Below are positions 1-64,000 of a stretch of 64,000 nucleotides of DNA, piece by piece; position 1 is the first letter of the stretch, and every line of letters starts with the position of its first letter. The stretch comes from Gluconacetobacter tumulisoli. Lineage in GTDB: Bacteria; Pseudomonadota; Alphaproteobacteria; Acetobacterales; Acetobacteraceae. The stretch lies in the NCBI RefSeq assembly GCF_014174155.1, contig NZ_JABEQM010000001.1, positions 1 to 64,000 on the forward strand, given 5' to 3'. Both the position numbers and the translations under genes were made by a program. A model generated the notes under the pieces. That model had not been told where the DNA came from and searched no databases. It saw only the letters and a program-made list of their open reading frames with translations.

Positions 1-206
1 TCGGCCAACTGCTTCAGCTGCTCCACCGACAGGTTCCGCAGGTCCGCCGGGCAGGACACCCGGTCCAGAAGCGGAAAGCGACCCCGCGTCGGCACCGATC
101 CCGCCTGCTGCTCGTCCGCCGGGTGCGCCGACGGATCCCGCTGTCCGGCTCGGCCTGCCACGACGCCGGTGGGGCCGGCGGGCTGGGTGGGGTTCGGTTG
201 ATCCAT
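1..206 (-). CDS. dxs: 1-deoxy-D-xylulose-5-phosphate synthase, N-terminal part (cut by window edge)
   Basis: Reading leftward from the ATG at 206, the frame stays open to the window edge (68 codons). After a poorly conserved N-terminal extension of about 45 residues it gives LLDRVSCPADLRNLSVEQL, the characteristic start of Dxs. Dxs is a thiamine-diphosphate enzyme that condenses pyruvate with glyceraldehyde 3-phosphate, the first step of the MEP isoprenoid pathway. The catalytic domains lie outside the window. It is divergent from hpnH, and in acetic acid bacteria these genes sit together because hopanoids are built from MEP-pathway isoprenoids. The start is the first ATG of the frame, and the N-terminal extension makes it uncertain by several codons. 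Confidence 0.88.
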   Translation of the reverse strand, partial: MDQPNPTQPAGPTGVVAGRAGQRDPSAHPADEQQAGSVPTRGRFPLLDRVSCPADLRNLSVEQLKQLA

Positions 207-603
207 GACGACGGCGTCCATTATGTTTTGCCGGGATATCACCCGGGGGCGGGTGGATCCTGGTCCGGTTTGTATGCGACGTTTCCCGAGCCGGACACTC
301 GTAACGCCCCTGGGTCTTTTACAGTTCGGGTTTTACTCCCGCGATGGAAGCAAAGACGGACTCTGTCCGACAGGTGTGTTGATTAGGGCACAGTGCATGC
401 GATGGGAATTGAGTATAAGACCCGACATGTCCTATACCCCCGTGAACGGGATCGCGTGGCGTAACATGTCCGCAACCTCGATATGTCTTTCGCGCACGGC
501 TTGGACAGGCTGGGGTTGTTATCTTTCGTACGGACGTGTCCATAATAAGGCCACTTGATTTGAAGAAGGCCGGCGATCATGCCGGTGCAGGAGCAGAGGT
601 TTC
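207..603. other. Divergent intergenic region between dxs and hpnH
   Basis: About 400 bases without a credible gene; the short frames here have no family resemblance. It must hold the two divergent promoters. Near the hpnH side there is a CATAAT hexamer at about 540-545 that could be a -10 box, with no convincing -35 box. ACATGTC-like octamers recur around 425 and 464. An AGGAG at 589-593 is the likely hpnH ribosome binding site. Confidence 0.5.
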
Positions 604-1791
604 ATGGCCGTTCCTATTATGCAGGCTGTCAGGGTTGGTGCTTACGTCGTTAAGCAGCATATCACCGGCCGGAAGCGTTATCCGCTTGTCCTGATGCTCG
701 AACCGTTGTTCAGGTGTAACCTGGCCTGCGCGGGGTGCGGCAAGATCGATTATCCGGCGCAGATCCTGAACCAGCGCATGAGCGTGCAGGAATGCCTCGA
801 CGCGGATACCGAGGCCAATGCCCCCGTCATCGCGATCGCGGGTGGCGAACCCCTGCTGCACAAGGAAATGCCGGAAATCGTCCGGGGCCTGATCGCGCGC
901 AAGAAGTACGTCTATCTCTGCACCAACGCCCTTCTTCTGGAAAAGAAGATGGACGATTACGAGCCCTCGCCCTTCTTCTCGTGGGATGTGCATCTGGACG
1001 GCGACCAGGACATGCACGATGCCTCGGTCTGCCAGGAAGGCGTTTACGAACGCGCCGTCGCGGCCATCAAGAAGGCCAAGGCCCGCGGATTCCGCCTGTC
1101 GATCAACTGCACGCTGTTCGACGGGGCCGACCCGAAGCGCATCGCCGCCTTCTTCGACGAGGTGATGGCCATGGGCGTGGACGGCATCATGACCGCCCCG
1201 GGCTATGCCTACGAGCGCGCGCCCGATCAGGCGCACTTCCTGAATCGCCAGAAGACGAAGCAGCTGTTCCGCGACGTCTTCCGCCTGGGCAAGGGCAAGA
1301 AGTGGCGCTTCACGCAATCGCCGCTGTTTCTGAACTTCCTTGCGGGGAATGAGGAATATCATTGCACGCCGTGGGGCAAGCCCCTGCGCAACGTCTTCGG
1401 ATGGCAGCGTCCGTGCTATCTGCTCGGCGAAGGGTACGCCAAGACCTTCAACGAGCTGATGGAAGACACGAAGTGGGATGATTACGGCACCGGCAACTAT
1501 GAAAAATGTGCCGACTGCATGGTCCATTCCGGCTATGAATCGACTGCGGTGATGGATGCGGTGCGCCGTCCGTGGCACATCGCCAAGGTCGCCCTGTTCG
1601 GGCCGGAGACCGAGAAGCCGATGGCGCCCGAGATCTCGCTGGCCAACCAGCGTCCGGCCGAATACGTCTTCACCCAGCATGTCGACGCGCGCATGGCCGA
1701 ACTCGCGGCCGCGAAGAAGCCGGCCAAGCCGCCGCGCGTCACGGTCGTCGACGCCGCCCCGGCGGTCGAGGCCGCCGACGCCGCGGACTGA
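604..1791 (+). CDS. hpnH: Hopanoid biosynthesis radical SAM protein HpnH (adenosylhopane synthase)
   Basis: A 395-residue radical SAM enzyme. The CxxxCxxC cluster-binding motif is CNLACAGC at residues 38-45, and a GGEPLL motif that contacts SAM follows near residue 80. HpnH adds the 5'-deoxyadenosyl radical to diploptene to make adenosylhopane, the first step of extended hopanoid (bacteriohopanepolyol) synthesis at the inner membrane. The C-terminus carries an extra Ala/Lys/Pro-rich tail of about 35 residues. Start choice: ATG at 604 with AGGAG/AGAGG just upstream. The dxs gene diverges from it, and a rho-independent terminator follows at 1839-1866, so it is probably transcribed alone. Confidence 0.95.
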   Translation: MAVPIMQAVRVGAYVVKQHITGRKRYPLVLMLEPLFRCNLACAGCGKIDYPAQILNQRMSVQECLDADTEANAPVIAIAGGEPLLHKEMPEIVRGLIARKKYVYLCTNALLLEKKMDDYEPSPFFSWDVHLDGDQDMHDASVCQEGVYERAVAAIKKAKARGFRLSINCTLFDGADPKRIAAFFDEVMAMGVDGIMTAPGYAYERAPDQAHFLNRQKTKQLFRDVFRLGKGKKWRFTQSPLFLNFLAGNEEYHCTPWGKPLRNVFGWQRPCYLLGEGYAKTFNELMEDTKWDDYGTGNYEKCADCMVHSGYESTAVMDAVRRPWHIAKVALFGPETEKPMAPEISLANQRPAEYVFTQHVDARMAELAAAKKPAKPPRVTVVDAAPAVEAADAAD

Positions 1792-1838
1792 GGCCGGCTG
1801 CCGGCCGCAGGGACGGATGAATGACGGACCAATGATGG

Positions 1839-1866
1839 AATGGCGGGGCCCGGTCCCGCCATTTTT
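1839..1866 (+). terminator. Rho-independent terminator after hpnH
   Basis: A perfect 9-bp stem, AATGGCGGG (1839-1847) with CCCGCCATT (1855-1863), a 7-base loop, and then a T run ending at 1866. Confidence 0.85.
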
Positions 1867-1947
1867 CATGTCCGCCCCTCTCCTGGACCGCATTCATCCC
1901 GGGCCGCATTTGCGCCGGGGGCGCGTTGATCTAGGATCGCGGCCATC

Positions 1948-3237
1948 ATGATCGTGCCGTTTCTCGTCATTCTCTTTCTCGTCGTCCTCAATGGCGTGTT
2001 CGCCATGGGGGAACTGGCGCTGATTTCGGCGCGCCCCGCGCGCCTGGCCGTCCTGCAGCGCAAGGGAGTCAAGGGCGCCGAGCGGGCCCTGCGCCTGGCC
2101 GAGGATCCGCAGAGCTTCCTGCCCACGGTGCAGGTCGGCATCACCCTGGTTTCGATCCTGGAAGGAACCTTCGGCGGCACGCGGATCGAGGCGTACCTGA
2201 CGCCCTGGCTTGCCCGCTTCGCCCTGCTGCGCCCGTTCGCCGCCGAATTGTCGATGGCGGTGGTGGTCGTGGCGATCACCTCGCTGATGCTGGTGCTGGG
2301 CGAACTGGTGCCCAAGCAGCTTGCGCTGCGCCATCCCGAAACCATCGCGGCGCGCCTGTCCCTGCCGCTGGAAGGGCTGGCCCTGCTGACCCGTCCGGTG
2401 GTGTGGCTGCTGGGCCATTCCTCGGGGCTGGTGCTGCGCCTGATGGGCGTGGGCGCGACGACGCGCGAAGCCCTGACCGAAGAGGAACTGAAGGCCTATA
2501 TCGCCGAGGGCGCGCAGTCCGGCGTGCTGGAGCAGGAGGAGCGCAACATGATCGAGCGCCTGCTGCGCCTGGCCGACCGGCCGGTCCGCGCCATCATGAC
2601 CCCGCGTAACGAACTGTTCTGGATCGAGCGGCGGGCCAGCCGCGAGGAACTGCGCCGCATGCTGCGCACCACGGTCCATACCCGCATCGTGGTGTGCGAC
2701 GGCGGCGTCGACAACCCGGTCGGCGTCATCCTGGCCAAGGACATGCTGGACCGCATGCTGGATGGCAGGCCGGTGTCGATCGAATCGGGCCTGCGCAAGC
2801 CGGTGGTGGTGCCGGATACGATTTCCGCCTTCGACATGGTCGAGCGGATGCGGTCGGTTCCGCTGGGCATCGCGCTGGTGCTGGACGAGTACGGGTCGTT
2901 CGAGGGAATCGTCACCGCATCGGACCTGTTCGCCGCCATCGTCGGCGAGCATCACGAGCCCGGCAGCACGCCCAAGCGGCTGCTGGCGCAGGAAGACGTG
3001 CTGATCCTGGACGGGTTCATGCCCGCCGACGAGGTCAAGGACCGGCTGGGTCTGGCGGACCTGCCGCAGGAAGGCAGCTACCACACGCTGGGCGGCCTGA
3101 TCCTGGCGCTGCTGCGCCGGGTGCCCGCGGCCGGCGACAAGGTCGTGTTCTCGGGCTGGCTGTTCGAGGTGATGGAAACCGACCAGCGCCGCGTGGTGAA
3201 GGTGCGGGCCAGTCGCCAGATCCTGGCCGAAAATTGA
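1948..3237 (+). CDS. Hemolysin-family/CorC-type membrane protein with CNNM, CBS pair and CorC_HlyC domains
   Basis: A 429-residue inner-membrane protein. The first 200 residues form a DUF21/CNNM transmembrane domain, starting MIVPFLVILFLVVLNGVF and including the conserved LGELVPK region. A pair of CBS domains follows (about 205-335, including ILAKDMLD and LVLDEYGSFEGIVT), and then a C-terminal CorC_HlyC/transporter-associated domain (about 350-425). Relatives (YtfL, YoaE, CorB/CorC) are linked to divalent cation, mainly Mg2+, efflux, and the name hemolysin is historical. An AGGATCG sequence upstream suits the ATG at 1948. It is transcribed alone; repeat copy A begins within its stop codon. 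The exact substrate cannot be read from sequence. Confidence 0.88.
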   Translation: MIVPFLVILFLVVLNGVFAMGELALISARPARLAVLQRKGVKGAERALRLAEDPQSFLPTVQVGITLVSILEGTFGGTRIEAYLTPWLARFALLRPFAAELSMAVVVVAITSLMLVLGELVPKQLALRHPETIAARLSLPLEGLALLTRPVVWLLGHSSGLVLRLMGVGATTREALTEEELKAYIAEGAQSGVLEQEERNMIERLLRLADRPVRAIMTPRNELFWIERRASREELRRMLRTTVHTRIVVCDGGVDNPVGVILAKDMLDRMLDGRPVSIESGLRKPVVVPDTISAFDMVERMRSVPLGIALVLDEYGSFEGIVTASDLFAAIVGEHHEPGSTPKRLLAQEDVLILDGFMPADEVKDRLGLADLPQEGSYHTLGGLILALLRRVPAAGDKVVFSGWLFEVMETDQRRVVKVRASRQILAEN

Positions 3238-3400
3238 AAATCCGGCTGGAGACGCGGTTTGCCGGCGATCCGACGCGCTTTTCCTGTGCTTCGATGCTCA
3301 CGGCCATCAAGGCCGCTCCGCTTCGATGCTCGGAAAAACACGCCGGGCGCGCCGCGTTGTGGCGCTCTCGCTCGGCAAACCGCGTCTTCAGCCGGATTTT
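3237..3400. repeat. Intergenic palindromic element, copy A (reference copy)
   Basis: A 164-bp element with 27-bp inverted ends (3237-3263 and 3374-3400, one mismatch; outer sequence AAAATCCGGCTG). Inside is the core shared with other copies in this window: GGCGATCCGACGCG, TTTTCCTGTGCTTCGATGCTC, the hairpin CGGCCATCAAGGCCG (3301-3315), TTCGATGCTCGGAAAA, CACGCCGGGCGC, then GGCGCTCTCGCTCGG. It overlaps the stop codon of the upstream gene. It has no ORF, so it is a REP/MITE-like sequence or transcript-end structure. Element boundaries are set by the arms. Confidence 0.85.
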
Positions 3401-3436
3401 AGGTGGCCGCAGTGGCCCCGGCCGTCGACCAGAGGA

Positions 3437-5407
3437 TCAGTGCAGGGTCTGGAAATGATGTCCGGCCAGGTCGCGTTCGGCGGCGAAGGCGGGCCATTCC
3501 CCGCGGGCCAGGGTGTCCAGAGATGGGGTGGGCATGTCCAGCCGGTCGGCGTAGATCCACAGGTAGGTGAAGGCGCGGTGGACATAGTCCCGCGTTTCCC
3601 GGTTGGGCAGGCTCTCGATGAACAGCAGCGGGTCGTCGCCGCAATCGTTCAGGGCGTCCTGGCGCGAGATGGCGGTGGGGCCGGCATTGTAGCTGGCCAG
3701 CATGCGGACCATGTCGCCGCCCGGCGTCCGCCGGCCGGCGTCGTGCTGTTCGCTGAGATGCGCCAGGTAGAGGACGTAAAGCTGGCCGATTTCCAGGTTC
3801 AACGCCGGGTCGTGCAGCAGGGACGGGGCGGCGGCGTATTGCCGTGCGTTGCCGGTCACGAAGCCGGCGGTCACCGGCATGATCTGCATCAGCCCGTGCG
3901 CGCCGGATCCCGAGACCGCGCCGCTGTCGAAATTCGATTCCAGCCGCGTCAGCGCATAGACCAGCGCCGGATCGACCCGGAAGCCGTGGCTGGGCGTCAG
4001 GCGTGGCGTGGGGAAGCGGGCCTGCGTGGTCGGCGGGGTCGCGCCCCGCGCCAGCAGCAGGGCCGACAATTGGTCCGACAGGCCCTTCAGCCCGGCGGCA
4101 TCGGCCACCAGCTGGATCGAACGGCACAGCGCCGCGTCCCCCTGCACGTCGGGCCAGAGGCGGCGCAGGGCAGCCTCCGCCCGGCCGGTTTCGCCGACCT
4201 GCAGCAGGGCGAAGGCCCGGCGGCCCGCCGGGGTGGCCGCGACGGCCTCCACGTCGATTTCGCCCAGGACCGGCGTGCCGGCCACCAGCAGCGTCCGGTC
4301 GGCGGCCAGCGTCGGCCTGTCGGACAGGCGGGACTCCGTGGCAGGCCGGGCCGGACGCTGGCCCAGCATCTGGGCCGCCAGCAGGCCGTAGAAGGTGTGC
4401 GGGGCGGCGGCGGCGCGGTGGAGCCATGGGCGGAAGGCCGCGATGTCGCCGGTATTGCGGTGCGCCCGCGCGGCCCAGAAGGCGGCGCCGGCCCGGATGC
4501 TGGCCGGGGTCAGTTCGGCCCGCGACGCGGCCTCGAACAGGGATTCGGCGATATCGGGCCGCCCCCGCCGCCAGGCCGCGAGGCCGGCGACATAGCCAGC
4601 CAGGCCGATCCGGCCGCCGGACTGGGTGAAGGCATCCTGCCCGGTGCGCAGGGCGAAGGCGGTTTCCCCTGCGCTGAACATCGCCATCGCGACCTCGGCG
4701 CGCAACTGGGCCGCGTACAGGTCGTTCATGCCCGGGGTGATCTTGATCAGGTGCAGGGCGCTGCGCGCGCCCTTCAGACCTTGCTCGGCACGGTCGTGGA
4801 CCGTCCGGTCCAGCAGGGCGTTGCGGGTGAAGGCGCGGCTGGCCGGGTCGTCTTCCTCCGGCGCGCGACTGGGCGCCGCCTCGGCGCCGGCGGCCAGGGC
4901 CGCGGGGGCCGCCACGAGTGGCGGAACGCTGCCGCGGGGCGACAGGCTGACCAGCAGCGCATGGATCGCCGGGGCATCCGCCAGGGTGGAAAATGTCCGC
5001 AGCCACAGGCGCAGCTGGCTCGGCGTGGGATGATAGGCGGGGTTCAGGTATCGATCGGCCAGGATGTCGGCCAGCAGGGTATCGTCCGGCAGGGACGCGG
5101 TCTCGCGGATCGCGGCATCGAACGCCCCGGCGCGCTGCAGGCCGAAGATCCGGCGGACATGCAGGGCGACATCGGGGGGCAGCGGCTGGGCCAGCCCGAC
5201 CGCCCCGCCGCCCGGGGGGGCGATCCGTGGCATGGCCAGGGCCGTTTCCTCGTTTCGCTCGCCCGGGCCGGACGACCTTCCGTCCGGAGTCTGGGCGTTC
5301 GCGCTCTGGCCACGCAGCGGAACCATCGCTGCGCCTGCCAGAAAGGCGGCACCGGCCAGAAAGGCCCGAACCGCAAGCTGGGGGGGTATATGTGTTGTCC
5401 CTCGCAT
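3437..5407 (-). CDS. Soluble lytic murein transglycosylase (Slt family)
   Basis: A 656-residue periplasmic protein. It has an N-terminal signal sequence (AVRAFLAGAAFLAGAAM, likely cleavage after SANA near residue 37). A long alpha-helical superhelix like the U-domain of Slt70 follows, then a C-terminal SLT catalytic domain from about residue 480. The catalytic glutamate lies in ALTRLESNFD, followed by SGAHGLMQIMP and later LASYNAGPTA, the classic motifs. The enzyme cleaves the MurNAc-GlcNAc bond of peptidoglycan to form 1,6-anhydro ends during wall turnover. The protein is near the usual length for the family. No clear Shine-Dalgarno sequence precedes the first ATG. Confidence 0.93.
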   Translation of the reverse strand: MRGTTHIPPQLAVRAFLAGAAFLAGAAMVPLRGQSANAQTPDGRSSGPGERNEETALAMPRIAPPGGGAVGLAQPLPPDVALHVRRIFGLQRAGAFDAAIRETASLPDDTLLADILADRYLNPAYHPTPSQLRLWLRTFSTLADAPAIHALLVSLSPRGSVPPLVAAPAALAAGAEAAPSRAPEEDDPASRAFTRNALLDRTVHDRAEQGLKGARSALHLIKITPGMNDLYAAQLRAEVAMAMFSAGETAFALRTGQDAFTQSGGRIGLAGYVAGLAAWRRGRPDIAESLFEAASRAELTPASIRAGAAFWAARAHRNTGDIAAFRPWLHRAAAAPHTFYGLLAAQMLGQRPARPATESRLSDRPTLAADRTLLVAGTPVLGEIDVEAVAATPAGRRAFALLQVGETGRAEAALRRLWPDVQGDAALCRSIQLVADAAGLKGLSDQLSALLLARGATPPTTQARFPTPRLTPSHGFRVDPALVYALTRLESNFDSGAVSGSGAHGLMQIMPVTAGFVTGNARQYAAAPSLLHDPALNLEIGQLYVLYLAHLSEQHDAGRRTPGGDMVRMLASYNAGPTAISRQDALNDCGDDPLLFIESLPNRETRDYVHRAFTYLWIYADRLDMPTPSLDTLARGEWPAFAAERDLAGHHFQTLH

Positions 5408-5611
5408 GGCCGAGGGGCGTCTAAGGGGTTATCGGGGGAAACGCAACCCTTATGATGGTGCGGGCGGAAATATGCATGCAGAACAGTTGGGCAAACGGCA
5501 ATAAAAACGGCTGGTTAGCGTCGCGTTTCGGTGGTGAATAAATCGTGTGTTGCGGTGCAGTAGCCATAGTTTGAACACAGTTCGCATCGTGTTCGCTTCT
5601 TACTGTTTCCT

Positions 5612-6478
5612 TTACGTATCCTTGTCCGCATCCAGTGTTGCGCGCAGTAACAAAAGGTCCTTCCATGCGTCGCGCCGGGCGGTGGGGCTGGCCCCCAATT
5701 GGGACGGATGGCGCATCGGCAGGGCCGGCAGGGGTCGGGACAGACCGGGGATCGCGATGTCGCGCCAGCGCCCGCGCAACCGGGCGATTCCCCCCTGTTC
5801 ACCGGTCAGCAGCCTGGCCGGCATGTTGCCCATCAGGATCACCCGCCGGGGAGCGGCCAGCACGATCAGGCGATGCAGGAACGGTTCGCAGATCCGCAGT
5901 TCGGCGGCCGAGGGCGGACGCGCGCCCGGGGGACGCCATGGAATGACCGGGGCCAGCAGCAGATCCTCCCGCCGCAGGCCGATGCTGGCCAGCATGCGGT
6001 CCAGCATCTGTCCCGTCGGCCCGGCGAAGGGCGTGCCGCCCCGGTCCTCGGCCGCGTCGGGTGGCTCGCCGATCAGCATCAGGCCGGCATCGGCCCGGCC
6101 CGCAGGGGCAATGGTATGGGTGGCGGTCTCGCGCAGGGCGCAGCCGTCGAAGGCGGCCAGGGCGGTCTGCAGGTCGGCGATCGACGATGCAGCCTCTGCC
6201 ACCTGCCGGGCCCGCAGGACCGCGCGGTCGATCAGCGTCAGGCCGTCCTCCGGCCCGGACGGCCGGCGGGCTGGTGGGGACGGGGAGGGCGAATCCTGGC
6301 GCACGGGGGGACGGAGCGCCGGATCATGGGGGGCAGAAGCAAGGGGCGAGGGGGCCGTCGGAGGGACCGCGCGCGCGGACGGCGGCGGGGCGGCCAGGCG
6401 GTCGGTCGGATCGTCGTCCAGCGCGGCGTCCGCCCCCCAATCCACATAAAGGCGCAGCAGGGCGAGGGCATCCATCAT
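5612..6478 (-). CDS. Uracil-DNA glycosylase, family 4-like
   Basis: A 288-residue protein. After a disordered Pro/Ser-rich N-terminal 80 residues comes a family-4-like UDG core: GEPPDAAEDRGGTPFAGPTG (motif A), then PWRPPGARPPS, and the second active-site motif MRHPSQLG near the C-terminus. It excises uracil from DNA. Only two of the four cysteines that hold the 4Fe-4S cluster in classical family 4 enzymes are present (GCALR and RICEPF). The positions seen as CxxC and KCRPP elsewhere are Phe and Trp here. From memory, many alphaproteobacterial members look like this. The usual GEAPG motif reads GEPPD. Its start faces the TPR gene about 100 bases away. Confidence 0.88.
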   Translation of the reverse strand: MMDALALLRLYVDWGADAALDDDPTDRLAAPPPSARAVPPTAPSPLASAPHDPALRPPVRQDSPSPSPPARRPSGPEDGLTLIDRAVLRARQVAEAASSIADLQTALAAFDGCALRETATHTIAPAGRADAGLMLIGEPPDAAEDRGGTPFAGPTGQMLDRMLASIGLRREDLLLAPVIPWRPPGARPPSAAELRICEPFLHRLIVLAAPRRVILMGNMPARLLTGEQGGIARLRGRWRDIAIPGLSRPLPALPMRHPSQLGASPTARRDAWKDLLLLRATLDADKDT

Positions 6479-6580
6479 CCGGTCGGCGCGGCCTTGTCCA
6501 TTAACGGGGTGTGTCCGGTAGGCGGGGCGCCTGCCGGCAGGGTTTGGCAGTTTACCCGACGCGAGGTAGGGTCCGCCATC

Positions 6581-8380
6581 ATGCAGTGTTTCCGCGCCAT
6601 GTGCACGTCCGTGCTTGTCGTCGCCGTTTCAATGGCCGCCTGCCTGCCGGGTCATGGAGCCGGCGCGGCGCCGGTCGCGACGACCGGCGCCGCGGGTGCG
6701 GCAGGCGCCGAAGCGCCCGGTCTGGCGGGGGCGGTGCTGGTCGCGACCGTCGCGGCCCTGGAGGGCGACGACCGCACCGCCGGGCAGGCCTTTCGCGAGG
6801 CCTTCCGGCTGGATCCGACGCGGACGAGCCTGCTGCGCCAGGCGTTCCTGTACAGCGCCCTGGCTGGCGACGGCGCGGCCAGCCAACTCGCCCCGCGGCT
6901 GCCGGGGCAGCTCATGGCCGAGCTGGTGATGGGTGATGACGCGGCCCTGGCCGGCCGATGGAGCGACGCCCGGACCCATTACGGACGCGCGCCGCAGGAT
7001 GCGATGCTGGCCATGCTGAGGCCGTTGCTGGAGGCCTGGAGCCTGGCGGGCGAGGGGCAGGTCGACGGGGCGCTCTCCGTCCTGGCCCCCTGGACCGATA
7101 CCCGTGCGGCAGGGGAAGGTGGCCTGGGCGGCTATTACGCGATTCACGCCGCCCTGATCGCGGAGGCGGCGGGGCAGCGGCAGCGTGCCGACGGGCTTTA
7201 TCGCATCGCCCTGGCCCTGTCGTCGGGGCATGATGTCTTCACGACCTGGGCCCTGGGCCACTGGCTGGTCGGGCAGGGACGCCGGGACGAGGCCGTACGG
7301 ATGGCCGACAGCCTGGTGATCGCCGTGCCGGGCCTGGCCCTGGCGCGCGACGGTATCGTGGCGTCGTTCGCGCGCCCGCCGGTGACGACACCGCGGCAGG
7401 GGCTGGCGCAGGCTTATGTCTTCCTGTCCGCGCTGATCGGCCAGCAGGCCGCGCGCCTGGCCGATCCCGGGGGACGACCGTCCCATGACGAGGGGCTTCG
7501 CGATATCCAGATGCTGCTGCTGCGGTTCGCGCTGGCGCTGGATCCCGGCTTCGGACAGGGACGCCTGATGTTGTCGTCGCTGCAGTTCGATGCCGGGCAG
7601 GCGGCCCTGGCCCGCGACACGATCGGCCAGGCGGCCGCCGGCGATCCGCTTTCGACCGTCATCCGGCTGCAGCAGGCGCGGCTGGACGTTGCGACCGGCC
7701 AGTGGGCCGATGCGCGGCAGATCCTGACCGGCCTGGCGCGCGAACATCCCGACCAGCCGCTGATCTGGCAGATGCTGGGCAATCTGTATTCCGGCCGGCA
7801 GGACTGGGATGCCGCGATTGCGGCGTTCGACCGGGCGGTCGCCGTTTCGGGCCATCTGGCCGGTGAGGGCTGGTCGCTGCTGTTCGACCGGGCCGTCGCC
7901 TATGACCGGTCGGGCCGCTGGCCGCAGGCCCAGGCTGACCTTCAGCATGCGCTGGATCTGGCGCCCGACGAGGCGATGTTGCTGAATTATCTTGGTTATT
8001 CATGGGTCGAACGGGACCAGGACCTGCCGAAGGCCGAGGCGCTGCTGCGTCGGGCGGTGGCGATCGCGCCCGACGACGCCGCGATTCGCGACAGCCTGGG
8101 CTGGGCGCTGGTGCGGCAGGGGCGCGTCGCCGACGGGCTGCGGCTGCTGGAACGCGCCGCCGAGCAGACGCCCGAGGATCCGGCGGTGAATTATCATCTG
8201 GGGGTCGCGTACTGGCGGTCCGGCCGCCCGCGCGAGGCGGTCAACCAGTGGCACATGGCGGAATTGCTGCCCGCCGAGGCATCTGATGCGCAAAAGATCC
8301 GTGCCGCCCTTGCCGATGCCGCCCGATCCGGCCACGAAGACGCGCCGCCCGGCCCGCAGAGCGGCCAGAAGAAGGACTGA
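6581..8380 (+). CDS. Exported TPR-repeat protein
   Basis: 599 residues. The ATG at 6581 gives a signal sequence (MCTSVLVVAVSMAACLPGHG, which could be read as a lipobox MAAC). Tetratricopeptide repeats run through the rest, clearest from about residue 330 to the end (NYLGYSWVERDQDLPKAEAL, then DSLGWALVRQG and NYHLGVAYWRSG). Such proteins are scaffolds in the periplasm or on the outer membrane, and BcsC/PilF/YfgC-like helpers have the same make-up. No catalytic domain is seen. The stop is 8 bases before ispE, so the two are probably cotranscribed, although their functions need not be linked. The open frame extends far upstream of 6581, but that part is antisense to the glycosylase gene. Confidence 0.8.
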   Translation: MQCFRAMCTSVLVVAVSMAACLPGHGAGAAPVATTGAAGAAGAEAPGLAGAVLVATVAALEGDDRTAGQAFREAFRLDPTRTSLLRQAFLYSALAGDGAASQLAPRLPGQLMAELVMGDDAALAGRWSDARTHYGRAPQDAMLAMLRPLLEAWSLAGEGQVDGALSVLAPWTDTRAAGEGGLGGYYAIHAALIAEAAGQRQRADGLYRIALALSSGHDVFTTWALGHWLVGQGRRDEAVRMADSLVIAVPGLALARDGIVASFARPPVTTPRQGLAQAYVFLSALIGQQAARLADPGGRPSHDEGLRDIQMLLLRFALALDPGFGQGRLMLSSLQFDAGQAALARDTIGQAAAGDPLSTVIRLQQARLDVATGQWADARQILTGLAREHPDQPLIWQMLGNLYSGRQDWDAAIAAFDRAVAVSGHLAGEGWSLLFDRAVAYDRSGRWPQAQADLQHALDLAPDEAMLLNYLGYSWVERDQDLPKAEALLRRAVAIAPDDAAIRDSLGWALVRQGRVADGLRLLERAAEQTPEDPAVNYHLGVAYWRSGRPREAVNQWHMAELLPAEASDAQKIRAALADAARSGHEDAPPGPQSGQKKD

Positions 8381-8388
8381 CCATCGTC

Positions 8389-9324
8389 GTGACCGCGATC
8401 CTGCATGACTCCGCCCATGCGAAAATCAACCTGTATCTGCATGTGACGGGGCGGCGTCCGGATGGCTACCATCTGCTGGACAGCCTGGCGGTCTTCGCAG
8501 GGGCGGCGGACCGGCTGGCCGTGCATCCCGCCGAGGGCGCCCCGGGGGCGGTGACGCTGGAGATCACGGGGCCGTTCGGCGCCGGGCTGGTGGCCGAATC
8601 GGACAGCAACCTGATCCTGCGGGCCGCCCGCCTGCTGCGCGCAGCCGCCACTGCGGATGTGCCTGACCGTCTGCCACCGCTGCGGATCGTGCTGGACAAG
8701 CGGCTTCCGGTCGCCTCGGGGATCGGCGGCGGGTCGGCGGACGCGGCGGCGGCATTGCGCCTGCTGTTGCGCGCATGGCCCGACCTGCGGGTGCCGCGCG
8801 ACCGGTTGATGGTCCTGGCGGCGGAACTGGGCGCGGACGTGCCGGTCTGCGTCGAGCAGGCTGCCGCCCGGATGGGTGGCGTCGGCGATGTGCTGGACCC
8901 CGCGCCGGAGCTGCCCGCCTGCGGCATGATGCTGGTCAATTGCGGCGAGGCGGTTCCGACCCCGTCGGTCTTCCGGTCGCGCGCGGCGGTCTTCCACCCG
9001 CCTGCCGCCCTGTCGGCCGGATGGGCGGACGTGGGCGCGATGGTGCGGGACCTGTCGGCCCTGACGAACGACCTGGAGGACGCGGCCTGCGCCATCTGTC
9101 CCGCGATTCGCACGGTGTTGCAGGTCCTGGCGGCCGCGCCGGGCTGCCGGCTGGCGCGGATGAGCGGGTCCGGCGCGACCTGCTTCGCCCTGTTCGACAG
9201 CGCGCAGGCGGCACGCGACGCGTGCGTCGCGGTCGAGCGACCCGGCTGGTGGGTCTGGGCCGGGGGCCTGCACGGCGAGGAACGTAGCGCGCAGACAGGT
9301 GGTACGGTCGGCCGGGCGGTATGA
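8389..9324 (+). CDS. ispE: 4-diphosphocytidyl-2-C-methyl-D-erythritol kinase
   Basis: A 311-residue GHMP kinase of the MEP pathway. It phosphorylates the 2-hydroxyl of CDP-methylerythritol with ATP in the cytoplasm. The family signature starts AKINLYLHV (catalytic Lys12) with RPDGYHLLDS. The ATP-binding glycine loop is PVASGIGGGSADAAAA, with the catalytic aspartate in GSAD, and the C-terminal motif MSGSGATCFALF closes the site. The start is GTG at 8389, eight bases after the TPR gene. With dxs and hpnH nearby it strengthens an isoprenoid/hopanoid theme in this stretch. Confidence 0.95.
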   Translation: MTAILHDSAHAKINLYLHVTGRRPDGYHLLDSLAVFAGAADRLAVHPAEGAPGAVTLEITGPFGAGLVAESDSNLILRAARLLRAAATADVPDRLPPLRIVLDKRLPVASGIGGGSADAAAALRLLLRAWPDLRVPRDRLMVLAAELGADVPVCVEQAAARMGGVGDVLDPAPELPACGMMLVNCGEAVPTPSVFRSRAAVFHPPAALSAGWADVGAMVRDLSALTNDLEDAACAICPAIRTVLQVLAAAPGCRLARMSGSGATCFALFDSAQAARDACVAVERPGWWVWAGGLHGEERSAQTGGTVGRAV

Positions 9325-9385
9325 TAAGTTCGTCCTGACGTCGCGCGCCGACGTCCGCAGTACGAGGACGGAAAGGCCCAATCGC

Positions 9386-9778
9386 ATGAGCGCCCGAATG
9401 CAGGTCGGCTTGTCCGACGATCGCCGCACCGCGACCCTGACCTTCCTTGAGGGAAGCGGGCTGGAGGGGTCGATCCCGCTCTCGCTGGACCAGATGACGC
9501 AGCTGATCAGCAGCCTGGGGGCGGTGCGCGCCGCGATGGTGGATCACATCCCCCCGCCGCCGATCGAAGGCGTGCCGGTGGTGCCGGTATTCCGGACCAA
9601 CTGGGCGGTGCAGCCCGAGGCGTTGACCGAGGGCTCGCTGATCGCTTTCCAGCACCCGGCCTACGGTCCGGTGGGCCTGGCGCTGGTCCCCGCCGATGCG
9701 CGCAGGGTGGTCCAGGCGCTGACCCGCCATCAGGGCATGGTGCATTCCAGCCGCGATGCGGCCAGCAAGCCGAGCTGA
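9386..9778 (+). CDS. Small uncharacterised cytoplasmic protein
   Basis: 130 residues from the ATG at 9386, preceded by a purine-rich GAGGACGGAAAGG. There is no signal sequence or membrane segment. The sequence is acidic to neutral, with an N-terminal beta-rich stretch (VGLSDDRRTATLTFLEG) and a proline patch (HIPPPPIEGVPVVPVF). I do not recognise the family. Codon use matches the neighbours, with strong third-position G/C, so it looks like a resident gene. It lies 61 bases after ispE on the same strand and may share its transcript. Confidence 0.75.
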   Translation: MSARMQVGLSDDRRTATLTFLEGSGLEGSIPLSLDQMTQLISSLGAVRAAMVDHIPPPPIEGVPVVPVFRTNWAVQPEALTEGSLIAFQHPAYGPVGLALVPADARRVVQALTRHQGMVHSSRDAASKPS

Positions 9779-9867
9779 CCGTCCCATCTTCCGGCGGCCC
9801 GGGAACGAGGACCGTCGATATCCTTTTTCACGGTCCGGGCAGGGAACGACGCGGGGAACGACATGGC

Positions 9868-10755
9868 ATGAGAACACCGCCCGACCGGCGCGGGGTACTG
9901 CGCGCGGCCCTTGCAATCCCGTTCGTCGGCGGCGGGGTATCCTGGCCGGGCCGATCCCGCGCCGCGGCATCGGCCGGGGATCGCCTGGCCGCCCTGGAGC
10001 GCGAGGCGGGCGGGCGGCTTGGCGTGGCCGCGCTGAATACTGCCGATGGCAAGGAGGTGGCCTATCGCGCGGACGCGCGTTTCGCCTTCTGCAGCACGTT
10101 CAAACTGCTGGCCGTTTCCGCCGTGCTGAAGCGCAGCGCGACCGACGGCGGCCTGCTGGGCCGGCGCATCGCCTATGCGCGCGACGAGGTGGCGGCGTAT
10201 TCGCCGGTCACGGCAGCGCATGTCGGTACCGGCCTGACGGTGTCCGACCTTTGCGCCGCCGCCCTGCGACACAGCGACAACACGGCGGCCAACCTGATCG
10301 TCCGGCTGCTGGGCGGCCCCGCCGCCGTGACCGCGTTCGCGCGTGCGATCGGCGACGACCGGTTTCGCCTCGACCGGTGGGAGACGGCACTCAACACCGC
10401 CGTGCCGGGCGAGCCGCGCGATACGACGACGCCGGCCGCGATGATGCGGGATATGCGCCGCCTTGCGCTGGGCGATGGGCTCGATGCCTCCGCGCGGGCG
10501 ACGCTTGTAGGCTGGATGCGGGGCAATACCACCGGCGACCGGCGAATACGCGCCGGTGTGCCGGCGGGATGGTCGGTCGCGGACAAGACCGGGTCGGGCG
10601 ATTACGGCACGACGAACGATATCGGCGTGGCCTGGCCGCCCGGGCGGCCGCCCGTCGTGATGGTCATCTATTTCACGCAGGCCCGGAAGGCGGCGCCGTG
10701 GCGCGACGATGTGGTGGCATCGGCCGCGCGCATCGTGGCCGGGACGTTCGGCTGA
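9868..10755 (+). CDS. Class A beta-lactamase
   Basis: A 295-residue serine beta-lactamase. The active-site motifs are all present and correctly spaced: STFK (Ser76, Lys79), SDN (136-138), ExxLN (Glu172 to Asn176) and KTG (240-242). The N-terminus has RRGVLRAALAIPFVGG, a twin-arginine-like export signal. The enzyme opens the beta-lactam ring through an acyl-serine intermediate in the periplasm. A cysteine precedes the catalytic serine, as in several carbapenem-hydrolysing class A enzymes, but the partner cysteine after KTG is absent, so substrate range cannot be inferred. No mobile element or LysR-type regulator (AmpR) lies alongside, so it looks like a resident chromosomal gene. Confidence 0.92.
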   Translation: MRTPPDRRGVLRAALAIPFVGGGVSWPGRSRAAASAGDRLAALEREAGGRLGVAALNTADGKEVAYRADARFAFCSTFKLLAVSAVLKRSATDGGLLGRRIAYARDEVAAYSPVTAAHVGTGLTVSDLCAAALRHSDNTAANLIVRLLGGPAAVTAFARAIGDDRFRLDRWETALNTAVPGEPRDTTTPAAMMRDMRRLALGDGLDASARATLVGWMRGNTTGDRRIRAGVPAGWSVADKTGSGDYGTTNDIGVAWPPGRPPVVMVIYFTQARKAAPWRDDVVASAARIVAGTFG

Positions 10756-10777
10756 TATCGATCGTCATGGCGGCGCG

Positions 10778-10852
10778 CTGCCCCGCAGGGGCAGTCGCAA
10801 AAAACCGGGGTCAAGGACGCCGGGCGCCCTTGTGGGTTCTGGCAAAGCCCGA
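10778..10852. repeat. Hairpin plus a second-family intergenic repeat
   Basis: The first part is a 7-bp hairpin CTGCCCC-GCA-GGGGCAG (10778-10794) that may end the beta-lactamase transcript. From 10804 it has CGGGGTCAAGG, then CCCTTGTGGGTTCTGGCAAAG and CCCGA. The second block matches 38789-38812 at 21 of 24 bases, so this is a recurring intergenic motif distinct from the copy A family. Confidence 0.6.
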
Positions 10853-10866
10853 AAACAGGCGGCCCG

Positions 10867-11865
10867 TCAGGCGGGCGTATGCGCCCGGCGGCGCAGCGCG
10901 GCCAGGATCGCGCCCCCGCCGGCCAGCAGGACGGCCGCCCCGATCGCGGTGCGGATCGTGGTCGTCACCAGCGGCGGCATCGCCTTGCGGCTGATGGCAT
11001 CGAATCGGCCATGGGCGGCGTAGGCACCGGGGACGGGTTCGAACAGGCTGTCGGGCGCGTCGGACTCGGCCGCGTTCTTTTCCAGTTGCCCGCTATAGGC
11101 ATGGGTCGACAGCCGCCGGTCCCGCAGCGACGGGGCGAATTGCCCGGCCAGCCAGCCCGCGACGCCCGACAGGCCGACCCATACGTCGCGATGCCGCCCG
11201 AAGGCGGCGCGGCTGATCGCCTCGGCCGCGATTTCGGGTTCGTAGACCGGGCCGGACGGGCGCAGCCGTTTGCCGGTATGGTTGCGCGTCCAGGAAAAGC
11301 GCGGCGTGTTGATGGCCGGCAGGTGTACCAGCGCGACATGGATCCGGTCGCCGTCATGCAGGATTTCGGGCCGCAGACTTTCGGTGAAGGCGCGGATCGC
11401 CGCCCGGGCGCCGCTTTCGATCGAACGCAGGGGACGGGGGAGCGCCAGCGCGTCGAGATTGACCACCGTGCCGTAGCCCCGGCGCCGCATGCGGGTCAGC
11501 GCCGCCTGGGTGCCGTAGACGGTTCCCAGATAGGTGACCTCGGTCGCGCGGCGGATCTCGTCGGCGGGCAGGGTGACCAGTTGCCCGGTCACGCTGGCGC
11601 CCGCGCAGTTCACCCACAGGGTTATGGGACCCAGCGCCGACTCGATATCGTCCGCCGCGCGTTCGATCGCGTCAGGGTCGGCGACGTCGGCACAGATGAC
11701 GACCGTACGGATATGCAGGCCCGCAAGTTCGGCCGCGGCATCGTCCAGCCGCGCGCGGTCACGGCCGATCAGGGCGACGTCGCATCCGGCCCGGGCGAGT
11801 GTCCGGGCGGTGGCCCGGCCGATGCCGGCCCCGGCTCCGGTAACGACGGCAACCTGTTGTGGCAT
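10867..11865 (-). CDS. SDR-like protein with lost catalytic triad and C-terminal membrane anchor
   Basis: 332 residues. It begins with a clear short-chain dehydrogenase Rossmann fold: nucleotide motif TGAGAGIG at 9-16, then the NAG-type motif as WVNCAGAS. In relatives of this subfamily the catalytic residues are found in blocks like VGSALAY and SAYCAAKHAIRGF. Here the matching blocks read NLDALAL and SIESGARAAIRAF, so Ser, Tyr and Lys appear as Ala, Glu and Arg. The C-terminus has one membrane span (TAIGAAVLLAGGGAILAAL). It may bind NAD(P) without standard oxidoreductase chemistry. It is convergent with the beta-lactamase gene. Confidence 0.85.
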   Translation of the reverse strand: MPQQVAVVTGAGAGIGRATARTLARAGCDVALIGRDRARLDDAAAELAGLHIRTVVICADVADPDAIERAADDIESALGPITLWVNCAGASVTGQLVTLPADEIRRATEVTYLGTVYGTQAALTRMRRRGYGTVVNLDALALPRPLRSIESGARAAIRAFTESLRPEILHDGDRIHVALVHLPAINTPRFSWTRNHTGKRLRPSGPVYEPEIAAEAISRAAFGRHRDVWVGLSGVAGWLAGQFAPSLRDRRLSTHAYSGQLEKNAAESDAPDSLFEPVPGAYAAHGRFDAISRKAMPPLVTTTIRTAIGAAVLLAGGGAILAALRRRAHTPA

Positions 11866-11994
11866 GGCGAAGGCTCCGCGATAAGTCGGGCGGCGGCCGC
11901 CCGGAATGCTCTGTGACCCGACCGTGTTTGCGCCGGAAGCGGCCGCTTCGCAAGGTGCGGCGGAACGTTTGGCGCGCCGGAGCCTTTCGGGCCG

Positions 11995-12573
11995 TCAGAG
12001 GTATTTGAGAGCCAGGACGCCCCCGACCAGCGTCACGCCGAAGACGGAGGCGACCAGCGTCAGGCGTCGTTCGATGAAGGTCTGTATCGGCGCGCCATAA
12101 AGCCGCAGCAGGCCGGCGATCAGGAAGAAGCGCGCACCCCGCGTGATCAGGCAGGCCACGACGAAGGGCAGGATCGGGAAATGGGCGGCGCCACTGGCGA
12201 TGGTGACGATCTTGAAGGGAATCGGCGTCAGGCCCTTGATCAGGATGATCCATACGCCCCATTCGCGAAACCGGTCCTGCATCGCGGCAAGGCTGGCCTC
12301 GGCATGGTAGAAATGCACGATCGGCATCGCGGCGTACTGCAGCAGGAACGCCCCGATATACCAGCCCAGCAGTCCGCCGCAGACGCTGGCCAGGGTGCAG
12401 GTCGCCGCCAGCCGCCAGGCCTGGTCCCGGCGCGACAGCACCATGGGGACGAGCAGGACGTCGGGCGGCAGGGGAAAGACGCTGGCCTCGGCGAACGCGA
12501 TGATGGCCAGCCACAGCCCCGCCCGGGGGCTGGCCGCCAGATTGAGGACACGGGTATAGAGACGGTCGAGCAT
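11995..12573 (-). CDS. YqaA/DedA-family inner-membrane protein
   Basis: A 192-residue hydrophobic protein of the SNARE-associated (DedA/VTT) superfamily, YqaA branch. It has the conserved FAEASVFPLPPDVLLVPM near residue 27, an amphipathic re-entrant region, and GLTPIPFKIVTIASG near residue 115. Further membrane segments lie at about 45-70 and 130-160. DedA-type proteins are implicated in phospholipid flipping and proton-linked membrane homeostasis. The YqaA branch is not well characterised. It lies about 130 bases from its leftward neighbour, with no obvious partner. Confidence 0.85.
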   Translation of the reverse strand: MLDRLYTRVLNLAASPRAGLWLAIIAFAEASVFPLPPDVLLVPMVLSRRDQAWRLAATCTLASVCGGLLGWYIGAFLLQYAAMPIVHFYHAEASLAAMQDRFREWGVWIILIKGLTPIPFKIVTIASGAAHFPILPFVVACLITRGARFFLIAGLLRLYGAPIQTFIERRLTLVASVFGVTLVGGVLALKYL

Positions 12574-12668
12574 GGGCGGGCTACCGGATCAGGGGCAGGG
12601 GAGCAGAGGCTGCGGGAAAGCGGCCTCGCAGGCAACGTCCTTCACCATCCGGATCCGCAACTATCCGG

Positions 12669-14168
12669 TCAACACACCAGCGTGATCGTCGCGCGCAGCC
12701 CGTGTGGCGTGCGGTTGCCCAGGCGGATGTCCCCGCCCAGTCCCCAGATGATGTTGCGCGTGATGGCCAGTCCCAGCCCGGTTCCCCCGGTTTCGCGGTT
12801 GCGGCTGCTCTCGGCGCGGACGAAGGGTTCGAACATCCGTTCCAGGTCCTCGGGCGGCAGGCCGGGGCCGTCGTCCTCGATCAGGATGGTCACGATTTCC
12901 TCGTCCGTCGCCGCCCCCGTGCCGCTCGTGCCCCCGGGACGGGGCGGTTGCAGGGTGATCCGCACCCCGCCGCCATAGTTGATGGCGTTCTGAACCAGGT
13001 TGTTCAGCGCGCGCTTCAACGCGACGGGCCGTGCATGGATCGTCACGGTGGGGGGATCCTCGGCGAAGCCGATGGCGTCGGCGATGTCGGGATGGGTTTC
13101 CGCCGCCTCGTCCAGGATGGTCTGCAGCAGCGCCGTCAGGTCCAGCCGCCCCATCGGTTCGCGTCGCGACGTGTCGCGGCCGAAGGACAGGGTCGCCGCG
13201 ACCATGGATTCCAGCTCGTCCAGGTCGGCCAGGAACTTGCCCCGCAATTCGTCGTCGTCGATGAATTCGGACCGCAGCTTCAGCCGCGTGATCGGGGTGC
13301 GCAGATCGTGCCCGATCGCCGTCAGCAGCAGAGTGCGGTCGGTCAGGAAGCGCCGGATCCGGCTGGCCATGGTGTTGAAGGCCCGGCCGGCCCGCGCGAT
13401 TTCCAGCGGCCCGTCCTCGGGCATCGGCGGGGCGTTGACGTCGCGGCCCAGGGCCTCGGCCGCGGCGGCCAGGGTGCCGACAGGCGCGATCAGGCGCCGC
13501 ACGCCCCAGACGATCAGGATGCTGCCGGCGACGGTCATCAGGAGGAAGGCCGTGGGAAAGGTCGGCGAACGGAACAGGTTGGGCGGCGGCGGCACGAAAT
13601 GGATCGTCAGCCAGCGCGTCTCGTCAGGCAGCAGGAAGGCCACCGCGCGGCGGGGCGAATGGTGGTCCGGCTGGAACATGATGTGGCGCGGGCGCAGATG
13701 CGGCGGCAACGGCGGCAGATTGTCCGCCGGGTGCATCAGCACCATCCGCGTCATCCGGTCCATGCGTTCCATCCGGTCCATGCCCGGCGGGCCGGAGGGG
13801 GCGTCCACCGCATGGTCGACCATGTCCGGGTCCGGTCCCGGGGTCAGGGTGGCATGGAAGCTGGGCGGCAGGTGCAGCGCCTCCAGCTCCTTCTCGCGAT
13901 CGGCGGGGGGGGTCTCGACGATCGAGCGGTAGATCATGCCGACCCGGTTCTGGGCCTCCTGCTCGACCATGCGGCGGTCGAAATCGATCCTGTCCAGCGC
14001 ATGGATGGTCAGGCCGATGGCCTCGATGATGCCCAGGCCGACGATCAGCAGCAGGCTGGTCCGCGCCGCCAGCGAGCGGGGACGCAGCCAGTCGGCGATC
14101 CGCCGCGCCGCGCCGCGCCCGGGCCCCGCGGCGGCATCCGCGCGGTCGTCGACCGGGGGAGCCTGCAC
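12669..14168 (-). CDS. Two-component sensor histidine kinase with Met-rich periplasmic segment
   Basis: A 499-residue EnvZ/QseC-like kinase. Membrane spans lie at about 36-58 and 204-224, with a periplasmic domain between them, then HAMP, HisKA with phospho-acceptor His287 in GHDLRTP, and a HATPase domain (NLVQNAINYGGG, DDGPGLP, GGTGLGLAI). The periplasmic part holds six methionines at exact three-residue spacing (130, 133, 136, 139, 142, 145), then His-containing stretches. That pattern is reminiscent of copper or other soft-metal binding, which is inference. It starts 4 bases after the response regulator stop, so the two form one operon. Confidence 0.93.
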   Translation of the reverse strand: MQAPPVDDRADAAAGPGRGAARRIADWLRPRSLAARTSLLLIVGLGIIEAIGLTIHALDRIDFDRRMVEQEAQNRVGMIYRSIVETPPADREKELEALHLPPSFHATLTPGPDPDMVDHAVDAPSGPPGMDRMERMDRMTRMVLMHPADNLPPLPPHLRPRHIMFQPDHHSPRRAVAFLLPDETRWLTIHFVPPPPNLFRSPTFPTAFLLMTVAGSILIVWGVRRLIAPVGTLAAAAEALGRDVNAPPMPEDGPLEIARAGRAFNTMASRIRRFLTDRTLLLTAIGHDLRTPITRLKLRSEFIDDDELRGKFLADLDELESMVAATLSFGRDTSRREPMGRLDLTALLQTILDEAAETHPDIADAIGFAEDPPTVTIHARPVALKRALNNLVQNAINYGGGVRITLQPPRPGGTSGTGAATDEEIVTILIEDDGPGLPPEDLERMFEPFVRAESSRNRETGGTGLGLAITRNIIWGLGGDIRLGNRTPHGLRATITLVC

Positions 14169-14172
14169 GGCG

Positions 14173-14889
14173 TCAGCTCCGTTCGACTTCGCAGGCCAGG
14201 ACGTATCCGCCGCCGCGCACCGTCTTGATCAGCTGGGCCTGGCGGCCGTTATCCTCCAGCTTGCGGCGCAGCCGGCTGATCGCGACGTCGATCGCGCGAT
14301 CGAACGGTCCGGCCTGCCGCCCCCGCAGCAGGTCGAACAGCATGTCGCGCGTCAGCACCCGGTTCGCCCGGTCCAGCAGCGCCATCAGCAGGTCGTATTC
14401 CCCGCCGGTCAGCGGGACCTCGGTGCCCTCGGGGTTCAGCAGCCGCCGGCGCGCGGGTTCCAGCGTCCAGCCGGAAAAATGCAGGTTGCGCTGCTCGCCG
14501 GCGCGGGTATCCACCCCGTCCCCGCTGCGGCGCATCACGGCGCGGATGCGGGCCAGCAGTTCGCGCGGGTTGAACGGCTTGGGCACGTAGTCGTCGGCCC
14601 CCAGTTCCAGGCCGATGATCCGGTCCGTTTCCTCGCCCATCGCGGTCAGCATGATGATCGGCACGTTGGCCTGGGTCCGCAGCCAGCGCGCCAGTTCCAG
14701 GCCGCTTTCCCCCGGCAGCATCAGGTCCAGCACCACGATCTGGTAGTGCCCGGCCAGCCATGTCTTGCGTGTCTCGCGTCCGTCGCGGGCGGTGGTCACG
14801 CGGAACTGGTTGCGCTCCAGAAAACGGGCCAGGAGGTCACGGATTTCACGGTCGTCGTCGACGACAAGAATATGCGGCAAGGGGTCCAT
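14173..14889 (-). CDS. OmpR/PhoB-family response regulator
   Basis: 238 residues. The receiver domain has acidic residues DDD at 11-13, phospho-acceptor Asp55 in VVLDLMLPG, and the switch lysine in YVPKPF. A winged-helix DNA-binding domain follows (LTGGEYDLLMAL, then IDVAISRLRRKLEDNG and VRGGGYVL). The kinase gene follows after 4 bases, and the regulator is likely activated by it. Two start codons are possible, 14898 and 14889. I chose 14889 because AGGA lies 8 bases before it, while the first ATG has no good site. The upstream gene is divergent, leaving about 180 bases of promoter region. Confidence 0.93.
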   Translation of the reverse strand: MDPLPHILVVDDDREIRDLLARFLERNQFRVTTARDGRETRKTWLAGHYQIVVLDLMLPGESGLELARWLRTQANVPIIMLTAMGEETDRIIGLELGADDYVPKPFNPRELLARIRAVMRRSGDGVDTRAGEQRNLHFSGWTLEPARRRLLNPEGTEVPLTGGEYDLLMALLDRANRVLTRDMLFDLLRGRQAGPFDRAIDVAISRLRRKLEDNGRQAQLIKTVRGGGYVLACEVERS

Positions 14890-15072
14890 GCCTTCCATCC
14901 TACCGTCAAAGCGCGCGGGCGACATCAGGTGTTTCATTCGGTTGCAATCGCCCGTCCAGCCGCCCTTTTGGACGCCCCGGGGGCGTCCACACGTCGGCAC
15001 GGGATGGAAAAAACACGAATCGGTGCGTCGAAGCCTGTGACAGGACGATCCGGTTCGTGCACAGGATGGGGC

Positions 15073-15858
15073 ATGGAACATCCTCCCCTGTCCCCGGCCG
15101 GGTCCCAGTCCGGCCGTTCCGTACGCATGGCGGCCGCATGGCGCGGCGTGATGCCCGTCCTGTTGCTGCCGTTCCTGATGCTGCCCGGAACCGGCCGCGC
15201 GGCGGAGCCGGCCGGCCCGGCGGTCCTGCCCGGAGTCGCGGGCGCGATCCCGGGCAATCCGGCGGTCGACATGCCGACGGGTGACGAGCCGGAACTGGCC
15301 GGGCCGACGCTGCCCGCGGCGTCCCCCGCACCGGAGGCGGCGGGCCATCAGACCGCGACGACGGTGTCCAACCGCCATCTGGGCAGCCTGATCGACCGCG
15401 ACGTCGTGGCCCCGGACGGCAGCCATGTCGGGCAGGCCATCGACGTGCTGGTGGACCAGGATGGCCATCCCGCCGCCGTGGTCGTGGATGTCGGCGGCTT
15501 CCTGGGCGTGGGCAACCGCCGCATCGCCATCGCGTGGGACCAGTTCAACCTGGCCGGCATGACCGAAAAAAGCCCCGTGACCCTGCGGATCGGCGCGGCC
15601 GAGGTCCGGTCTGCGCCGGCCTATGACGCCTCGTCGATGGACGTGACGGTGGTGCATGGCGCGCCCGTGCCCCCGCCTGCGCCCGCGCCGCCGCCTCCGG
15701 AAGCCGATGCCCCCCCCGTCCCGGTGGAGATGCCGCCGCCCCCGCCGCCCGCGGTGGTGCCCCAGCCCGCGCCGGCGCTGCCCGATTCGTCCAGCCGCGG
15801 CGGCGCATCGCCCGACACGCGGCCGCCCGCCCCCCGTTCGGGGCAGATGGTGCGATGA
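15073..15858 (+). CDS. Exported PRC-barrel protein with proline-rich tail
   Basis: 261 residues. The ATG at 15073 leads into a signal sequence (GVMPVLLLPFLMLPGTGRAA). A low-complexity Ala/Pro linker is followed by one PRC-barrel domain at about 98-180 (LIDRDVVAPDGSHVGQAIDV, then VVVDVGGFLGVGNRRIAI). The C-terminal 75 residues are runs of Pro and Ala, which could span the periplasm or contact peptidoglycan. PRC-barrel domains are small beta-barrels that bind protein or RNA partners, and exported ones in alphaproteobacteria are mostly uncharacterised. It is divergent from the two-component operon, so control by that system is possible but unproven. Confidence 0.82.
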   Translation: MEHPPLSPAGSQSGRSVRMAAAWRGVMPVLLLPFLMLPGTGRAAEPAGPAVLPGVAGAIPGNPAVDMPTGDEPELAGPTLPAASPAPEAAGHQTATTVSNRHLGSLIDRDVVAPDGSHVGQAIDVLVDQDGHPAAVVVDVGGFLGVGNRRIAIAWDQFNLAGMTEKSPVTLRIGAAEVRSAPAYDASSMDVTVVHGAPVPPPAPAPPPPEADAPPVPVEMPPPPPPAVVPQPAPALPDSSSRGGASPDTRPPAPRSGQMVR

Positions 15859-15940
15859 TGCCGCCCCGCCTGCCCCCGCCTTCGTCGAAACGGCCTTCCG
15901 GACCGGGTTTCCCAAGCTGGGAATCCGGGGGCGGTCCTGC

Positions 15941-17278
15941 GTGAAGCGTCCGCCGCAGAACAGTCAGCGCGGACTGGATTGGCTGAACTTCTTTGTCGCG
16001 AACCTTCAGGCCGCCTTCGGTTCGTTCATCGCGGTGTATCTGACCGGGGCCCACTGGACCCAGGGCCAGATCGGCCTTGCGCTCAGTATCGGTTCGATCA
16101 CCGCCATGGTCAGCCAGGTGCCCGCCGGCATCATGGTCGATCGCCTGCGCGACAAGCATCGGGTGGCGTTCCTGTCGATCCTGGCGGTGATCTTTTCCTG
16201 CCTGCTGCTGGCGGTGTTTCCCCAGCAGCTGCCGGTGGCGGTGGCCGAGGTCCTGCACGGGCTGGCCAGTTGCACGCTCAATCCGGCGATCAGCGCCATC
16301 ACGCTGTCGGTCGTGGCAACGCAGGTCATGCGCTCCAGCGGGACGGGGGCGGGCCTGCTGGGCGAGCGATTCGGCCGCAATGCCAGCTTCGCCGCGGTGG
16401 GCAACGCCATCGCCGCCGGCCTGATGGGGGCGGTGGGCTACTGGGTGTCCGCCCAGGCGACGTTCTTCCTAGGGGCGGCGATGGCGGTCCCCGGCCTGCT
16501 GGCGCTGCTGATGATCGAGCGGTCGGAGCCCCCGGCGTCGGTGAACACCGCCGCCGTGGCCGAGGGCGACCGGGCGCTGCGCACCAAGGGACGGATGTGG
16601 GACCTGCTGCGGGACCGGCGCCTGTTCGCCTTCGCGGTGTGCGTGGCGTTCTTCCACCTGTCCAACGCCGGCATGCTGCCGCTGGCGGCCGGACAGGTGA
16701 CCCGGCAGGCCGGCAACGTGGCCGAGATCGTGATCGCCGCCTGCATCCTGCTGCCGCAACTGGTCGGCGCGGCCCTGTCGCCGCATATCGGGCGGCTGGC
16801 GGAAACGGTGGGCCGGCGGCCGGTCATGCTGGTGACGTTCGCCGCCCTGCCGCTGCGCGGGGCGCTGCTGGCGACGACCAGCAATCCCTACCTGATCGTG
16901 GCGATCCAGATGCTGGACGGGCTCAGTTCGGCATCGTTCGGCGTGATGATGCCGCTGGTGGCCGCCGACCTGACCCGGGCCAGCGGGCGGTTCAACCTGT
17001 GCATGGGCATCCTGGGCCTGGCCATGGGGGCGGGGGCCAGCTTTTCCACCACCCTGGCCGGGACGGTGGCCGACCGGTCGATGACGCTGGCCTTCCTGAT
17101 CCTGGCCGGGGCGGGGCTGGTCTGCGTGATCCTGGTGTGGCTGCTGATGGGCGATACGTCGCGGCCGGACGGGGCGTGGCGGACGCTGTTCCGGCGTGCC
17201 GCCCGGCCCCGCCGGTCGTTCAACGATCCAGCCAGGCGGGAACCGGCAGGTTCCGTTCCCGCAGGAACGTCGGATTGA
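15941..17278 (+). CDS. Major facilitator superfamily transporter
   Basis: About 445 residues from the GTG at 15941, with roughly 12 hydrophobic segments in two halves. The loop between helices 2 and 3 has the MFS signature variant AGIMVDRLRDKHR, and the second half has SPHIGRLAETVGRRPVM. The substrate is not evident. The frame is open further upstream, and with no strong ribosome binding site the start is uncertain by up to about 30 codons. The last 59 bases overlap the convergent cysteine synthase gene, so the hydrophilic C-terminal tail (Arg/Pro-rich) is encoded antisense to it. Confidence 0.82.
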   Translation: MKRPPQNSQRGLDWLNFFVANLQAAFGSFIAVYLTGAHWTQGQIGLALSIGSITAMVSQVPAGIMVDRLRDKHRVAFLSILAVIFSCLLLAVFPQQLPVAVAEVLHGLASCTLNPAISAITLSVVATQVMRSSGTGAGLLGERFGRNASFAAVGNAIAAGLMGAVGYWVSAQATFFLGAAMAVPGLLALLMIERSEPPASVNTAAVAEGDRALRTKGRMWDLLRDRRLFAFAVCVAFFHLSNAGMLPLAAGQVTRQAGNVAEIVIAACILLPQLVGAALSPHIGRLAETVGRRPVMLVTFAALPLRGALLATTSNPYLIVAIQMLDGLSSASFGVMMPLVAADLTRASGRFNLCMGILGLAMGAGASFSTTLAGTVADRSMTLAFLILAGAGLVCVILVWLLMGDTSRPDGAWRTLFRRAARPRRSFNDPARREPAGSVPAGTSD

Positions 17279-18257
17279 ACAGCTTGGACTGATACCGGCT
17301 GCCGCCGTCCGACAGGATGGTCACGATCCGGTGTCCTGGACCCATCCGCCGGGCCACCCGGATCGCGGCGGCGACGTTGATGCCCGACGATCCGCCGATC
17401 GACAGCCCTTCATGGATCAGCAGGTCATAGATCAGGTCCAGGGCCTCGGGGTCGGGAATCCGCTCGGCGTCGTCGATGGCGATGCCGTCCAGGTTCCCCG
17501 GCACGCGCGACTGCCCGATCCCCTCGGTGATCGAGGAGCCCGTGATGCTCAGGTCGTCCGCCTTCACCCAGCCGTACAGGCCCGACCCCTCGGGGTCGGC
17601 CAGGACGATCTGGGGCCGGGCCTGGCCGGCGGCGCGGGCGCAATCCTCCAGCCCCAGCGCGACGCCGGCCAGGGTACCGCCCGTCCCGCACGCGCAGGTG
17701 AAGGCGTCGATCCGGCCGTCGGTCTGCGCCCAGATCTCGGGACCCGTGCCGGCCCGGTGTCCCTCGCGGTTCGCCAGGTTGTCGAACTGGTTCGCCCAGA
17801 CGCCGCCGATCTCCTCGGCCAGCCGGCGCGAGACGTGGACGTAATTGCCGGGATCGCGAAAGGGCTTGGCCGGAACCAGCCGCAGGTCGGCGCCGATCAT
17901 GCGCAGGAAATCGATCTTCTCCTGGCTCTGCGTCTCGGGCATCACGATGACCGAGCGATAGCCCCGCGCATTGGCCACCAGCGTCAGGCCGATGCCGGTA
18001 TTGCCGGCCGTGCCTTCCACCACCACGCCGCCGGGCGCCAGAACGCCGCGCCGTTCCGCGTCGTCGATGATCGCCAGCGCGGCGCGGTCCTTGACCGACC
18101 CGCCCGGATTCATGAATTCGGCCTTGGCCAGGATCTCGCACCCCGTCGCCTCCGACGCCCGACGCAGGCGGATCAGCGGCGTATGGCCGATCGCGGCGGT
18201 CATGTCGGGCGAGGACGTGGTCCATCCGACGGAGGACGGATTTGCACTTTCGGCCAT
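17220..18257 (-). CDS. cysK: Cysteine synthase (O-acetylserine sulfhydrylase family)
   Basis: 345 residues, PLP-dependent fold type II. The lysine that binds PLP is in NPGGSVKDRAA. The phosphate loop is GTAGNTGIGL, the second glycine loop is ACGTGGTLAG, and the C-terminal serine near the pyridine ring is in SIGGSSGINVA. It makes cysteine from O-acetylserine and sulfide. A C-terminal extension (LFNPTFLRERNLP) is typical of the alphaproteobacterial branch, where cystathionine beta-synthase-like activity is also possible. Start: ATG at 18257, chosen because upstream in-frame sequence shows no conservation. It is divergent from a rhodanese gene, which suits a shared sulfur role. Confidence 0.9.
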   Translation of the reverse strand: MAESANPSSVGWTTSSPDMTAAIGHTPLIRLRRASEATGCEILAKAEFMNPGGSVKDRAALAIIDDAERRGVLAPGGVVVEGTAGNTGIGLTLVANARGYRSVIVMPETQSQEKIDFLRMIGADLRLVPAKPFRDPGNYVHVSRRLAEEIGGVWANQFDNLANREGHRAGTGPEIWAQTDGRIDAFTCACGTGGTLAGVALGLEDCARAAGQARPQIVLADPEGSGLYGWVKADDLSITGSSITEGIGQSRVPGNLDGIAIDDAERIPDPEALDLIYDLLIHEGLSIGGSSGINVAAAIRVARRMGPGHRIVTILSDGGSRYQSKLFNPTFLRERNLPVPAWLDR

Positions 18258-18369
18258 AAGGCAGCACCTTCTCTGGATCGTGCGTGGCGGTCGGGCCGCC
18301 GGGTGCGCCCCGGTATGGGCGAGGGCGCGCGATTGGCGCACAATGTGCATTCTTGCGATGGGAAACAAG

Positions 18370-18777
18370 ATGATCGAGGATGTAACGCCCACCACGGCCT
18401 GGGCGGCGCTGGACGCCCGGCCGCAGGCACAGCTGGTCGATGTCCGCACGGACGCCGAATGGATGTTCGTCGGGCTGCCGGACCTGTCGGCCACGGGCAA
18501 GCGGGTTCTGCCGATCTCGTGGCAGGGTCTGAACGGCCAGCCCAATCCCCGATTCGTGGAGCAACTCTCGGCTGCCGGCCTGACGCCGGAGAGCGAGATC
18601 TATTTCATCTGCCGGTCGGGCGCGCGCAGCCATTCCGCCGCCATCGCGGCACGGCAGGCGGGATTCGGGCATGTCTTCAACGTTGCCGGCGGGTTCGAGG
18701 GGCCGCCCGACGCACAGAGCCATCGCGGCGCGCTTGCCGGGTGGAAGGCCGAAGGCCTCCCCTGGCGCCAAGGCTGA
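18370..18777 (+). CDS. Rhodanese-like sulfurtransferase
   Basis: A 135-residue single-domain rhodanese. The active-site cysteine is Cys81 in CRSGARS, and LVDVRTDAEW near residue 22 is the conserved structural motif. It moves sulfane sulfur from a donor such as thiosulfate to an acceptor thiol in the cytoplasm. Three in-frame ATGs are possible (18343, 18358, 18370). The last matches the usual MIEDVTP-type start of the family and has a weak GGGA upstream. It is divergent from cysteine synthase, with about 110 bases between them, suggesting common control. Its stop codon overlaps repeat copy B. Confidence 0.85.
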   Translation: MIEDVTPTTAWAALDARPQAQLVDVRTDAEWMFVGLPDLSATGKRVLPISWQGLNGQPNPRFVEQLSAAGLTPESEIYFICRSGARSHSAAIAARQAGFGHVFNVAGGFEGPPDAQSHRGALAGWKAEGLPWRQG

Positions 18778-18956
18778 GAGGCTGTTCGAAACGCAGTCGG
18801 CCGGCGATTCGCCGCGCGTTTCCTGTGCTTCGAGGCGGGGCGGCCATCAAGGCCGCCCCGCCTCGATGCCCGGAAAATCACACCAGCTGTGCTATGTAGT
18901 ACGTAGTACGCATAGTACGCACTCTCGCCTGGCCGGCCGCGTTTCAGGCAACCTCT
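18777..18956. repeat. Intergenic palindromic element, copy B
   Basis: A 180-bp element directly at the rhodanese stop. The end arms AGAGGCTGTTCGAAACGC and GCGTTTCAGGCAACCTCT pair at 14 of 18 positions. The core matches copy A: GGCGATTCGCCGCG, TTTCCTGTGCTTCGA, CGGCCATCAAGGCCG, CCTCGATGCCCGGAAAA and CACACC. It holds an extra block with TAGTACG three times (from 18897, 18904 and 18913). Confidence 0.8.
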
Positions 18957-18979
18957 GACGGGCGCGACGCCTCGCCCCG

Positions 18980-19876
18980 TCAGTCGCGGCCGGGGGGCTC
19001 GGCGTCGGCGTCGTAGAGGATTTGCAGGACGGCGCACCAGGGATAGCGCGGGTCGTAGCTGTGGCCCGTCGCGTCGGCCAGGCGCCCGTCCGGGCCCACC
19101 GGGACATGGGTCAGCGTCACCGCGTCGTCGACATTGCCGCCGACGATGCTGATCTGGTGGCCGAAGGGCGGCCCGTTCTGGTCGGTCGCGACCACGATCC
19201 CGCAATGGGCGGGAAAGCCATAGGTGGTGGGCAGGTCGGCGAACTGGACCGCCTTGCTGGCGCCGCGTCCGACGCAGATCAGATCGCCCAGCAGGGGGGC
19301 ATAGGTTGCGGGATCATGCGCGCGCACGCCGCTTTCGGTACCGGCGGCGGCGGCGTTGATATAGGTCGAATGGTTGGGGGAATAGGCGAACCGGTCGTTC
19401 GCCCCCGCCACCCGCATCACATAGGAAATGAACGCCGCCGACCAGGCATAGAACCCGTCATGCACGAAATCCGTCAGATGCCCGTCCGCGTCGTGCTTGC
19501 CGGTCCATCCGACCTCGGTCTCCGACGGGTCCTGGCCGATCCACCAATATTCGCCGATGCGCTGCCACAGGCCGGGCATGCGTTCCGGCTTGACGCTGGC
19601 GGACTGGGCTTCGGGGCGCTGCTCGGGATCGTCGTCGTCCACCGGCTGGCCGAACAGCCGCCATTCCCGCAGGGCGATGGCCGCCACGTCCTGCCGGGTG
19701 AAGGGTTCGAAATTCCGCGTGGCGAAATCAGGGACGTGATCGTCCACCGCCAGCGGCCCCTGTCCCGCGGCGTATTGCGCCACCGGCGTACGTGTCGGCT
19801 GGTGGGACGGAACGGGCTGGCCGGCGCAGGCAGCCAGCAACGCCAGAGGCGCCAACGATACGATCTTGCGCGGCAT
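18980..19876 (-). CDS. DUF2272 lipoprotein
   Basis: 298 residues from the ATG at 19876, with GGAGA five bases upstream. A lipoprotein signal ends in LLAACAG, so Cys17 or so is lipidated. The rest matches the DUF2272 pattern: WSAAFISYVMRVAG in the middle, then LLGDLICVGRG and FPAHCGIVV. This is an NlpC/CHAP-like fold with a candidate cysteine, and it may act on peptidoglycan, which is inference. It is probably anchored in the envelope. It stands alone on this strand, with repeat B downstream and a 390-base region holding a candidate small RNA upstream. Confidence 0.8.
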   Translation of the reverse strand: MPRKIVSLAPLALLAACAGQPVPSHQPTRTPVAQYAAGQGPLAVDDHVPDFATRNFEPFTRQDVAAIALREWRLFGQPVDDDDPEQRPEAQSASVKPERMPGLWQRIGEYWWIGQDPSETEVGWTGKHDADGHLTDFVHDGFYAWSAAFISYVMRVAGANDRFAYSPNHSTYINAAAAGTESGVRAHDPATYAPLLGDLICVGRGASKAVQFADLPTTYGFPAHCGIVVATDQNGPPFGHQISIVGGNVDDAVTLTHVPVGPDGRLADATGHSYDPRYPWCAVLQILYDADAEPPGRD

Positions 19877-20023
19877 TGCATCTCCAGATTCGGCGCGGAC
19901 CGGGTGGCCTGGTACCGACCGCTCCGACCTTCTACCCATAGGACGCGGCGTGGGCGTGGGGAAGAGGCGGCATCCATCGCGGACGGGCGCGCGCGTGACT
20001 GTAACAACGGGGTGTTCACAATA

Positions 20024-20052
20024 TAGACAAGTTGATAAAACGATTTTTTATT
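20024..20052 (+). promoter_or_regulatory. Candidate sigma-70 promoter for the small RNA
   Basis: TAGACA (20024-20029) and TTTATT (20047-20052) are 17 bases apart, inside the only AT-rich patch of the region. The expected transcript start is near 20059. Both hexamers are imperfect. Confidence 0.35.
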
Positions 20053-20058
20053 GTGCAT

Positions 20059-20152
20059 TTCTGCATTCGGAGGACGATAGGGGCGACGGGACATCCGTCA
20101 CTTGCATACGAGGGAACACTTGGCCGGGGTGGCGACACCCCGGTCCTTTTTT
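20059..20152 (+). ncRNA. Candidate small RNA or leader
   Basis: About 95 bases between the candidate promoter and the terminator. It can form TGCA-TTTC-TGCA, then GACGG-GACAT-CCGTC, then the terminator hairpin. A GGAGGA occurs at about 20069 without an ATG behind it. I do not recognise a known riboswitch or RNA family. It could also be an attenuator for the aldo/keto reductase gene 115 bases downstream. Confidence 0.4.
20122..20152 (+). terminator. Rho-independent terminator without an upstream ORF
   Basis: Perfect 8-bp stem CCGGGGTG (20124-20131) and CACCCCGG (20136-20143), GCGA loop, extended by weaker pairs, then TCC and six T residues. The T run exists only in the plus direction. Confidence 0.85.
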
Positions 20153-20266
20153 CGCATGTTCCCGCCGGACCGCGCCCCGCGCGGCGGCCCGGCCCCTTGT
20201 CCGATGCCCCGTCCGACATGGGCATTGCGGGCCCGTCCGGGACGGACATCATAGAAAGGAAGAACG

Positions 20267-21247
20267 ATGTCAGTGGAAACCCTTGCCATTGCCGGCATTC
20301 CCTCTCCCGTTTCGCGCATCGCGCTGGGAACCTGGGCGATCGGCGGCTGGATGTGGGGCGGTCCCGACGACCGCAACGCGATCGCCACGATCCACGAGGC
20401 CCTGGACATGGGCATTACCCTGATCGATACCGCCCCGGTCTATGGATTCGGCCATTCGGAGGAGGTGGTGGGCCAGGCCCTGGTCGGGCGTCGCGATGGC
20501 GTCGCCATCGCCACCAAGGTCGGGCTGGACTGGAAGGACGGCAAGCCGTTCCGCAATGCCTCGCCCGCGCGCATCCGCCAGGAGATCGAGGATTCGCTGC
20601 GTCGCCTGCGCACCGACCGCATCGACCTGTACCAGGTGCACTGGCCCGATCCCTCGGTTGCGATCGACGACACCGCCCGCGAACTGGAGCGCCTGCATCG
20701 CGAGGGCAAGGTGCTGGCGCTGGGGGTCAGCAATTTTTCCGTCGCGCAGATGGAGCTGTTCCGCTCGGTCGCCCCGCTGGCGGCAATCCAGCCCCCCTAT
20801 AATCTGTTCGAGCGCGAGATCGAGAAGGACGTCCTGCCCTGGGCGGTCGCGCACGATCTGGCGGTGCTGGCCTATGGGCCGCTGTGCCGGGGATTGCTGT
20901 CGGGCCGGATGACCGCCGACACCGTATTCGGCGCCGACGACCTGCGCGCCTCCGACCCCAAATTCCAGGCGCCGCGCTTCGCACAGTACCTGGCCGCCGT
21001 GTCGGCGTTGCAGGATTTTGCCCGGCAGCGTGGCCGATCGGTGCTGGCGCTGGCCATTCGCTGGGTGCTGGACCAGGGGCCGACGATCGCCCTGTGGGGC
21101 GCCCGCAAGCCCGAACAGATCGCGGGAATCGACCAGGCTTTCGGCTGGACGCTGTCGGCGGAGGACAAGGCGGAGATCGACCGGATCCTGGGCACCTGCA
21201 TCACCGACCCGGTCGGACCGGAATTCATGGCGCCGCCCGGTGGCTGA
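20267..21247 (+). CDS. Aldo/keto reductase
   Basis: A 326-residue NAD(P)H-dependent oxidoreductase with a TIM-barrel fold. The catalytic tetrad is visible as Asp54 and Tyr59 (LIDTAPVYGFG), Lys84 (IATKVGLDW) and His125 (YQVHWPDP). The C-terminal cofactor region has LALRW-like AIRWVLDQGPTIALWGARKP. The physiological substrate is unknown; relatives reduce aldehydes and keto sugars. AAGGAAG precedes the ATG by 4 bases. It is a single gene ending at a strong 13-bp hairpin. Confidence 0.92.
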   Translation: MSVETLAIAGIPSPVSRIALGTWAIGGWMWGGPDDRNAIATIHEALDMGITLIDTAPVYGFGHSEEVVGQALVGRRDGVAIATKVGLDWKDGKPFRNASPARIRQEIEDSLRRLRTDRIDLYQVHWPDPSVAIDDTARELERLHREGKVLALGVSNFSVAQMELFRSVAPLAAIQPPYNLFEREIEKDVLPWAVAHDLAVLAYGPLCRGLLSGRMTADTVFGADDLRASDPKFQAPRFAQYLAAVSALQDFARQRGRSVLALAIRWVLDQGPTIALWGARKPEQIAGIDQAFGWTLSAEDKAEIDRILGTCITDPVGPEFMAPPGG

Positions 21248-21255
21248 TACGGCTC

Positions 21256-21284
21256 TCTCCCGGGACGCAGCGCGTCCCGGGAGA
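21256..21284 (+). terminator. Strong hairpin after the aldo/keto reductase
   Basis: Perfect 13-bp stem (21256-21268 with 21272-21284; arms TCTCCCGGGACGC and GCGTCCCGGGAGA) with a 3-base loop. No T run follows, so termination may be Rho-assisted or the hairpin may protect the mRNA end. Confidence 0.65.
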
Positions 21285-21445
21285 CTGGTGTAAAAACTCT
21301 GTCGAGTGAGAGTGCCGCGTAGCGGCACGGCCTGGCGTGAGTCCGGCGTGATTTTTTGAGCATCGGAGCGGCCTTGATGGCCGTGGGTACTGACCCGCAG
21401 AAAAAGTGCGTCGGATTGCCGACAACAGGACGAATTTTATGCCAG
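21285..21445. repeat. Intergenic palindromic element, copy C (reverse orientation)
   Basis: On the minus strand it reads GGCAATCCGACGCAC, then ACGGCCATCAAGGCCGCTCC, GATGCTCAAAAAATCACGCC and a CACTCTCACTCG end, following copy A in order. The ends CTGGTGTAAAA (21285) and TTTTATGCCAG (to 21445) are near-complementary and differ from the arms of the other copies. Confidence 0.8.
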
Positions 21446-21449
21446 GCTG

Positions 21450-21632
21450 TCAGTGCGGGCTGCCCAGGCCGGGGGGATTGGCGGTACGATCGCCGTAATC
21501 CTCGAAACCGTACGAATTATGATTGGCCATTGTCCGTTGGGCGGCCTTCTGGCTGACCGATTCTTTTTCTGCGCATCCGCCAAGGGCGAAAAGAAGGCCG
21601 ATGGTCAGGATGATCGTTGTCGAGGCGCGCAT
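21450..21632 (-). CDS. Small lipoprotein
   Basis: 60 residues. It has a short signal sequence, MRASTTIILTIGLLFALGGC, ending in the lipobox LGGC (Cys20), then a 40-residue polar mature part containing NHNSYGFEDYGDRTA. It is most likely anchored to the inner or outer membrane. AGAGGGA just upstream of the ATG supports translation. The function is unknown, and entericidin-like or stress lipoproteins have a similar size. It lies upstream of lutC's end, with repeat C immediately downstream. Confidence 0.65.
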   Translation of the reverse strand: MRASTTIILTIGLLFALGGCAEKESVSQKAAQRTMANHNSYGFEDYGDRTANPPGLGSPH

Positions 21633-21695
21633 GTGTCCCTCTGTTCAGACGCCATGATGACGCGCTGAACAGGACAGGGTTGCACACTGGTTATA

Positions 21696-22283
21696 TCAGG
21701 AAGGATCGAAACAGACCGACAGGCTGCGCACGCCTTGCGCGCCCCGGATCAGGACGCCCTGGATGTCGGCGGTGGCGGACGGGCCGCTCATCAGAACGCC
21801 ATAGCGGGCGGTGCGGAATTCCGGGCGCCGATAGGCCGTATGCAGGTTCGCCGTCAGTTGCGCCGGATCCAGCAGCACGACCAGATGCTGGGCCAGATGC
21901 GCCAGGGCGTTGAGGTGCAATTGCGCCTCGCTCAGGAAGATCGACCCGGTTTCGGCGATGCCGAAGGCGGCACGGACGACGGCGACGTCGACGGGATCGG
22001 CGGCCCGGGCGTCCGGCAGGTCCTGCACCGGTATCGCGCCGTCCACCCCGGGCACCGCCGCGCAGATCATGCGCGCAGCGGGGAAATGGCGGGCGATCGC
22101 GGCGGCGAGCGGCTCGCCGGCCGCGCGTTCCATCACGTCGCCGCCCAGCAGGCGCAGGCTGGCGACGAAACGTTCCCGCCCCGCATCGAGGTCGCCCAGC
22201 GTCGCAGGCGGCGGCAGCGGGTGCGACCCGGGATCGGGCCGATTGCGGCGCAGCGCGTCCAGGATCGTGTCGCGCGCGGTCAT
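21696..22283 (-). CDS. lutC: L-lactate utilisation protein LutC
   Basis: 195 residues, LUD (DUF162) domain throughout. The family pattern is visible in FGIAETGSIFLSEA and LAHLAQHLVVLLDPAQL. LutC works with LutA and LutB to oxidise L-lactate to pyruvate as an iron-sulfur complex that passes electrons to the respiratory chain. Start ATG at 22283 overlaps the lutB stop in an ATGA arrangement, which indicates translational coupling and selects this start over upstream in-frame ATGs. Confidence 0.9.
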   Translation of the reverse strand: MTARDTILDALRRNRPDPGSHPLPPPATLGDLDAGRERFVASLRLLGGDVMERAAGEPLAAAIARHFPAARMICAAVPGVDGAIPVQDLPDARAADPVDVAVVRAAFGIAETGSIFLSEAQLHLNALAHLAQHLVVLLDPAQLTANLHTAYRRPEFRTARYGVLMSGPSATADIQGVLIRGAQGVRSLSVCFDPS

Positions 22284-23731
22284 TGTCCGGTGTCCTTCGT
22301 CCGTCCGGTTTTTGTCGGGTCGGTTTTCGTCTTTTCGGTGTCCGCCGCGCCGGGGGCGGAGCGGTTGCGCCTGTACCAGGCGTGGAAGGTTTCCTTGACC
22401 GGGTGGGGCAGTTCCCGATGCCTGCCCCAAGGATTCAGCCAGTTATACAGCGCAAAGCGCGGCAGCGTGCCCAGCGCCGTTTCGGTGCCCGAAATCGCGG
22501 CCCGATACAGGCGGGGCTGGCCCATCAGCTTGCCGGCCATATGCATGATCTCGCGCTTCACGAAGGGCATCTGATGGTGGTCGACCAGCACCCGCCGCCA
22601 TTTGTATAATTGGTCGTGGATATTGATCCGCACCGGGCAGACATTGGTGCAGCTGCCGTTCAGGGTCGAGGCGAACGGCAGGGTGCTGTATTTCCGTTCG
22701 TTGAAGGTCGGGTCGATGATCGCGCCGATCGGTCCGGAATAGACCGCGCCATAGGACAGGCCGCCGGACCGGCGATAGACCGGGCAGGTGTTCATGCACG
22801 CGCCGCAGCGGATGCATTTCAGCGACGTCCAGAAATCCGCCATGCCCAGGCGCGCCGACCGGCCGTTGTCCACCAGGATGACATGCATCTCTCCGCCATC
22901 CTGGGGGCCGCGGAAATGGGTGGTGTATTGCGTGATCGGCGACCCCAGGGCGCTGCGCGACAGCAGGCGGACGAACACGCCCAGGTCGGACAGGCGCGGC
23001 ACCAGCCGTTCGATGCCCAGGGTGGCGATATGCACGCCCGGCACGGTGGCGCTGAGGTCGGCATTGCCCTCGTTGGTGCAGACGACGAAGGTCCCGGTTT
23101 CGGCCACCGCGAAATTGGCGCCGGTCATGCCCGCGTCGGCATGCAGGATGACCGGCCGCGCCGCCTGGCGCTGCGCCTCGGCCAGCTGGCGGGGGTCGTC
23201 GGCCTTGGGGTCGGTGCCGTAATGGGTCGCGAACACCCGCGCCACGTCGCCCGTCAGCTTGTGCACCGCCGGCACGACGATGTGGCTGGGCAACTGGTCA
23301 TCCAGCTGCTGGATGCGTTCGCCCAGGTCGGTCTCGGTCACCGTGATGCCCCGCGCCGCCAGGTAGGGGCGCATGTCGCATTCCTCGGTCACCATCGACT
23401 TGCTCTTGATCAGCGTCGTCGCGCCGCGCGCCTGCAGGATTTCGGCGACGATGCGGTTATGTTCCGCCCCGTCGCGGGCCCAGTGGACGCGGATGCCGTT
23501 GCGGGTGGCGTTTTCCTCGAACTGCTCCAGATATTCGGGCAGGTTCGCCAGCGCGTGTTCCTTGATCTGCGACGCCAGGGTGCGCAATTCCTGCCATTCC
23601 GGCAGCAGGTGCATCTGGGCGTCGCGCTTCTGCCGCATGTCCCACAGGCGTTCGTCGTGGAACGCCAGGTGCGGCGCGTCGGCGATGAAGGCCGCCGCCG
23701 CGCCGGCATGATCGATGCGCTTGTCCTTCAT
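22280..23731 (-). CDS. lutB: L-lactate utilisation iron-sulfur protein LutB
   Basis: A 483-residue protein: N-terminal LUD domain (about 60-295), then a ferredoxin-like 4Fe-4S region. The first motif is complete, CIRCGACMNTCP (Cys306, 309, 312, 316). The second reads STLNGSCTNVCP, so only two cysteines (361 and 365) remain where four are possible; other homologues also lose some. A C-terminal DUF3390-type region follows (INIHDQLYKWR), with a charged Lys/Thr-rich tail. It is the central electron-transfer subunit of LutABC. It overlaps lutA and lutC by ATGA at both ends. Confidence 0.92.
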   Translation of the reverse strand: MKDKRIDHAGAAAAFIADAPHLAFHDERLWDMRQKRDAQMHLLPEWQELRTLASQIKEHALANLPEYLEQFEENATRNGIRVHWARDGAEHNRIVAEILQARGATTLIKSKSMVTEECDMRPYLAARGITVTETDLGERIQQLDDQLPSHIVVPAVHKLTGDVARVFATHYGTDPKADDPRQLAEAQRQAARPVILHADAGMTGANFAVAETGTFVVCTNEGNADLSATVPGVHIATLGIERLVPRLSDLGVFVRLLSRSALGSPITQYTTHFRGPQDGGEMHVILVDNGRSARLGMADFWTSLKCIRCGACMNTCPVYRRSGGLSYGAVYSGPIGAIIDPTFNERKYSTLPFASTLNGSCTNVCPVRINIHDQLYKWRRVLVDHHQMPFVKREIMHMAGKLMGQPRLYRAAISGTETALGTLPRFALYNWLNPWGRHRELPHPVKETFHAWYRRNRSAPGAADTEKTKTDPTKTGRTKDTGQ

Positions 23732-24471
23732 TCCCGTGCCCCGTTCAGGATTTCGGCGATATGGATGAAGCGCAGCGGGATGCCGGCGCGTTCGGCGCAA
23801 CCCTGCTGGTGCATGATGCACGACGAATCGGCCGATACGATATACTCGGCCCCCGCGTCGTGATGGTCGCGGACCTTGTCCAGGCCCATGCGGGCGGACA
23901 CGGCTTCCTCGGCGACCGAGAAGGTTCCGCCGAAGCCGCAGCATTCGTCCGGCCGCGCCGGGGTGGCGAAGCGGATGCCCCGGACCTTGGACAGCAGGCC
24001 CATCGGCTTGGAAAACGGGGGTTCGCCCAGTTCCGACATGCTGGCGGTCCGCAGCGCGCGCAACGTGCCGCAGCTGTTGTGCAGGCCGACCGTGTGCGGG
24101 AATTCGGCCCAGGGAAAATCGCCGACCTGCAGCACGTCGTGCAGGAATTCCACCAGTTCGTAGGTATGCGTGCGCACATGGCGGACGGCATCGGTCTGCG
24201 GGATGGCGTCGAAATGGTCGCGCACGTGATGCGCGCAGCTGCCGGAGGGCATGACGATGGCGTCGAACCGTTCGAAATTGCGCACGAACAGGGCCTCGGC
24301 GGCGGCGGCGTCGGAATTGCAGCCCGAATTGGCCATCGGCTGCCCGCAGCAGGTCTGCCCCAGCGGATAATCGACCTGCTGACCCAGCCGTTCCAGCAAC
24401 TCCAGGGTCGCGATGCCGACGCGGGGATAGAACGCGTCGATATAGCAGGGGACGAACAAGCCGACCTTCAT
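23728..24471 (-). CDS. lutA: L-lactate utilisation protein LutA
   Basis: 247 residues with two cysteine-rich CCG domains: TCCGQPMANSGC near residue 40 and ECCGFGGTFSV near residue 165, plus ADSSCIMHQQG. These bind an iron-sulfur cofactor as in heterodisulfide reductase subunit B and GlcF. It is the first gene of the leftward lutABC operon. The 206-base region to glcD holds the divergent promoters; no LutR/LldR regulator or lactate permease gene is visible in this window. Confidence 0.92.
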   Translation of the reverse strand: MKVGLFVPCYIDAFYPRVGIATLELLERLGQQVDYPLGQTCCGQPMANSGCNSDAAAAEALFVRNFERFDAIVMPSGSCAHHVRDHFDAIPQTDAVRHVRTHTYELVEFLHDVLQVGDFPWAEFPHTVGLHNSCGTLRALRTASMSELGEPPFSKPMGLLSKVRGIRFATPARPDECCGFGGTFSVAEEAVSARMGLDKVRDHHDAGAEYIVSADSSCIMHQQGCAERAGIPLRFIHIAEILNGARE

Positions 24472-24677
24472 CAGATACCATCCGTTCGGGACAGGGACGG
24501 GCCGGCGGGCGATGCCCGGTGCGCCGCGTCGGGGGATGCTGTCGGGAAACGCCGCGATCCCGTCCGGGACGCACGGAGCTTTTCGGCTTCTGTTTCCGCC
24601 TTCGCGACGTTATTACATAAATCCGCGCGGACTCAAGGTCGCGGCGCGCCATGTGGCGACGCGGGAGGGGACGAACC

Positions 24678-26171
24678 ATGCGCATGCCCGATCCGGATCG
24701 AGGGATCATGGCGCGACGCGGCGAACTGGCCGCGCGGTTGCGCCGGATCGTCGGCGCGCAATGGGTGCTGGATGACGAGGCCGAGCGCCGTCCCTATCGC
24801 TGCGACGGCATCACCGCCTACCAGGCGACGCCGCTCCTGGTGGTCCTGCCCGCCAGCACGGCGGAAATCCAGGCCGTGCTGGCCCTGTGCCGGGAACAGG
24901 GCGTGAAGGTGGTGCCGCGCGGGTCGGGCACGTCGCTGTCGGGCGGTGCCCTGCCGCTGGAGGACGGGGTGCTGCTGGTCACGTCGCGCCTGTGCGCGAT
25001 CGTCGCGATGGACGTGGAAAACCGCGTGGCGCGCGTGCAGTGCGGGGTGCCGAACATCCGGATTTCCGAGGCCGCGCGTCCGTTCGGCCTGTGCTACATG
25101 CCCGATCCGTCCAGCCAGATGATCTCGACCATCGGGGGCAATGTCGCCGAGAATTCGGGCGGCGTGCATTGCCTGAAGTACGGGATGACCTCCAACCACG
25201 TCGTAGGGCTGGAGGCCGTGCTGATGTCCGGCGAGGTTATACGCCTGGGCGGCGCCTTCCAGGGGGCCGCCGATGGCGAACTGGACCTGATCGGCCTGCT
25301 GACCGGCTCCGAGGGGCTGCTGGCCGTCGTGACCGAAATCACCGTCCGTCTGGTCCCGCTGCCCGAGGCCGCGCGCGTCATGTCGATGGGCTTCGCGAGT
25401 GTCGAGGACGCCTGCCGTTGCGTCGGCGCCATCATCGGCGCGGGCATCATCCCGGCCGGCCTGGAATTCATGGACCGCAAGGTGCTGAACGCCGTGGCCT
25501 CGCTGCTGCGCGAGGAGCACGATCCGCGGACGGCGGCGTTGCTGCTGTGCGAACTGGACGGCACGGCGGCGGAAATCGACGCGCTGATCGACCGGGTGCG
25601 GGGCCTGGCGGACCAGGCCGGCGCCATCGACATCCGCACCAGCCGCACGGAGGAGGAGCGCGAGCGGATCTGGCGCAGCCGCAAGCTGGCCTTTTCCGCG
25701 ATCGGCAAGATGTGCAAGGATTATTACTGCACCGACGGTACGATCCCCCGCAACCGCCTGCCGGACATCCTGGACCGGATGGCGGAATTGTCCCGCACGT
25801 ACGGGCTGGATTACGCGAACTGCTTTCATGCCGGGGATGGCAATCTGCACCCCATCATCATGTATGACGCCGCCCGGCCGGGCGATCTGGACAAGGCCGA
25901 GGCCTTCGGGGCGGACGTGCTGCGGGCCTGCGTGGACATGGGCGGGGTTCTGAGCGGCGAGCACGGGGTGGGGGTGGAAAAGCGGGACCTGATGACCCAC
26001 CAGTTCGCGCCCGCCGACCTGCGGCAGCAGCAGGTGCTGAAATGCGCGTTCGACCCAGGGGAACTGCTCAACCCCGGCAAGGTCTTTCCCACCCCCTGCC
26101 GCTGCGCCGAATTCGGGCGCATGCATGTGCGGGGCGGCGAGATGCGTTTTCCCGACATTCCGCGTTTCTGA
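24678..26171 (+). CDS. glcD: Glycolate oxidase FAD-linked subunit GlcD
   Basis: 497 residues, VAO/PCMH flavoprotein. The FAD-binding region contains VVPRGSGTSLSGGALP and STIGGNVAENSGG, and the C-terminal catalytic domain contains HAGDGNLHPIIMYD and LSGEHGVGVEKR, both diagnostic. It oxidises glycolate to glyoxylate, and some members use D-lactate. Start ATG at 24678 is chosen for the GGGAGGGG seven bases before it. It is the first gene of glcDEF, 47 bases before glcE. Confidence 0.92.
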   Translation: MRMPDPDRGIMARRGELAARLRRIVGAQWVLDDEAERRPYRCDGITAYQATPLLVVLPASTAEIQAVLALCREQGVKVVPRGSGTSLSGGALPLEDGVLLVTSRLCAIVAMDVENRVARVQCGVPNIRISEAARPFGLCYMPDPSSQMISTIGGNVAENSGGVHCLKYGMTSNHVVGLEAVLMSGEVIRLGGAFQGAADGELDLIGLLTGSEGLLAVVTEITVRLVPLPEAARVMSMGFASVEDACRCVGAIIGAGIIPAGLEFMDRKVLNAVASLLREEHDPRTAALLLCELDGTAAEIDALIDRVRGLADQAGAIDIRTSRTEEERERIWRSRKLAFSAIGKMCKDYYCTDGTIPRNRLPDILDRMAELSRTYGLDYANCFHAGDGNLHPIIMYDAARPGDLDKAEAFGADVLRACVDMGGVLSGEHGVGVEKRDLMTHQFAPADLRQQQVLKCAFDPGELLNPGKVFPTPCRCAEFGRMHVRGGEMRFPDIPRF

Positions 26172-26217
26172 CCGGCCCGCGTTTCCGATTGGCAAGAACC
26201 GATGATCGCCCTTCTTC

Positions 26218-27444
26218 ATGACCCCATCGTCTGATCCCGTCGTCTGCCGTCCCGCCTGCGCGGACGATGTCGCGGATGTCGTCCGCGCCGCATGCTCCAA
26301 GGGGCAGGCGCTGGAGGTCGCGGGCAACGGCACGCGGCGGGGCCTGGGCAACCCGGTGGCCGCCGCCGTGCGGCTGGAACTCGGCGGGCTGGACCGCGTG
26401 CATTTCTACGAACCCGACGATCTGGTGATCCGCGTCGATGCGGGCGTGCCCCTGGCGGAGGTCGAACGGATGCTGGCCGGGCAGGGCCAGTACCTGCCGT
26501 TCGAACCGCCCCGCCACGCGGCGCTGTACGGCGGCGACCCGGCGCGGGCGACGATCGGCGGGGCCGTCGCCACCGGCCTGTCGGGGCCGCGCCGTTTCCA
26601 GGTCGGCGCCGCACGCGATTTCGTCCTGGGGGTGGACGGCGTGAACGGGCAGGGCGAAGCCTTTGTCGCCGGCGGCCGGACGATGAAGAACGTGACCGGA
26701 TACGATCTGTCGAAGCTGCTGTGCGGTTCGTTCGGGACGATGGCCGTGCTGACGACCCTGACCCTGAAGGTGCTGCCCGCGCCGGAAGCGGAACGGACGA
26801 TGCTGTTCCCGTCGGCCGGGCTGGCGGGGGATATCGCGGCGCTGGCGGCGATCCTGTCCCGCCCGCTGGCGGTGACCGGGGCGGCGATCGTGCCCGACGG
26901 GGATGGCATGGCGGTGGCGCTGCGCCTGGAAAGCAGCGCCCCCGGGGTCGCCGATCACGCCGCGCGGCTGGACGGAACCGGCCTGCCGCCCGGGCGGGTG
27001 CTGGCGGCGGAGGAGAGCCGCGCCTTCTGGGCGCGCGTGCGCGAACTGGAGGCGCTGGGGGCCGGGGACGACGATGTCCTCTGGCGTATTCACCAGCCGG
27101 CGACGCGCGCGGCGGCCCTGGCCGATTCCCTGCGACAGGCGGGCCTGGTATCGTCACTGATGCTGGATTGGGGCGGCGCGCTGATGTTCTGCGTCACGCC
27201 CGCCATTGTTCTGGCCGGCCTGGACACAGCCGTGCCCCGCCTGCGCGCGCTGGCGGCGGGCGCCGGGGGACGGGCGATCCTGCTGCGTGCGCCCGACGGC
27301 ATCCGCGCGGCCCATGGCGCCTTCCCCGCGCCGGAGCCGACGGTGCGTGCCCTGGCGGCGCGCACGCGGCGTGTCTTCGACCCCGTCGGGATCCTCAATC
27401 CCGGCCGGATGACGCTCGTGCGGGAAGGGGCAGAAGCATGCTGA
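26218..27444 (+). CDS. glcE: Glycolate oxidase FAD-binding subunit GlcE
   Basis: 408 residues, a second PCMH-type FAD-binding protein, shorter than GlcD as expected. It shows the family pattern EVAGNGTRRGLG, DPARATIGGAVATGLSGPRR and RTMKNVTGYDLSKLLCGSFG. It forms the GlcDEF complex that links glycolate oxidation to quinone. The start is the ATG at 26218. The glcF start lies inside its last codons (7-base overlap), so the two are coupled. Confidence 0.9.
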   Translation: MTPSSDPVVCRPACADDVADVVRAACSKGQALEVAGNGTRRGLGNPVAAAVRLELGGLDRVHFYEPDDLVIRVDAGVPLAEVERMLAGQGQYLPFEPPRHAALYGGDPARATIGGAVATGLSGPRRFQVGAARDFVLGVDGVNGQGEAFVAGGRTMKNVTGYDLSKLLCGSFGTMAVLTTLTLKVLPAPEAERTMLFPSAGLAGDIAALAAILSRPLAVTGAAIVPDGDGMAVALRLESSAPGVADHAARLDGTGLPPGRVLAAEESRAFWARVRELEALGAGDDDVLWRIHQPATRAAALADSLRQAGLVSSLMLDWGGALMFCVTPAIVLAGLDTAVPRLRALAAGAGGRAILLRAPDGIRAAHGAFPAPEPTVRALAARTRRVFDPVGILNPGRMTLVREGAEAC

Positions 27445-28742
27445 ACACGATTTCCCCGGCGGCGAAGGCCGATCCGAACGTCGCCCTTGCCGGCGAAATC
27501 ATCGGTGCCTGCGTGCATTGCGGGATCTGCCTGTCGCATTGCCCGACCTACCAGGTCCGGCATGATGAAAATGACAGTCCGCGCGGGCGTATTTTCCTGA
27601 TGAAGGAGATGTACGAACGGGGTGGTTCGCCAGACGTGCGCACGGTGGAGCATCTCGACCGCTGCCTGACCTGCCTGGCGTGCGAGGCGATCTGCCCGTC
27701 GGGTGTCGAATATTCCAAGCTGATCGGCCATGGACGGGAACATGTGGCCGCCCATTACCGCCGCCCGCCGGCCCAGGCGGCGCTGCGGCGGATATTGGTG
27801 ACGCTGCTGTCCCGGCCACGGCTGTTCCGGATGGGGCTGGCCGCCGGGCGCGTCGGGCGGCCGTTCCGCGCGCTGCTGTCCGGCCCGCTGCGCGCGATGC
27901 TGGACATGGTGCCCACGGCGCCCCTGCCGGCGCCGAGCCCGGTCGACCGGCCGCAGATCTTCCCGGCGGAGGGCGGCCGGCGGATGCGCGTGGCCCTGTT
28001 GGCCGGTTGCGTGCAGACGGTGCTGGATTCCGCGATCAACGAGGCGACGATCCGCCTGCTGCGCCGCCACGGGGTGGAAATCGTGGTGGCGGCCGGCGCC
28101 GGATGCTGCGGCGCGCCGGCCGAACATATGGGCGACAGTGCGCAGGCATTGCCCCTGGTGAAGGCGAATATCGCGGCGTGGCTGCGCGAGGCCGATGGCC
28201 CGGACGGGCTGGATGCGGTGGTGGTCAATGCGTCCGGCTGCGGCACGTCGGTGAAGGCATACGGCCACGCCCTGCGCCTGGATCCCGCCTGGGCGGCGCG
28301 CGCGGCGCGGATTTCCGCCATGACGGTGGATATCAGCGAATTGATGGACCGGATCGGCCTGAGGCCCCCGGTCATCCGGCCCGGCCTGCGCGTGGCCTAC
28401 CACGCCGCATGCTCCATGCAGCACGGCCAGCGCATCACCCGCCAGCCCCGCGCCTTGCTGGCGGCGGCGGGGTTCACGGTGCTGGACATTCCCGACGGCT
28501 ATATGTGCTGCGGCTCGGCGGGTACCTACAACCTGCTGCAACCCGTCATCGCCGGCGAACTGAAGCAGCGCAAGGTCGCTGCCATCCGCATGGTCGGCGC
28601 GCAGGTGGCTGCCAGCGGAAATATCGGCTGCATGACGCAGCTTGCGGACGCGGTTGGCATTCCGTTCGTGCACACGGTACAGCTGCTGGACTGGGCTACG
28701 GGCGGCCCCTGTCCGGCTGGGTTGGAGGGATGTTTCGCCTGA
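27438..28742 (+). CDS. glcF: Glycolate oxidase iron-sulfur subunit GlcF
   Basis: 434 residues. Two complete 4Fe-4S motifs lie near the N-terminus (Cys25, 28, 31, 35 and Cys76, 79, 82, 86), followed by two CCG domains (GAGCCGAPAEHMG and GYMCCGSAGTYNLLQ). It passes electrons from the GlcD/GlcE flavins to the membrane quinone pool. Last gene of the rightward operon. After it the base composition falls and the accessory-looking block begins. Confidence 0.93.
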   Translation: MLNTISPAAKADPNVALAGEIIGACVHCGICLSHCPTYQVRHDENDSPRGRIFLMKEMYERGGSPDVRTVEHLDRCLTCLACEAICPSGVEYSKLIGHGREHVAAHYRRPPAQAALRRILVTLLSRPRLFRMGLAAGRVGRPFRALLSGPLRAMLDMVPTAPLPAPSPVDRPQIFPAEGGRRMRVALLAGCVQTVLDSAINEATIRLLRRHGVEIVVAAGAGCCGAPAEHMGDSAQALPLVKANIAAWLREADGPDGLDAVVVNASGCGTSVKAYGHALRLDPAWAARAARISAMTVDISELMDRIGLRPPVIRPGLRVAYHAACSMQHGQRITRQPRALLAAAGFTVLDIPDGYMCCGSAGTYNLLQPVIAGELKQRKVAAIRMVGAQVAASGNIGCMTQLADAVGIPFVHTVQLLDWATGGPCPAGLEGCFA

Positions 28743-29031
28743 CGCCACAGATGCGCTGATGCCTGCTCCGGTCCATCCCGGTCCGCAATGCACGCCCATC
28801 GGTTTCCGCCGACGTTGAGCGAAAATGGTTTCAATGGCCGGGTCGGGTGGGGAGGGACTGGCCGCTTCCCAAGGTGGCGGCCCGGTCCGGGAAGGCGCCT
28901 TGGGTCTGCTGGCGGAACCTTTGCCCAGGCAATCTTGCCACGGCAATCGGCCCGATCACCTCTTGGAACGGGATGCTGGCGGGGCTCACGCCCCAGTCGG
29001 TATGGCCAGCGTCCGATCCCGGAACGGGGGC
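28743..29031. other. Intergenic region after glcF
   Basis: About 290 bases. Short open frames occur on both strands but none has a ribosome binding site or a recognisable product. No clear terminator, repeat or tRNA is seen. Confidence 0.4.
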
Positions 29032-29574
29032 TTATTTAAGCTGCGCTTCATAGGCGGCGAGCATGGCCTTGGTGTCGTTCGCAAGTTTCACTAGGTCCGG
29101 ATTCTTCGAACTGGCGATCTCGCTTTCAATGACGGGCTTCATCTTGGCATGGTCACGTGAAAGATACCGGATGTAGTTCCGGTCAAATGCTGCGCCATGC
29201 ACATGTTGCATCCGGTCGATGATTTTCTGGTCTTCGCTGGACGGCTTGGCTGTCAGGGTGATGGCGTGCGTCGTTACAAGCTTCGTCAGCCTATCCTGGT
29301 TTCCCGTCAGATCCTTGACGATGGTTGCGCCAAGGGTTGCGACATCGCTGCGGGCCGCATGGGTTTCGGCGATCTTGGCCAGCGCGATCTGCGTCATGTC
29401 CATTTCGTTGAGTTTCTGCACAAAATCCGCGTCGGCGGTTGTAAGCGGAGCGGCTTTTTCCACTGCGGGCAATGGCGGCGCGGACGGCTGCCCCGCACTG
29501 CAGGCACCGAGTGCCAGAAGTGCGGCCATGAGAGGGGGAAGGGCAAGCGATTTGCGACGTGACGATAGCGACAT
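29032..29574 (-). CDS. DUF4142 lipoprotein
   Basis: 180 residues from the ATG at 29574, with AAGGAGA ten bases upstream. The lipobox is LALGAC (Cys near residue 25). The mature part is an alpha-helical, ferritin-like DUF4142 domain: ADADFVQKLNEMDMTQIALA at the start, then ATLGATIVKDL and DRNYIRYLSRDHAKM. Members of this family are predicted envelope proteins of unknown role, often stress-associated. Base composition is a little lower in G/C than the core genes nearby. Confidence 0.82.
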   Translation of the reverse strand: MSLSSRRKSLALPPLMAALLALGACSAGQPSAPPLPAVEKAAPLTTADADFVQKLNEMDMTQIALAKIAETHAARSDVATLGATIVKDLTGNQDRLTKLVTTHAITLTAKPSSEDQKIIDRMQHVHGAAFDRNYIRYLSRDHAKMKPVIESEIASSKNPDLVKLANDTKAMLAAYEAQLK

Positions 29575-29959
29575 GATCGGCAGATTCTCCTTGGGTTCGA
29601 TGCGGTTCCGAATGACGGCCCGTGATGCCCGATGACGTTTCGAAGAAGCCGTTGCCGTGGCCGGCATTCCCGGTCCAGATCCGTAACGGCCGCCCTCTTG
29701 GCTGATGATATGTCCCATGATGAGAGCGCGGGGCGAGAAAGGCAATGGCGAAGTAAAGGCGCATTTCCTTTCACCAGATGTTCATAGATTCAATCGTAGA
29801 TGACAGGGACACAATTTTGCCAACATTGTATTTAATCGCGAAAGAAACATTTTACGCTTGGCTTGGCCCTTGCATCGACCGGAAAGAGCGCACTAGGTTT
29901 GTCGAACAGATGCGCCGTGCCGGGCGTGTTCCGATCGAGGTGTGGGGATAATCCAGGAA
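29575..29959. other. Divergent intergenic region, AT-rich centre
   Basis: About 385 bases between the leftward DUF4142 gene and a rightward lipoprotein gene. The part from 29770 to 29870 is clearly AT-rich for this genome (for example ACAATTTTGCC and TTGTATTTAATCG), which suits promoters in both directions. No ORF is supported. Confidence 0.45.
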
Positions 29960-30559
29960 ATGAACTGTCGCGTTCTGTGTGTGCTCGCTGTCTCATCGCT
30001 CTCTCTCGGTCTGGGTGGGTGCGGATATTTTGATTCACGGGCTGCTCACAAGGCGCAGATCACCATGATCGGGATGACGTCCTACGATCTTCAGGCCTGT
30101 GCGGGGCTTCCAGCCGCCACCAAGCAGCTCAATGATACCACCCAGGTCTTCATCTATACCGGCACGCATGCACAGCCGAACTATGGAGGCTCGACGCTCA
30201 TTCCGGTCGGTGACATCGTAACGACGATGTCACAGCTTGGCGGTGGTGGCGGGACGACCTGCACGGCCGTGATCCGCCTGGACCATGACCGGGTATCGGA
30301 CGTGCATTACACGGGCGACAATGACGAAATGGTCGGAACGGACGGGATCTGTTCCATTATCACCCGTGGGTGCGCCCGTCAGCCTGAAGGCACGATGAAG
30401 AGGTCCGCCGGAGGCGTGTTTGGTCCGGTTTCGGCGTTCCACCCGCCCATTACGCCGAATCAGTCGACATCCGGCACATATTCGTCGCAGTCCGGCGCGG
30501 CGGTGCTCAATCCTGACAACAAATCTTCGGACTCGGTCATCATCCCCCGGCCCCAGTGA
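29960..30559 (+). CDS. Lipoprotein, possibly BamE/SmpA-like
   Basis: 199 residues. The signal sequence ends in the lipobox LGLGGCG (Cys about 21). The following stretch, TMIGMTSYDLQACAGLPAAT, resembles the GM...L...G.P pattern of BamE/SmpA-like small lipoproteins. A cysteine-rich middle (GTTCTAVIRL, ICSIITRGC) could form disulfides. The last 60 residues are low-complexity Ser/Thr/Pro. The function is unknown, and the BamE resemblance is inference from pattern. The ATG at 29960 has AGGAA just upstream. Codon use is less GC-biased than that of neighbouring core genes. Confidence 0.65.
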   Translation: MNCRVLCVLAVSSLSLGLGGCGYFDSRAAHKAQITMIGMTSYDLQACAGLPAATKQLNDTTQVFIYTGTHAQPNYGGSTLIPVGDIVTTMSQLGGGGGTTCTAVIRLDHDRVSDVHYTGDNDEMVGTDGICSIITRGCARQPEGTMKRSAGGVFGPVSAFHPPITPNQSTSGTYSSQSGAAVLNPDNKSSDSVIIPRPQ

Positions 30560-30655
30560 AGGGTCCGCCGAGGTACCAGCTGTCTGCGACGTCGGTTCGG
30601 CAGGAGAGTGCTGACCGAGCCGACGGGGGTTGTCACATCAGTTGCCCGATCCCGG

Positions 30656-31033
30656 TCACCCACGGGTCTGCATTTTTACCGGATGGCCGTCATTTGACCG
30701 CTGAATGGCCTGGTTCTGGGCCTTGGTGGTGACCCAGTGCAGGGCTGTCTCTGCCTCAGGGACGCTGAGAGTGCCGGTATCAACGTCCAGACCAATGCGC
30801 AGAGAGGCCATATCGACCTGTGAAAGCAGGTCATAATTGGTTCCTATGGTATCCGGACCATATCTGAAATGGGCCCCGGCGATGCAACTGAACCGCACGT
30901 ATGCGGTGCCTTTCTTAAATGGATATCGTGCAAAACATCGGGAAACCGCCGCATGCAGGGCACCCTTGCCGTGGTCATCCGTACACGCCCCGGAAAAGGC
31001 GCATAGGAAGGCGACGGCAAGCAGGCGCTTCAT
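30656..31033 (-). CDS. Small orphan lipoprotein
   Basis: 125 residues. Signal sequence MKRLLAVAFLCAFSGAC ends in a lipobox (SGAC, Cys17). The mature region has two further cysteines (SRCFARYP and RFSCIAGAH), about 16 residues apart, that could pair. I do not recognise a family. Its G+C content is visibly lower than the window average, about half, suggesting transfer. It points leftward, toward the end of the other lipoprotein gene, in an otherwise sparse stretch. Confidence 0.6.
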   Translation of the reverse strand: MKRLLAVAFLCAFSGACTDDHGKGALHAAVSRCFARYPFKKGTAYVRFSCIAGAHFRYGPDTIGTNYDLLSQVDMASLRIGLDVDTGTLSVPEAETALHWVTTKAQNQAIQRSNDGHPVKMQTRG

Positions 31034-31231
31034 CGTGGGAAAATCCTGATGTCATGGTGGAGCAGGATGATTCGAAATACAGTAATGTGACGACGTGATA
31101 CAGGCCATATTTTTCATTGTTTTCGACAATGATACCGTCATCGGTTTCGGTATTTCGAGGAATCTGGATCTTCCTGTCGGGATTCCTCGTTCGGTCCATC
31201 CGGACCGGAAGTATCGATGGATTGGCGGGAT

Positions 31232-33157
31232 TCACCTTTGCGACCGTTTGCGGCATCCAGGGTGCCGGGCCATATAGTCCCGTTCCCGAGGATGATCTCG
31301 CGACCTCAGGACGCGCCCGTAGGCATCTTTCCCGAACCCGGGGGCATATCTGTCGCCGTCCCAGGCGATCCTGCCCCCGATCATTACATTCCGTACGATG
31401 GACTCGGGGCGATTGACCACCTGTCTGCAGCCGAACCGTTCGCGGTGGACGAAACGATAGGTGTTTTCCGGATTCCACCTCTTCAGCGCCACGGGATCGA
31501 TGACGCACAGGTCCGCCTGTGCGCCGACCCGCGCCAGCCCCGCATTCAACCCGAAGAATTCCGCCGGAAGCCCGGTCAACCGGTGGACGGCATGAGAAAC
31601 CTGCGACAATCCGTCCCGCTGCGCGATTTGCAGCGTCCGCAGGTTGCCATCGTAAAACGCAATGTTGGCCAGATGCGCGCCGCTGTCGTTAAAGCCCGGC
31701 AATGTCTGATCGTGAAACAGGAGTTTCCTGACGATTCCGGCATCGTGATTTGCGATGGTCGTTTCCCAGCGCAGATCCGTATCCCATTCCCGCAGGAGAT
31801 GCAGGAAGAAAGCCGCGTCGCTCCCGATCGGATCGGGGAATCCCGAGAACAGTTCCGCCTCGGCTTCATTGGCCGGCCCTTGCCGTCCGTTTGACGCCTG
31901 GGTCGCCAGAAGCCTGCGATAGGGCTGCCCCAGCGTTTCGCCGGCCCAGTTGGCAAGCGGGCATTCGGCAATGACCATGTCGTCCAGCCGCCGCGTGAGG
32001 ACGACCTCCTCCTGACGCATTCGCCGCCGCAGCCTGGCCAGCGACCAGCCCCGTTTTCCCTTGAGCCACATCTTGTGGAATGCCTCGATCCAGGCGGGAT
32101 CGTTCAGAATACGGGCGCGCCCCTGACGGTCATCGAGTTCCAGTTCGTTGAGAGCCCTGAATTCCGGAACCTCGTCCGCGATCGGGTTGATGGCGCCGTC
32201 GCTCCAGATCCGGAATGATGACGACAGGGCCTGGAAGCGGAATCTTCCGGCCAGCATTCCGGAATTCAGGATCCGGGACAGGAGCAGGCAGAGATACATG
32301 GCGGATCGATTGGTCCGCAGGTCGAGCGCCGCCAGCACGGTGGTCTTGAGCGGCCGGCCATACAGACGTCCGCTGGTCAGCAGGAAACTGCGGACTGCGG
32401 CCAGGATGTCGTCCTTTGGCGGCGTCGCCTGCCAGACCCGGCCGTAGCGACGTACGACACCGGTCAGACACGACAGTTCCCGGAATCCCGCATATTGCGT
32501 GGGGATCTTTTTCTTCTTGTTCGGCGCGTTGGCGAGAAAGTGGAACGGCAGCGCGTCCGTAGAAAATCCCGCATAGCCCTGGGACATCCCGGCGTCCAGC
32601 AGATGCTCCATGCGGGCAAGCTCCCGCCTCGTGGGGGGACGGGCTACGGACTGGTTCAGCCCCATGACTTCGATCCGGAGCATGGAATGCGGTATCAGCG
32701 GCACGACATTGGGACCAAGCGGGAGGCTTTCCAGATGGTCGAGATATCCTCCCGAATCCGTCCATGTGCAGGCGTCGGCCACCCGCCTCAGGACCGTCTT
32801 GGGCATGTTCTCGACGCGCGCGAAGCAGTCCACGATCGGATCCTCTCCGTCCCGCCGCTGATGGCCGTATGTCACGCCGATGGAACAATTGCTCATAATG
32901 ACCGTCGTGGTGCCGTGACGCACCACCTCGGGCAGTTCGGGGGAAAGCTCGACCTCGAGATCAAGGTGCGTATGGATGTCGAGCAAACCCGGCATCAGCC
33001 ACAAATCCCGGCAGTCTACCTCGGTGGTGCCGTCGTCCGCCTCCAGCTGGCGTCCGATCGCGGAGATCCGGCCATCCGTTATGGCTATGTCGGAAATGAC
33101 GGGAGCGCTTCCAGATCCATCGAAGAAAATGCCGTTACGATAAATGATATCCGTCAT
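31232..33157 (-). CDS. N-acyl-D-amino-acid deacylase-like amidohydrolase
   Basis: 641 residues. The amidohydrolase superfamily pattern is complete: N-terminal beta sandwich (ITDGRISAIG), metal-binding HTH in LLDIHTHLD (His62 and His64), a further motif VRHGTTTVIMSNCSIG typical of D-aminoacylases, the barrel-end FNDSGAHLANIAFYD, and a C-terminal LARVGAQADLCVID. It likely hydrolyses N-acyl-D-amino acids or a related cyclic amide with one or two zinc ions. GGAG lies six bases before the ATG at 33157. It is a single gene in the lower-GC block, probably acquired. The real substrate is unknown. Confidence 0.85.
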   Translation of the reverse strand: MTDIIYRNGIFFDGSGSAPVISDIAITDGRISAIGRQLEADDGTTEVDCRDLWLMPGLLDIHTHLDLEVELSPELPEVVRHGTTTVIMSNCSIGVTYGHQRRDGEDPIVDCFARVENMPKTVLRRVADACTWTDSGGYLDHLESLPLGPNVVPLIPHSMLRIEVMGLNQSVARPPTRRELARMEHLLDAGMSQGYAGFSTDALPFHFLANAPNKKKKIPTQYAGFRELSCLTGVVRRYGRVWQATPPKDDILAAVRSFLLTSGRLYGRPLKTTVLAALDLRTNRSAMYLCLLLSRILNSGMLAGRFRFQALSSSFRIWSDGAINPIADEVPEFRALNELELDDRQGRARILNDPAWIEAFHKMWLKGKRGWSLARLRRRMRQEEVVLTRRLDDMVIAECPLANWAGETLGQPYRRLLATQASNGRQGPANEAEAELFSGFPDPIGSDAAFFLHLLREWDTDLRWETTIANHDAGIVRKLLFHDQTLPGFNDSGAHLANIAFYDGNLRTLQIAQRDGLSQVSHAVHRLTGLPAEFFGLNAGLARVGAQADLCVIDPVALKRWNPENTYRFVHRERFGCRQVVNRPESIVRNVMIGGRIAWDGDRYAPGFGKDAYGRVLRSRDHPRERDYMARHPGCRKRSQR

Positions 33158-33741
33158 GCCTGTCTCCGGAAGGGGACCACGGACACAGATCACGACCATA
33201 TTGCTATGTGTATTGCTGTTTTGTCGCCCCGCCTGCCCCAGTTATAACAGCGCGGGACCGTATGAGTTCCTGACAGGACTTTTCATCCTGCGTTGCGCCC
33301 ATCCCGGATCCAGGCGCACACCGGTCATTTCTCGAAAGAAGGGCTCTTACGTCCGGTAGCGCGCGATCTTCGGCAGGAGGCTGAATGCCGTGGAAAAATG
33401 GCGGCGGGACGGGGCGTGGAGAAGGTATCCAGGCAGCTCCGCGTATATCGGATCAGGACATGTTCCAGCGTACCGTCCGCGGTCCGCCGGCGCACCTTGG
33501 TCCTGGGGCGGAGGGCGAGGCCCGGCCCGTCGAAGAAGGCGTCCGGAGGAATCGATGGTTTTGAAAACCCGCTGGCCGTCGAGGTGCACCCGTATTTTCC
33601 GGCGCAGATCATCAAGGTCGCGTTATCCCGGTCGTGAAAATCCCACCGGGCGCGACGTCGCGCCGTGGCGGGCGTTACCGCCGCGCGGCGGACGGGCGGG
33701 ACGGGCTTTCCTGCCCGGGCCCGCCTGGGACAGGAGGCGGG
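33158..33741. other. 584-base gap between amidohydrolase and alcohol dehydrogenase genes
   Basis: Open frames cross this stretch on both strands, but none has a start with a ribosome binding site or a product I recognise. It may hold a decayed gene. The part up to about 33300 is AT-richer and should contain the amidohydrolase promoter. AGGAG at 33732-33736 serves the next gene. Confidence 0.4.
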
Positions 33742-34800
33742 ATGATGAAGGCGCTTGTCTATCGCGGCCCCGGCGACAAAGGGGTGGAGGAGCGGCCGAA
33801 GCCGCAGATCGTCCAGCCGGGGGATGCGATTGTCCGGATGGTCAGGACGACCCTGTGCGGAACGGACCTGCATATCCTCAAGGGCGACGTGCCCACCTGT
33901 GCGCCGGGCCGTATCCTGGGGCATGAGGGGATTGGGGTGATCGATGCGGTCGGGGCGGCCGTCACCACGTTCCGGGCGGGCGATCGGGTCCTGATATCCT
34001 GCATCACCGCCTGTGCCCGCTGCGACTATTGCCGGCGGGGCATGCCATCGCATTGCGAGACCGGGGGATGGATCCTGGGAAATGCGATCGACGGGACGCA
34101 GGCCGAATTCGTCCGGATCCCGCATGCAGAAACCAGCCTCTATCCCATTCCCGCCGGCGCGGACGAGGAGGCGCTGGTCATGCTCAGCGACATCCTGCCG
34201 ACCGGGTTCGAATGCGGCGTGCTGAACGGCAAGGTCGCGCCGGGGGGCACGGTCGCCATCGTGGGCTCGGGGCCGATTGGGATGGCGGCGCTGCTGACGG
34301 CGCAGCTTTACTCCCCGGCCGAGATCATCATGATCGACCTCGATCCCCACAGGCTGGAGGTCGCGCGGCGGTTCGGTGCGACGCGCACCATCGACAGCGG
34401 CGAAGGCGACGCGGCGGCGCAGGTGATGGCCCTGACCGGCGGGCGGGGCGTCGATACGGCGATCGAGGCCGTGGGCATTCCCGCGACGTTTCAGCTGTGC
34501 GAGGATATCGTGGCGCCCGGGGGCACGATCGCCAATGTCGGCGTCCATGGATGCAAGGTGGACCTGCACCTGGAAACGCTATGGTCGCGCAACATCACGA
34601 TCACCACCCGGCTGGTGGACACGGTGACGACGCCGATGCTGATGAAGAGCGTGCTGTCGGGCCGTCTGGACCCGGCGCGGCTGATCACCCATCGCTTCAC
34701 GCTGGACACCATCATGGAGGCCTATGACGTCTTCGGCCAGGCGGCCCGGCATCAGGCGATGAAGATGCTGATCACGATGGCGGAGCCGCGCCCGGGCTGA
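33742..34800 (+). CDS. Zinc-dependent alcohol dehydrogenase family protein
   Basis: A 352-residue medium-chain dehydrogenase. Catalytic zinc ligands are in TTLCGTDLHI (Cys39) and RILGHEGIG. The structural zinc site has four cysteines in CITACARCDYCRRGMPSHC. The nucleotide-binding motif is VAIVGSGPIGMAA. Overall it resembles secondary alcohol dehydrogenases such as the isopropanol/butanediol group. It oxidises an alcohol with NAD(P)+; the substrate is not determined. AGGAG sits just before the double ATG at 33742. Its last 29 bases overlap the end of the leftward His-rich gene. Confidence 0.9.
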   Translation: MMKALVYRGPGDKGVEERPKPQIVQPGDAIVRMVRTTLCGTDLHILKGDVPTCAPGRILGHEGIGVIDAVGAAVTTFRAGDRVLISCITACARCDYCRRGMPSHCETGGWILGNAIDGTQAEFVRIPHAETSLYPIPAGADEEALVMLSDILPTGFECGVLNGKVAPGGTVAIVGSGPIGMAALLTAQLYSPAEIIMIDLDPHRLEVARRFGATRTIDSGEGDAAAQVMALTGGRGVDTAIEAVGIPATFQLCEDIVAPGGTIANVGVHGCKVDLHLETLWSRNITITTRLVDTVTTPMLMKSVLSGRLDPARLITHRFTLDTIMEAYDVFGQAARHQAMKMLITMAEPRPG

Positions 34801-35152
34801 CGGCGGCACCACCCCCGCCCGCCCCGGTGCCGATGCGCTGCCAGGTGCCGCGGCTTTGCATACAGGCGGCATAGGCGTGTTTCATGCGCACGCGCTGGCT
34901 GCCGCCGGCGGGCGCGGCGCTTCCGGTCGGCGTCGCGGCCATCGTCGCATCGGTCTGGCAGAAGGCATCGTCGGACTGGTATTTCGACCCGTGCGGGTCG
35001 ATGACCGTCTGATAGCCCCCGACGTTCCCGTACACCGTATGTTCGTGATGACGATGATGCCGGTGGGCCCCGGCCGGACGGGCGGTGCCCATCGACGCCC
35101 CCGCCAGCATCAGCAGGCATGCCAGCCGGGTCGCGGTGGTTCGGGCGGTCAT
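34772..35152 (-). CDS. Small exported His-rich protein
   Basis: 126 residues. Signal sequence TRLACLLMLAGASMGTARPAGA precedes a mature start HRHHRHHEHTVYGN, with seven histidines in ten residues, a candidate metal-binding N-terminus. Two cysteines (DAFCQTD and YAACMQSRG) and a Gly/Ala/Pro-rich tail follow. The ATG overlaps the stop of the antiporter gene (ATGA), so translation is coupled. No family is recognised. The gene ends inside the alcohol dehydrogenase coding region on the opposite strand. Confidence 0.7.
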   Translation of the reverse strand: MTARTTATRLACLLMLAGASMGTARPAGAHRHHRHHEHTVYGNVGGYQTVIDPHGSKYQSDDAFCQTDATMAATPTGSAAPAGGSQRVRMKHAYAACMQSRGTWQRIGTGAGGGGAAVSPGAAPPS

Positions 35153-36888
35153 GACGATGCTCCCTGGAAATCCATGCGCCGGGGCCCGGGGGATGGCGCG
35201 TCGCGGGGTGTGGCGCGCGGCAGGGCCTTGGCCTCGATCTGGAGTTCATGTTCCATGAAATCCAGTTCCTGGGTGATCGTCCACTCGGTTTCGTCGTTGA
35301 TGCGCTTGTCCACCACCCTTCGGTGCAGCAATTCGCGCATGTGACGGATGACGTGCAGGCGCAGGGCCAGTTCGGTCCGTTTCTCGCGGATCGCGGCGGC
35401 GCGGATGTCGGCCTCGGCGGACTGTGTATCGTCCAGCCGGCGCAGCGTGTCCTGGTATTCGTGCAGCAGGCGGGAAATGGCCTCCTGCCGCAACTCGGCG
35501 GCCTCGTCCAGCTGGGCGCCGCCGGCGGTCAGCCGTTCCTGTTCGTCGTGCATGGTCTGGATCGCCGCGCGCGCCAGTTCGATGCGCATCGCGTCCAGCT
35601 CGCGCAGGGACGGGTCGTTTTCCCCCGGAACCAGCCCGGCCAGCAATCCGGGCATCGCGATGCTGGCCATCAGCAGCGAACAGACGATCACCCCGGCCGC
35701 CAGGGTCACCAGCAGGTCGCGCCCCGGGAAGGCCGGCCCGGCGGCGGATGCGACGGGCAGGGACAGCACGGCGGCCAGGGTGATCGCCCCGCGCGTGCCG
35801 GCCACCGTCATGACCAGCACGCTGCGCCAGGACGGGATGACGGTGTTGCGATGGCGGAAGCGCGCCAGGACCACCCGCATGGTGATCGAGATCCAGATCC
35901 AGGCGAAGCGCATCGCGCTCATGGCCACCTGGATGGCGACGATGGCCAGCAGCAGCGACCAGGGCGACAAGCCGCCGGCCCGCGCCAGGCGGATGCCGCC
36001 GGTCACCAGATCGGGCAGTTGCAGCCCCAGCAGCAGGAAGATCACCGCGTTGAACGTGAAATTCAGCATGTCCCACACGGTGGTGGACTTCAGGCGCGTT
36101 TCGGTCCGGGCCTCGCTCATCACGCCGGTCAGCTTGACGGTCATGCCCCCCGCCACGGCGGCCAGAATGCCCGAGCAACCGGCGGCATCGGCGATCAGAT
36201 AGATGCCGAACGGCAGCATCATCGCCAGTGTGATGTGGGTCGGCGGGTCGTCGTAGCCGCGCAGCAGCAGATAATGCTCGGCCCGGCATGCCGCCCAGGC
36301 GATGGCGACGCCCACGGCGACCCCTCCCAGCGACATGACGATGAAGCTGCCCAACGCCTGCTGGAACGAGAACAGCCCCGTCATCGCGGCGGTCACGGCG
36401 AATTTGAAGCAGACCAGGCCGGACGCGTCGTTCAGCAGCGCCTCGCCATGCAGGATATGGACGACGCGGGCCGGCGCCCGGCCGCCTTCCAGCATGCTGC
36501 CCACCGAAACCGCGTCGGTGGGCGACATCACGGCGGCCAGCGCGAAGGCCGCCGGCAGGATAATGGGCGGGATCAGCCAGTGGATGAAATAGCCGCAGCC
36601 GACGGTGGTGAAGACTACCAGGCCCAGCGCCAGCATGATGATGACATTGCGCAATTCGCCGAATTCGCGCATCGGCATGCGGTAGGCGTCGGCGAACAGC
36701 AGCGGCGGGATGAACAGCAGCAGGAACATGTCCGGGTCGAAGCCGATCCGCAGTCCGGCCAGCGACGCCACGGATCCGATCGCGATCTGCACCAGCGGCA
36801 GCGGGACGGGCACGCGCCCGACTTTCGAGATGAGGCTGCTCAGTCCCGTCACTGCCAGCAGGGCCAGCGTCATGAAAACGGCATGCAT
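35149..36888 (-). CDS. Na+/H+ antiporter, CPA1/NhaP family
   Basis: A 579-residue inner-membrane protein with about 12 membrane segments, then a cytoplasmic helical tail of about 170 residues (from around 410). Diagnostic CPA1 motifs are present: LLFADAYRM near residue 65, SPTDAVSVGSM, and LNDASGLVCFKFAV, whose aspartates take part in ion exchange; GTRGAITLAAVLSLP lies further on. It exchanges Na+ or K+ for protons for pH and salt homeostasis. The downstream His-rich exported protein is translationally coupled. Upstream lies repeat copy D. Confidence 0.92.
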   Translation of the reverse strand: MHAVFMTLALLAVTGLSSLISKVGRVPVPLPLVQIAIGSVASLAGLRIGFDPDMFLLLFIPPLLFADAYRMPMREFGELRNVIIMLALGLVVFTTVGCGYFIHWLIPPIILPAAFALAAVMSPTDAVSVGSMLEGGRAPARVVHILHGEALLNDASGLVCFKFAVTAAMTGLFSFQQALGSFIVMSLGGVAVGVAIAWAACRAEHYLLLRGYDDPPTHITLAMMLPFGIYLIADAAGCSGILAAVAGGMTVKLTGVMSEARTETRLKSTTVWDMLNFTFNAVIFLLLGLQLPDLVTGGIRLARAGGLSPWSLLLAIVAIQVAMSAMRFAWIWISITMRVVLARFRHRNTVIPSWRSVLVMTVAGTRGAITLAAVLSLPVASAAGPAFPGRDLLVTLAAGVIVCSLLMASIAMPGLLAGLVPGENDPSLRELDAMRIELARAAIQTMHDEQERLTAGGAQLDEAAELRQEAISRLLHEYQDTLRRLDDTQSAEADIRAAAIREKRTELALRLHVIRHMRELLHRRVVDKRINDETEWTITQELDFMEHELQIEAKALPRATPRDAPSPGPRRMDFQGASS

Positions 36889-37261
36889 GTCTGTCGTCCC
36901 GCGTCATGTCCGCGATCGGCTGGCGGCCCATCCCGTTAGAGCCTGTCTGCAAATGTAGGCCAGCGAGCGAGAGCGGAACGCAGGGAAGCGCCCGGCGCAT
37001 GTTTTCGAGCACCGAAGCGGAAAGGGATGCGTCGGGTCGCCGACAGCGCGCATTTGCAGACAGGCTCCTAGGCGACGCGGCCGGATGTGTAAATGCGGCT
37101 GGCCACGGGGCAGATATTCGATTTCGTCCCGTCATGGCCGGCCGGGACCCGTTACGGTCGGGCAGGCGGTCGCATTGACCGCCTGCCGGTGGCTCCCCAT
37201 TATTTCAACAAGGGCGTGCGTCCGGGCGGGGCGCGGGACGTCATGAAAAGGTGAAGGCAGG
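36889..37261. other. Intergenic region holding repeat copy D
   Basis: About 370 bases between the leftward antiporter gene and the rightward chaperone operon, so it should contain both promoters. Apart from repeat D (annotated separately) I see no ORF or terminator. Confidence 0.5.
36937..37070. repeat. Intergenic palindromic element, copy D (reverse orientation)
   Basis: Perfect 17-bp inverted ends, GAGCCTGTCTGCAAATG (36939-36955) and its complement (37051-37067). On the minus strand the core reads GTCGGCGACCCGACGCAT, CGCTTCGGTGCTCGAAAACA, GCGCCGGGCGC and CCGCTCTCGCTCGC, matching copy A but lacking the CGGCCATCAAGGCCG hairpin. This is the only copy lying between two gene starts. Confidence 0.85.
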
Positions 37262-37420
37262 ATGGCAGCGGTGGAGGATTATTTTCGTCCCCGTCTTCGG
37301 GCCCTGGTGGCAGAGGCGCGGCGGGACGGAATCGACACGGACGTCGCGGTCGCGGTTCTGCTGGACCTGCTCGACACGCTCGATTTCGCTTCAAGCCGGG
37401 GAGAAGACCCACAATCGTGA
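37262..37420 (+). CDS. 52-residue ORF coupled to the cbpA-type chaperone gene
   Basis: A short frame starting ATG GCA GCG GTG at 37262 and ending in TGA at 37418-37420, inside the GTG start of the next gene. AAGG lies a few bases upstream of the ATG. The product (N-terminus MAAVEDYFRPRLRALVAEAR) looks like an amphipathic helix followed by a second, leucine-rich one (AVAVLLDLLDTLDF). No signal sequence or known domain. Position, coupling and codon use argue it is real. It may assist the chaperone or serve only to deliver ribosomes to its start. Confidence 0.6.
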   Translation: MAAVEDYFRPRLRALVAEARRDGIDTDVAVAVLLDLLDTLDFASSRGEDPQS

Positions 37421-38334
37421 GCAATGATCCATACGAGATCCTGGGCCTGTCGCGCACGGCCAGCCAGGACGACATCCGCAAGGCCTATCGCAAGCTGGCC
37501 AAGACCCATCACCCGGACCTGAACCCGGGCGACAAGGTGTCGGAAGAGAAGTTCAAGGCCATCAGCAGCGCGCATACCCTGCTGTCCGATCCCGAGCAGC
37601 GGGCGCGCTTCGACCGGGGCGAGATCGACGCCACGGGGCAGGAACGCGGCTGGGCGCCCGGCGGGGGCGGCTATCGCGACCATGCCGAGGGCGCGCAGGG
37701 TTTCCGTTATTCCGCCGGCCATTTTTCCGAGGACGACCTGGGCGACGTCTTCGGCAGCATGTTCGGCCAGCAGCGGGGCTTCCGCCGCCGTCCGCAGGGG
37801 CCGGCGCGCGGCGAGGATCGCAGCTATTCCCTGACCGTCAGCTTTGCCGACGCGGTGAATGGTGGCACGTCGCGCATCACCCTGCCCGGGGGCGCCACCC
37901 TGGACGTGAAGATCCCGCCCGGGATCGAGGACGGCCAGGTGCTGCGCCTGCGCGGCAAGGGCGGCGAGGGGCATCAGGGCGGCCCCGCGGGTGACGCCCT
38001 GATCACGATCGGCGTCGCGCCGGACCCGGATTATACCCGTGACGGGAACGATATCCGCCTGACGCTGCCCGTCGGGCTGAAGACCGCCGTGCTGGGCGGC
38101 CCCGTCACGGTGCCGACGCCGGGCGGCCCGGTCTCGATGAACGTGCCGGCCCATTCGGACAGCGGACGGGTCATGCGCCTGCGCGGCCGGGGCGTGAAGG
38201 CGCATGGCGGGCGGGAGGCCGGCAATCTCTACGTCACTCTGAAGGTCGTGATCGGCCCGACCGACGAGGCGCTGGAAACATTCCTGAAATCCTGGACGCC
38301 GCCCGGCGGGGCGGGCGGGGAGGCGGCATCATGA
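37417..38334 (+). CDS. cbpA: DnaJ-type co-chaperone, CbpA-like
   Basis: 305 residues. J-domain at 1-70 with the HPD motif (32-34) that stimulates DnaK ATPase, then a Gly/Phe-rich linker, then two C-terminal substrate-binding domains (VSFADAVNGGTSRITLPGG and later). The zinc-finger domain of DnaJ is absent, as in CbpA. Starts with GTG at 37417, overlapping the stop of the 52-residue ORF. The following gene encodes a CbpM-like modulator, which supports CbpA over DnaJ. Confidence 0.92.
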   Translation: MSNDPYEILGLSRTASQDDIRKAYRKLAKTHHPDLNPGDKVSEEKFKAISSAHTLLSDPEQRARFDRGEIDATGQERGWAPGGGGYRDHAEGAQGFRYSAGHFSEDDLGDVFGSMFGQQRGFRRRPQGPARGEDRSYSLTVSFADAVNGGTSRITLPGGATLDVKIPPGIEDGQVLRLRGKGGEGHQGGPAGDALITIGVAPDPDYTRDGNDIRLTLPVGLKTAVLGGPVTVPTPGGPVSMNVPAHSDSGRVMRLRGRGVKAHGGREAGNLYVTLKVVIGPTDEALETFLKSWTPPGGAGGEAAS

Positions 38335-38666
38335 TGACAATCGAGACATTGTGCGTCCGCGTGGGCAACGTGACGGTCGCGGACATCGAGCGCTGGATCG
38401 ACAGCGACTGGCTGCGGCCCGAGGGCGCGCCCGGCGCCTATGCGTTCCAGGACATCGACGCGGCCCGCGCGCGCCTGATCGCCGAGCTGCGCTCCGACCT
38501 CGGTGTCAGCGACGAGGGCATGCCCCTGGTGCTGTCGCTGCTGGACCAGCTGTATGACGCGCGGCGGCAGATGATGCGCCTGCGCGATGCGCTGGAAACG
38601 CCCCAGGCCGACGATATCCGCGCGCGGGTGCGCAGCCTGCTGGCCGACCTGCCGTCCCGCCCCTGA
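38331..38666 (+). CDS. cbpM: CbpM-like chaperone modulator
   Basis: 111 residues, MerR-like. The N-terminal half (VRVGNVTVADIERWIDSDWL) resembles the MerR helix-turn-helix region, and the C-terminal half (LLDQLYDARRQMMRLRDAL) is a coiled coil. CbpM binds the J-domain of CbpA and blocks its action with DnaK. The start overlaps the cbpA stop (ATGA), the usual arrangement for this pair. A partial intergenic repeat follows directly after the stop. Confidence 0.88.
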   Translation: MMTIETLCVRVGNVTVADIERWIDSDWLRPEGAPGAYAFQDIDAARARLIAELRSDLGVSDEGMPLVLSLLDQLYDARRQMMRLRDALETPQADDIRARVRSLLADLPSRP

Positions 38667-38730
38667 AAAACCGTTTCAAAAGCGGGTCCGCCGACGGTCC
38701 CACCTATGTTTCCCGTGCTTCGGCGCTCGG
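38667..38730. repeat. Intergenic palindromic element, partial copy F
   Basis: Directly after the cbpM stop. GCCGACGGTCCCACCTATG, then TTTCCCGTGCTTCGGCGCTCGG follows the first half of the copy A core. The rest of the core and the closing arm are missing, and a different repeat follows. Confidence 0.55.
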
Positions 38731-38750
38731 ATCTCTCCCGACTCCATGAT

Positions 38751-38812
38751 CGGGGTCCAGGGCCCAGGTCACACCCGCCTCTCAGGCCCTGGTGGGTTCG
38801 GGCAACGCCCGA
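38751..38812. repeat. Second-family intergenic repeat with two hairpins
   Basis: CGGGGTCCAGG, an inverted repeat CCAGGGCC (38757-38764) with GGCCCTGG (38785-38792), then GGGTTCGGGCAACGCCCGA, which itself folds as CGGGC-AAC-GCCCG (38799-38811). It matches 10804-10852 in order and sequence. Confidence 0.65.
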
Positions 38813-38818
38813 CCTGTC

Positions 38819-39214
38819 TCAGTCGTCGCGACTTAACGGCAGGTCCAGGGTCTGGCCGGCTTTCCGGCCCTTTATCGTCAGGTCCGCGCTGTTGGCGGAC
38901 ACCAGGTGGAAAATCACCAGCGGGTCGCTGTCGCGCGATTGCAGGGTGGTGGCGTCCTTGCGGGTCAGCATCACATCATGGCGCGCCACGACATGCAGTT
39001 CGTCCGGCAGCGTCATGTGCACCTCGGACCGGGCGTCGGGGGCATCGACGATGACCGGCGACAGGCCCATCGCCGCCCAGCGGCCGGTGAACGGATCGGC
39101 GGGGGCCGCCGCCGCCGGCAGGGCGGCCGCGCCGACGGCCAGCAGGGCCATCGCGGCCAGAGCGGCGCGGGCGCGGTGAAGGCGGGCGGGCGGGGGCGGA
39201 TCGAAGCGGGTCAT
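38819..39214 (-). CDS. Small periplasmic protein of unknown function
   Basis: 131 residues. An N-terminal signal sequence (AALAAMALLAVGAAALPAAAA, cleavage near residue 36) is followed by a mostly beta-stranded domain (SEVHMTLPDELHVVARHD, then LVIFHLVSANSADLTIKG). No family recognised. It follows the HlyD gene of the efflux operon by about 140 bases on the same strand and might be its last member. Confidence 0.65.
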   Translation of the reverse strand: MTRFDPPPPARLHRARAALAAMALLAVGAAALPAAAAPADPFTGRWAAMGLSPVIVDAPDARSEVHMTLPDELHVVARHDVMLTRKDATTLQSRDSDPLVIFHLVSANSADLTIKGRKAGQTLDLPLSRDD

Positions 39215-39355
39215 TGGTGTCGTCCTCCGGCTTGGCGGTCCCGGAGATCGCCGCTCCTCCGGGGTGTTTTCCCCAAGGGTATGGGGACGCGGCCCGTTTT
39301 GAAAGTGGCGCGCGCGCGGGGCCGGCCCGCGCGGCGATCGGCAGGGCGGGGGCGC

Positions 39356-40396
39356 CTACCGGTCCTCGCCTGCTTCCGGCGCGGATGAAGGTGCCGGGGG
39401 GGAGGGTGCGCCATGGTGGCCGGCCATCGCGGCGTTGGGCGGCGGCCCCGATCCGGCGTTTCGGCGGATGCGCGCCACGGCCTCGCGCATCGTCAGGCGC
39501 GGGCGGTGGCCGTCGGGGCCGACGATCGACACGGTGGCGGTCATGCCCGCCGCCAGCACGATTCCGGCGGGCAGGGTGTCGATGTGCACGCGCACCGGGA
39601 TGCGCTGCGCCAGCCGCACCCAGGTATAGACCGGATTGACGGACGGCAGGCCCTGGGTGGAACGTTCGGCATTGGCCGAGGATATGCCGCGCGTGATGCT
39701 GTCGACATGGCCCCAGAGCGGGGCGGAATAGCCCATCAGGTCCATGCGGACCAGGTCGCCGGGATGGATCGCGTGCATCTTCGTTTCCTCGAAATACCCG
39801 TCGATCCAATAGGATTCCGCATCGATCACTTCGATATTCGGGGTGCCGGCGGTCGCGAAATCGCCGACGCGCATCGTCAGGTTGGTGACGTAGCCGGTGA
39901 CGGTGCTGCGGATCTGCGTGCGGTCGAGGTTGATGCGCGCCTGCGACAGGGCGGCCAGCGCGTCGGCGTACTGGGCCTTGGCCTGTTCGGCGATGGCTTC
40001 GAATTGCTGCTTTTCCTCGGCCGAGGCCGAGGCCGAGGAGAGCTGCTGGCGGCGCTGGTGCTGCGACAGGCGCAGGGTCAGGTCGGCCTGGCGTTCGTTG
40101 ACCCGCGCGGTGGCGGAGGCCACGGCCACGCGGAAATCGAACGGATCGATGTCGTACAGGACATCGCCCTTGTGCACGTACTGGTTGTCGGCGACATGGA
40201 CGGCGACGATCTGCCCCGACACGCGCGGGGCGATGTTGGCGACCTGGACGCGCACCTGCCCGTTCCGCGTCCAGGGGGCGGCGGTGTAATAATCCCACAG
40301 CGCCAGCGCCACGACGGCGGCGATGCCGAGGATGATCAGGGTCGTCATGATCCGCATGACGTGGCGGGCGCGTTCGAACACCGGCAGGCCTTTCAC
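39356..40396 (-). CDS. aaeA: HlyD-family membrane fusion protein (AaeA-like)
   Basis: 346 residues. One N-terminal membrane span (MTTLIILGIAAVVALALWDY), a biotinyl-lipoyl/barrel-sandwich half (VRVQVANIAPRVSGQIVAVH), a coiled-coil hairpin with long Ala/Gln-rich helices (about 80-165), and the second half-motif (STVTGYVTNLTMRVGDFA). It links the FUSC inner-membrane pump to an outer-membrane channel. The start overlaps the DUF1656 gene stop (ATGA). The C-terminal 45 residues are a Pro/Ala-rich extra tail. Confidence 0.9.
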   Translation of the reverse strand: MKGLPVFERARHVMRIMTTLIILGIAAVVALALWDYYTAAPWTRNGQVRVQVANIAPRVSGQIVAVHVADNQYVHKGDVLYDIDPFDFRVAVASATARVNERQADLTLRLSQHQRRQQLSSASASAEEKQQFEAIAEQAKAQYADALAALSQARINLDRTQIRSTVTGYVTNLTMRVGDFATAGTPNIEVIDAESYWIDGYFEETKMHAIHPGDLVRMDLMGYSAPLWGHVDSITRGISSANAERSTQGLPSVNPVYTWVRLAQRIPVRVHIDTLPAGIVLAAGMTATVSIVGPDGHRPRLTMREAVARIRRNAGSGPPPNAAMAGHHGAPSPPAPSSAPEAGEDR

Positions 40397-40587
40397 AGCA
40401 ACAACGTATAGATGCCCAGAAGGCAGATCAGGATGCCGAATTCGGCCAATGGCATGTTCCAGACCAGCCGCTGGATGCCGAAGCGGCCGAGCAGCGGCCG
40501 CAGCGCGATCAGGGTCAGCAGCGCCAGCGCGCCATTGATCACGAAGGACGAGATCAGGATCCCGTCGATATCGATGACCTGCTCCAT
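40393..40587 (-). CDS. aaeX: DUF1656 small membrane protein (AaeX-like)
   Basis: 64 residues with two membrane segments (ILISSFVINGALALLTLIAL and GILICLLGIYTLLL). Such DUF1656 proteins occur almost only between FUSC and HlyD genes of aromatic-acid efflux operons. It starts one base after the FUSC stop and overlaps the HlyD start, so all three are translated together. Confidence 0.88.
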   Translation of the reverse strand: MEQVIDIDGILISSFVINGALALLTLIALRPLLGRFGIQRLVWNMPLAEFGILICLLGIYTLLL

Positions 40588-40588
40588 G

Positions 40589-42652
40589 TCAGCCTGCCTC
40601 GCCCCGGGGCAGCAGGCCGTAATGCCGCAGTGCGCGCGCGTTGCGCTCCAGCAGGCGTGACGCGCCGAACAGGCCGGATACCGCGCCGATCACGGTTTCC
40701 CGGTCCGCCGGCTGCAGGTCGTTGCTCTGCGCCAGCAGCGCCGTGGCGTGCCGCATGGTCCGTTCCACCGTCATGGGCACGTCGCGGACCGTCAGCGCGT
40801 CCAGGGCCTGGCGCGCCTGGTCGGCGACGGCGTCGATGGTGATGGCGCGCTGCAAGTGGCGGCGGGCCCGGGCCAGGGCGCCGATCAGGTCCCCCAGCGC
40901 CACGATACGGCCGAAGACGCGCCGTGCCGCCAGGGTGTCGGGCAGGTAGCCGGTCCAGGTCCGCGCCTGGATCAGCCGGTCGTACTGGCGGCTGATCAGC
41001 GCCGGGCCGGCGACCTCGCCCCGTCCGGCGAATTGCCGCCGCAGCGACACCGCCACCGCCATCGCCACGCGGAACCGGCGCCGCCGCGCCGAGGGCGGCA
41101 GCAGCAGCACCAGCGAGACGAACACGATCACCGCCGACAGCATGTAGAAGACGTTGCGGTCGATGAACTGGGTCGGGTCGTAGTTATGGATGTTGTCCAG
41201 GCCCAGCATGACGAAGAAGAAGACGCCGAAATTGAAACCGATCGCAAAGCTCTTCGGATGGATCAGCAGCAGGCAGGTCACGAAGATGATCGGGGCGATC
41301 ACCATCGCCAGGAACACCATGCCCGAGCCCAGCGGCAGCACGTGATAGTTCAGGACCAGCGCGCACGCCGTGGCCAGGGGCACGCCGATCAGAGCGCCGA
41401 AGCCGAAGGCCTGCGTGTTGAATGTCGTGACCGACAGCGTCAGCACGATGGCGACCTGCACCAGCGCGACGGTCGAGCCCGGCAGGTCCGACAGGATGCA
41501 GATCGCGGCGGCGGCGGAAAACCCCATCAGGATCCGCAGGCCGTTCAGCAGCGCCAGGACCGGATCCTGGTGCCGGATGATCCGGACGTCATGCGCGACG
41601 CGCGGGGCGGCGCGTCCGTCCTCCAGCGTGCGGATGCCGTCCTCGACCCACCGCCCGTAGGACAGCAGGGCCAGCGTCCGTTCGATCAGATAGGCTTCGG
41701 GCGGGGTCAGCGGGGGTTCGCCCGCGTCATGCGCCACCAGTTCGACCAGTGCGGCGCGCGCCTCGGTGGCCGAGGCGAAGGGCGTCCCGTCGCCGAACCG
41801 CGCGCGCACCCGCGCCAGCACGGAGGCGCGCACGTCGCCCTCGCGCAGGATGCCGCCGATGGCGCGGGCGCAGGACATCACGTCCAGCAACGCCACCATC
41901 GCCGATCGCGCGCCCGTCGTGCGCAGGGCGCTGTCTTCCAGTTCGGTGCGGGCGAACGATACCTGGCTGGTCAGGGACATGATCCCGGCGGCCAGTGCGG
42001 TGCAGGCGCCATTGTCGGGAATGCCCTGCCCGGCCACGGCATCGCGGGCGATCTGGCGCACCTTGCCGGCCGAGCGGCGGAGGCCCGCGGCCAGGGCCTG
42101 CCAGGCCGAGGGGGATCCGAACAGGTCGTTCACGACCGCCACCGATGCGATGCCCACCATGATGGCGGACACGCGGAAGATCGCGACGGTGAAGACGTCC
42201 TCGGGCCGGTCGATGCAGCTGACGCCGACGATGGAGACGGTATAGCCGGCCAGCAGTGCCCCATAGGCCCGGAAATCGCGCGCCAGGGTGCCGACGACGA
42301 CGCACAGGCCCAGCCACAGCGCCGCGCCGCCCAGCAGCATGATCCGGTCCTGGCCGAAGGCGGCGACCAGCAGGATGGCCACCGCCGCCCCGACCAGCGT
42401 CCCGCCCATCCGGTACAGCGATTTCGACAGGACCTGGCCGCGCAGGGGCTGGGCCAGGATCATCACCGTTACCCCGGCCGAGGCCGGAGCGTCGATCTGC
42501 AGCCAGAAGGCGACGGACAGCGCGAGGACGGCCGACGCCCAGGTCCGCATGCAGAACGCGAACCATCCGGGCGGGAACCATTCCTGCGGAAGATCGGGAA
42601 ACCAGACCCAGCGCAGAACGCCGGCCGTCGCGCCCCGGGCGCTTTCCCCCAT
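40589..42652 (-). CDS. aaeB: FUSC-family inner-membrane efflux transporter (AaeB-like)
   Basis: 687 residues. Two blocks of about six membrane segments (residues 30-185 and 385-530), separated and followed by cytoplasmic helical regions, the FUSC/aromatic-acid exporter layout. Homologues export p-hydroxybenzoate and related weak acids or amphipathic toxins with AaeA. For an acetic acid bacterium that grows on plant material, such phenolic acids are plausible substrates (inference). It is first in the leftward operon. No LysR-type aaeR gene is visible within this window. Confidence 0.9.
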   Translation of the reverse strand: MGESARGATAGVLRWVWFPDLPQEWFPPGWFAFCMRTWASAVLALSVAFWLQIDAPASAGVTVMILAQPLRGQVLSKSLYRMGGTLVGAAVAILLVAAFGQDRIMLLGGAALWLGLCVVVGTLARDFRAYGALLAGYTVSIVGVSCIDRPEDVFTVAIFRVSAIMVGIASVAVVNDLFGSPSAWQALAAGLRRSAGKVRQIARDAVAGQGIPDNGACTALAAGIMSLTSQVSFARTELEDSALRTTGARSAMVALLDVMSCARAIGGILREGDVRASVLARVRARFGDGTPFASATEARAALVELVAHDAGEPPLTPPEAYLIERTLALLSYGRWVEDGIRTLEDGRAAPRVAHDVRIIRHQDPVLALLNGLRILMGFSAAAAICILSDLPGSTVALVQVAIVLTLSVTTFNTQAFGFGALIGVPLATACALVLNYHVLPLGSGMVFLAMVIAPIIFVTCLLLIHPKSFAIGFNFGVFFFVMLGLDNIHNYDPTQFIDRNVFYMLSAVIVFVSLVLLLPPSARRRRFRVAMAVAVSLRRQFAGRGEVAGPALISRQYDRLIQARTWTGYLPDTLAARRVFGRIVALGDLIGALARARRHLQRAITIDAVADQARQALDALTVRDVPMTVERTMRHATALLAQSNDLQPADRETVIGAVSGLFGASRLLERNARALRHYGLLPRGEAG

Positions 42653-43203
42653 TTCCGCCTGTCCTCCCGGTTCCCGTGCGGATCACATGGTCGCGACTAT
42701 GGCAGGGGGCCAGGCGTCATGTGTATCGGTCCCGCGACAAACCATGTCCGCGCACGGCGCGAGGGATGCGGAGGATATCGGAAAATCCGTTTTATATCAT
42801 CATGATAAATCGCGGCCGGCCAGAGGTCTGCCGGCGGCGGCGTGTCAGTCATGCGCCTTCCGCATGACCCGGGCCTCTGAAACCTTCGTCCGGGCATGGG
42901 ACCGCAGGCCCTGACGGTGGCGGGCATGGATGGCGCGGATCGTCTCGGACATCGCCGGAGGCAGGCGGGTGCGGCGCGCCGGTGCCTGCGGGGCGGGCTG
43001 GGTGGTCTTGGTAAGCTGGGCCATCATCGTCGTGTTTCGTACCTGTCGCGTGACCGTTGCCGCGCGGGCGGGATGCCGGGCGGCAGATCTTCCGTATGCC
43101 GGGCCTTGGTGTCGGAAATGGGGCGCGGACAAGGTCTTCCGGTGACGGGGCGGGTACGGCCGCCCCCTCTGGTCCCCGGCGCGGGTTCGGGCGATAAGGC
43201 GGG
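42653..43203. other. 550-base region between the FUSC operon and the nuclease operon
   Basis: Apart from a possible 60-residue ORF (42845-43027, listed separately) I see no gene. It should hold the leftward aae promoter; the AT-rich patch around 42788-42810 (TTTTATATCATCATGATAAA) is a candidate. Confidence 0.4.
42845..43027 (-). CDS. Possible small basic protein
   Basis: 60 residues (two ATGs at 43027 and 43024), starting MMAQLTKTTQPAPQAPARR. It is rich in Arg, Ala and His, with no membrane segment or signal. Nearly all codons end in G or C, as in real genes here, but there is no convincing ribosome binding site upstream. No family recognised. It could be a nucleic-acid-binding peptide or a chance frame. 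Confidence 0.4.
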   Translation of the reverse strand: MMAQLTKTTQPAPQAPARRTRLPPAMSETIRAIHARHRQGLRSHARTKVSEARVMRKAHD

Positions 43204-44352
43204 ATGCGCCTGATTCACACGTCCGACTGGCAGATCGGCAAGGTGTTCCGCTTTGCCGATGACGAGGTCCTTCCGGTCCTGCAGCAGGAACGGCTGGAAG
43301 CCATCGGCCGGATCGGCCGTCTGGCCCGAGCCCAGGGGGCGTCGGCCGTGCTGGTGGCCGGGGACGTCTATGACCATCTGCGCCCGGCGGAACGGACGCT
43401 GCGCCAGCCGATCGAGCGGATGCGGCAGTTTCCCGACCTGCGCTGGCACCTGATTCCGGGCAATCACGATTTTCACGAACCCGACGGCCTGTGGGACAGG
43501 CTGCTGGGGATGGGGCTGCCGGACAATGTGGTGGCGCACCTGACCCCCGAACCGGCCCCGCTGGACGCGGCGGGCGACGCCTGGGTGGTGCCCGCCGGGC
43601 TGGGACGCCGCCACCTCATCGGCGATCCCACCGCCGCGATGGATGCCGCCCCGACGCCCGAGGGCGCGATCCGGGTCGGGCTGGCGCACGGTTCGGTCCG
43701 GACCTTCGGCAGCGACGACGCGACGGCGCGCAACGTGATCGCCCTGGAGCGGGCGCGCACGGCGGACCTGGGCTATCTTGCATTGGGCGACTGGCATGGC
43801 GCCCTGCGGATCGATGCCCGGACGTGGTATTCCGGCACGCCCGAAATCGACGGATTCGACCTGGGGGGCGCGGGCGGCGGGCAGGCCCTGCTGGTATCGC
43901 TGGACGGGCCGCGTGCCGAACCGGTGGTCACCGTTCATGATACGGGGCGGTTCCGCTGGGCGCGGGACCAGGCGGTCCTGACCTCGGCCGAGGACGTGCG
44001 GGGGCTGGAGGCGCGGTTGCGCGGGATCGACCGCGACGATCCCAGCCGGGTGCTGGTCCGGCTGGCCGTCAGCGGGGCGCTGACGCTGACGGACCTTGAA
44101 CTGTACCAGGCGCAGGTCGTGGCGGGCCTGGGGTCCGCCCTGCGGCTGCTGCGCATCGACGGCGCGCCGGACCTGGCGACGTCGCCCGACGATCTGGACG
44201 GCTTCGGGATGGCGGGGGCCGTGCGGGCGGCGGCCGAATCGCTTGTGGCGCAGGCGGGTGCCGGGGATGCCCAGACGCGCGACGTCGCGACCGCCGCCTT
44301 GCAACGCCTGCATCTGCTGGCCCGCGACGTGCGGGCGGGGGGCGGCGCATGA
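43204..44352 (+). CDS. SbcD/Mre11-like metallophosphoesterase nuclease
   Basis: A 382-residue predicted DNA repair exonuclease. Phosphoesterase motifs: HTSDWQIG at the start (where classical SbcD has DWHLG), AGDVYD, PGNHDFHE, and GDWHG. The C-terminal third is the helical capping region that contacts the ATPase. It would trim or cleave DNA ends with two Mn2+ ions as the partner of the large SMC-like ATPase encoded next, whose ATG overlaps its stop. The Gln in place of the first metal-ligand His also occurs, from memory, in a proteobacterial YhaO-like branch. Confidence 0.88.
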   Translation: MRLIHTSDWQIGKVFRFADDEVLPVLQQERLEAIGRIGRLARAQGASAVLVAGDVYDHLRPAERTLRQPIERMRQFPDLRWHLIPGNHDFHEPDGLWDRLLGMGLPDNVVAHLTPEPAPLDAAGDAWVVPAGLGRRHLIGDPTAAMDAAPTPEGAIRVGLAHGSVRTFGSDDATARNVIALERARTADLGYLALGDWHGALRIDARTWYSGTPEIDGFDLGGAGGGQALLVSLDGPRAEPVVTVHDTGRFRWARDQAVLTSAEDVRGLEARLRGIDRDDPSRVLVRLAVSGALTLTDLELYQAQVVAGLGSALRLLRIDGAPDLATSPDDLDGFGMAGAVRAAAESLVAQAGAGDAQTRDVATAALQRLHLLARDVRAGGGA

Positions 44353-47084
44353 TGCTGCGGGGGCTGGAGGTCGAGCAGGTCCGGCGCTTCGGCGACCCGG
44401 TCCGGCTGAACGGGCTGGGGCCGGGGCTGAACCTGCTGGCGGCGCCGAACGAGTTCGGGAAATCGACCCTGCTGGCCGCCCTGCGCGCGGTCTTCATGCT
44501 CCAGCACGGGTCCAAGAGCGAGGCCGTGCGGTCGTTGCAGCCCTACGGCAACAGCACGGCCCCGCGCATCGCGGCGGATTTCAGCGTCGACGGCACGGAC
44601 TGCCGGATCGAGAAACGTTTCGTCTCGCGCCCCTCCGCCCGCCTGACCGAAGGGGGGCGGGTGCTGGAGGGGGACGAGGCCGAGGAACGCCTGCAGCGCC
44701 TGATCGGGCTGGAACCGGGCAAGCGGGGGACGGAGGCGCTGGGAATCCTGAGCGCGCTGTGGGTCGGGCAGGGGCAGAGCCTGGCCCAGCCCGACCTGTC
44801 CGACCCCGCGCGCGCCACGGTGCGCACCTGCCTGGAGGCCGACCTGGGCGCAATGACCGGCGGTGCCGAGGCCGAGAGGATCCTGGCGCGGGTGCGGGTC
44901 GATCTGGCGATCCTGCAGGACGGGCGCGGCAATCCCAAGGGGCGCTATCGCGCGGCGATCGAAGGGGAAGCGGAGGCGGCGGAGAATATCGCGCGCCTCG
45001 ACACCCGGCGCCGGATGCTGGAGGACGATCTGGCGGCGATGGCCGAATGCCGCCGGCGGCTGGCGCACGAGGACAATGCCGACCGGCGCGCGAAGGAGCA
45101 TGCCGACCTGGCCGAGGCCAGGCGGCTGCGCGACCGGTTGCGCGATCATGACGCGCTGTACCGCGCCGCCCGTGCCGCGCAGGCCCACGCCGCCGCCAGG
45201 GTCGAGGCAGCCGGGCAGGACGTCGCCCGCCGCGCCGCGTGGCAGGCCGCGCTGGATGGCGAGACGGCGCGGCTGGCCGATCTGGCCGATGGCCTGGGCC
45301 TGGCCGAGGCCCGGCATGCGGCGGCGCAGGCCGCCCACGCCGCCCGCCGGCAGGCGGTCGAGGCCGCGGAGCGCGCATGTGCGGCGGCGCGGCGGGAACT
45401 GGACCGGGTGGAGGCCCGTCTCGCCCTGGCGCGACTGGAGCGCGAACGCCACGAGGAGGCCACGCGCCTGGACCGGCTGGACCGTGCCGAGGCCGAGGTG
45501 ACGCGTGCCGCGCTGCGCCTGGCCGCCTGCACCATGGATGACGCCCGCATGGCGACGATCCGCCAGGCGGATCGCGCGGTCCAGGCCGCCCGCGCGGCCA
45601 GCCGCGCCCAGGCCACCGTGCTGGACGTGCTGCTGGAAGACGGGACGGCGGGCCGGCTGGTCCTGGACGGCAGGGTACTGCAATCCGGGCGCGTCGACCT
45701 GACCGACAGCGCGACCCTGCATATCGACGGGGTCGGCACCATCCGGATCGAGCCGGCCAGCCGCGACCGGGACCGCCTGCGCGACGAGCTGGCGGCGGCG
45801 GAGGACGCGCTGCACCGGGTTCTGGACCAGGCGGGGTGCGCCGATCCGGACGCGGCCGAGATCGCCCTGGCCCAGCGTCGCCAGGCGGACCTGGCGCTGA
45901 ACGCGGCCCGGTCCGGCCTGGCCCATCTGTTGCCGGCCGATGGTCCCGGGGGGAAAGCCGCGGGGGGCAGAGGGCAGGGGACACAGGACGTCGCGGCCGC
46001 GATGGCCGAGGCGCGGCGACGCGTGGCGCTGCTGGACGAGCGGATCGCGCATCAGAGGGCGGCGCTGCCGCAGGGGCCGGACCGGGCGGACACCGCCGCG
46101 GCGGGACCGGATGCCGACGTCGCCGCCGCGCACGATCTGGCGCTGCGGGCGATGCAGGGGGCCGACGCCCGGGCCGCCGACGCCCGGCAGGCCCTGTTCG
46201 CCCCGGACGAGACCCTGCGGCAGGCCGCTGCCGACCTGGCACGGCTGCAGGGCGAGGACCGATCCGCCCGCGAGGTCGCCGGACGGCTGGCCCGCGACAT
46301 GGCGGCCGCCCGCGCGGCCGAGGCCGACGATGCGCTGTCCGCCCGGCTGGATGCGGAGCGCGCCGCATTGGCCGAGGCCGAGCAGGCGGTGCGCCGCATC
46401 GAGGCCGCGCGACCCGACGGGACCGAGGCCCTGGCGGACGCCGCGATCCGGCGGCAGGAACGCATCATCGAGGACGCCCAGGCCCGGCTGGGCAGCCTGC
46501 GGCAGGACATGGCGGCGCTGGAGGCCCGGATCCACGCGGCCGAAGGCGATGGCCTGGACGAGCGGATCGCCGGGCAGGAGCGGCTGCGCGAGGCGCATGC
46601 CGCCGAACGCGCGGCCTGCGCGCGCGAGGTCGCGATCCTGCACTGCCTGCGCGACAGTTTGACGACGGCGGAACGCGCGGCGACGGAACGGTACCTCGCC
46701 CCGCTCTGCCGCGCGGTCCAGCCGGCGCTTGCGGCGCTGTTTCCCCGGGCGGGCGTGACGATGGAGGCCGATTTCAGCGTATCCCGCCTGATGCGGCGTC
46801 TGGACGAACCGTTCGACACCCTGTCGGACGGCACGCGCGAGCAGATCGCGGTGCTGGTCCGGCTGGGCCTCGCGGACCTGCTGCGGGCCCGGGGTCGGCC
46901 CGCGATGCTGGTGCTGGACGACGCGCTGACCTATTCCGACGCCGGACGGCTGGACCGGCTGTTCGACATCCTGACCGACGCCGCCGACCGGATGCAGATC
47001 ATCGTCCTGACCTGCCGGGCCGAGCTGTTCACCGGGCTGGGCGCCCGGTCCCTGACGGTCGAGGCGATAGCCAAAACCATATAA
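44349..47084 (+). CDS. SbcC/YhaN-like SMC-type ATPase
   Basis: 911 residues. The head domain has an N-terminal Walker A variant, APNEFGKSTLL (around 35-45), and a C-terminal signature and Walker B (LVLDDALTYSD). Between them lie two very long Ala/Arg/Glu-rich coiled-coil arms (about 200-420 and 560-800) around a small beta domain near 440 (VDLTDSATLHIDGVGTIRIE). With the preceding nuclease it forms an Mre11-Rad50-like DNA end-processing complex. It overlaps the nuclease gene by ATGA. Its stop codon lies in an AT-rich perfect palindrome. Confidence 0.88.
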   Translation: MMLRGLEVEQVRRFGDPVRLNGLGPGLNLLAAPNEFGKSTLLAALRAVFMLQHGSKSEAVRSLQPYGNSTAPRIAADFSVDGTDCRIEKRFVSRPSARLTEGGRVLEGDEAEERLQRLIGLEPGKRGTEALGILSALWVGQGQSLAQPDLSDPARATVRTCLEADLGAMTGGAEAERILARVRVDLAILQDGRGNPKGRYRAAIEGEAEAAENIARLDTRRRMLEDDLAAMAECRRRLAHEDNADRRAKEHADLAEARRLRDRLRDHDALYRAARAAQAHAAARVEAAGQDVARRAAWQAALDGETARLADLADGLGLAEARHAAAQAAHAARRQAVEAAERACAAARRELDRVEARLALARLERERHEEATRLDRLDRAEAEVTRAALRLAACTMDDARMATIRQADRAVQAARAASRAQATVLDVLLEDGTAGRLVLDGRVLQSGRVDLTDSATLHIDGVGTIRIEPASRDRDRLRDELAAAEDALHRVLDQAGCADPDAAEIALAQRRQADLALNAARSGLAHLLPADGPGGKAAGGRGQGTQDVAAAMAEARRRVALLDERIAHQRAALPQGPDRADTAAAGPDADVAAAHDLALRAMQGADARAADARQALFAPDETLRQAAADLARLQGEDRSAREVAGRLARDMAAARAAEADDALSARLDAERAALAEAEQAVRRIEAARPDGTEALADAAIRRQERIIEDAQARLGSLRQDMAALEARIHAAEGDGLDERIAGQERLREAHAAERAACAREVAILHCLRDSLTTAERAATERYLAPLCRAVQPALAALFPRAGVTMEADFSVSRLMRRLDEPFDTLSDGTREQIAVLVRLGLADLLRARGRPAMLVLDDALTYSDAGRLDRLFDILTDAADRMQIIVLTCRAELFTGLGARSLTVEAIAKTI

Positions 47085-47108
47085 TATATTGTTTTAAAAC
47101 AATATATT
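47083..47108. terminator. Perfect AT-rich palindrome at the end of the yhaN-like gene
   Basis: A perfect 26-bp palindrome made of AATATATTGTTTT (47083-47095) and its complement (47096-47108), followed by TTTC. It overlaps the TAA stop. Most likely a transcription end or an operator for the porin promoter downstream. Confidence 0.55.
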
Positions 47109-47327
47109 TTCACTTGGACAACGGCGGACGTTCCCTGTGGGCCGCTCGGAATTTGTAATCAATCTTCTTTCGTATCCCGGTAATGAAAATGTTATACGCC
47201 TTCGCCCGAGGCCGACGCCCCGGCAGATGCCGTGCCGGACAATCAGGAACGGATCGCGCGCAGACGTGATGACACCCCGACGGCCTGGATGGCCGTTACC
47301 GGGGGACAAGGGATAAGTTGGAACTGA

Positions 47328-48818
47328 ATGAGTCGACGAGTGCATGGGACGGCGCTCCTGCTGTCCGCATCCTGCCTGCTGCTGCCTGCCGGTCCCACCC
47401 GCGCGCAATCCGTTCCGGCGCCCGCCGTCGGACGTGTCGGGGGGTATGCCGGCCGCGTGCCCGCGCGCACCGTGACGCCGGCGCCCGCGCCGGCGACGGG
47501 TGCCGATCATTACGTTCCGCCGCCCACCCTGGCGGGGTATTTCCCCGACAGCTACCAGAGCTGGATTCGCGGCAGCACCATGACGGGGGACTGGGGCGGG
47601 CTGCGCACCCACCTGGAAAACCGGGGCGTGCATTTTCAGGGCCATTACCTCGAGGACGCGTCCGGAAACCCGGTCGGCGGCAAATATGCCGGCGTGCGCT
47701 ATGCCCATGAATTCGCCCTGGGCGCGGATATCGATTTCGCCCGGCTGATCCACCACGATATCGGCACGCTGCATATCCTGCTGACGGAGCGCGCGGGCCT
47801 CAGCCTTGCCAACGGGCCGCTGGGCGGCGCGGTGGATTCCGTGCAGCAGATCTTCGGCTCGGGCGAGACGGTGCGCCTGACGCGGCTGTCGCTGGAGAAG
47901 AATTTCAACCGCTACGTGTCCATGGAGGCCGGCTGGATCAACACCGAAAACGATTTCGGCCAGTCCACCCAGCATTGGGGCCTGTCGCTCTATTGCCAGT
48001 TCCAGACCAATGCGATCTGCGGCATGCCGCAGGGCCTGGCGATGAATGGCGGCTATGGCTGGTATCCGACGGCCCATCCCGGCGCGTGGCTGAAGCTGTA
48101 TCCGGCCGGGAACGACCATTACCTCGTCTCGGCGGGGATCTATAACGTCGATAACACCATTTCGAACACGCATAACGGGTTCAAGCTGGGGCTGAACAAC
48201 ACGACGGGCGTCTACCTGCCGTTCCAGCTCGGCTGGCACCACGGCAACGATTACGATGGCGATCTGGAAGGCAATATCCGGATCGGCGGCTACTGGGACA
48301 CGTCCGAGGTCGCGATCGTGTCGTCCCGGACCGCGGCCTACCAGCCGGTCGGCGTCGCCATGATCGACCTGCCCGACAACCAGATCCGCGGACGTTTCGG
48401 CGGATGGGTCGAAGCCGATCAGATGATCCAGCGCGACCATGCCGGCAGCGGGCGCGGCACGGTCATTTTCGGTTCGTTCATCTGGGGCGATCCGCGCACC
48501 GCCCTGACGCCGTATTTCGCGACCTGGGGCATCATCCGCAAGGGCACGTTCGCCAACCGTCCGAACGACACGATCAGCTTCGGCGGCAAGATGGCCGTGC
48601 TGAATCCGAAGCTGGGGGAATATGCAGCGACCCTGCAGCAGGCGGGTGAAAAGGCGCTGCGCCCGTCGAACGAACCGGGGATCGAACTGAATTATGGCTG
48701 GCGGCCGACGCCATGGGCGACGCTGCGGCCGGGGCTGCAATATCTGTGGCATCCGGGCGGTACCAACCGCTACCCCAACGCCCTGATCATCGACATGGAA
48801 ACCGGCCTGACATTCTGA
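47328..48818 (+). CDS. OprB-family carbohydrate-selective porin
   Basis: 496 residues. Signal sequence (LLLSASCLLLPAGPTRAQ) and a Pro/Ala linker are followed by the OprB domain: TMTGDWGGLRTHLENRGVHF at about 83, then FVNTEN-like GWINTENDFG, and a C-terminus LIIDMETGLTF ending in Phe, as expected for an outer-membrane beta-barrel. It allows glucose and related sugars through the outer membrane; acetic acid bacteria use such porins to feed periplasmic dehydrogenases. The upstream 240 bases are unusually AT-rich and hold the promoter. It appears monocistronic. Confidence 0.9.
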   Translation: MSRRVHGTALLLSASCLLLPAGPTRAQSVPAPAVGRVGGYAGRVPARTVTPAPAPATGADHYVPPPTLAGYFPDSYQSWIRGSTMTGDWGGLRTHLENRGVHFQGHYLEDASGNPVGGKYAGVRYAHEFALGADIDFARLIHHDIGTLHILLTERAGLSLANGPLGGAVDSVQQIFGSGETVRLTRLSLEKNFNRYVSMEAGWINTENDFGQSTQHWGLSLYCQFQTNAICGMPQGLAMNGGYGWYPTAHPGAWLKLYPAGNDHYLVSAGIYNVDNTISNTHNGFKLGLNNTTGVYLPFQLGWHHGNDYDGDLEGNIRIGGYWDTSEVAIVSSRTAAYQPVGVAMIDLPDNQIRGRFGGWVEADQMIQRDHAGSGRGTVIFGSFIWGDPRTALTPYFATWGIIRKGTFANRPNDTISFGGKMAVLNPKLGEYAATLQQAGEKALRPSNEPGIELNYGWRPTPWATLRPGLQYLWHPGGTNRYPNALIIDMETGLTF

Positions 48819-48889
48819 TCGGCGGGCATCCCCTGCCGGGGCGTCCAAATTCATTGACGGCGGGGCCGGCGGCGGGAAACATGCGCCCC

Positions 48890-49438
48890 ATGTCACGACT
48901 GGATCATACAAGACCCTTCCTGCCGGTCCGCATCGCGGTGCTGACCGTTTCCGACACCCGGGTGATGGCGACGGATACCTCCGGCGCCCTCCTGGCCGAA
49001 CGGATCGTGGCCGCCGGCCACCATCTGGCCGACCGTGTCATCGAACCGGACGATGCGGATCGTATCGCGGCGCGCCTGGCGGGCTGGATCGCCGATCCGG
49101 CCATCGACGCGGTGATTTCCACCGGCGGCACCGGTGTGACCGGCCGCGACGTAACGCCGGAGGCGTTCGATCGCGTGATCGAGAAGCGGATCGAGGGCTT
49201 CGGCGAATTGTTTCGCATCCTGTCGTACCAGAAGATCGGCACCTCGACGATTCAGTCCCGGGCGCTGGCGGGTGTCGCCAACGGCACCTACCTGTTCGCG
49301 CTGCCCGGTTCGTCGGGCGCGGTAAAGGACGGATGGGACGACATCCTGGTCTGGCAATTGGACAGCCGGCACATGCCCTGCAACTTCGTGGAACTGATGC
49401 CGCGCCTGCGCGAACATCTGGACCCCACCCATGACTGA
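48890..49438 (+). CDS. moaB: Molybdenum cofactor biosynthesis protein MoaB/MogA family
   Basis: 182 residues, MoCF-binding domain. Motifs: VLTVSDTR near residue 17, [19 protein letters not shown], and [19 protein letters not shown] near the C-terminus. It adenylates molybdopterin before molybdate insertion, or is a MoaB paralogue of less certain role. Two starts are possible (48881 and 48890). The following PfpI gene starts 16 bases after its stop, so they probably form an operon. Confidence 0.9.
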
Positions 49439-49454
49439 ACGGAGCAAGGTGGCG

Positions 49455-50030
49455 ATGAGCGTGAAGAAGCTGCTGCTGCTGGCCGGCGACTATGTCGAGG
49501 ATTATGAAATCATGGTGCCGTACCAGGCGCTGTCGATGCTCGGGTACCAGGTCGATGCGGTCTGCCCGGGCAAGAAGGCGGGGGAGTACGTCCTGACCGC
49601 GATCCATGATTTCGAGGGCGCGCAGACCTATAGCGAAAAACCCGGACACCGCTTTACCCTGACGGCGGATTTCGCCGCGGTGAACGAGGCGGAATATGCC
49701 GGCCTGGTGATCCCCGGCGGCCGTGCGCCGGAATATCTGCGCCTGGACCCGCAGGTGATCGCCCTGGTGCGTGCCTTCGCCGACCGGCCGATCGCCGCGA
49801 TCTGCCATGCCGGGCAGCTTCTGGCCGCCGCCCGGATCATCGAGGGGCGCACGGTGTCCGCCTATCCGGCCTGCCGGCCGGAGGTCGAGCTTGCCGGCGG
49901 GATCTATGCCGACATCGCGGTGGACGACTCGGTGACGGACGGCCTGCTGGTCACGGCGCCCGCCTGGCCGGCCCATCCGCGCTGGCTGGCCCAGTTCGTC
50001 GCGGCGCTGGGCGCCCGGATTTCCATCTGA
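49455..50030 (+). CDS. DJ-1/PfpI-family protein
   Basis: 191 residues from the ATG at 49455, with AAGGTGG just upstream. An earlier in-frame ATG at 49431 lies inside the moaB end without a ribosome binding site. The class I amidotransferase-like fold shows [13 protein letters not shown] and the nucleophile elbow [13 protein letters not shown] with its cysteine. It may act as a glyoxalase III, deglycase or chaperone; the sequence cannot decide. Repeat copy E begins right after its stop codon. Confidence 0.88.
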
Positions 50031-50130
50031 AAAACTGATTTGAAATGCGCGCTTTTAAATGCGCGCGGGCGGCGATCCGACCCGTGTTTCCTGCGCTCCG
50101 CATCGGCGCTCGCACGCACATGCCGGACGT
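50031..50130. repeat. Intergenic palindromic element, partial copy E
   Basis: Starts at the PfpI stop. AAATGCGCGC occurs twice (about 50043 and 50057), then GGCGGCGATCCGACCC, GTGTTTCCTGCGCTCCGCAT and CGGCGCTCGCACGC follow the first half of the copy A core. No closing arm is seen. Confidence 0.6.
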
Positions 50131-50231
50131 GACATTGGCATCCGCGGAGAGGTGTGCATCATGAGGGACCGGGCGTCCGGTGCGTGCGACAAGCACGTGC
50201 CCGCGCCTGCTGTCATGGGGAGTCTTCCGTT

Positions 50232-50864
50232 TTGCGCACCACCCGTCATATCCTCGCCCGTTCCGCGCTGGCCGTCGCCATCGCGTCGGGCGGCATCGTC
50301 GCCCTGGCCGCCCCGCAGACGGCGGTGTTCGCCGCCGCCCCGCCGTCGCCCACGACGCCGCTGAAGCTGAAATCGCTGACGATCACCGGCAACCAGCAGG
50401 TCTCGACCGCCGACATCCTGGCCGCCGTGCCGTTCCACGAGGGCGATACCGTCACCCGGAACCAGATCGACGCCGGTGCCCAGGATGTCATGGCGGTCTA
50501 CCAGAAGAAGAATGTCGGCCTGAAATTCGGCGAGAAACTGAAATTCCTCGGCAACGCCGTCCAGGTCCAGTGGATCATCGAGGAGCAGGCTCCGCAGGCC
50601 GCGGCCCCGGCGGCGGCGCTGGTGGTCGACCAGATCGTGTTCCAGGGGAACAAGCAGATTTCGTCCGATGCGCTGACGGCGGCGACCAAGCTGCGTCCGG
50701 GTTCGCCGGTCGACCAGGACGCGGTGATGGCCGACCAGAAGGCCGTCCAGGCGGTGTACCAGAAGAAGAACATCGGCGTCGCGATCCAGGTGGTGCCCAG
50801 CCAGCCGAACCACGACAACCATGTCATCCTGACCTATCAGATCACCGAGAAATCGGGCGACTGA
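50232..50864 (+). CDS. Exported protein made of two POTRA-like repeats
   Basis: 210 residues. The start is TTG at 50232, because GGGGAG lies nine bases upstream and translation from it gives a typical signal sequence (ALAVAIASGGIVALAAP). The mature protein has two similar domains: LKSLTITGNQQVSTADILAA...VYQKKNVGLKF and VVDQIVFQGNKQISSDALTA...VYQKKNIGVAI, the POTRA pattern of BamA/FhaC/ShlB. There is no beta-barrel after them. It may be a soluble periplasmic partner for outer-membrane assembly, or a stand-alone binding protein. Codon use is normal for the genome. Confidence 0.75.
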   Translation: MRTTRHILARSALAVAIASGGIVALAAPQTAVFAAAPPSPTTPLKLKSLTITGNQQVSTADILAAVPFHEGDTVTRNQIDAGAQDVMAVYQKKNVGLKFGEKLKFLGNAVQVQWIIEEQAPQAAAPAAALVVDQIVFQGNKQISSDALTAATKLRPGSPVDQDAVMADQKAVQAVYQKKNIGVAIQVVPSQPNHDNHVILTYQITEKSGD

Positions 50865-50932
50865 TCCGGCCATGGCGGCGCGGAGCCCGCGCCGCCATGC
50901 GGGCGTACGACGCAGGCGGGGGGCCTCAGGGA

Positions 50933-50993
50933 GAGGCTTGAAATACGGCCCCTGGAGCGAGAGAGCTGCGCAGCAGGGCGTATTTCAAGCCGT
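50933..50993. repeat. Intergenic palindromic element, short copy G
   Basis: A 61-bp version: perfect 13-bp arms GGCTTGAAATACG (50935-50947) and CGTATTTCAAGCC (50979-50991) enclose GGAGCGAGAGAGCTGCGCAG, the end module of copy A (there read on the other strand). The core hairpin is absent. It lies between the convergent POTRA and folE genes, so it may end both transcripts. Confidence 0.7.
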
Positions 50994-51012
50994 CCGCCTG
51001 GATGTACCCCGC

Positions 51013-51630
51013 CTAGATGTGGGCGTTGGCGACGGAGGGGCGATTCAGCATCGCCATCAACTCGCGCCGGGTGTCCGAATTGCTGCGGAACACGCCCAGC
51101 ATGCGGCTGGTCACCATCGACACGCCCGGACGATGCACGCCGCGCGTCGTCATGCATTGATGTCCGGCCTCCAGGATGACGGCGACCCCGTGCGGTTGCA
51201 GGACGTCGTTGATCGTATTGGCGATCTGCGCCGTCAGCCGCTCCTGGATCTGGAGCCGGCGGGAATAGGCCTCGACCACCCGGGCCAGCTTGGAAATGCC
51301 CACGACGCGGCTGCGCGGCAGGTAGGCGACATGGGCCACGCCGATGATCGGCACCATGTGATGTTCGCAATGGCTTTCGAAGCGGATGTCGCGCAGCAGG
51401 ACGATCTCGTCGTAATCCTCCACTTCCGCGAAGGTCCGCGCCAGGATGGCGGTGGGATCCTCGCCATAGCCCTGGAAGAATTCCTCGTACGACCGCACGA
51501 CGCGGCCGGGCGTGTCCAGCAGCCCCTCGCGCGACGGATCCTCGCCCGCCCAGCGCAGCAGGGTGCGGATCGCGTCTTCCGCCTCCTCGCGTGAGGGACG
51601 GGCCAGGGGGAACGAATCGGTGGGGGTCAT
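51013..51630 (-). CDS. folE: GTP cyclohydrolase I
   Basis: 205 residues, type IA. Zinc and catalytic residues are in [13 protein letters not shown] and [14 protein letters not shown]. It makes 7,8-dihydroneopterin triphosphate from GTP, the first step of folate (and tetrahydrobiopterin) synthesis. The length is typical. It precedes the leftward end of apaG's strand neighbour by about 85 bases, so apaG, folE and perhaps metZ could be read together. Confidence 0.95.
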
Positions 51631-51714
51631 TGCGATGTCTTGCCGAGGAGGCGCCCCGTCCGGGGAACATCCAGGAACAGGGTGCGGGTCAGATGGAAGG
51701 GACGGCGACGCGGG

Positions 51715-52191
51715 TCAGTGGATGATCGCCGGGTGATACGGGCAGTCCAGGCTGAAGGGCGGGATCTGGACGTCGAACTGCTGGTGCGTGTGCGGTCGGA
51801 TCATGTGGTACAGCCCGCGCATGAAGCCGGTCGGCGTCTGCAATGCCGCGCCGGAGGTATATTCGAACGCCTGGCTGGGTTCCAGGATCGGCTGCTCGCC
51901 GACCACGCCGTCGCCATGGACATGTTCGATCCGGCCGGCACCGTCGGTGATGTCCCAGGTGCGGCGCAGAAGCTGGACCGTCTCGGTGCCGTGATTCTCG
52001 ATCCGGATGCGATAGGCCCAGGTGAAGCGGTGCTCGTCCGGCTGGGACTGGTCGTCCAGCCAGAAGGTCCGCACGATGACGCGGATCGCGCCGGTCGTCG
52101 CCTCGTAGCACGGCGCGTTTTCCATGGCCTCGGCCAGGGCGGCGTCCGGGTCGGGATCCATCCCGGGAGGAGGCAGTCTGTCGTTGGCCAT
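51715..52191 (-). CDS. apaG: ApaG domain protein
   Basis: 158 residues, longer than the usual 125 because of an N-terminal extension of about 30. The fibronectin-like fold shows AYRIRIENHGTETVQLLRRT, DGVVGEQPILEPSQAFEYTS and the closing GFMRGLYHM. Its role in Co2+ resistance and nucleotide signalling in enteric bacteria is poorly defined. It lies 22 bases after the metZ stop, so it probably belongs to the same transcript. Confidence 0.92.
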   Translation of the reverse strand: MANDRLPPPGMDPDPDAALAEAMENAPCYEATTGAIRVIVRTFWLDDQSQPDEHRFTWAYRIRIENHGTETVQLLRRTWDITDGAGRIEHVHGDGVVGEQPILEPSQAFEYTSGAALQTPTGFMRGLYHMIRPHTHQQFDVQIPPFSLDCPYHPAIIH

Positions 52192-52213
52192 GGCGCGTTC
52201 CTGCCTGCGGGCG

Positions 52214-53416
52214 TCAGCGAAGCCCGAGGGCGGCGACGCCGCGGGCCAGGTCGTTCTTCAGGTCCTCGGCGTCTTCCAGCCCGACCGAGAAGCGGATGAC
52301 GCCGTCGGTGATGCCAAGCTGCGCGCGGTCCTCGGGGCTGATCTTCATGTGGGTGGTGGTGGCGGGATGGGTGACCATCGACCGCGCGTCGCCCAGATTG
52401 TTGGAAATCGCGATCAGCCGCAACGCGTTCATGAAGGCGAAGGCCCCCTCCTTGCCGCCCGCGACCTCGAAGGCGACCAGGGTCGATCCGTCCGTCATCT
52501 GGCGCTGCGCCAGCTCATATTGCGGATGGTCCGGCCGGCCGGGATAGAATACCCGCGTGACCCCCTCGGCCCCGGCCAGGTAGTCGGCGACGGCGGCGGC
52601 GTTCTCGGTCATTGCGCGGACGCGCAGGGTCAGCGTCTCCAGCCCCTTGAGCATGACCCAGGCGTTGAAGGGCGACAGAGCATTGCCGGTGTTGCGCGTG
52701 AACGGCTGCAGGGTGTTGGCGATCCAGTCCTGGCTGCCCAGCACGGCGCCGCCCAGCACGCGGCCCTGGCCGTCGATATGCTTGGTACAGGAATAGACGA
52801 CGACGTCGGCCCCCAGTTCCAGCGGTTTCTGCAGAAGCGGGGTGGCGAAGACGTTGTCGACGACGACGACGGCCCCGGCCGCGTGCGCCAGGTCGGCGAT
52901 CGCGCGGATGTCCAGGATTTCCAGCATCGGGTTCGACGGGCTTTCCAGCAGCACGGCGGCCGTGGGCTGCGCCAGTGCGGCCGCCCAGGCCGCCATGTCG
53001 CCACCGTCGACGAACACCGTCTCGACCCCGTAGCGCGGCAGCAGGTTGGCGACGATCCAGTGGCAGGACCCGAACAGCGCCCGCGACGCCACCACCCGGT
53101 CGCCGGCCTTGACGTGCGACAGCAGGGCGGACGACACCGCGCCCATGCCGGTCGAGGTCGCGATGCAGGCCTCGGCGCCCTCCAGGTCCGCAAGGCGCCG
53201 TTCCAGCGCCGCGACGGTGGGGTTGCCGAAGCGGCTGTACTGGTAGTGGACGACATCGCCGGTGAAGGTCGCCTCGGCCTGCTCCGCATTGTCGTAGACG
53301 AAGCCGGAGGTCAGGAACATGGCCTCGCTGGTCTCGCCGAAGGGCGTGCGGTCCAGGCCGGCATGCAGAAGGCGCGTCGCGGGGCGGTAGGCGGTATCGG
53401 TCGAGTCGTTGCTCAT
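52214..53416 (-). CDS. metZ: O-succinylhomoserine (or O-acetylhomoserine) sulfhydrylase
   Basis: 400 residues, Cys/Met metabolism PLP-dependent enzyme. The PLP lysine is in YSCTKHIDGQGR; other motifs are YSRFGNPTVAALERRLA and ATSTGMGAVSSALL. It makes homocysteine directly from an activated homoserine and sulfide. The start at 53416 has GGAG 6-7 bases upstream; an earlier in-frame ATG gives an unrelated hydrophobic leader. A SAM-II riboswitch lies about 140 bases upstream in the leader, so it should be repressed when S-adenosylmethionine is abundant. Confidence 0.93.
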   Translation of the reverse strand: MSNDSTDTAYRPATRLLHAGLDRTPFGETSEAMFLTSGFVYDNAEQAEATFTGDVVHYQYSRFGNPTVAALERRLADLEGAEACIATSTGMGAVSSALLSHVKAGDRVVASRALFGSCHWIVANLLPRYGVETVFVDGGDMAAWAAALAQPTAAVLLESPSNPMLEILDIRAIADLAHAAGAVVVVDNVFATPLLQKPLELGADVVVYSCTKHIDGQGRVLGGAVLGSQDWIANTLQPFTRNTGNALSPFNAWVMLKGLETLTLRVRAMTENAAAVADYLAGAEGVTRVFYPGRPDHPQYELAQRQMTDGSTLVAFEVAGGKEGAFAFMNALRLIAISNNLGDARSMVTHPATTTHMKISPEDRAQLGITDGVIRFSVGLEDAEDLKNDLARGVAALGLR

Positions 53417-53554
53417 CAGGAACTCCCGGAACAGAATCGTCAGAAGTGCCGGGGCTGTGGCCGTCCGGTGTCCTGTCGACACGACCGGCCCCGCCCCGAC
53501 GCGGCTATCCGACCGTGGAAACCGTGACGCCCGCAGGATTGTGGCGGAGTCAGG

Positions 53555-53610
53555 CCTCTTTAGCGCGTCTGTTTAACCTCGTCGCAAGCCGGCCGATCAA
53601 ATCACGAGGG
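53555..53610 (-). promoter_or_regulatory. SAM-II riboswitch upstream of metZ
   Basis: On the minus strand: P1 arm CCTCGT, then GATTTG, CGGCCGGCTTGC, the closing arm ACGAGG, then GTTAAAC and GCTAAAG at the expected spacing. These are the conserved blocks of the alphaproteobacterial metA/metZ-type SAM-II aptamer, whose loop forms a pseudoknot on binding SAM. It is about 140 bases from the metZ ATG. Confidence 0.93.
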
Positions 53611-53723
53611 TCCGGGCAGACCGCAGGGCCACGCCGGACGACAGCGTTATTGCGGATCGAGGCGGGCGTCGTCAACCATCGCGTCCGGCAGGCCGATGCC
53701 TGTTCACGGCCCATCTGCGCGGA

Positions 53724-53752
53724 TTGCATCGCCCGCGCCGCTGGGCTATAGG
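53724..53752 (+). promoter_or_regulatory. Promoter for tRNA-Gly
   Basis: TTGCAT (53724-53729) and TATAGG (53747-53752) are exactly 17 bases apart, with the tRNA starting 12 bases after the -10 box. Confidence 0.65.
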
Positions 53753-53763
53753 GCGTCAGCGTC

Positions 53764-53837
53764 GCGGGTGTAGTTCAATGGTAGAACGGCAGCTTCCCAA
53801 GCTGCATACGAGGGTTCGATTCCCTTCACCCGCTCCA
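53764..53837 (+). tRNA. tRNA-Gly (anticodon CCC)
   Basis: The acceptor arms GCGGGTG (53764-53770) and CACCCGC (53827-53833) pair fully, and CCA is encoded (53835-53837). The anticodon stem GCAGC/GCTGC encloses the loop TTCCCAA, giving anticodon CCC. The T arm has GGTTCGATTCC. It reads GGG glycine codons. Confidence 0.95.
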
Positions 53838-53895
53838 CGCCCATCCCCGACAATCGATGCTTCATAGGCTGCTTGGAAACGCCTTTTGCGCACTG

Positions 53896-54456
53896 TCAGT
53901 GCGGCTTCGGGTGCTGCGCCTGGTAGCGTTCGATCGACTGGCGCAGGTCGCCCATCGGCGCGGCCGGCATCGTGTCGCGGTAGGCGTGACCGTTCCAGAT
54001 CCAGCGATCGGTGCCGTTGATGATCAGGTCATGCATGCCGCCGTGGGTCCGCGGCGATAGCGAGACCGGGCCGCTGACGGAATCCAGCACCTTGGTCCAG
54101 TCGTCATGGCCCTTCTGCAGATAGACCGACGTGGCGCATCCGGCGGAGCCGCACAGGTCGGCGGATTGCAGTTGCACGAACAATGCCGTCTCCCCTGCGC
54201 GGGTCGAGAGCGGCGCGGACCCCACCAGCACCACCGGCGCATCGCCACGCCGGCTCGCCGCCGCAAGGTCGCTGGCATTGAGCGTCCGTGCCGTCTGGTC
54301 CAGGGCCGTGCCCGGCTGCTGCGTCAGCACGACCGGGCCGTCCGGAATGGCGGGGCGTGAGGTCCGATGGGCGGGTGCCGCCCCGGCGGGCATGGCCAGG
54401 GCCGGCGCAGCGGTCAGGAGGAGGAAGGGAAACATATGACGGGGCAGGCGGTTCAT
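53896..54456 (-). CDS. Exported protein of unknown function
   Basis: 186 residues from the ATG at 54456. Signal sequence MFPFLLLTAAPALAMPAGAA. The mature part is mostly beta strands, with two close cysteines (ADLCGSAGCATS) that probably form a disulfide, and a motif near the C-terminus (DLIINGTDRWIWNGHAYRD) like small periplasmic beta-propeller-like or DUF repeats. I do not recognise a family. The open frame runs upstream for 2 kb, but that part is antisense to the adenosine deaminase gene. Confidence 0.75.
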   Translation of the reverse strand: MNRLPRHMFPFLLLTAAPALAMPAGAAPAHRTSRPAIPDGPVVLTQQPGTALDQTARTLNASDLAAASRRGDAPVVLVGSAPLSTRAGETALFVQLQSADLCGSAGCATSVYLQKGHDDWTKVLDSVSGPVSLSPRTHGGMHDLIINGTDRWIWNGHAYRDTMPAAPMGDLRQSIERYQAQHPKPH

Positions 54457-54572
54457 GCGATGAGGTTCCGTCGGTTCGTACCGGCCGCCGCGGCACGGCC
54501 GTCGCGATGATAGCCTCGGCCGGTGCAGGGGGCGAGACGCAACAGGCAACGCATCACGGAGGGAAACGACGC

Positions 54573-54800
54573 ATGACCGGCACCGACAGGACGCGGCCCG
54601 GGCCGTACCGGCATTACAAGGGCGGGCTCTATACCCTGCTGTGCGTCGGCCGCCATTCCGAGACCGAGGAATGGCTGGTGACCTATCGCAGCGAGGCGCA
54701 GGGCGATTACTGGGTCCGTCCGCTGGCGATGTGGGTCGAGGATGTGGACGGCGTGCCCCGCTTCCGCCCGATCGGGCCGGATGAAGCGTCCGGGACCTGA
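54573..54800 (+). CDS. DUF1653 family protein
   Basis: 75 residues. The pattern GPYRHYKGGLYTLLCVGRHS, then the EEWLVTYRSE and YWVRPLAMWVE blocks are diagnostic of DUF1653, a small beta-barrel-like cytoplasmic domain of unknown role. GGAGGGAAA lies about 8 bases before the ATG. It is 85 bases upstream of the adenosine deaminase gene on the same strand. Confidence 0.85.
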   Translation: MTGTDRTRPGPYRHYKGGLYTLLCVGRHSETEEWLVTYRSEAQGDYWVRPLAMWVEDVDGVPRFRPIGPDEASGT

Positions 54801-54885
54801 TCCCCGGCGGTCTGATCCGTGGCGGTCTGATCCGCGTCGCCGGGCGCCTGTTGCGTTTTGGAATCGATCGTCCCACCATCGCCGC

Positions 54886-56463
54886 ATGTCCCGACTCATC
54901 GTCGCCTGCGCTCTGGCCGGGGGGCTTGCCGCCTCGCTCTGCACCCTCATGCCCGCCGTGGCGTCCGCGCCTGATCCGGCGGTCGCGGCCTTCGACCGTA
55001 TCCGCAATGATCCCGATCGGCTGGCGGTCGTGCTGCGCGCCATGCCCAAGGGGGCGGACCTGCACAACCATCTGGCCGGGGCGATCTATGCCGAAAGCCT
55101 GCTGGACTGGGCGGCCCGGGACGGCATGTGCGTCGCGCCGGACCAGGGACGTATCGTGCCCGGCCCCTGCACGCCCGCGCCCGGGCAGGTGGCGGCCGGC
55201 GACCTTGCCGGCCGCCCGGACGCGCGGGCGCGGATGATCGACGCGCTGTCGATGCGCGATTTCGTGCCCACGCCGGACGACCGGTCGGGGCACGACCATT
55301 TCTTCGCCACCTTCGCCCGTTTCATGCCGGTCGAGGCATCCCACGGCGGCGACATGCTGGCCGAGGCCGTGACCCATGCCGCGGGCGACCATGTCCTGTA
55401 TCTGGAACTGATGATCTCGCCGCAACTGCTGCCGGTGGCCCGGCTGGGCTTGAAGTACCCGCTGCGCGACGAGGGGTTCGCGGCGGCCGACCGCGCGATG
55501 GCACCGGCCGTGCCCGCGCTGGTGACGGCGGCACGGCAGGAGGTGGACGCGATGGAGGCGCGCATGCGCGGCGTCCTGCGCTGCGGCACCGCCCAGGCGC
55601 GGCCGGGATGCGGCGTCACCGTGCGCTATCTGTACCAGACGGTCCGCACGATGCCGCCGGCGATGGTGTTTCCGCAGCTCGATTTCGGCTACGCGATGGT
55701 CAAGGCCGATCCGCGTTTCGTGGGCGTGAACATCGTGGCGCCCGAGGACGATGCCGTCGCCATGCGCGACTACAGCCTGCACATGCGCATGTTCGGCTGG
55801 CTGGCCCGCCGCGATCCGCAGGTGAAGCTGTCGCTGCACGCGGGGGAACTGGCGCCGGGGCTGGTTCCGCCCGAAGGGCTGCGCGTCCATATCCGCGAGG
55901 CGGTCGAGGTCGCGGGGGCCCGGCGGATCGGCCATGGCGTCGATATCGTGCATGAGGACGGGTCCGACGGGCTGATGGCCGAAATGGCGCGCCGCCACGT
56001 GATGGTGGAAATCAACCTGACCAGCAACGACGTCATCCTCGGGGTTGCCGGCGCCGCCCATCCCTTCACCGCCTATCGCGCCGCCGGCGTTCCGATGGCC
56101 CTGTCGACGGATGACGAGGGCGTGTCGCGCATCGACCTGACGCGGGAATATGAACGCGCGGCGACGACCTATGCGCTGGCGTACGACGCGCTGCGGGACC
56201 TGTCGCGCGCCGGGCTGGAATATGCGTTCGTCCCGGGCGACAGCCTGTGGCGCGCCACAGCGCCCTATCGCATGGTCGCGGCCTGCGTCGCCTTGCCGGC
56301 CGGACCGGCGCCCGCGCGCGGCGCCTGCCACGACCTGCTGGCCCGCAGCGAGAAGGCGCGCCTGCAATGGGAGCTGGAACGCCGGCTTCATGATTTCGAG
56401 ATCGGACTGATCGGCGAGGGCGGCCGGGGGGCCGCGACCGGTCGGCAAGAGGGGAACGGATGA
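54886..56463 (+). CDS. Exported adenosine deaminase
   Basis: 525 residues. A signal sequence (IVACALAGGLAASLCTLMPA) is followed by the adenosine/AMP deaminase barrel: zinc ligands in DLHNHLAG, the catalytic glutamate in LHAGELAPG, GHGVDIVHEDG, and STDDEGVSR with the catalytic aspartate. Two cysteine pairs (MCVAPD...GPC, RCGTAQARPGC) fit an oxidising periplasm. It turns adenosine into inosine outside the cytoplasm. Its stop overlaps the start of the NUP-type gene, implying joint function in external purine salvage. Confidence 0.87.
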   Translation: MSRLIVACALAGGLAASLCTLMPAVASAPDPAVAAFDRIRNDPDRLAVVLRAMPKGADLHNHLAGAIYAESLLDWAARDGMCVAPDQGRIVPGPCTPAPGQVAAGDLAGRPDARARMIDALSMRDFVPTPDDRSGHDHFFATFARFMPVEASHGGDMLAEAVTHAAGDHVLYLELMISPQLLPVARLGLKYPLRDEGFAAADRAMAPAVPALVTAARQEVDAMEARMRGVLRCGTAQARPGCGVTVRYLYQTVRTMPPAMVFPQLDFGYAMVKADPRFVGVNIVAPEDDAVAMRDYSLHMRMFGWLARRDPQVKLSLHAGELAPGLVPPEGLRVHIREAVEVAGARRIGHGVDIVHEDGSDGLMAEMARRHVMVEINLTSNDVILGVAGAAHPFTAYRAAGVPMALSTDDEGVSRIDLTREYERAATTYALAYDALRDLSRAGLEYAFVPGDSLWRATAPYRMVAACVALPAGPAPARGACHDLLARSEKARLQWELERRLHDFEIGLIGEGGRGAATGRQEGNG

Positions 56464-57593
56464 AACTGACAGTGCGCCTGACAGGCATGATGGGGGCCTG
56501 CGCGATGGGGGCCGGTATCGCCGCCGGCCTGATGGCCCCGGCCCCGGTCCGCGCGGCCGCCACCGCCGTCGCCGCCGCGCGGATCCCGGTTCGGGTGGTC
56601 GTCGTGACCACGTTCGAGATCGGCAGGGACACCGGCGACGTGCCCGGCGAATTCCAGACCTGGGTCGAGAAGCTGCCGCTGAAGCAGGAACTGCCGGCCC
56701 CCGGGACCTGGCATGGCGTGATGCGCTACAACCCCGACCTGCAGGTCCTGGGCATCGCCAGCGGCGAGGGGCCGGAACACATGGCCTCGGCCATCACCGC
56801 CCTGGTCCTCGATCCGCGCTTCGACCTCCGGCACGCCTATTTCGTGCTGGCGGGCATTGCCGGGATCGATCCGAAATTCGGGTCGGTGGGCTCGGCGGTC
56901 TGGGCGCCGCGCGTGGTCAACGGGGGGCTGGCCCATGCGATCGACGCGCGTGAGATCCCGGCGGACTGGCCCGACGGCTATACCCCGGTGCAGGGCAGCC
57001 GCCCCGACGAACGGCCGGTGCCCCCGCTGCATTCCCTGTCGGGCGACATGGCCTATACGCTCAATCCCGGCCTGGTCCGGTGGGCCTATGCCCTGACGCG
57101 GTCCCTGCCGCTGGAGGACACGACGGCGCTGAAGGCGATCCGGGCGCGCTATACCGGCTACGGCCCGGCGCAGCAGCCGCCGTCGGTTCTGCTGGGCGAC
57201 ACGCTGTCCGGCGAGACCTTCTGGGTCGGCGGCCGGATGAACGCGTGGGCCGAACGCTGGGTCGCCTACTGGACGAAGGGCGAGGGCACCTTCGCCACCA
57301 CGGCTGAGGAGGACGTCGGCTTCATGCAGGCCCTGTCGTTGCAGGCGCAGGCCGGGCGCGTGGACCTGGACCGCGTGCTGCTGCTGCGGACCGCCAGCAA
57401 TTTCGACATGCCCCCGCCCGGCGAGACGGCGGCCGAACTGTTGAAATCCGAAGCGAGCGAGGGCGGGTATTCCGGCTACCTGCCGTCGGTCGCCGCGGCC
57501 TATCAGGTCGGCAGCGTGGTGGTACGCGAACTGTCCCGCAACTGGGACCGCTATGCCGCGCATGTGCCCGAAGCGGGGCCCGCTGTGCCGTAG
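56460..57593 (+). CDS. Periplasmic purine nucleoside permease/phosphorylase-like protein (NUP family)
   Basis: 377 residues. Signal sequence (MMGACAMGAGIAAGLMAPAP) followed by the NUP domain: VVTTFEIGRDTGDVPGEFQ, LGIASGEGPEHMASA, FVLAGIAGIDPKFGS and LRTASNFDMPPPGE. NUP was named a purine nucleoside permease in yeast but has a nucleoside phosphorylase-like fold, so nucleoside binding or cleavage in the periplasm is the safer reading. Coupled by ATGA to the exported adenosine deaminase. Confidence 0.88.
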   Translation: MKLTVRLTGMMGACAMGAGIAAGLMAPAPVRAAATAVAAARIPVRVVVVTTFEIGRDTGDVPGEFQTWVEKLPLKQELPAPGTWHGVMRYNPDLQVLGIASGEGPEHMASAITALVLDPRFDLRHAYFVLAGIAGIDPKFGSVGSAVWAPRVVNGGLAHAIDAREIPADWPDGYTPVQGSRPDERPVPPLHSLSGDMAYTLNPGLVRWAYALTRSLPLEDTTALKAIRARYTGYGPAQQPPSVLLGDTLSGETFWVGGRMNAWAERWVAYWTKGEGTFATTAEEDVGFMQALSLQAQAGRVDLDRVLLLRTASNFDMPPPGETAAELLKSEASEGGYSGYLPSVAAAYQVGSVVVRELSRNWDRYAAHVPEAGPAVP

Positions 57594-57617
57594 GGAGGGC
57601 GGGCCCTACCCGGACCC

Positions 57618-57639
57618 GGCAAGGGCCGCGGCCCTTGCC
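57618..57639. terminator. Perfect 22-bp palindrome between convergent genes
   Basis: GGCAAGGGCCG (57618-57628) followed by its exact complement to 57639. It lies between the stops of the NUP gene and the leftward lipoprotein gene, so it can serve as a transcript end for both. No long T run. Confidence 0.5.
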
Positions 57640-57670
57640 TTCGCATCAATCGGCCTGATGCCCCGAAGGC

Positions 57671-58300
57671 TTACCCCTTGGGCCAGCCGGCCACGATCCG
57701 GTCGGCCAGCTGGTCCAGCAGCGCCTGCGTCAGGGTCGCCACCGCGCCGTCGGTGGCGGCCGAACCCGACTGCGTCAGGCTGGCGCGGTTGTGCAGGATC
57801 GGCAGACGCGGGTCATGCGGGATGATCGACCAGTCGGCGTCCAGTGCCGCCGTGCCGTCGCGCGTCACGTCCAGCCGGCTGACATTCACCGTCAGGCGCC
57901 ATGTCGCGGGCAGGGGCTGCGGCTGGTCGGTCACGAACAGGTCGGTCCGCGCCTGCGCCAGGCGGGCGGTGATCAGGTCGGTCGCGCCCACCGACAGGCG
58001 GCTGGCCCACCGGCCGCTGGCGCTGCGGTCGATCTGGTTGCCGCTGCGGACCACGATGTCCTGCCCGTCCAGGTAATCCGGAACGACGATCCGCCCGACC
58101 TCGACCACCGGCGCGGTGGGGGCCAGGGCGGCCGAGGTGACGGGCACCGCGCCGGTGGCGATCGCCGGCGCGCCCAGCGTGTAGAAGCGTACCGGCGGCG
58201 AGGCGCAGCCCGCCAGCAGCACGAGCGGCAGCATCGCGGACAATGCCGTGCGGGCCATGCGAGCCCGGCGCGACGGGCGGGAAGGCGGTCGGGTCATCAT
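57671..58300 (-). CDS. ABC-type transport auxiliary lipoprotein (PqiC/YmbA-like)
   Basis: 209 residues. Signal sequence with lipobox LLAGCAS (Cys near 32), then the PF03886-type domain: VRFYTLGAP at the start and VVEVGRIVVPDYLDGQDIVV. Such lipoproteins sit in the outer or inner membrane and complete Mla/Pqi/MCE lipid transport machines. The start overlaps the mlaD stop by ATGA. It is the last gene of the leftward operon. Confidence 0.88.
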   Translation of the reverse strand: MMTRPPSRPSRRARMARTALSAMLPLVLLAGCASPPVRFYTLGAPAIATGAVPVTSAALAPTAPVVEVGRIVVPDYLDGQDIVVRSGNQIDRSASGRWASRLSVGATDLITARLAQARTDLFVTDQPQPLPATWRLTVNVSRLDVTRDGTAALDADWSIIPHDPRLPILHNRASLTQSGSAATDGAVATLTQALLDQLADRIVAGWPKG

Positions 58301-59265
58301 GGGCGACGTCCCATCAGCAGAAGTTGCGGATTGCGTTCCACGTCGCTGGCGAAGCCGCGCAGCGCGGCGGCGGCGGCCGACAGGTCGCGCAGGGTGGATT
58401 CGAGATTGGCGCGATCGGCCGAACGGGGCGAGGTCATGTCCCGGATGCCGGCCAGCGCCTCGCGCGCCTGGATCACCGTCTGGTCCGAATTGGCCAGCAG
58501 GACGTGCAGGTCGGCCCCCCGGGCGTCCAGCTGGCGCGTGCCGGTGGTGGCCAGGCTGTCGATGCTGGCCAGGGTCGTATCCAGGCGTTGTTGCAGGTCC
58601 GCGATGGCGCGGGCGGCGGTGTCCACGGCGACGCGCGAATGATCCGACGTCTCCTTCACGCTGTCGACCAGGGGGGGCAGGTCGTGGTCCAGCCGCTCGG
58701 CCAGCTGGCGGATGCTCTGCATCGCGACGTTGGCATTGTCCGACAGCTCCTTCAGCGGCAGCTGGGTCAGGGTTTCCTGGACCTTCTGGATGGTGGATTG
58801 CCGGGTCGGGATTTCGGTGATGGTCGCGATGTCGGGGTGCAGCATCGCGGGCGAGGACGGATCGAAATCCAGGTCGATTTCCGATTGTCCGGTCACGAAG
58901 CTCTGGACGTTCAGCGACGCCCGCAGCCCGTGGTTGATCAGGTCCTGCAGGCGCAGGGGGCGGTGGTCATGGCCCTCGCCGCTCAAAGTCACCTTGCCGG
59001 GTTGCAGCTCGATCGTGACGGGGATGAAGGCCGCGTGGACCTTGGGGTCGAAGGTGATCGAAATCCCGTCCACCGCGCCGACGCGCACGCCCCGGAACGT
59101 GACCGGCGCGCCCACCGTCAGGCCGGAGGTCGATCCCTGGAAGATCACCATCGCCTGCCGGGTGCCGGCGAAGAAATGGAAATTGCCGAAGAGCAGCAGG
59201 GCCGCCATCCCCAGCGCCACACCGCCGACGACGAACGCGCCGACGGCTGTCTGTCTGTTTGCCAT
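58297..59265 (-). CDS. mlaD: MCE-domain lipid transport protein (MlaD-like)
   Basis: 322 residues. One N-terminal membrane span (GAFVVGGVALGMAALLLFG), then the MCE domain (FQGSTSGLTVGAPVTFRGVRVGAVDGI...), then long alpha helices with a coiled-coil tendency. MCE proteins form hexameric rings or tubes that carry phospholipids between the membranes. It lies 3 bases after the ATPase stop. Confidence 0.93.
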   Translation of the reverse strand: MANRQTAVGAFVVGGVALGMAALLLFGNFHFFAGTRQAMVIFQGSTSGLTVGAPVTFRGVRVGAVDGISITFDPKVHAAFIPVTIELQPGKVTLSGEGHDHRPLRLQDLINHGLRASLNVQSFVTGQSEIDLDFDPSSPAMLHPDIATITEIPTRQSTIQKVQETLTQLPLKELSDNANVAMQSIRQLAERLDHDLPPLVDSVKETSDHSRVAVDTAARAIADLQQRLDTTLASIDSLATTGTRQLDARGADLHVLLANSDQTVIQAREALAGIRDMTSPRSADRANLESTLRDLSAAAAALRGFASDVERNPQLLLMGRRP

Positions 59266-59268
59266 GGG

Positions 59269-60081
59269 TCAGTCGGTCCTCCCGGACAGGGTTTCGGGGC
59301 GTTCGCGATGCATGAAGGCGCGGACCTGCGGATCGTCGCAATGGTCGCGCAGCCAGGACGGCGCGCCATGGGCGATCGGTGTCTTCGTCTGCGCGTCGAG
59401 GAAGATGCCGTCATCGGCGATGGCGAACAGGCTGGGCAGTTCGTGGCTGACGATGACGATCGTCGCCCCCAGCCCGTCGCGCAAATTGACGATCAGGTCG
59501 TCCAGCCGGGCCGAGGTGATCGGATCCAGCCCGGCCGATGGTTCGTCGAAGAACAGGATGTCGGGGTCCAGCGCCATGGCCCGCGCCAGCCCCGCGCGCT
59601 TCTTCATCCCGCCGCTGAGTTCCGAAGGGTACTGGTCGATCGCATGCAGCATGTCGACCAGCCCCAGCTTCAGTTCCACCAGGCGGCGGATGGTGCCGGC
59701 GTCCAGCCTGGTGAACATCTGCATCGGCAGGGCGACGTTCTCGCCCACCGTCAGCGAACTCCACAATGCCGCGCTCTGGAACAGCACGCCGAAGCGGCGG
59801 CTGACCGTCACGCGGTGGGCGTCGTCGCCCTGCCAGTAATCGTCGCCGCCGACCAGATAGCGCCCCTGGCGCGGGCGCAGCAGGCCGATCATGCTTTTCA
59901 GGATCGTGCTCTTGCCGCATCCCGACCCGCCCATGACGGCGAAGATGCTGCCGCGCCGGACGTCGAAGGACACGTTCTGCTGGATTATCTTCGATCCGAA
60001 TGCCAGCGTGATGCCTTGCAGCGACATCAGGGTCTCGCGCCCGTCGTCTCCAGGCGGCATGTCGGGGGCCATGTCGCTCAT
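59269..60081 (-). CDS. mlaF: ABC transporter ATPase (MlaF-like)
   Basis: 270 residues. Walker A GGSGCGKSTIL, signature LSGGMKKRAGLARA (the MlaF-type SGGMKKR), Walker B ILFFDEPSAGLDP and the switch histidine in IVSHEL. It powers the phospholipid transporter. Starts 3 bases after the permease gene stop, with MlaE upstream and MlaD downstream in the usual order. Confidence 0.94.
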   Translation of the reverse strand: MSDMAPDMPPGDDGRETLMSLQGITLAFGSKIIQQNVSFDVRRGSIFAVMGGSGCGKSTILKSMIGLLRPRQGRYLVGGDDYWQGDDAHRVTVSRRFGVLFQSAALWSSLTVGENVALPMQMFTRLDAGTIRRLVELKLGLVDMLHAIDQYPSELSGGMKKRAGLARAMALDPDILFFDEPSAGLDPITSARLDDLIVNLRDGLGATIVIVSHELPSLFAIADDGIFLDAQTKTPIAHGAPSWLRDHCDDPQVRAFMHRERPETLSGRTD

Positions 60082-60084
60082 GCC

Positions 60085-61221
60085 TCAGATCCCCAGCGTG
60101 TTGGCGATGACGGCGAAGATCGCGTCCAGCGCGATGACGCCGACGATCCCGACCACCACCGCCCGTGTCGCCGCGACCCCGACGTCGGCCGCGCTGCGCC
60201 CGGCCCGCAGGCCGATGCGGCAGCTGGTCAGGCCGATCAGGGCGGCGAAGAAGATGCTCTTGACGAAACCGAATTCGAACTGGTTGAGGGCGATGGCATT
60301 GACCGTCTGGTGGAAATAGCCGGCCCCCGTCACCGTCAGCATGCCGATGGCCACGCAGAAGCCGCCCAGCATCCCGATCAGGCAGCCGTACAGGTACAGG
60401 AACGGCATGGTCAGGATCAGCGACAGGATCGACGGCAGGATCAGGTAGCTGGACACCGGAATGCCGAAGACGGTCAGCGCGTCGATTTCCTCGTTGCCCT
60501 GCATGGTGGCGATCCGCGCGGCATAGGCGCCGCCGGTGCGCCCGGCCATGATGATCGCAGTCATGACGGCCGACATCTCGCGCACCATGGCGATGCCGAC
60601 TAGGCTGGCGACATAGATGTCAGCGGCGAATTTGCGCAGTTGCACCGCGCCGACGAAGGCCAGGATGGCGCCGATCAGGAAATTGACGATGCTGACGATC
60701 AGCAGCGCCGACGGCCCGGCGTCGCGGACGTTGGACATCAGGTCCGTCATCCGCATCCGGCCGCGACCGGTGGCCGCCGCCAGGGCGCCGCGTGCGGTCT
60801 CGGCCCCCAGTTCGGTGACGGTTCCGATTTCGGTCAGGCTGTCCAGCGTGTAGGCGCCGACGGCCGTGACGGGCGCGAAGCCACGATGCGGCGGCGGTGG
60901 CGGCGGGGCGGCCTGTTCCGGCAGCAGATCCAGCAGTTTACGCGCCGAATCCGGCAGCGTGTCCGTGCGCAACGTCAGCCCGGCGCCGGTCGCCTGCTGT
61001 TTCAGGTCCCACAGGAAGCTGATCAGCGCAGTGTCCCACCGTCCCAGCGCCTCGGTCCGGAAGGTGATGTCCTGTCCCTTTTCCACCTGGCGCAGCGCGT
61101 CGGCGGGAAAGGGCGGGATCCGGCCATCCTGGGCGATCCATTCCCCGGACAGGACGATCACGTGACCGGACCCGTCGTTGTCCAGGTGCCATTCCGGCTG
61201 GCCGTGATCGGTCGTGTTCAC
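60085..61221 (-). CDS. mlaE: ABC transporter permease with STAS-like domain (MlaE-like)
   Basis: 378 residues from the GTG at 61221, chosen for GGAGAGG at suitable spacing; an in-frame ATG at 61287 has no such site. An N-terminal STAS-like region (about 1-110) is fused to the MlaE permease domain with about five membrane segments: IMAGRTGGAYAARIATMQ is the family motif, and ITCLIGL-like sequence ends in the C-terminal segment. It forms the membrane channel for lipid substrates with MlaF. The fused STAS replaces a separate MlaB subunit. Confidence 0.92.
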   Translation of the reverse strand: MNTTDHGQPEWHLDNDGSGHVIVLSGEWIAQDGRIPPFPADALRQVEKGQDITFRTEALGRWDTALISFLWDLKQQATGAGLTLRTDTLPDSARKLLDLLPEQAAPPPPPPHRGFAPVTAVGAYTLDSLTEIGTVTELGAETARGALAAATGRGRMRMTDLMSNVRDAGPSALLIVSIVNFLIGAILAFVGAVQLRKFAADIYVASLVGIAMVREMSAVMTAIIMAGRTGGAYAARIATMQGNEEIDALTVFGIPVSSYLILPSILSLILTMPFLYLYGCLIGMLGGFCVAIGMLTVTGAGYFHQTVNAIALNQFEFGFVKSIFFAALIGLTSCRIGLRAGRSAADVGVAATRAVVVGIVGVIALDAIFAVIANTLGI

Positions 61222-61334
61222 CAGCCTCTCCAATCGGTTCGGTCCTCCATCGGCACGATCAGTCTTCCATAACAGATGACCGGTCATCGGCAAGGCCGGC
61301 CGGCGCATGGCGCCCGACGCGCGGAAGCGGAGCG

Positions 61335-62414
61335 TCAGCGCGCCAGCGGGACCAGGACGCGCGCGTCGCCCGGGGGAACGGAGCGGCCTGTGCCGGCGGC
61401 GGCCAGGTCGTCCATGATGGTCCGGGCGACGGCCATGCGGTAATGGATGGGGTCCCAGAAATTGTCGCGCGATGCCGTCAGCGGCCCCGGGATGTCGAAA
61501 TCGATCACCAGAGTCCGGGCGCTGTCGCGGCCGATCGCGGCCACGGCCTGGCGGCAGGCGGCCCGCGTCGCGGCGACGACGCTGCCCGGCGCGCCCTGCA
61601 TGTCGCGCGCCGCGGGCGGGAACCACAGGATCTTGGTGGTGCCGGCGGGAATGGCATCGACCAACCGGCGCAGCATCGGCATCGAGAGCGGGGCGGCGGC
61701 CGGTCCCGTCGCCATGCGGCGGTCGATGTCCCAGCCCCGGAACAATTCGTCGACCCGGCGGGGATCGTACCGGTCGTCGGGGGGCACGAAGCTGGTATAG
61801 CCGTCGGAGCCATAGCGCTGGCGCTTGTGCCCGATCAGCCACATGAACTGGTTGGCGGCTTCCTGCACGGCATACAGGTTCATCATCTCCGCATAGCCGC
61901 GCCAGGGCGAGCCCTGGTACATCCAGTCGGGCATCGGCCGGTTGGGGCCGGAGATCGTGGCGGGAGAGGCGAAGCACCAGGCCGCGTCGATATCGATCAG
62001 CACGACATGCGGGGCCGTATGGTGGCGCAGGAACAGGCGCAGCAGCCGGTCCTGCTCCCACGGGGTGGCGCTGTTCATCGCCATGTTCGCCAGATGCGCG
62101 CCCAGCGGGGCGTCCATCACCGCCGGCTGCAGCAGGCGGCCGGTGGAGGTGCCGACCATGGCGGAGTCGAAGCGGTCGCTGCGCGCCAGCGACGGCATCG
62201 TATAGCGCGCGTTGGTCGAGATCGGAATCCGGTGCAGCGGCGGCGACAGCGGCAGCATGTCCCATGGATCGACCGTGGCGACGAACAGGAAGACGAACAG
62301 CCCCGCCCCGGCCAGGGTGGCGGCGAAGGTCAGGGCGAAGCGGCGCCAGGCATCGGGTCGCTGTCCCACCCGATGTCCGGGCGGCCCCTCAGAACTGGAA
62401 ATAGATGAACGCAT
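61335..62414 (-). CDS. SGNH-hydrolase-like membrane-anchored protein next to MBOAT
   Basis: 359 residues. One N-terminal membrane span (FALTFAATLAGAGLFVFLFV), then a periplasmic domain. Candidate SGNH residues are the Ser of AMVGTSTGR and the Asp-His pair in NFWDPIHY, as in AlgJ/AlgX/DltD-type partners of MBOAT acyltransferases. It probably transfers or handles acyl groups on an envelope glycan. The ATG overlaps the MBOAT gene by 26 bases. The family name is inferred from motif and neighbourhood. Confidence 0.75.
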   Translation of the reverse strand: MRSSISSSEGPPGHRVGQRPDAWRRFALTFAATLAGAGLFVFLFVATVDPWDMLPLSPPLHRIPISTNARYTMPSLARSDRFDSAMVGTSTGRLLQPAVMDAPLGAHLANMAMNSATPWEQDRLLRLFLRHHTAPHVVLIDIDAAWCFASPATISGPNRPMPDWMYQGSPWRGYAEMMNLYAVQEAANQFMWLIGHKRQRYGSDGYTSFVPPDDRYDPRRVDELFRGWDIDRRMATGPAAAPLSMPMLRRLVDAIPAGTTKILWFPPAARDMQGAPGSVVAATRAACRQAVAAIGRDSARTLVIDFDIPGPLTASRDNFWDPIHYRMAVARTIMDDLAAAGTGRSVPPGDARVLVPLAR

Positions 62415-63774
62415 CCGGAATCCGCCCCCCGATCAGCAGAAGCAGAAGCACGAAGGCGACGCCCGCCGGCACGGCCAGCAGCGGGGCGGGGCGCATCGCG
62501 AACACCGCAGCCTGCGACGACGGCCCGATCAGGGCCACCGCCAGCGCGATCCAGAACAGGGCGGCGTCGTGGATTTTCACGTGGCCCACGCCCTGCAGGC
62601 CCGACATGGCATGCAGCATCCGTGCGGCGGTCGGAAAATCGGGCGCGCGGAACAGGACCCAGCCCACGATGACGAACAGCATGGTCGCGCCCCAGGCCAC
62701 CGGCGTGGCCAGCCGGACGCCGCTCCCCGTCCGGATCCGCGTCCAGACATGGTTGACCGACAGGGCCGCGCCATGCAGCGCGCCCCAGGCCACGAAGGTC
62801 CATCCCGCGCCATGCCACAGGCCGCCCAGCATCATCGTCGCGACCAGGTTGGCGACCTGCCGCGCCGCGCCCTTCCGGTTGCCGCCCAGCGGGATGTAGA
62901 GGTAGTCGCGCAGGAAACGCGACAGCGTCATGTGCCAGCGCTGCCAGAAGATCCGGATGCTGGTCGCGCGATAGGGTGCGTCGAAATTGAACGGCAGGCG
63001 CAGCCCGAACAGCAGCGCCATGCCGATCGCCATGTCGGAATAGCCGGAAAAATCGAAGAAGATTTCCAAGCTGTAGGAAATCGCCGCCAGCCATCCCTGC
63101 GCCATGTTCAGGGCCGCGCCATGCGCCGCCTGGTCGAACAGGGGGTTGCAGATCTGCGCCAGGCTGTCGGCCAGGCCGGCCTTCTTCGCCAGCCCCAGCA
63201 GCAGCAGCATCGATCCGCGCGACAGGTTTTCCCACAGGGCGGGGCCGTGCGGGTCGTTTTCGAATTGCGGCACGATCTCGCTGTGCCGGACGATCGGGCC
63301 GGCGATCAGTTGCGGGAAGAAGGTGACGAATTCCAGGAAGTCCAGGACGCTGCGCACCGGCCGGCCGCCGCGCAGCAGGTCGGCGTGATAGGCGATCTTC
63401 TGGAACACGAAGAACGACACGCCCAATGGCAGGATGATCGCCCAGGCCGCGTGATGCCGTCCCAGGGCGGTCGCGATGCTGTCGGCGAAGAAGTTCGCAT
63501 ATTTGAAGAAGCCTAGGATCAGCAGGTTCAGCACCAGCCCCGCGACGGGCCAGATCCTCTGCCCGGTCGCCGCCCACGCGCGGCCCAGCCCCCAGTTGAC
63601 CAGCGTCAGCCCGACCAGCGCGGGGACGAAGCGCCAGTCCCACAGCCCGTAGAACACCAGCGACGCGCCCACCAGCACGACCTGCCGGGCCGTGCGGCGA
63701 CGGGCGCAGAAATGGAACAGGATCAGCGTGGCCGGCAGGAAGCCCAGCAGGAAGCCTTGGGTACTGAACAGCAT
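62389..63774 (-). CDS. MBOAT-family O-acyltransferase (AlgI-like)
   Basis: 461 residues with about 10 membrane segments. Family motifs include GLWDWRF, IAYHADLLRG, FFVFQKIAYH, FFDFSGYSDMAIGMALLFG and the catalytic-histidine region GGLWHGAGWTFVAWG. AlgI/DltB-like MBOATs move acetyl or other acyl groups across the inner membrane for transfer to a polysaccharide. The SGNH-like protein is encoded directly downstream. The upstream gene ends only 17 bases away. Confidence 0.92.
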   Translation of the reverse strand: MLFSTQGFLLGFLPATLILFHFCARRRTARQVVLVGASLVFYGLWDWRFVPALVGLTLVNWGLGRAWAATGQRIWPVAGLVLNLLILGFFKYANFFADSIATALGRHHAAWAIILPLGVSFFVFQKIAYHADLLRGGRPVRSVLDFLEFVTFFPQLIAGPIVRHSEIVPQFENDPHGPALWENLSRGSMLLLLGLAKKAGLADSLAQICNPLFDQAAHGAALNMAQGWLAAISYSLEIFFDFSGYSDMAIGMALLFGLRLPFNFDAPYRATSIRIFWQRWHMTLSRFLRDYLYIPLGGNRKGAARQVANLVATMMLGGLWHGAGWTFVAWGALHGAALSVNHVWTRIRTGSGVRLATPVAWGATMLFVIVGWVLFRAPDFPTAARMLHAMSGLQGVGHVKIHDAALFWIALAVALIGPSSQAAVFAMRPAPLLAVPAGVAFVLLLLLIGGRIPDAFIYFQF

Positions 63775-63791
63775 GTCGGCGCGGCGCGGCC

Positions 63792-64000
63792 CTATTGGTG
63801 CCGGAAGGTCACGACCAGCACGTCGCGATAGGCGGGGCGCGTGGGGTCGATCGGCCGGACGGCGGTGACCCCGTGATAGACCCGGTTGTCGTCGACCAGC
63901 GCCGCGTCCAGCGGTTCGGCCAGGATGAATTGGCCGACCTGCCGCCGATGCAGGTCGTGGATCGAGGTCTCGCCGCTGGCCACGTTCTCGCGCCGGACCA
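63792..64000 (-). CDS. 2OG-Fe dioxygenase family protein, C-terminal part (cut by window edge)
   Basis: The frame is open to the window end, giving about 69 residues. It contains VRRENVASGETSIHD, DAALVDDNRVYHGVTAV and AYRDVLVVTF, matching the C-terminal half of the 2OG-Fe dioxygenase family (PF10014): the His in VYHG binds iron and the Arg in AYRD binds 2-oxoglutarate. Some members hydroxylate free amino acids, others are uncharacterised. It is 17 bases upstream of the MBOAT gene and probably cotranscribed. Confidence 0.8.
   Translation of the reverse strand, partial: VRRENVASGETSIHDLHRRQVGQFILAEPLDAALVDDNRVYHGVTAVRPIDPTRPAYRDVLVVTFRHQ

Follow-up and report, generated by a model that had tools for sequence, protein, structure and literature searches.

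A MITE family of Gluconacetobacter whose paired arms change in concert and whose copies lie oriented at stop codons

In Gluconacetobacter tumulisoli (genome 3.96 Mb), a branched palindrome of ~160 bp when complete belongs to a new family of MITEs with two unusual traits: the two arms of a copy change in concert with no sign of selection on RNA structure, and the copies occupy stop codons in a preferred orientation. The element is short, has no transposase gene inside it and is present in many copies, which are best read as MITEs with 23-bp ends and 3-bp target duplications. It was noticed in one 64,000-nucleotide stretch of the genome (contig NZ_JABEQM010000001.1, positions 1 to 64,000), hereafter the window, in which a first-pass annotation had listed seven full or partial copies with a common core. 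All seven places hold the elements described, and their quality varies (Table 1).

Read in the reference orientation, a full copy runs from a left arm of 23 nt through an inner stem, a long hairpin and a small hairpin to a right arm of 23 nt. The core, of ~116 nt, can be folded into a long stem plus the small hairpin (GTGCCGC-TTCG-CGGCAC), and in the inner stem GGCGGCGA is paired with TCGC-T-CGCC. From the folds of single copies, we read the core as containing a putative three-way junction; the automatic consensus fold behind our covariance model has the long hairpin and no such junction. The left-arm consensus is the 23-nt GAGCCTGnCnGGAAATGCGCGCT. The arms had been described as differing completely between copies, a description that does not hold, most of them being diverged versions of this one consensus. 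Hairpins that have lost the core also exist, both in the window (the last element of Table 1) and at 9244-9300 of genome G001, where core letters remain inside the hairpin, which marks it as a deletion product. Here and below, the genomes and loci compared carry our own G and L numbers.

Table 1. Elements of the family in the window
Positions	Strand	State	Details
3238-3399	+	complete copy, reference orientation	core 3261-3376 between well-paired arms 3238-3260 and 3377-3399; R1 match
18778-18955	+	complete copy, small hairpin enlarged	arms well paired; R1 match
21278-21446	-	complete copy, arms decayed	core 21301-21423; arm score 1.0; R1 match
36939-37067	-	core shortened, arms well paired	flanks TTA 36936-36938 and CTA 37068-37070; R1 match
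38667-38726	+	left-end fragment	directly 3' of stop codon (open frame 38331-38666); no R1 match
50031-50150	+	left-end fragment	directly 3' of stop codon (open frame 49431-50030); R1 match 50068-50150, E 0.001
50935-50991	-	remnant: perfect outer arms and part of the small-hairpin region	remaining core absent; no R1 match

A genome-wide covariance-model search with a count of copies, the course that the first-pass annotation had suggested, gave a copy number far above chance. The model, R1, describes the core only (116 positions, arms excluded) and has at least 76 matches in the own genome at E <= 0.1 (best 150 of 5498 candidates scored). Three of the 76 are second-strand repeats of others, leaving ~73 distinct places, several of which are tandem pairs. 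Within the window, R1 finds five of the seven places at E <= 0.1 and misses those at 38667 and 50933. A BLAST search with the first copy (3238-3399) gave at least 57 matches in the same genome, the best 40 of 115 candidates having been scored. Across 100 genomes, with at most 37 candidates scored in each, matches at E <= 0.01 occur in at least 24, the own genome included: all 14 Gluconacetobacter genomes and 10 others. Among named genomes, an exact 26-base pattern of the core picked out 66 stretches, all from Gluconacetobacter and spread over nine species, a selection in which old cores are under-represented. The fetched loci supplied the working set of 165 unique full-length copies, including a few from other genera (loci L074 to L081) that were pooled with the rest. 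At E <= 1e-5, the reference copy matched none of the plasmid records. Literature searches, with most subscription journals outside their coverage, found no published description of the family among the papers listed.

The mobility of the element can be read from sites that are filled in one genome and empty in another. In G008, two copies (43381 and 43544) stand where G006 and G010 are empty, TTTTC-TGA-TCC having become TTTTC-TGA-[copy]-TGA-[copy]-TGA-TCC; this comparison was read by eye, and the alignment misplaces the gap. At L135, TGA stands on both sides of the copy and a single TGA is found at the empty site in G011, while L284 has TTA on both sides and TTC as its empty counterpart. In the window, the copy at 18778 lies between TGA 18775-18777, which is a stop codon, and TGA 18956-18958, a 3-bp duplication; the copy at 3238 lies between the stop codon TGA 3235-3237 on its left and TAG 3400-3402 on its right, with no clean 3-bp duplication. 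Target-site duplications are present, though some comparisons are unclean: L115 is flanked by TGA and TCC, and the copy at 62337 of G008 by TCA and TGT. Of 118 copies, 20 have identical 3-bp flanks, against a mean of 10.3 when flanks are swapped (p 0.0005), and in the other 98 the flanks differ. Where the left flank is not TGA, they are identical in 7 of 71 copies, against a swapped mean of 1.24 (p 0.0005), the seven including one site that is counted twice, from two near-identical genomes. The target resembles C-TNA-G: a C precedes the stop in 42 of the 52 copies that lie exactly at a stop codon (and in 291 of 531 genes), the base next to the right arm is T in 82 of 118 copies, and G is found at +4 in 68 of the 118.

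Transposons with similar ends occur in the genus. PF13340 transposases are found in 13 of its 14 genomes. IS copies in G001 and G013 have the ends GAGACTGTTTGGAAAATC, GAGTCCGTTTGAGAATG and GAGCCCTTTTGGAAATTC with the duplications TTA, TAA and TCA (L270, L288 and L271, respectively). The best element arms agree with these three ends at 15, 16 and 15 of 17 bases, and the background maxima in 1485 17-mers are 10, 11 and 10; the 16-base match comes from a copy in another genus (L081). Two further IS types agree at 13 and 11 of 17, with background maxima of 12 and 10. G002 gave no PF13340 match at E <= 1e-8, yet it carries copies of the element, and the own genome has four PF13340 places with ends unlike the element arms. 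The search for a transposase with matching termini, also suggested in the first-pass annotation, gave three IS5-type elements of other genus genomes that have ends in common with the family; the IS copies found in the own genome do not. The proteins of L270 and L288 belong to the IS5 family (NCBIfam) and carry DDE_Tnp_1 and DUF4096 (Pfam), and NF033580, PF01609 and PF13340 were found for L270, L288 and L278. TNA is the target of IS1031. Three-nucleotide TNA targets are found for L270, L288 and L271, whose membership of the IS1031 group is putative; a single ORF and three-nucleotide targets are features of that group in the accessible text of one paper (PMC2516522). The similar IS5-family ends, the 3-bp duplications and the filled and empty sites together identify the arms as the terminal repeats of a MITE and support the earlier suggestion of a non-autonomous mobile element. 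From these sequences we infer that an IS5-type transposase may move the MITE in trans.

The copies had been placed mostly at stop codons, and a start right after the stop was confirmed for those at 3238, 18778, 38667 and 50031. It had also been asked beforehand whether the core occurs inside genes as often as between them. It is rarely found inside: 14 of the 165 copies overlap a called gene, genes having been called with a home-made codon model that misses genes. The gene context is ++ for 77 copies, +- (convergent) for 52, -- for 17 and -+ (divergent) for 1, and 4 copies have no neighbor on one side. Divergent gaps make up 93 of 369 background gaps of at least 30 bp, against 1 of the 165 copies. 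Of the 165 copies, 104 have the end of a coding frame within -9 to +3 of the left arm, and 5 have one in the same range of the right arm. Counted by site (n = 106), such an end lies at the left only in 66, at the right only in 4, at both in 1 and at neither in 35. The frame ends exactly at the left arm in 52 copies, 47 of them with TGA, and in some copies the opening bases of the arm complete the stop codon. With the first way of calling genes, 97 frames ended at the left and 4 at the right, with 74 TGA, 15 TAA and 8 TAG stops, approximately as in the background.

Much of this placement can be explained by target choice together with the loss of harmful insertions, since C-TNA-G stops (45 of 531) are about as numerous as C-TNA-G sites in non-divergent gaps (50). 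The orientation is not explained in this way, because both the target and the arms are palindromic. In 20 copies that have no coding frame at either arm (arm score >= 10), the left flanks vary and include TCA and TGA; it is thus the gene, and not the triplet, that the bias follows. Orientation is the least explained feature of the family: either insertion reads the direction of the gene, or copies that lie the wrong way are removed. A link between oriented placement and 3'-end function is likely. In bacteria generally, according to the accessible text of PMC13155455, inverted repeats peak 50-80 bp past stop codons, whereas the elements described here touch the stop codon.

Pairing within copies is real, and the covariation of the arms is strong. 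A check fixed beforehand was that arms outside the window should pair, and they do: own arms, which form 23-nt terminal inverted repeats, score at least 15 in 92 of the 165 full-length copies, against 1.6% for left arms combined with right arms from other copies. In the 118 copies with an arm score >= 11, Watson-Crick pairs fill 1589 of the 1665 cells at positions 8-23, and every one of the four pair types occurs at position 16 (29 CG, 24 AT, 23 TA and 16 GC; n = 104). The inner positions 4 and 6 carry a fixed mismatch in most copies, and T.C recurs at position 12.

Such covariation could be the compensatory evolution of a structured RNA at mRNA 3' ends, a terminator or stabilizer, in line with the selection on RNA structure of transcript ends that the first-pass annotation had proposed. 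Placement right after stop codons, the strong orientation bias, the avoidance of divergent gaps, the very strong predicted folds of the window copies and the paired arms kept by core-deleted copies (50935-50991; G001 9244-9300) would all suit such a role. However, selection at the transcript level predicts that G-U is favored over A-C, and G-U is not the commoner of the two, which argues against it. The outer arms, taken at one copy per site (85 sites) with T.C at position 12 excluded, contain 1124 Watson-Crick pairs, 16 G-U, 22 A-C and 4 others (G-U versus A-C, p 0.42), and tandem-gene copies taken alone show no G-U excess (6 G-U versus 12 A-C). In the stems, where the counts draw on related copies and are not independent, there are 63 G-U versus 76 A-C in the long stem (fixed T-G column 9-87 excluded) and 24 versus 66 in the inner stem (23 versus 27 minus column 3-114). 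The T run of an intrinsic terminator is likewise seldom found: only 23 of 118 copies carry TTTT close to where the right arm ends, and 22 have the mirror-image A run on the left side. The window copies have no Rfam match at gathering thresholds, at which the window gave only a tRNA and a SAM_alpha riboswitch. We regard an explanation of the arms by RNA structure as unlikely, and the proposed selection on transcript ends is unsupported. The family may still have a 3'-end role, for which placement and orientation leave room and on which the pairing data speak neither way.

Strand-symmetric mismatches, in-step changes of the two arms and an in-place inversion of the core point to a process acting on DNA. 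Of 58 orthologous pairs, 34 qualify as copies of one element by a core of >= 85% and an arm difference of <= 5, and these reduce to 17 disjoint pairs. In the 17 pairs, both arms have changed and still pair at 14 positions, 16 changes are one-sided, and 25 of 544 cells are mismatched. Within-pair permutation gives an expectation of 3.25 double changes (p <= 0.0001, an optimistic value, as the pair filter of arm score >= 9 favors double changes). The next 64 nt of these pairs are 84.0% identical. Left unfiltered, 24 disjoint pairs have 48 double and 33 one-sided changes, some of the doubles being different elements at one site, and over short distances one-sided arm changes are as frequent as double ones. 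Tandem neighbors produced one orthology cluster with 22 members; 21 of these were excluded from the pair and G-U/A-C counts, and the by-site count given above takes the cluster as one site. At the first site of the window, G005 and G008 differ by a core inverted between identical arms in surroundings that are 98% identical; the inversion takes in inner arm letters, and there is a small internal difference besides. The paired double changes at orthologous sites and this one core inversion, with the arms unchanged, sustain the earlier idea that the arms are homogenized in a mobile element. Other possible inversions among the matches listed are mostly tandem neighbors or repeats of one site. L142 versus L154 was also considered as a core inversion, and the alignment shows a different element; of the two cases aligned, only that of G005 and G008 held.

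Arm homogenization, compensatory-looking double changes and inversion of the spacer or loop, all as seen here, are products of template switching between inverted repeats in the accessible text of two papers (PMC8604942, PMC8794818). The cases known from that text are yeast coding repeats with short spacers and rRNA and microRNA stems, whereas here the process would act in a mobile family with 23-bp arms and a ~116-nt core. At arm positions 4 and 6, most copies have kept the fixed mismatches that simple homogenizing would be expected to remove; snap-back priming on the inner arm, with copying of the outer arm, would spare such inner mismatches.

The diversity of arms might alternatively stem from subfamilies matched to different transposases, with no copying from arm to arm and with the replacement of whole copies changing the arms at a site. 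The IS ends of the genus are diverse yet of the same type, one site can hold different elements (at L119, a new element stands at the stop codon ahead of an older copy), and tandem arrays permit exchange, as in the apparent hybrid of two alleles at L169, which has four broken pairs. This account is nonetheless improbable in view of the paired double changes within same-element pairs, the dozens of copies in the own genome against four PF13340 matches, and the verified core inversion, which requires exchange between arms. Very improbable is the insertion of the core into the loops of pre-existing host hairpins, whose stems would be the copy-specific arms: at one site (L142 and L159 versus L069) another species has a short hairpin with the same outer arm, and complementary runs of at least 7 bases lie outside the arms in 3 of 118 copies where 0.12 are expected, but the arms are uniformly 23 nt long with a common consensus resembling IS ends, no such hairpin was seen by eye at the empty sites for 3238, L115, L135 and G008 43381, and G001 9244-9300 is a deletion product that retains core letters. 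Two further ideas were weighed: insertion into terminator loops, which was dropped, and growth of the palindrome into its flanks, for which the same runs amount to only a slight excess.

We favor an explanation that joins a MITE family, an IS5-type transposase acting in trans, renewal of the arms by template switching and retention at 3' ends, and we hold this combination to be probable. A transposase of this type in the genus would move the MITE, and the arms would drift after insertion. Template switching during replication would then copy one arm onto the other within the palindrome and occasionally invert the core, giving each copy a private self-complementary palindrome. Insertions would persist where they are least harmful, chiefly at stop codons, with the stop kept or supplied by the TGA duplication or by the opening bases of the arm, and copies in one orientation would be retained there by a putative 3'-end effect of the core. 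Several observations stand against the joint explanation: the PF13340 elements of the own genome have different ends, G002 has no PF13340 match, two of the five IS types match less well, 98 of 118 copies have no equal flanks, and a single core inversion was verified. A more far-reaching proposal, which we offer tentatively and with considerable doubt, is that the family acts as an oriented 3'-end module throughout the genus, selection on the core holding the copies that lie exactly at stop codons in one orientation while template switching in the DNA rewrites both arms in step, with no selection on base pairing. If this is true, then structure would be inherited although sequence is not, and many genes would each have a private hairpin that matches itself. 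Covariation among repeated hairpins is commonly read as a sign of selected RNA structure, and this family looks like a counter-case. With dozens of copies per genome in many sequenced species, it forms a natural data set for the self-repair of palindromes.

Among known systems, IS5-family MITEs of the IS1031-like kind share with the present family their short, non-coding, multi-copy nature, inverted-repeat ends, 3-bp duplications and transposons of the genus with similar ends. They differ in that here the arms diverge across copies yet pair within them, the copies are oriented at stop codons, the own genome has no found transposon bearing these ends, and movement is deduced from sequence. ERIC and RUP are intergenic, palindromic and once mobile, like the element described here, and differ from it in size, ends and targets. 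These and other small repeats are named in PMC10969869, whose accessible text also describes QMITE2 of Coxiella burnetii, an element of similar size plan (repeats of 23-29 bp, core of 113-145 bp) whose transcript is predicted to fold strongly; the likeness is one of description, and the duplications of QMITE2 are 7-9 bp long versus 3 bp here. REP sequences of the GTAG type, in the accessible text of PMC3733652, are palindromic, extragenic and present in many copies, as here, and their ends often provide the stop TAG of the flanking ORF. They are 20-40 bp long and GTAG-tagged, in contrast to the ~160 bp, the lack of a GTAG tag and the 3-bp duplications of this family. REPs and REPINs are defined as palindromes of 20-40 bp tagged with GTAG or CGTC, a pattern not found in the elements, whose arm consensus starts with GAG or AAA.

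Turnover is seen at the first site of the window. The same element is present in G000, G002 and G009, and elements with related arms are found in G006, G003, G005 and G008; G001 has another element there, and G004, G012, G011, G013 and G007 have none. G010 holds ~1.5 kb of other DNA at this site, in which no element was found. The ORFs in longer DNA at element sites of other species may include a transposase.

The element relatives retrieved from other genera (loci L074–L081) have different inner arms, several of which end in GCTACTG-type letters. The right arm of one, L081, is identical at 16 of 17 bases to one end of an insertion sequence in G001, another genome of the genus. Across the genus, whole-genome matches to the transposase family PF13340 are most numerous in G012 (33) and G004 (25), with far fewer in the remaining genomes. 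Within each of five tandem arrays in the G. tumulisoli genome (G000), all element copies point in the same direction.

Tandem arrays of the element in G000 (among the matches listed) and features of the window
Feature	Position	Strand	Source
Tandem array	C2:383460-383857
Tandem array	C2:404248-404564
Tandem array	C8:164568-164875
Tandem array	C11:16116-16481
Tandem array	C25:12134-12455
Enlarged small hairpin	window 18885-18925
Perfect hairpin	window 21256-21284
SAM_alpha riboswitch	window 53539-53618	-	Rfam, gathering threshold
tRNA	window 53764-53834	+	Rfam, gathering threshold

Rfam yielded nothing else at this threshold in the whole window. In copy 18778-18955, the small hairpin is enlarged by TAGTACG-type repeats, which are found in none of the other aligned copies. 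A strong, perfect hairpin (TCTCCCGGGACGC-AGC-GCGTCCCGGGAGA) adjoins the minus-strand copy at 21278-21446, with which it overlaps, its GGGAGA being shared with the start of the element arm.
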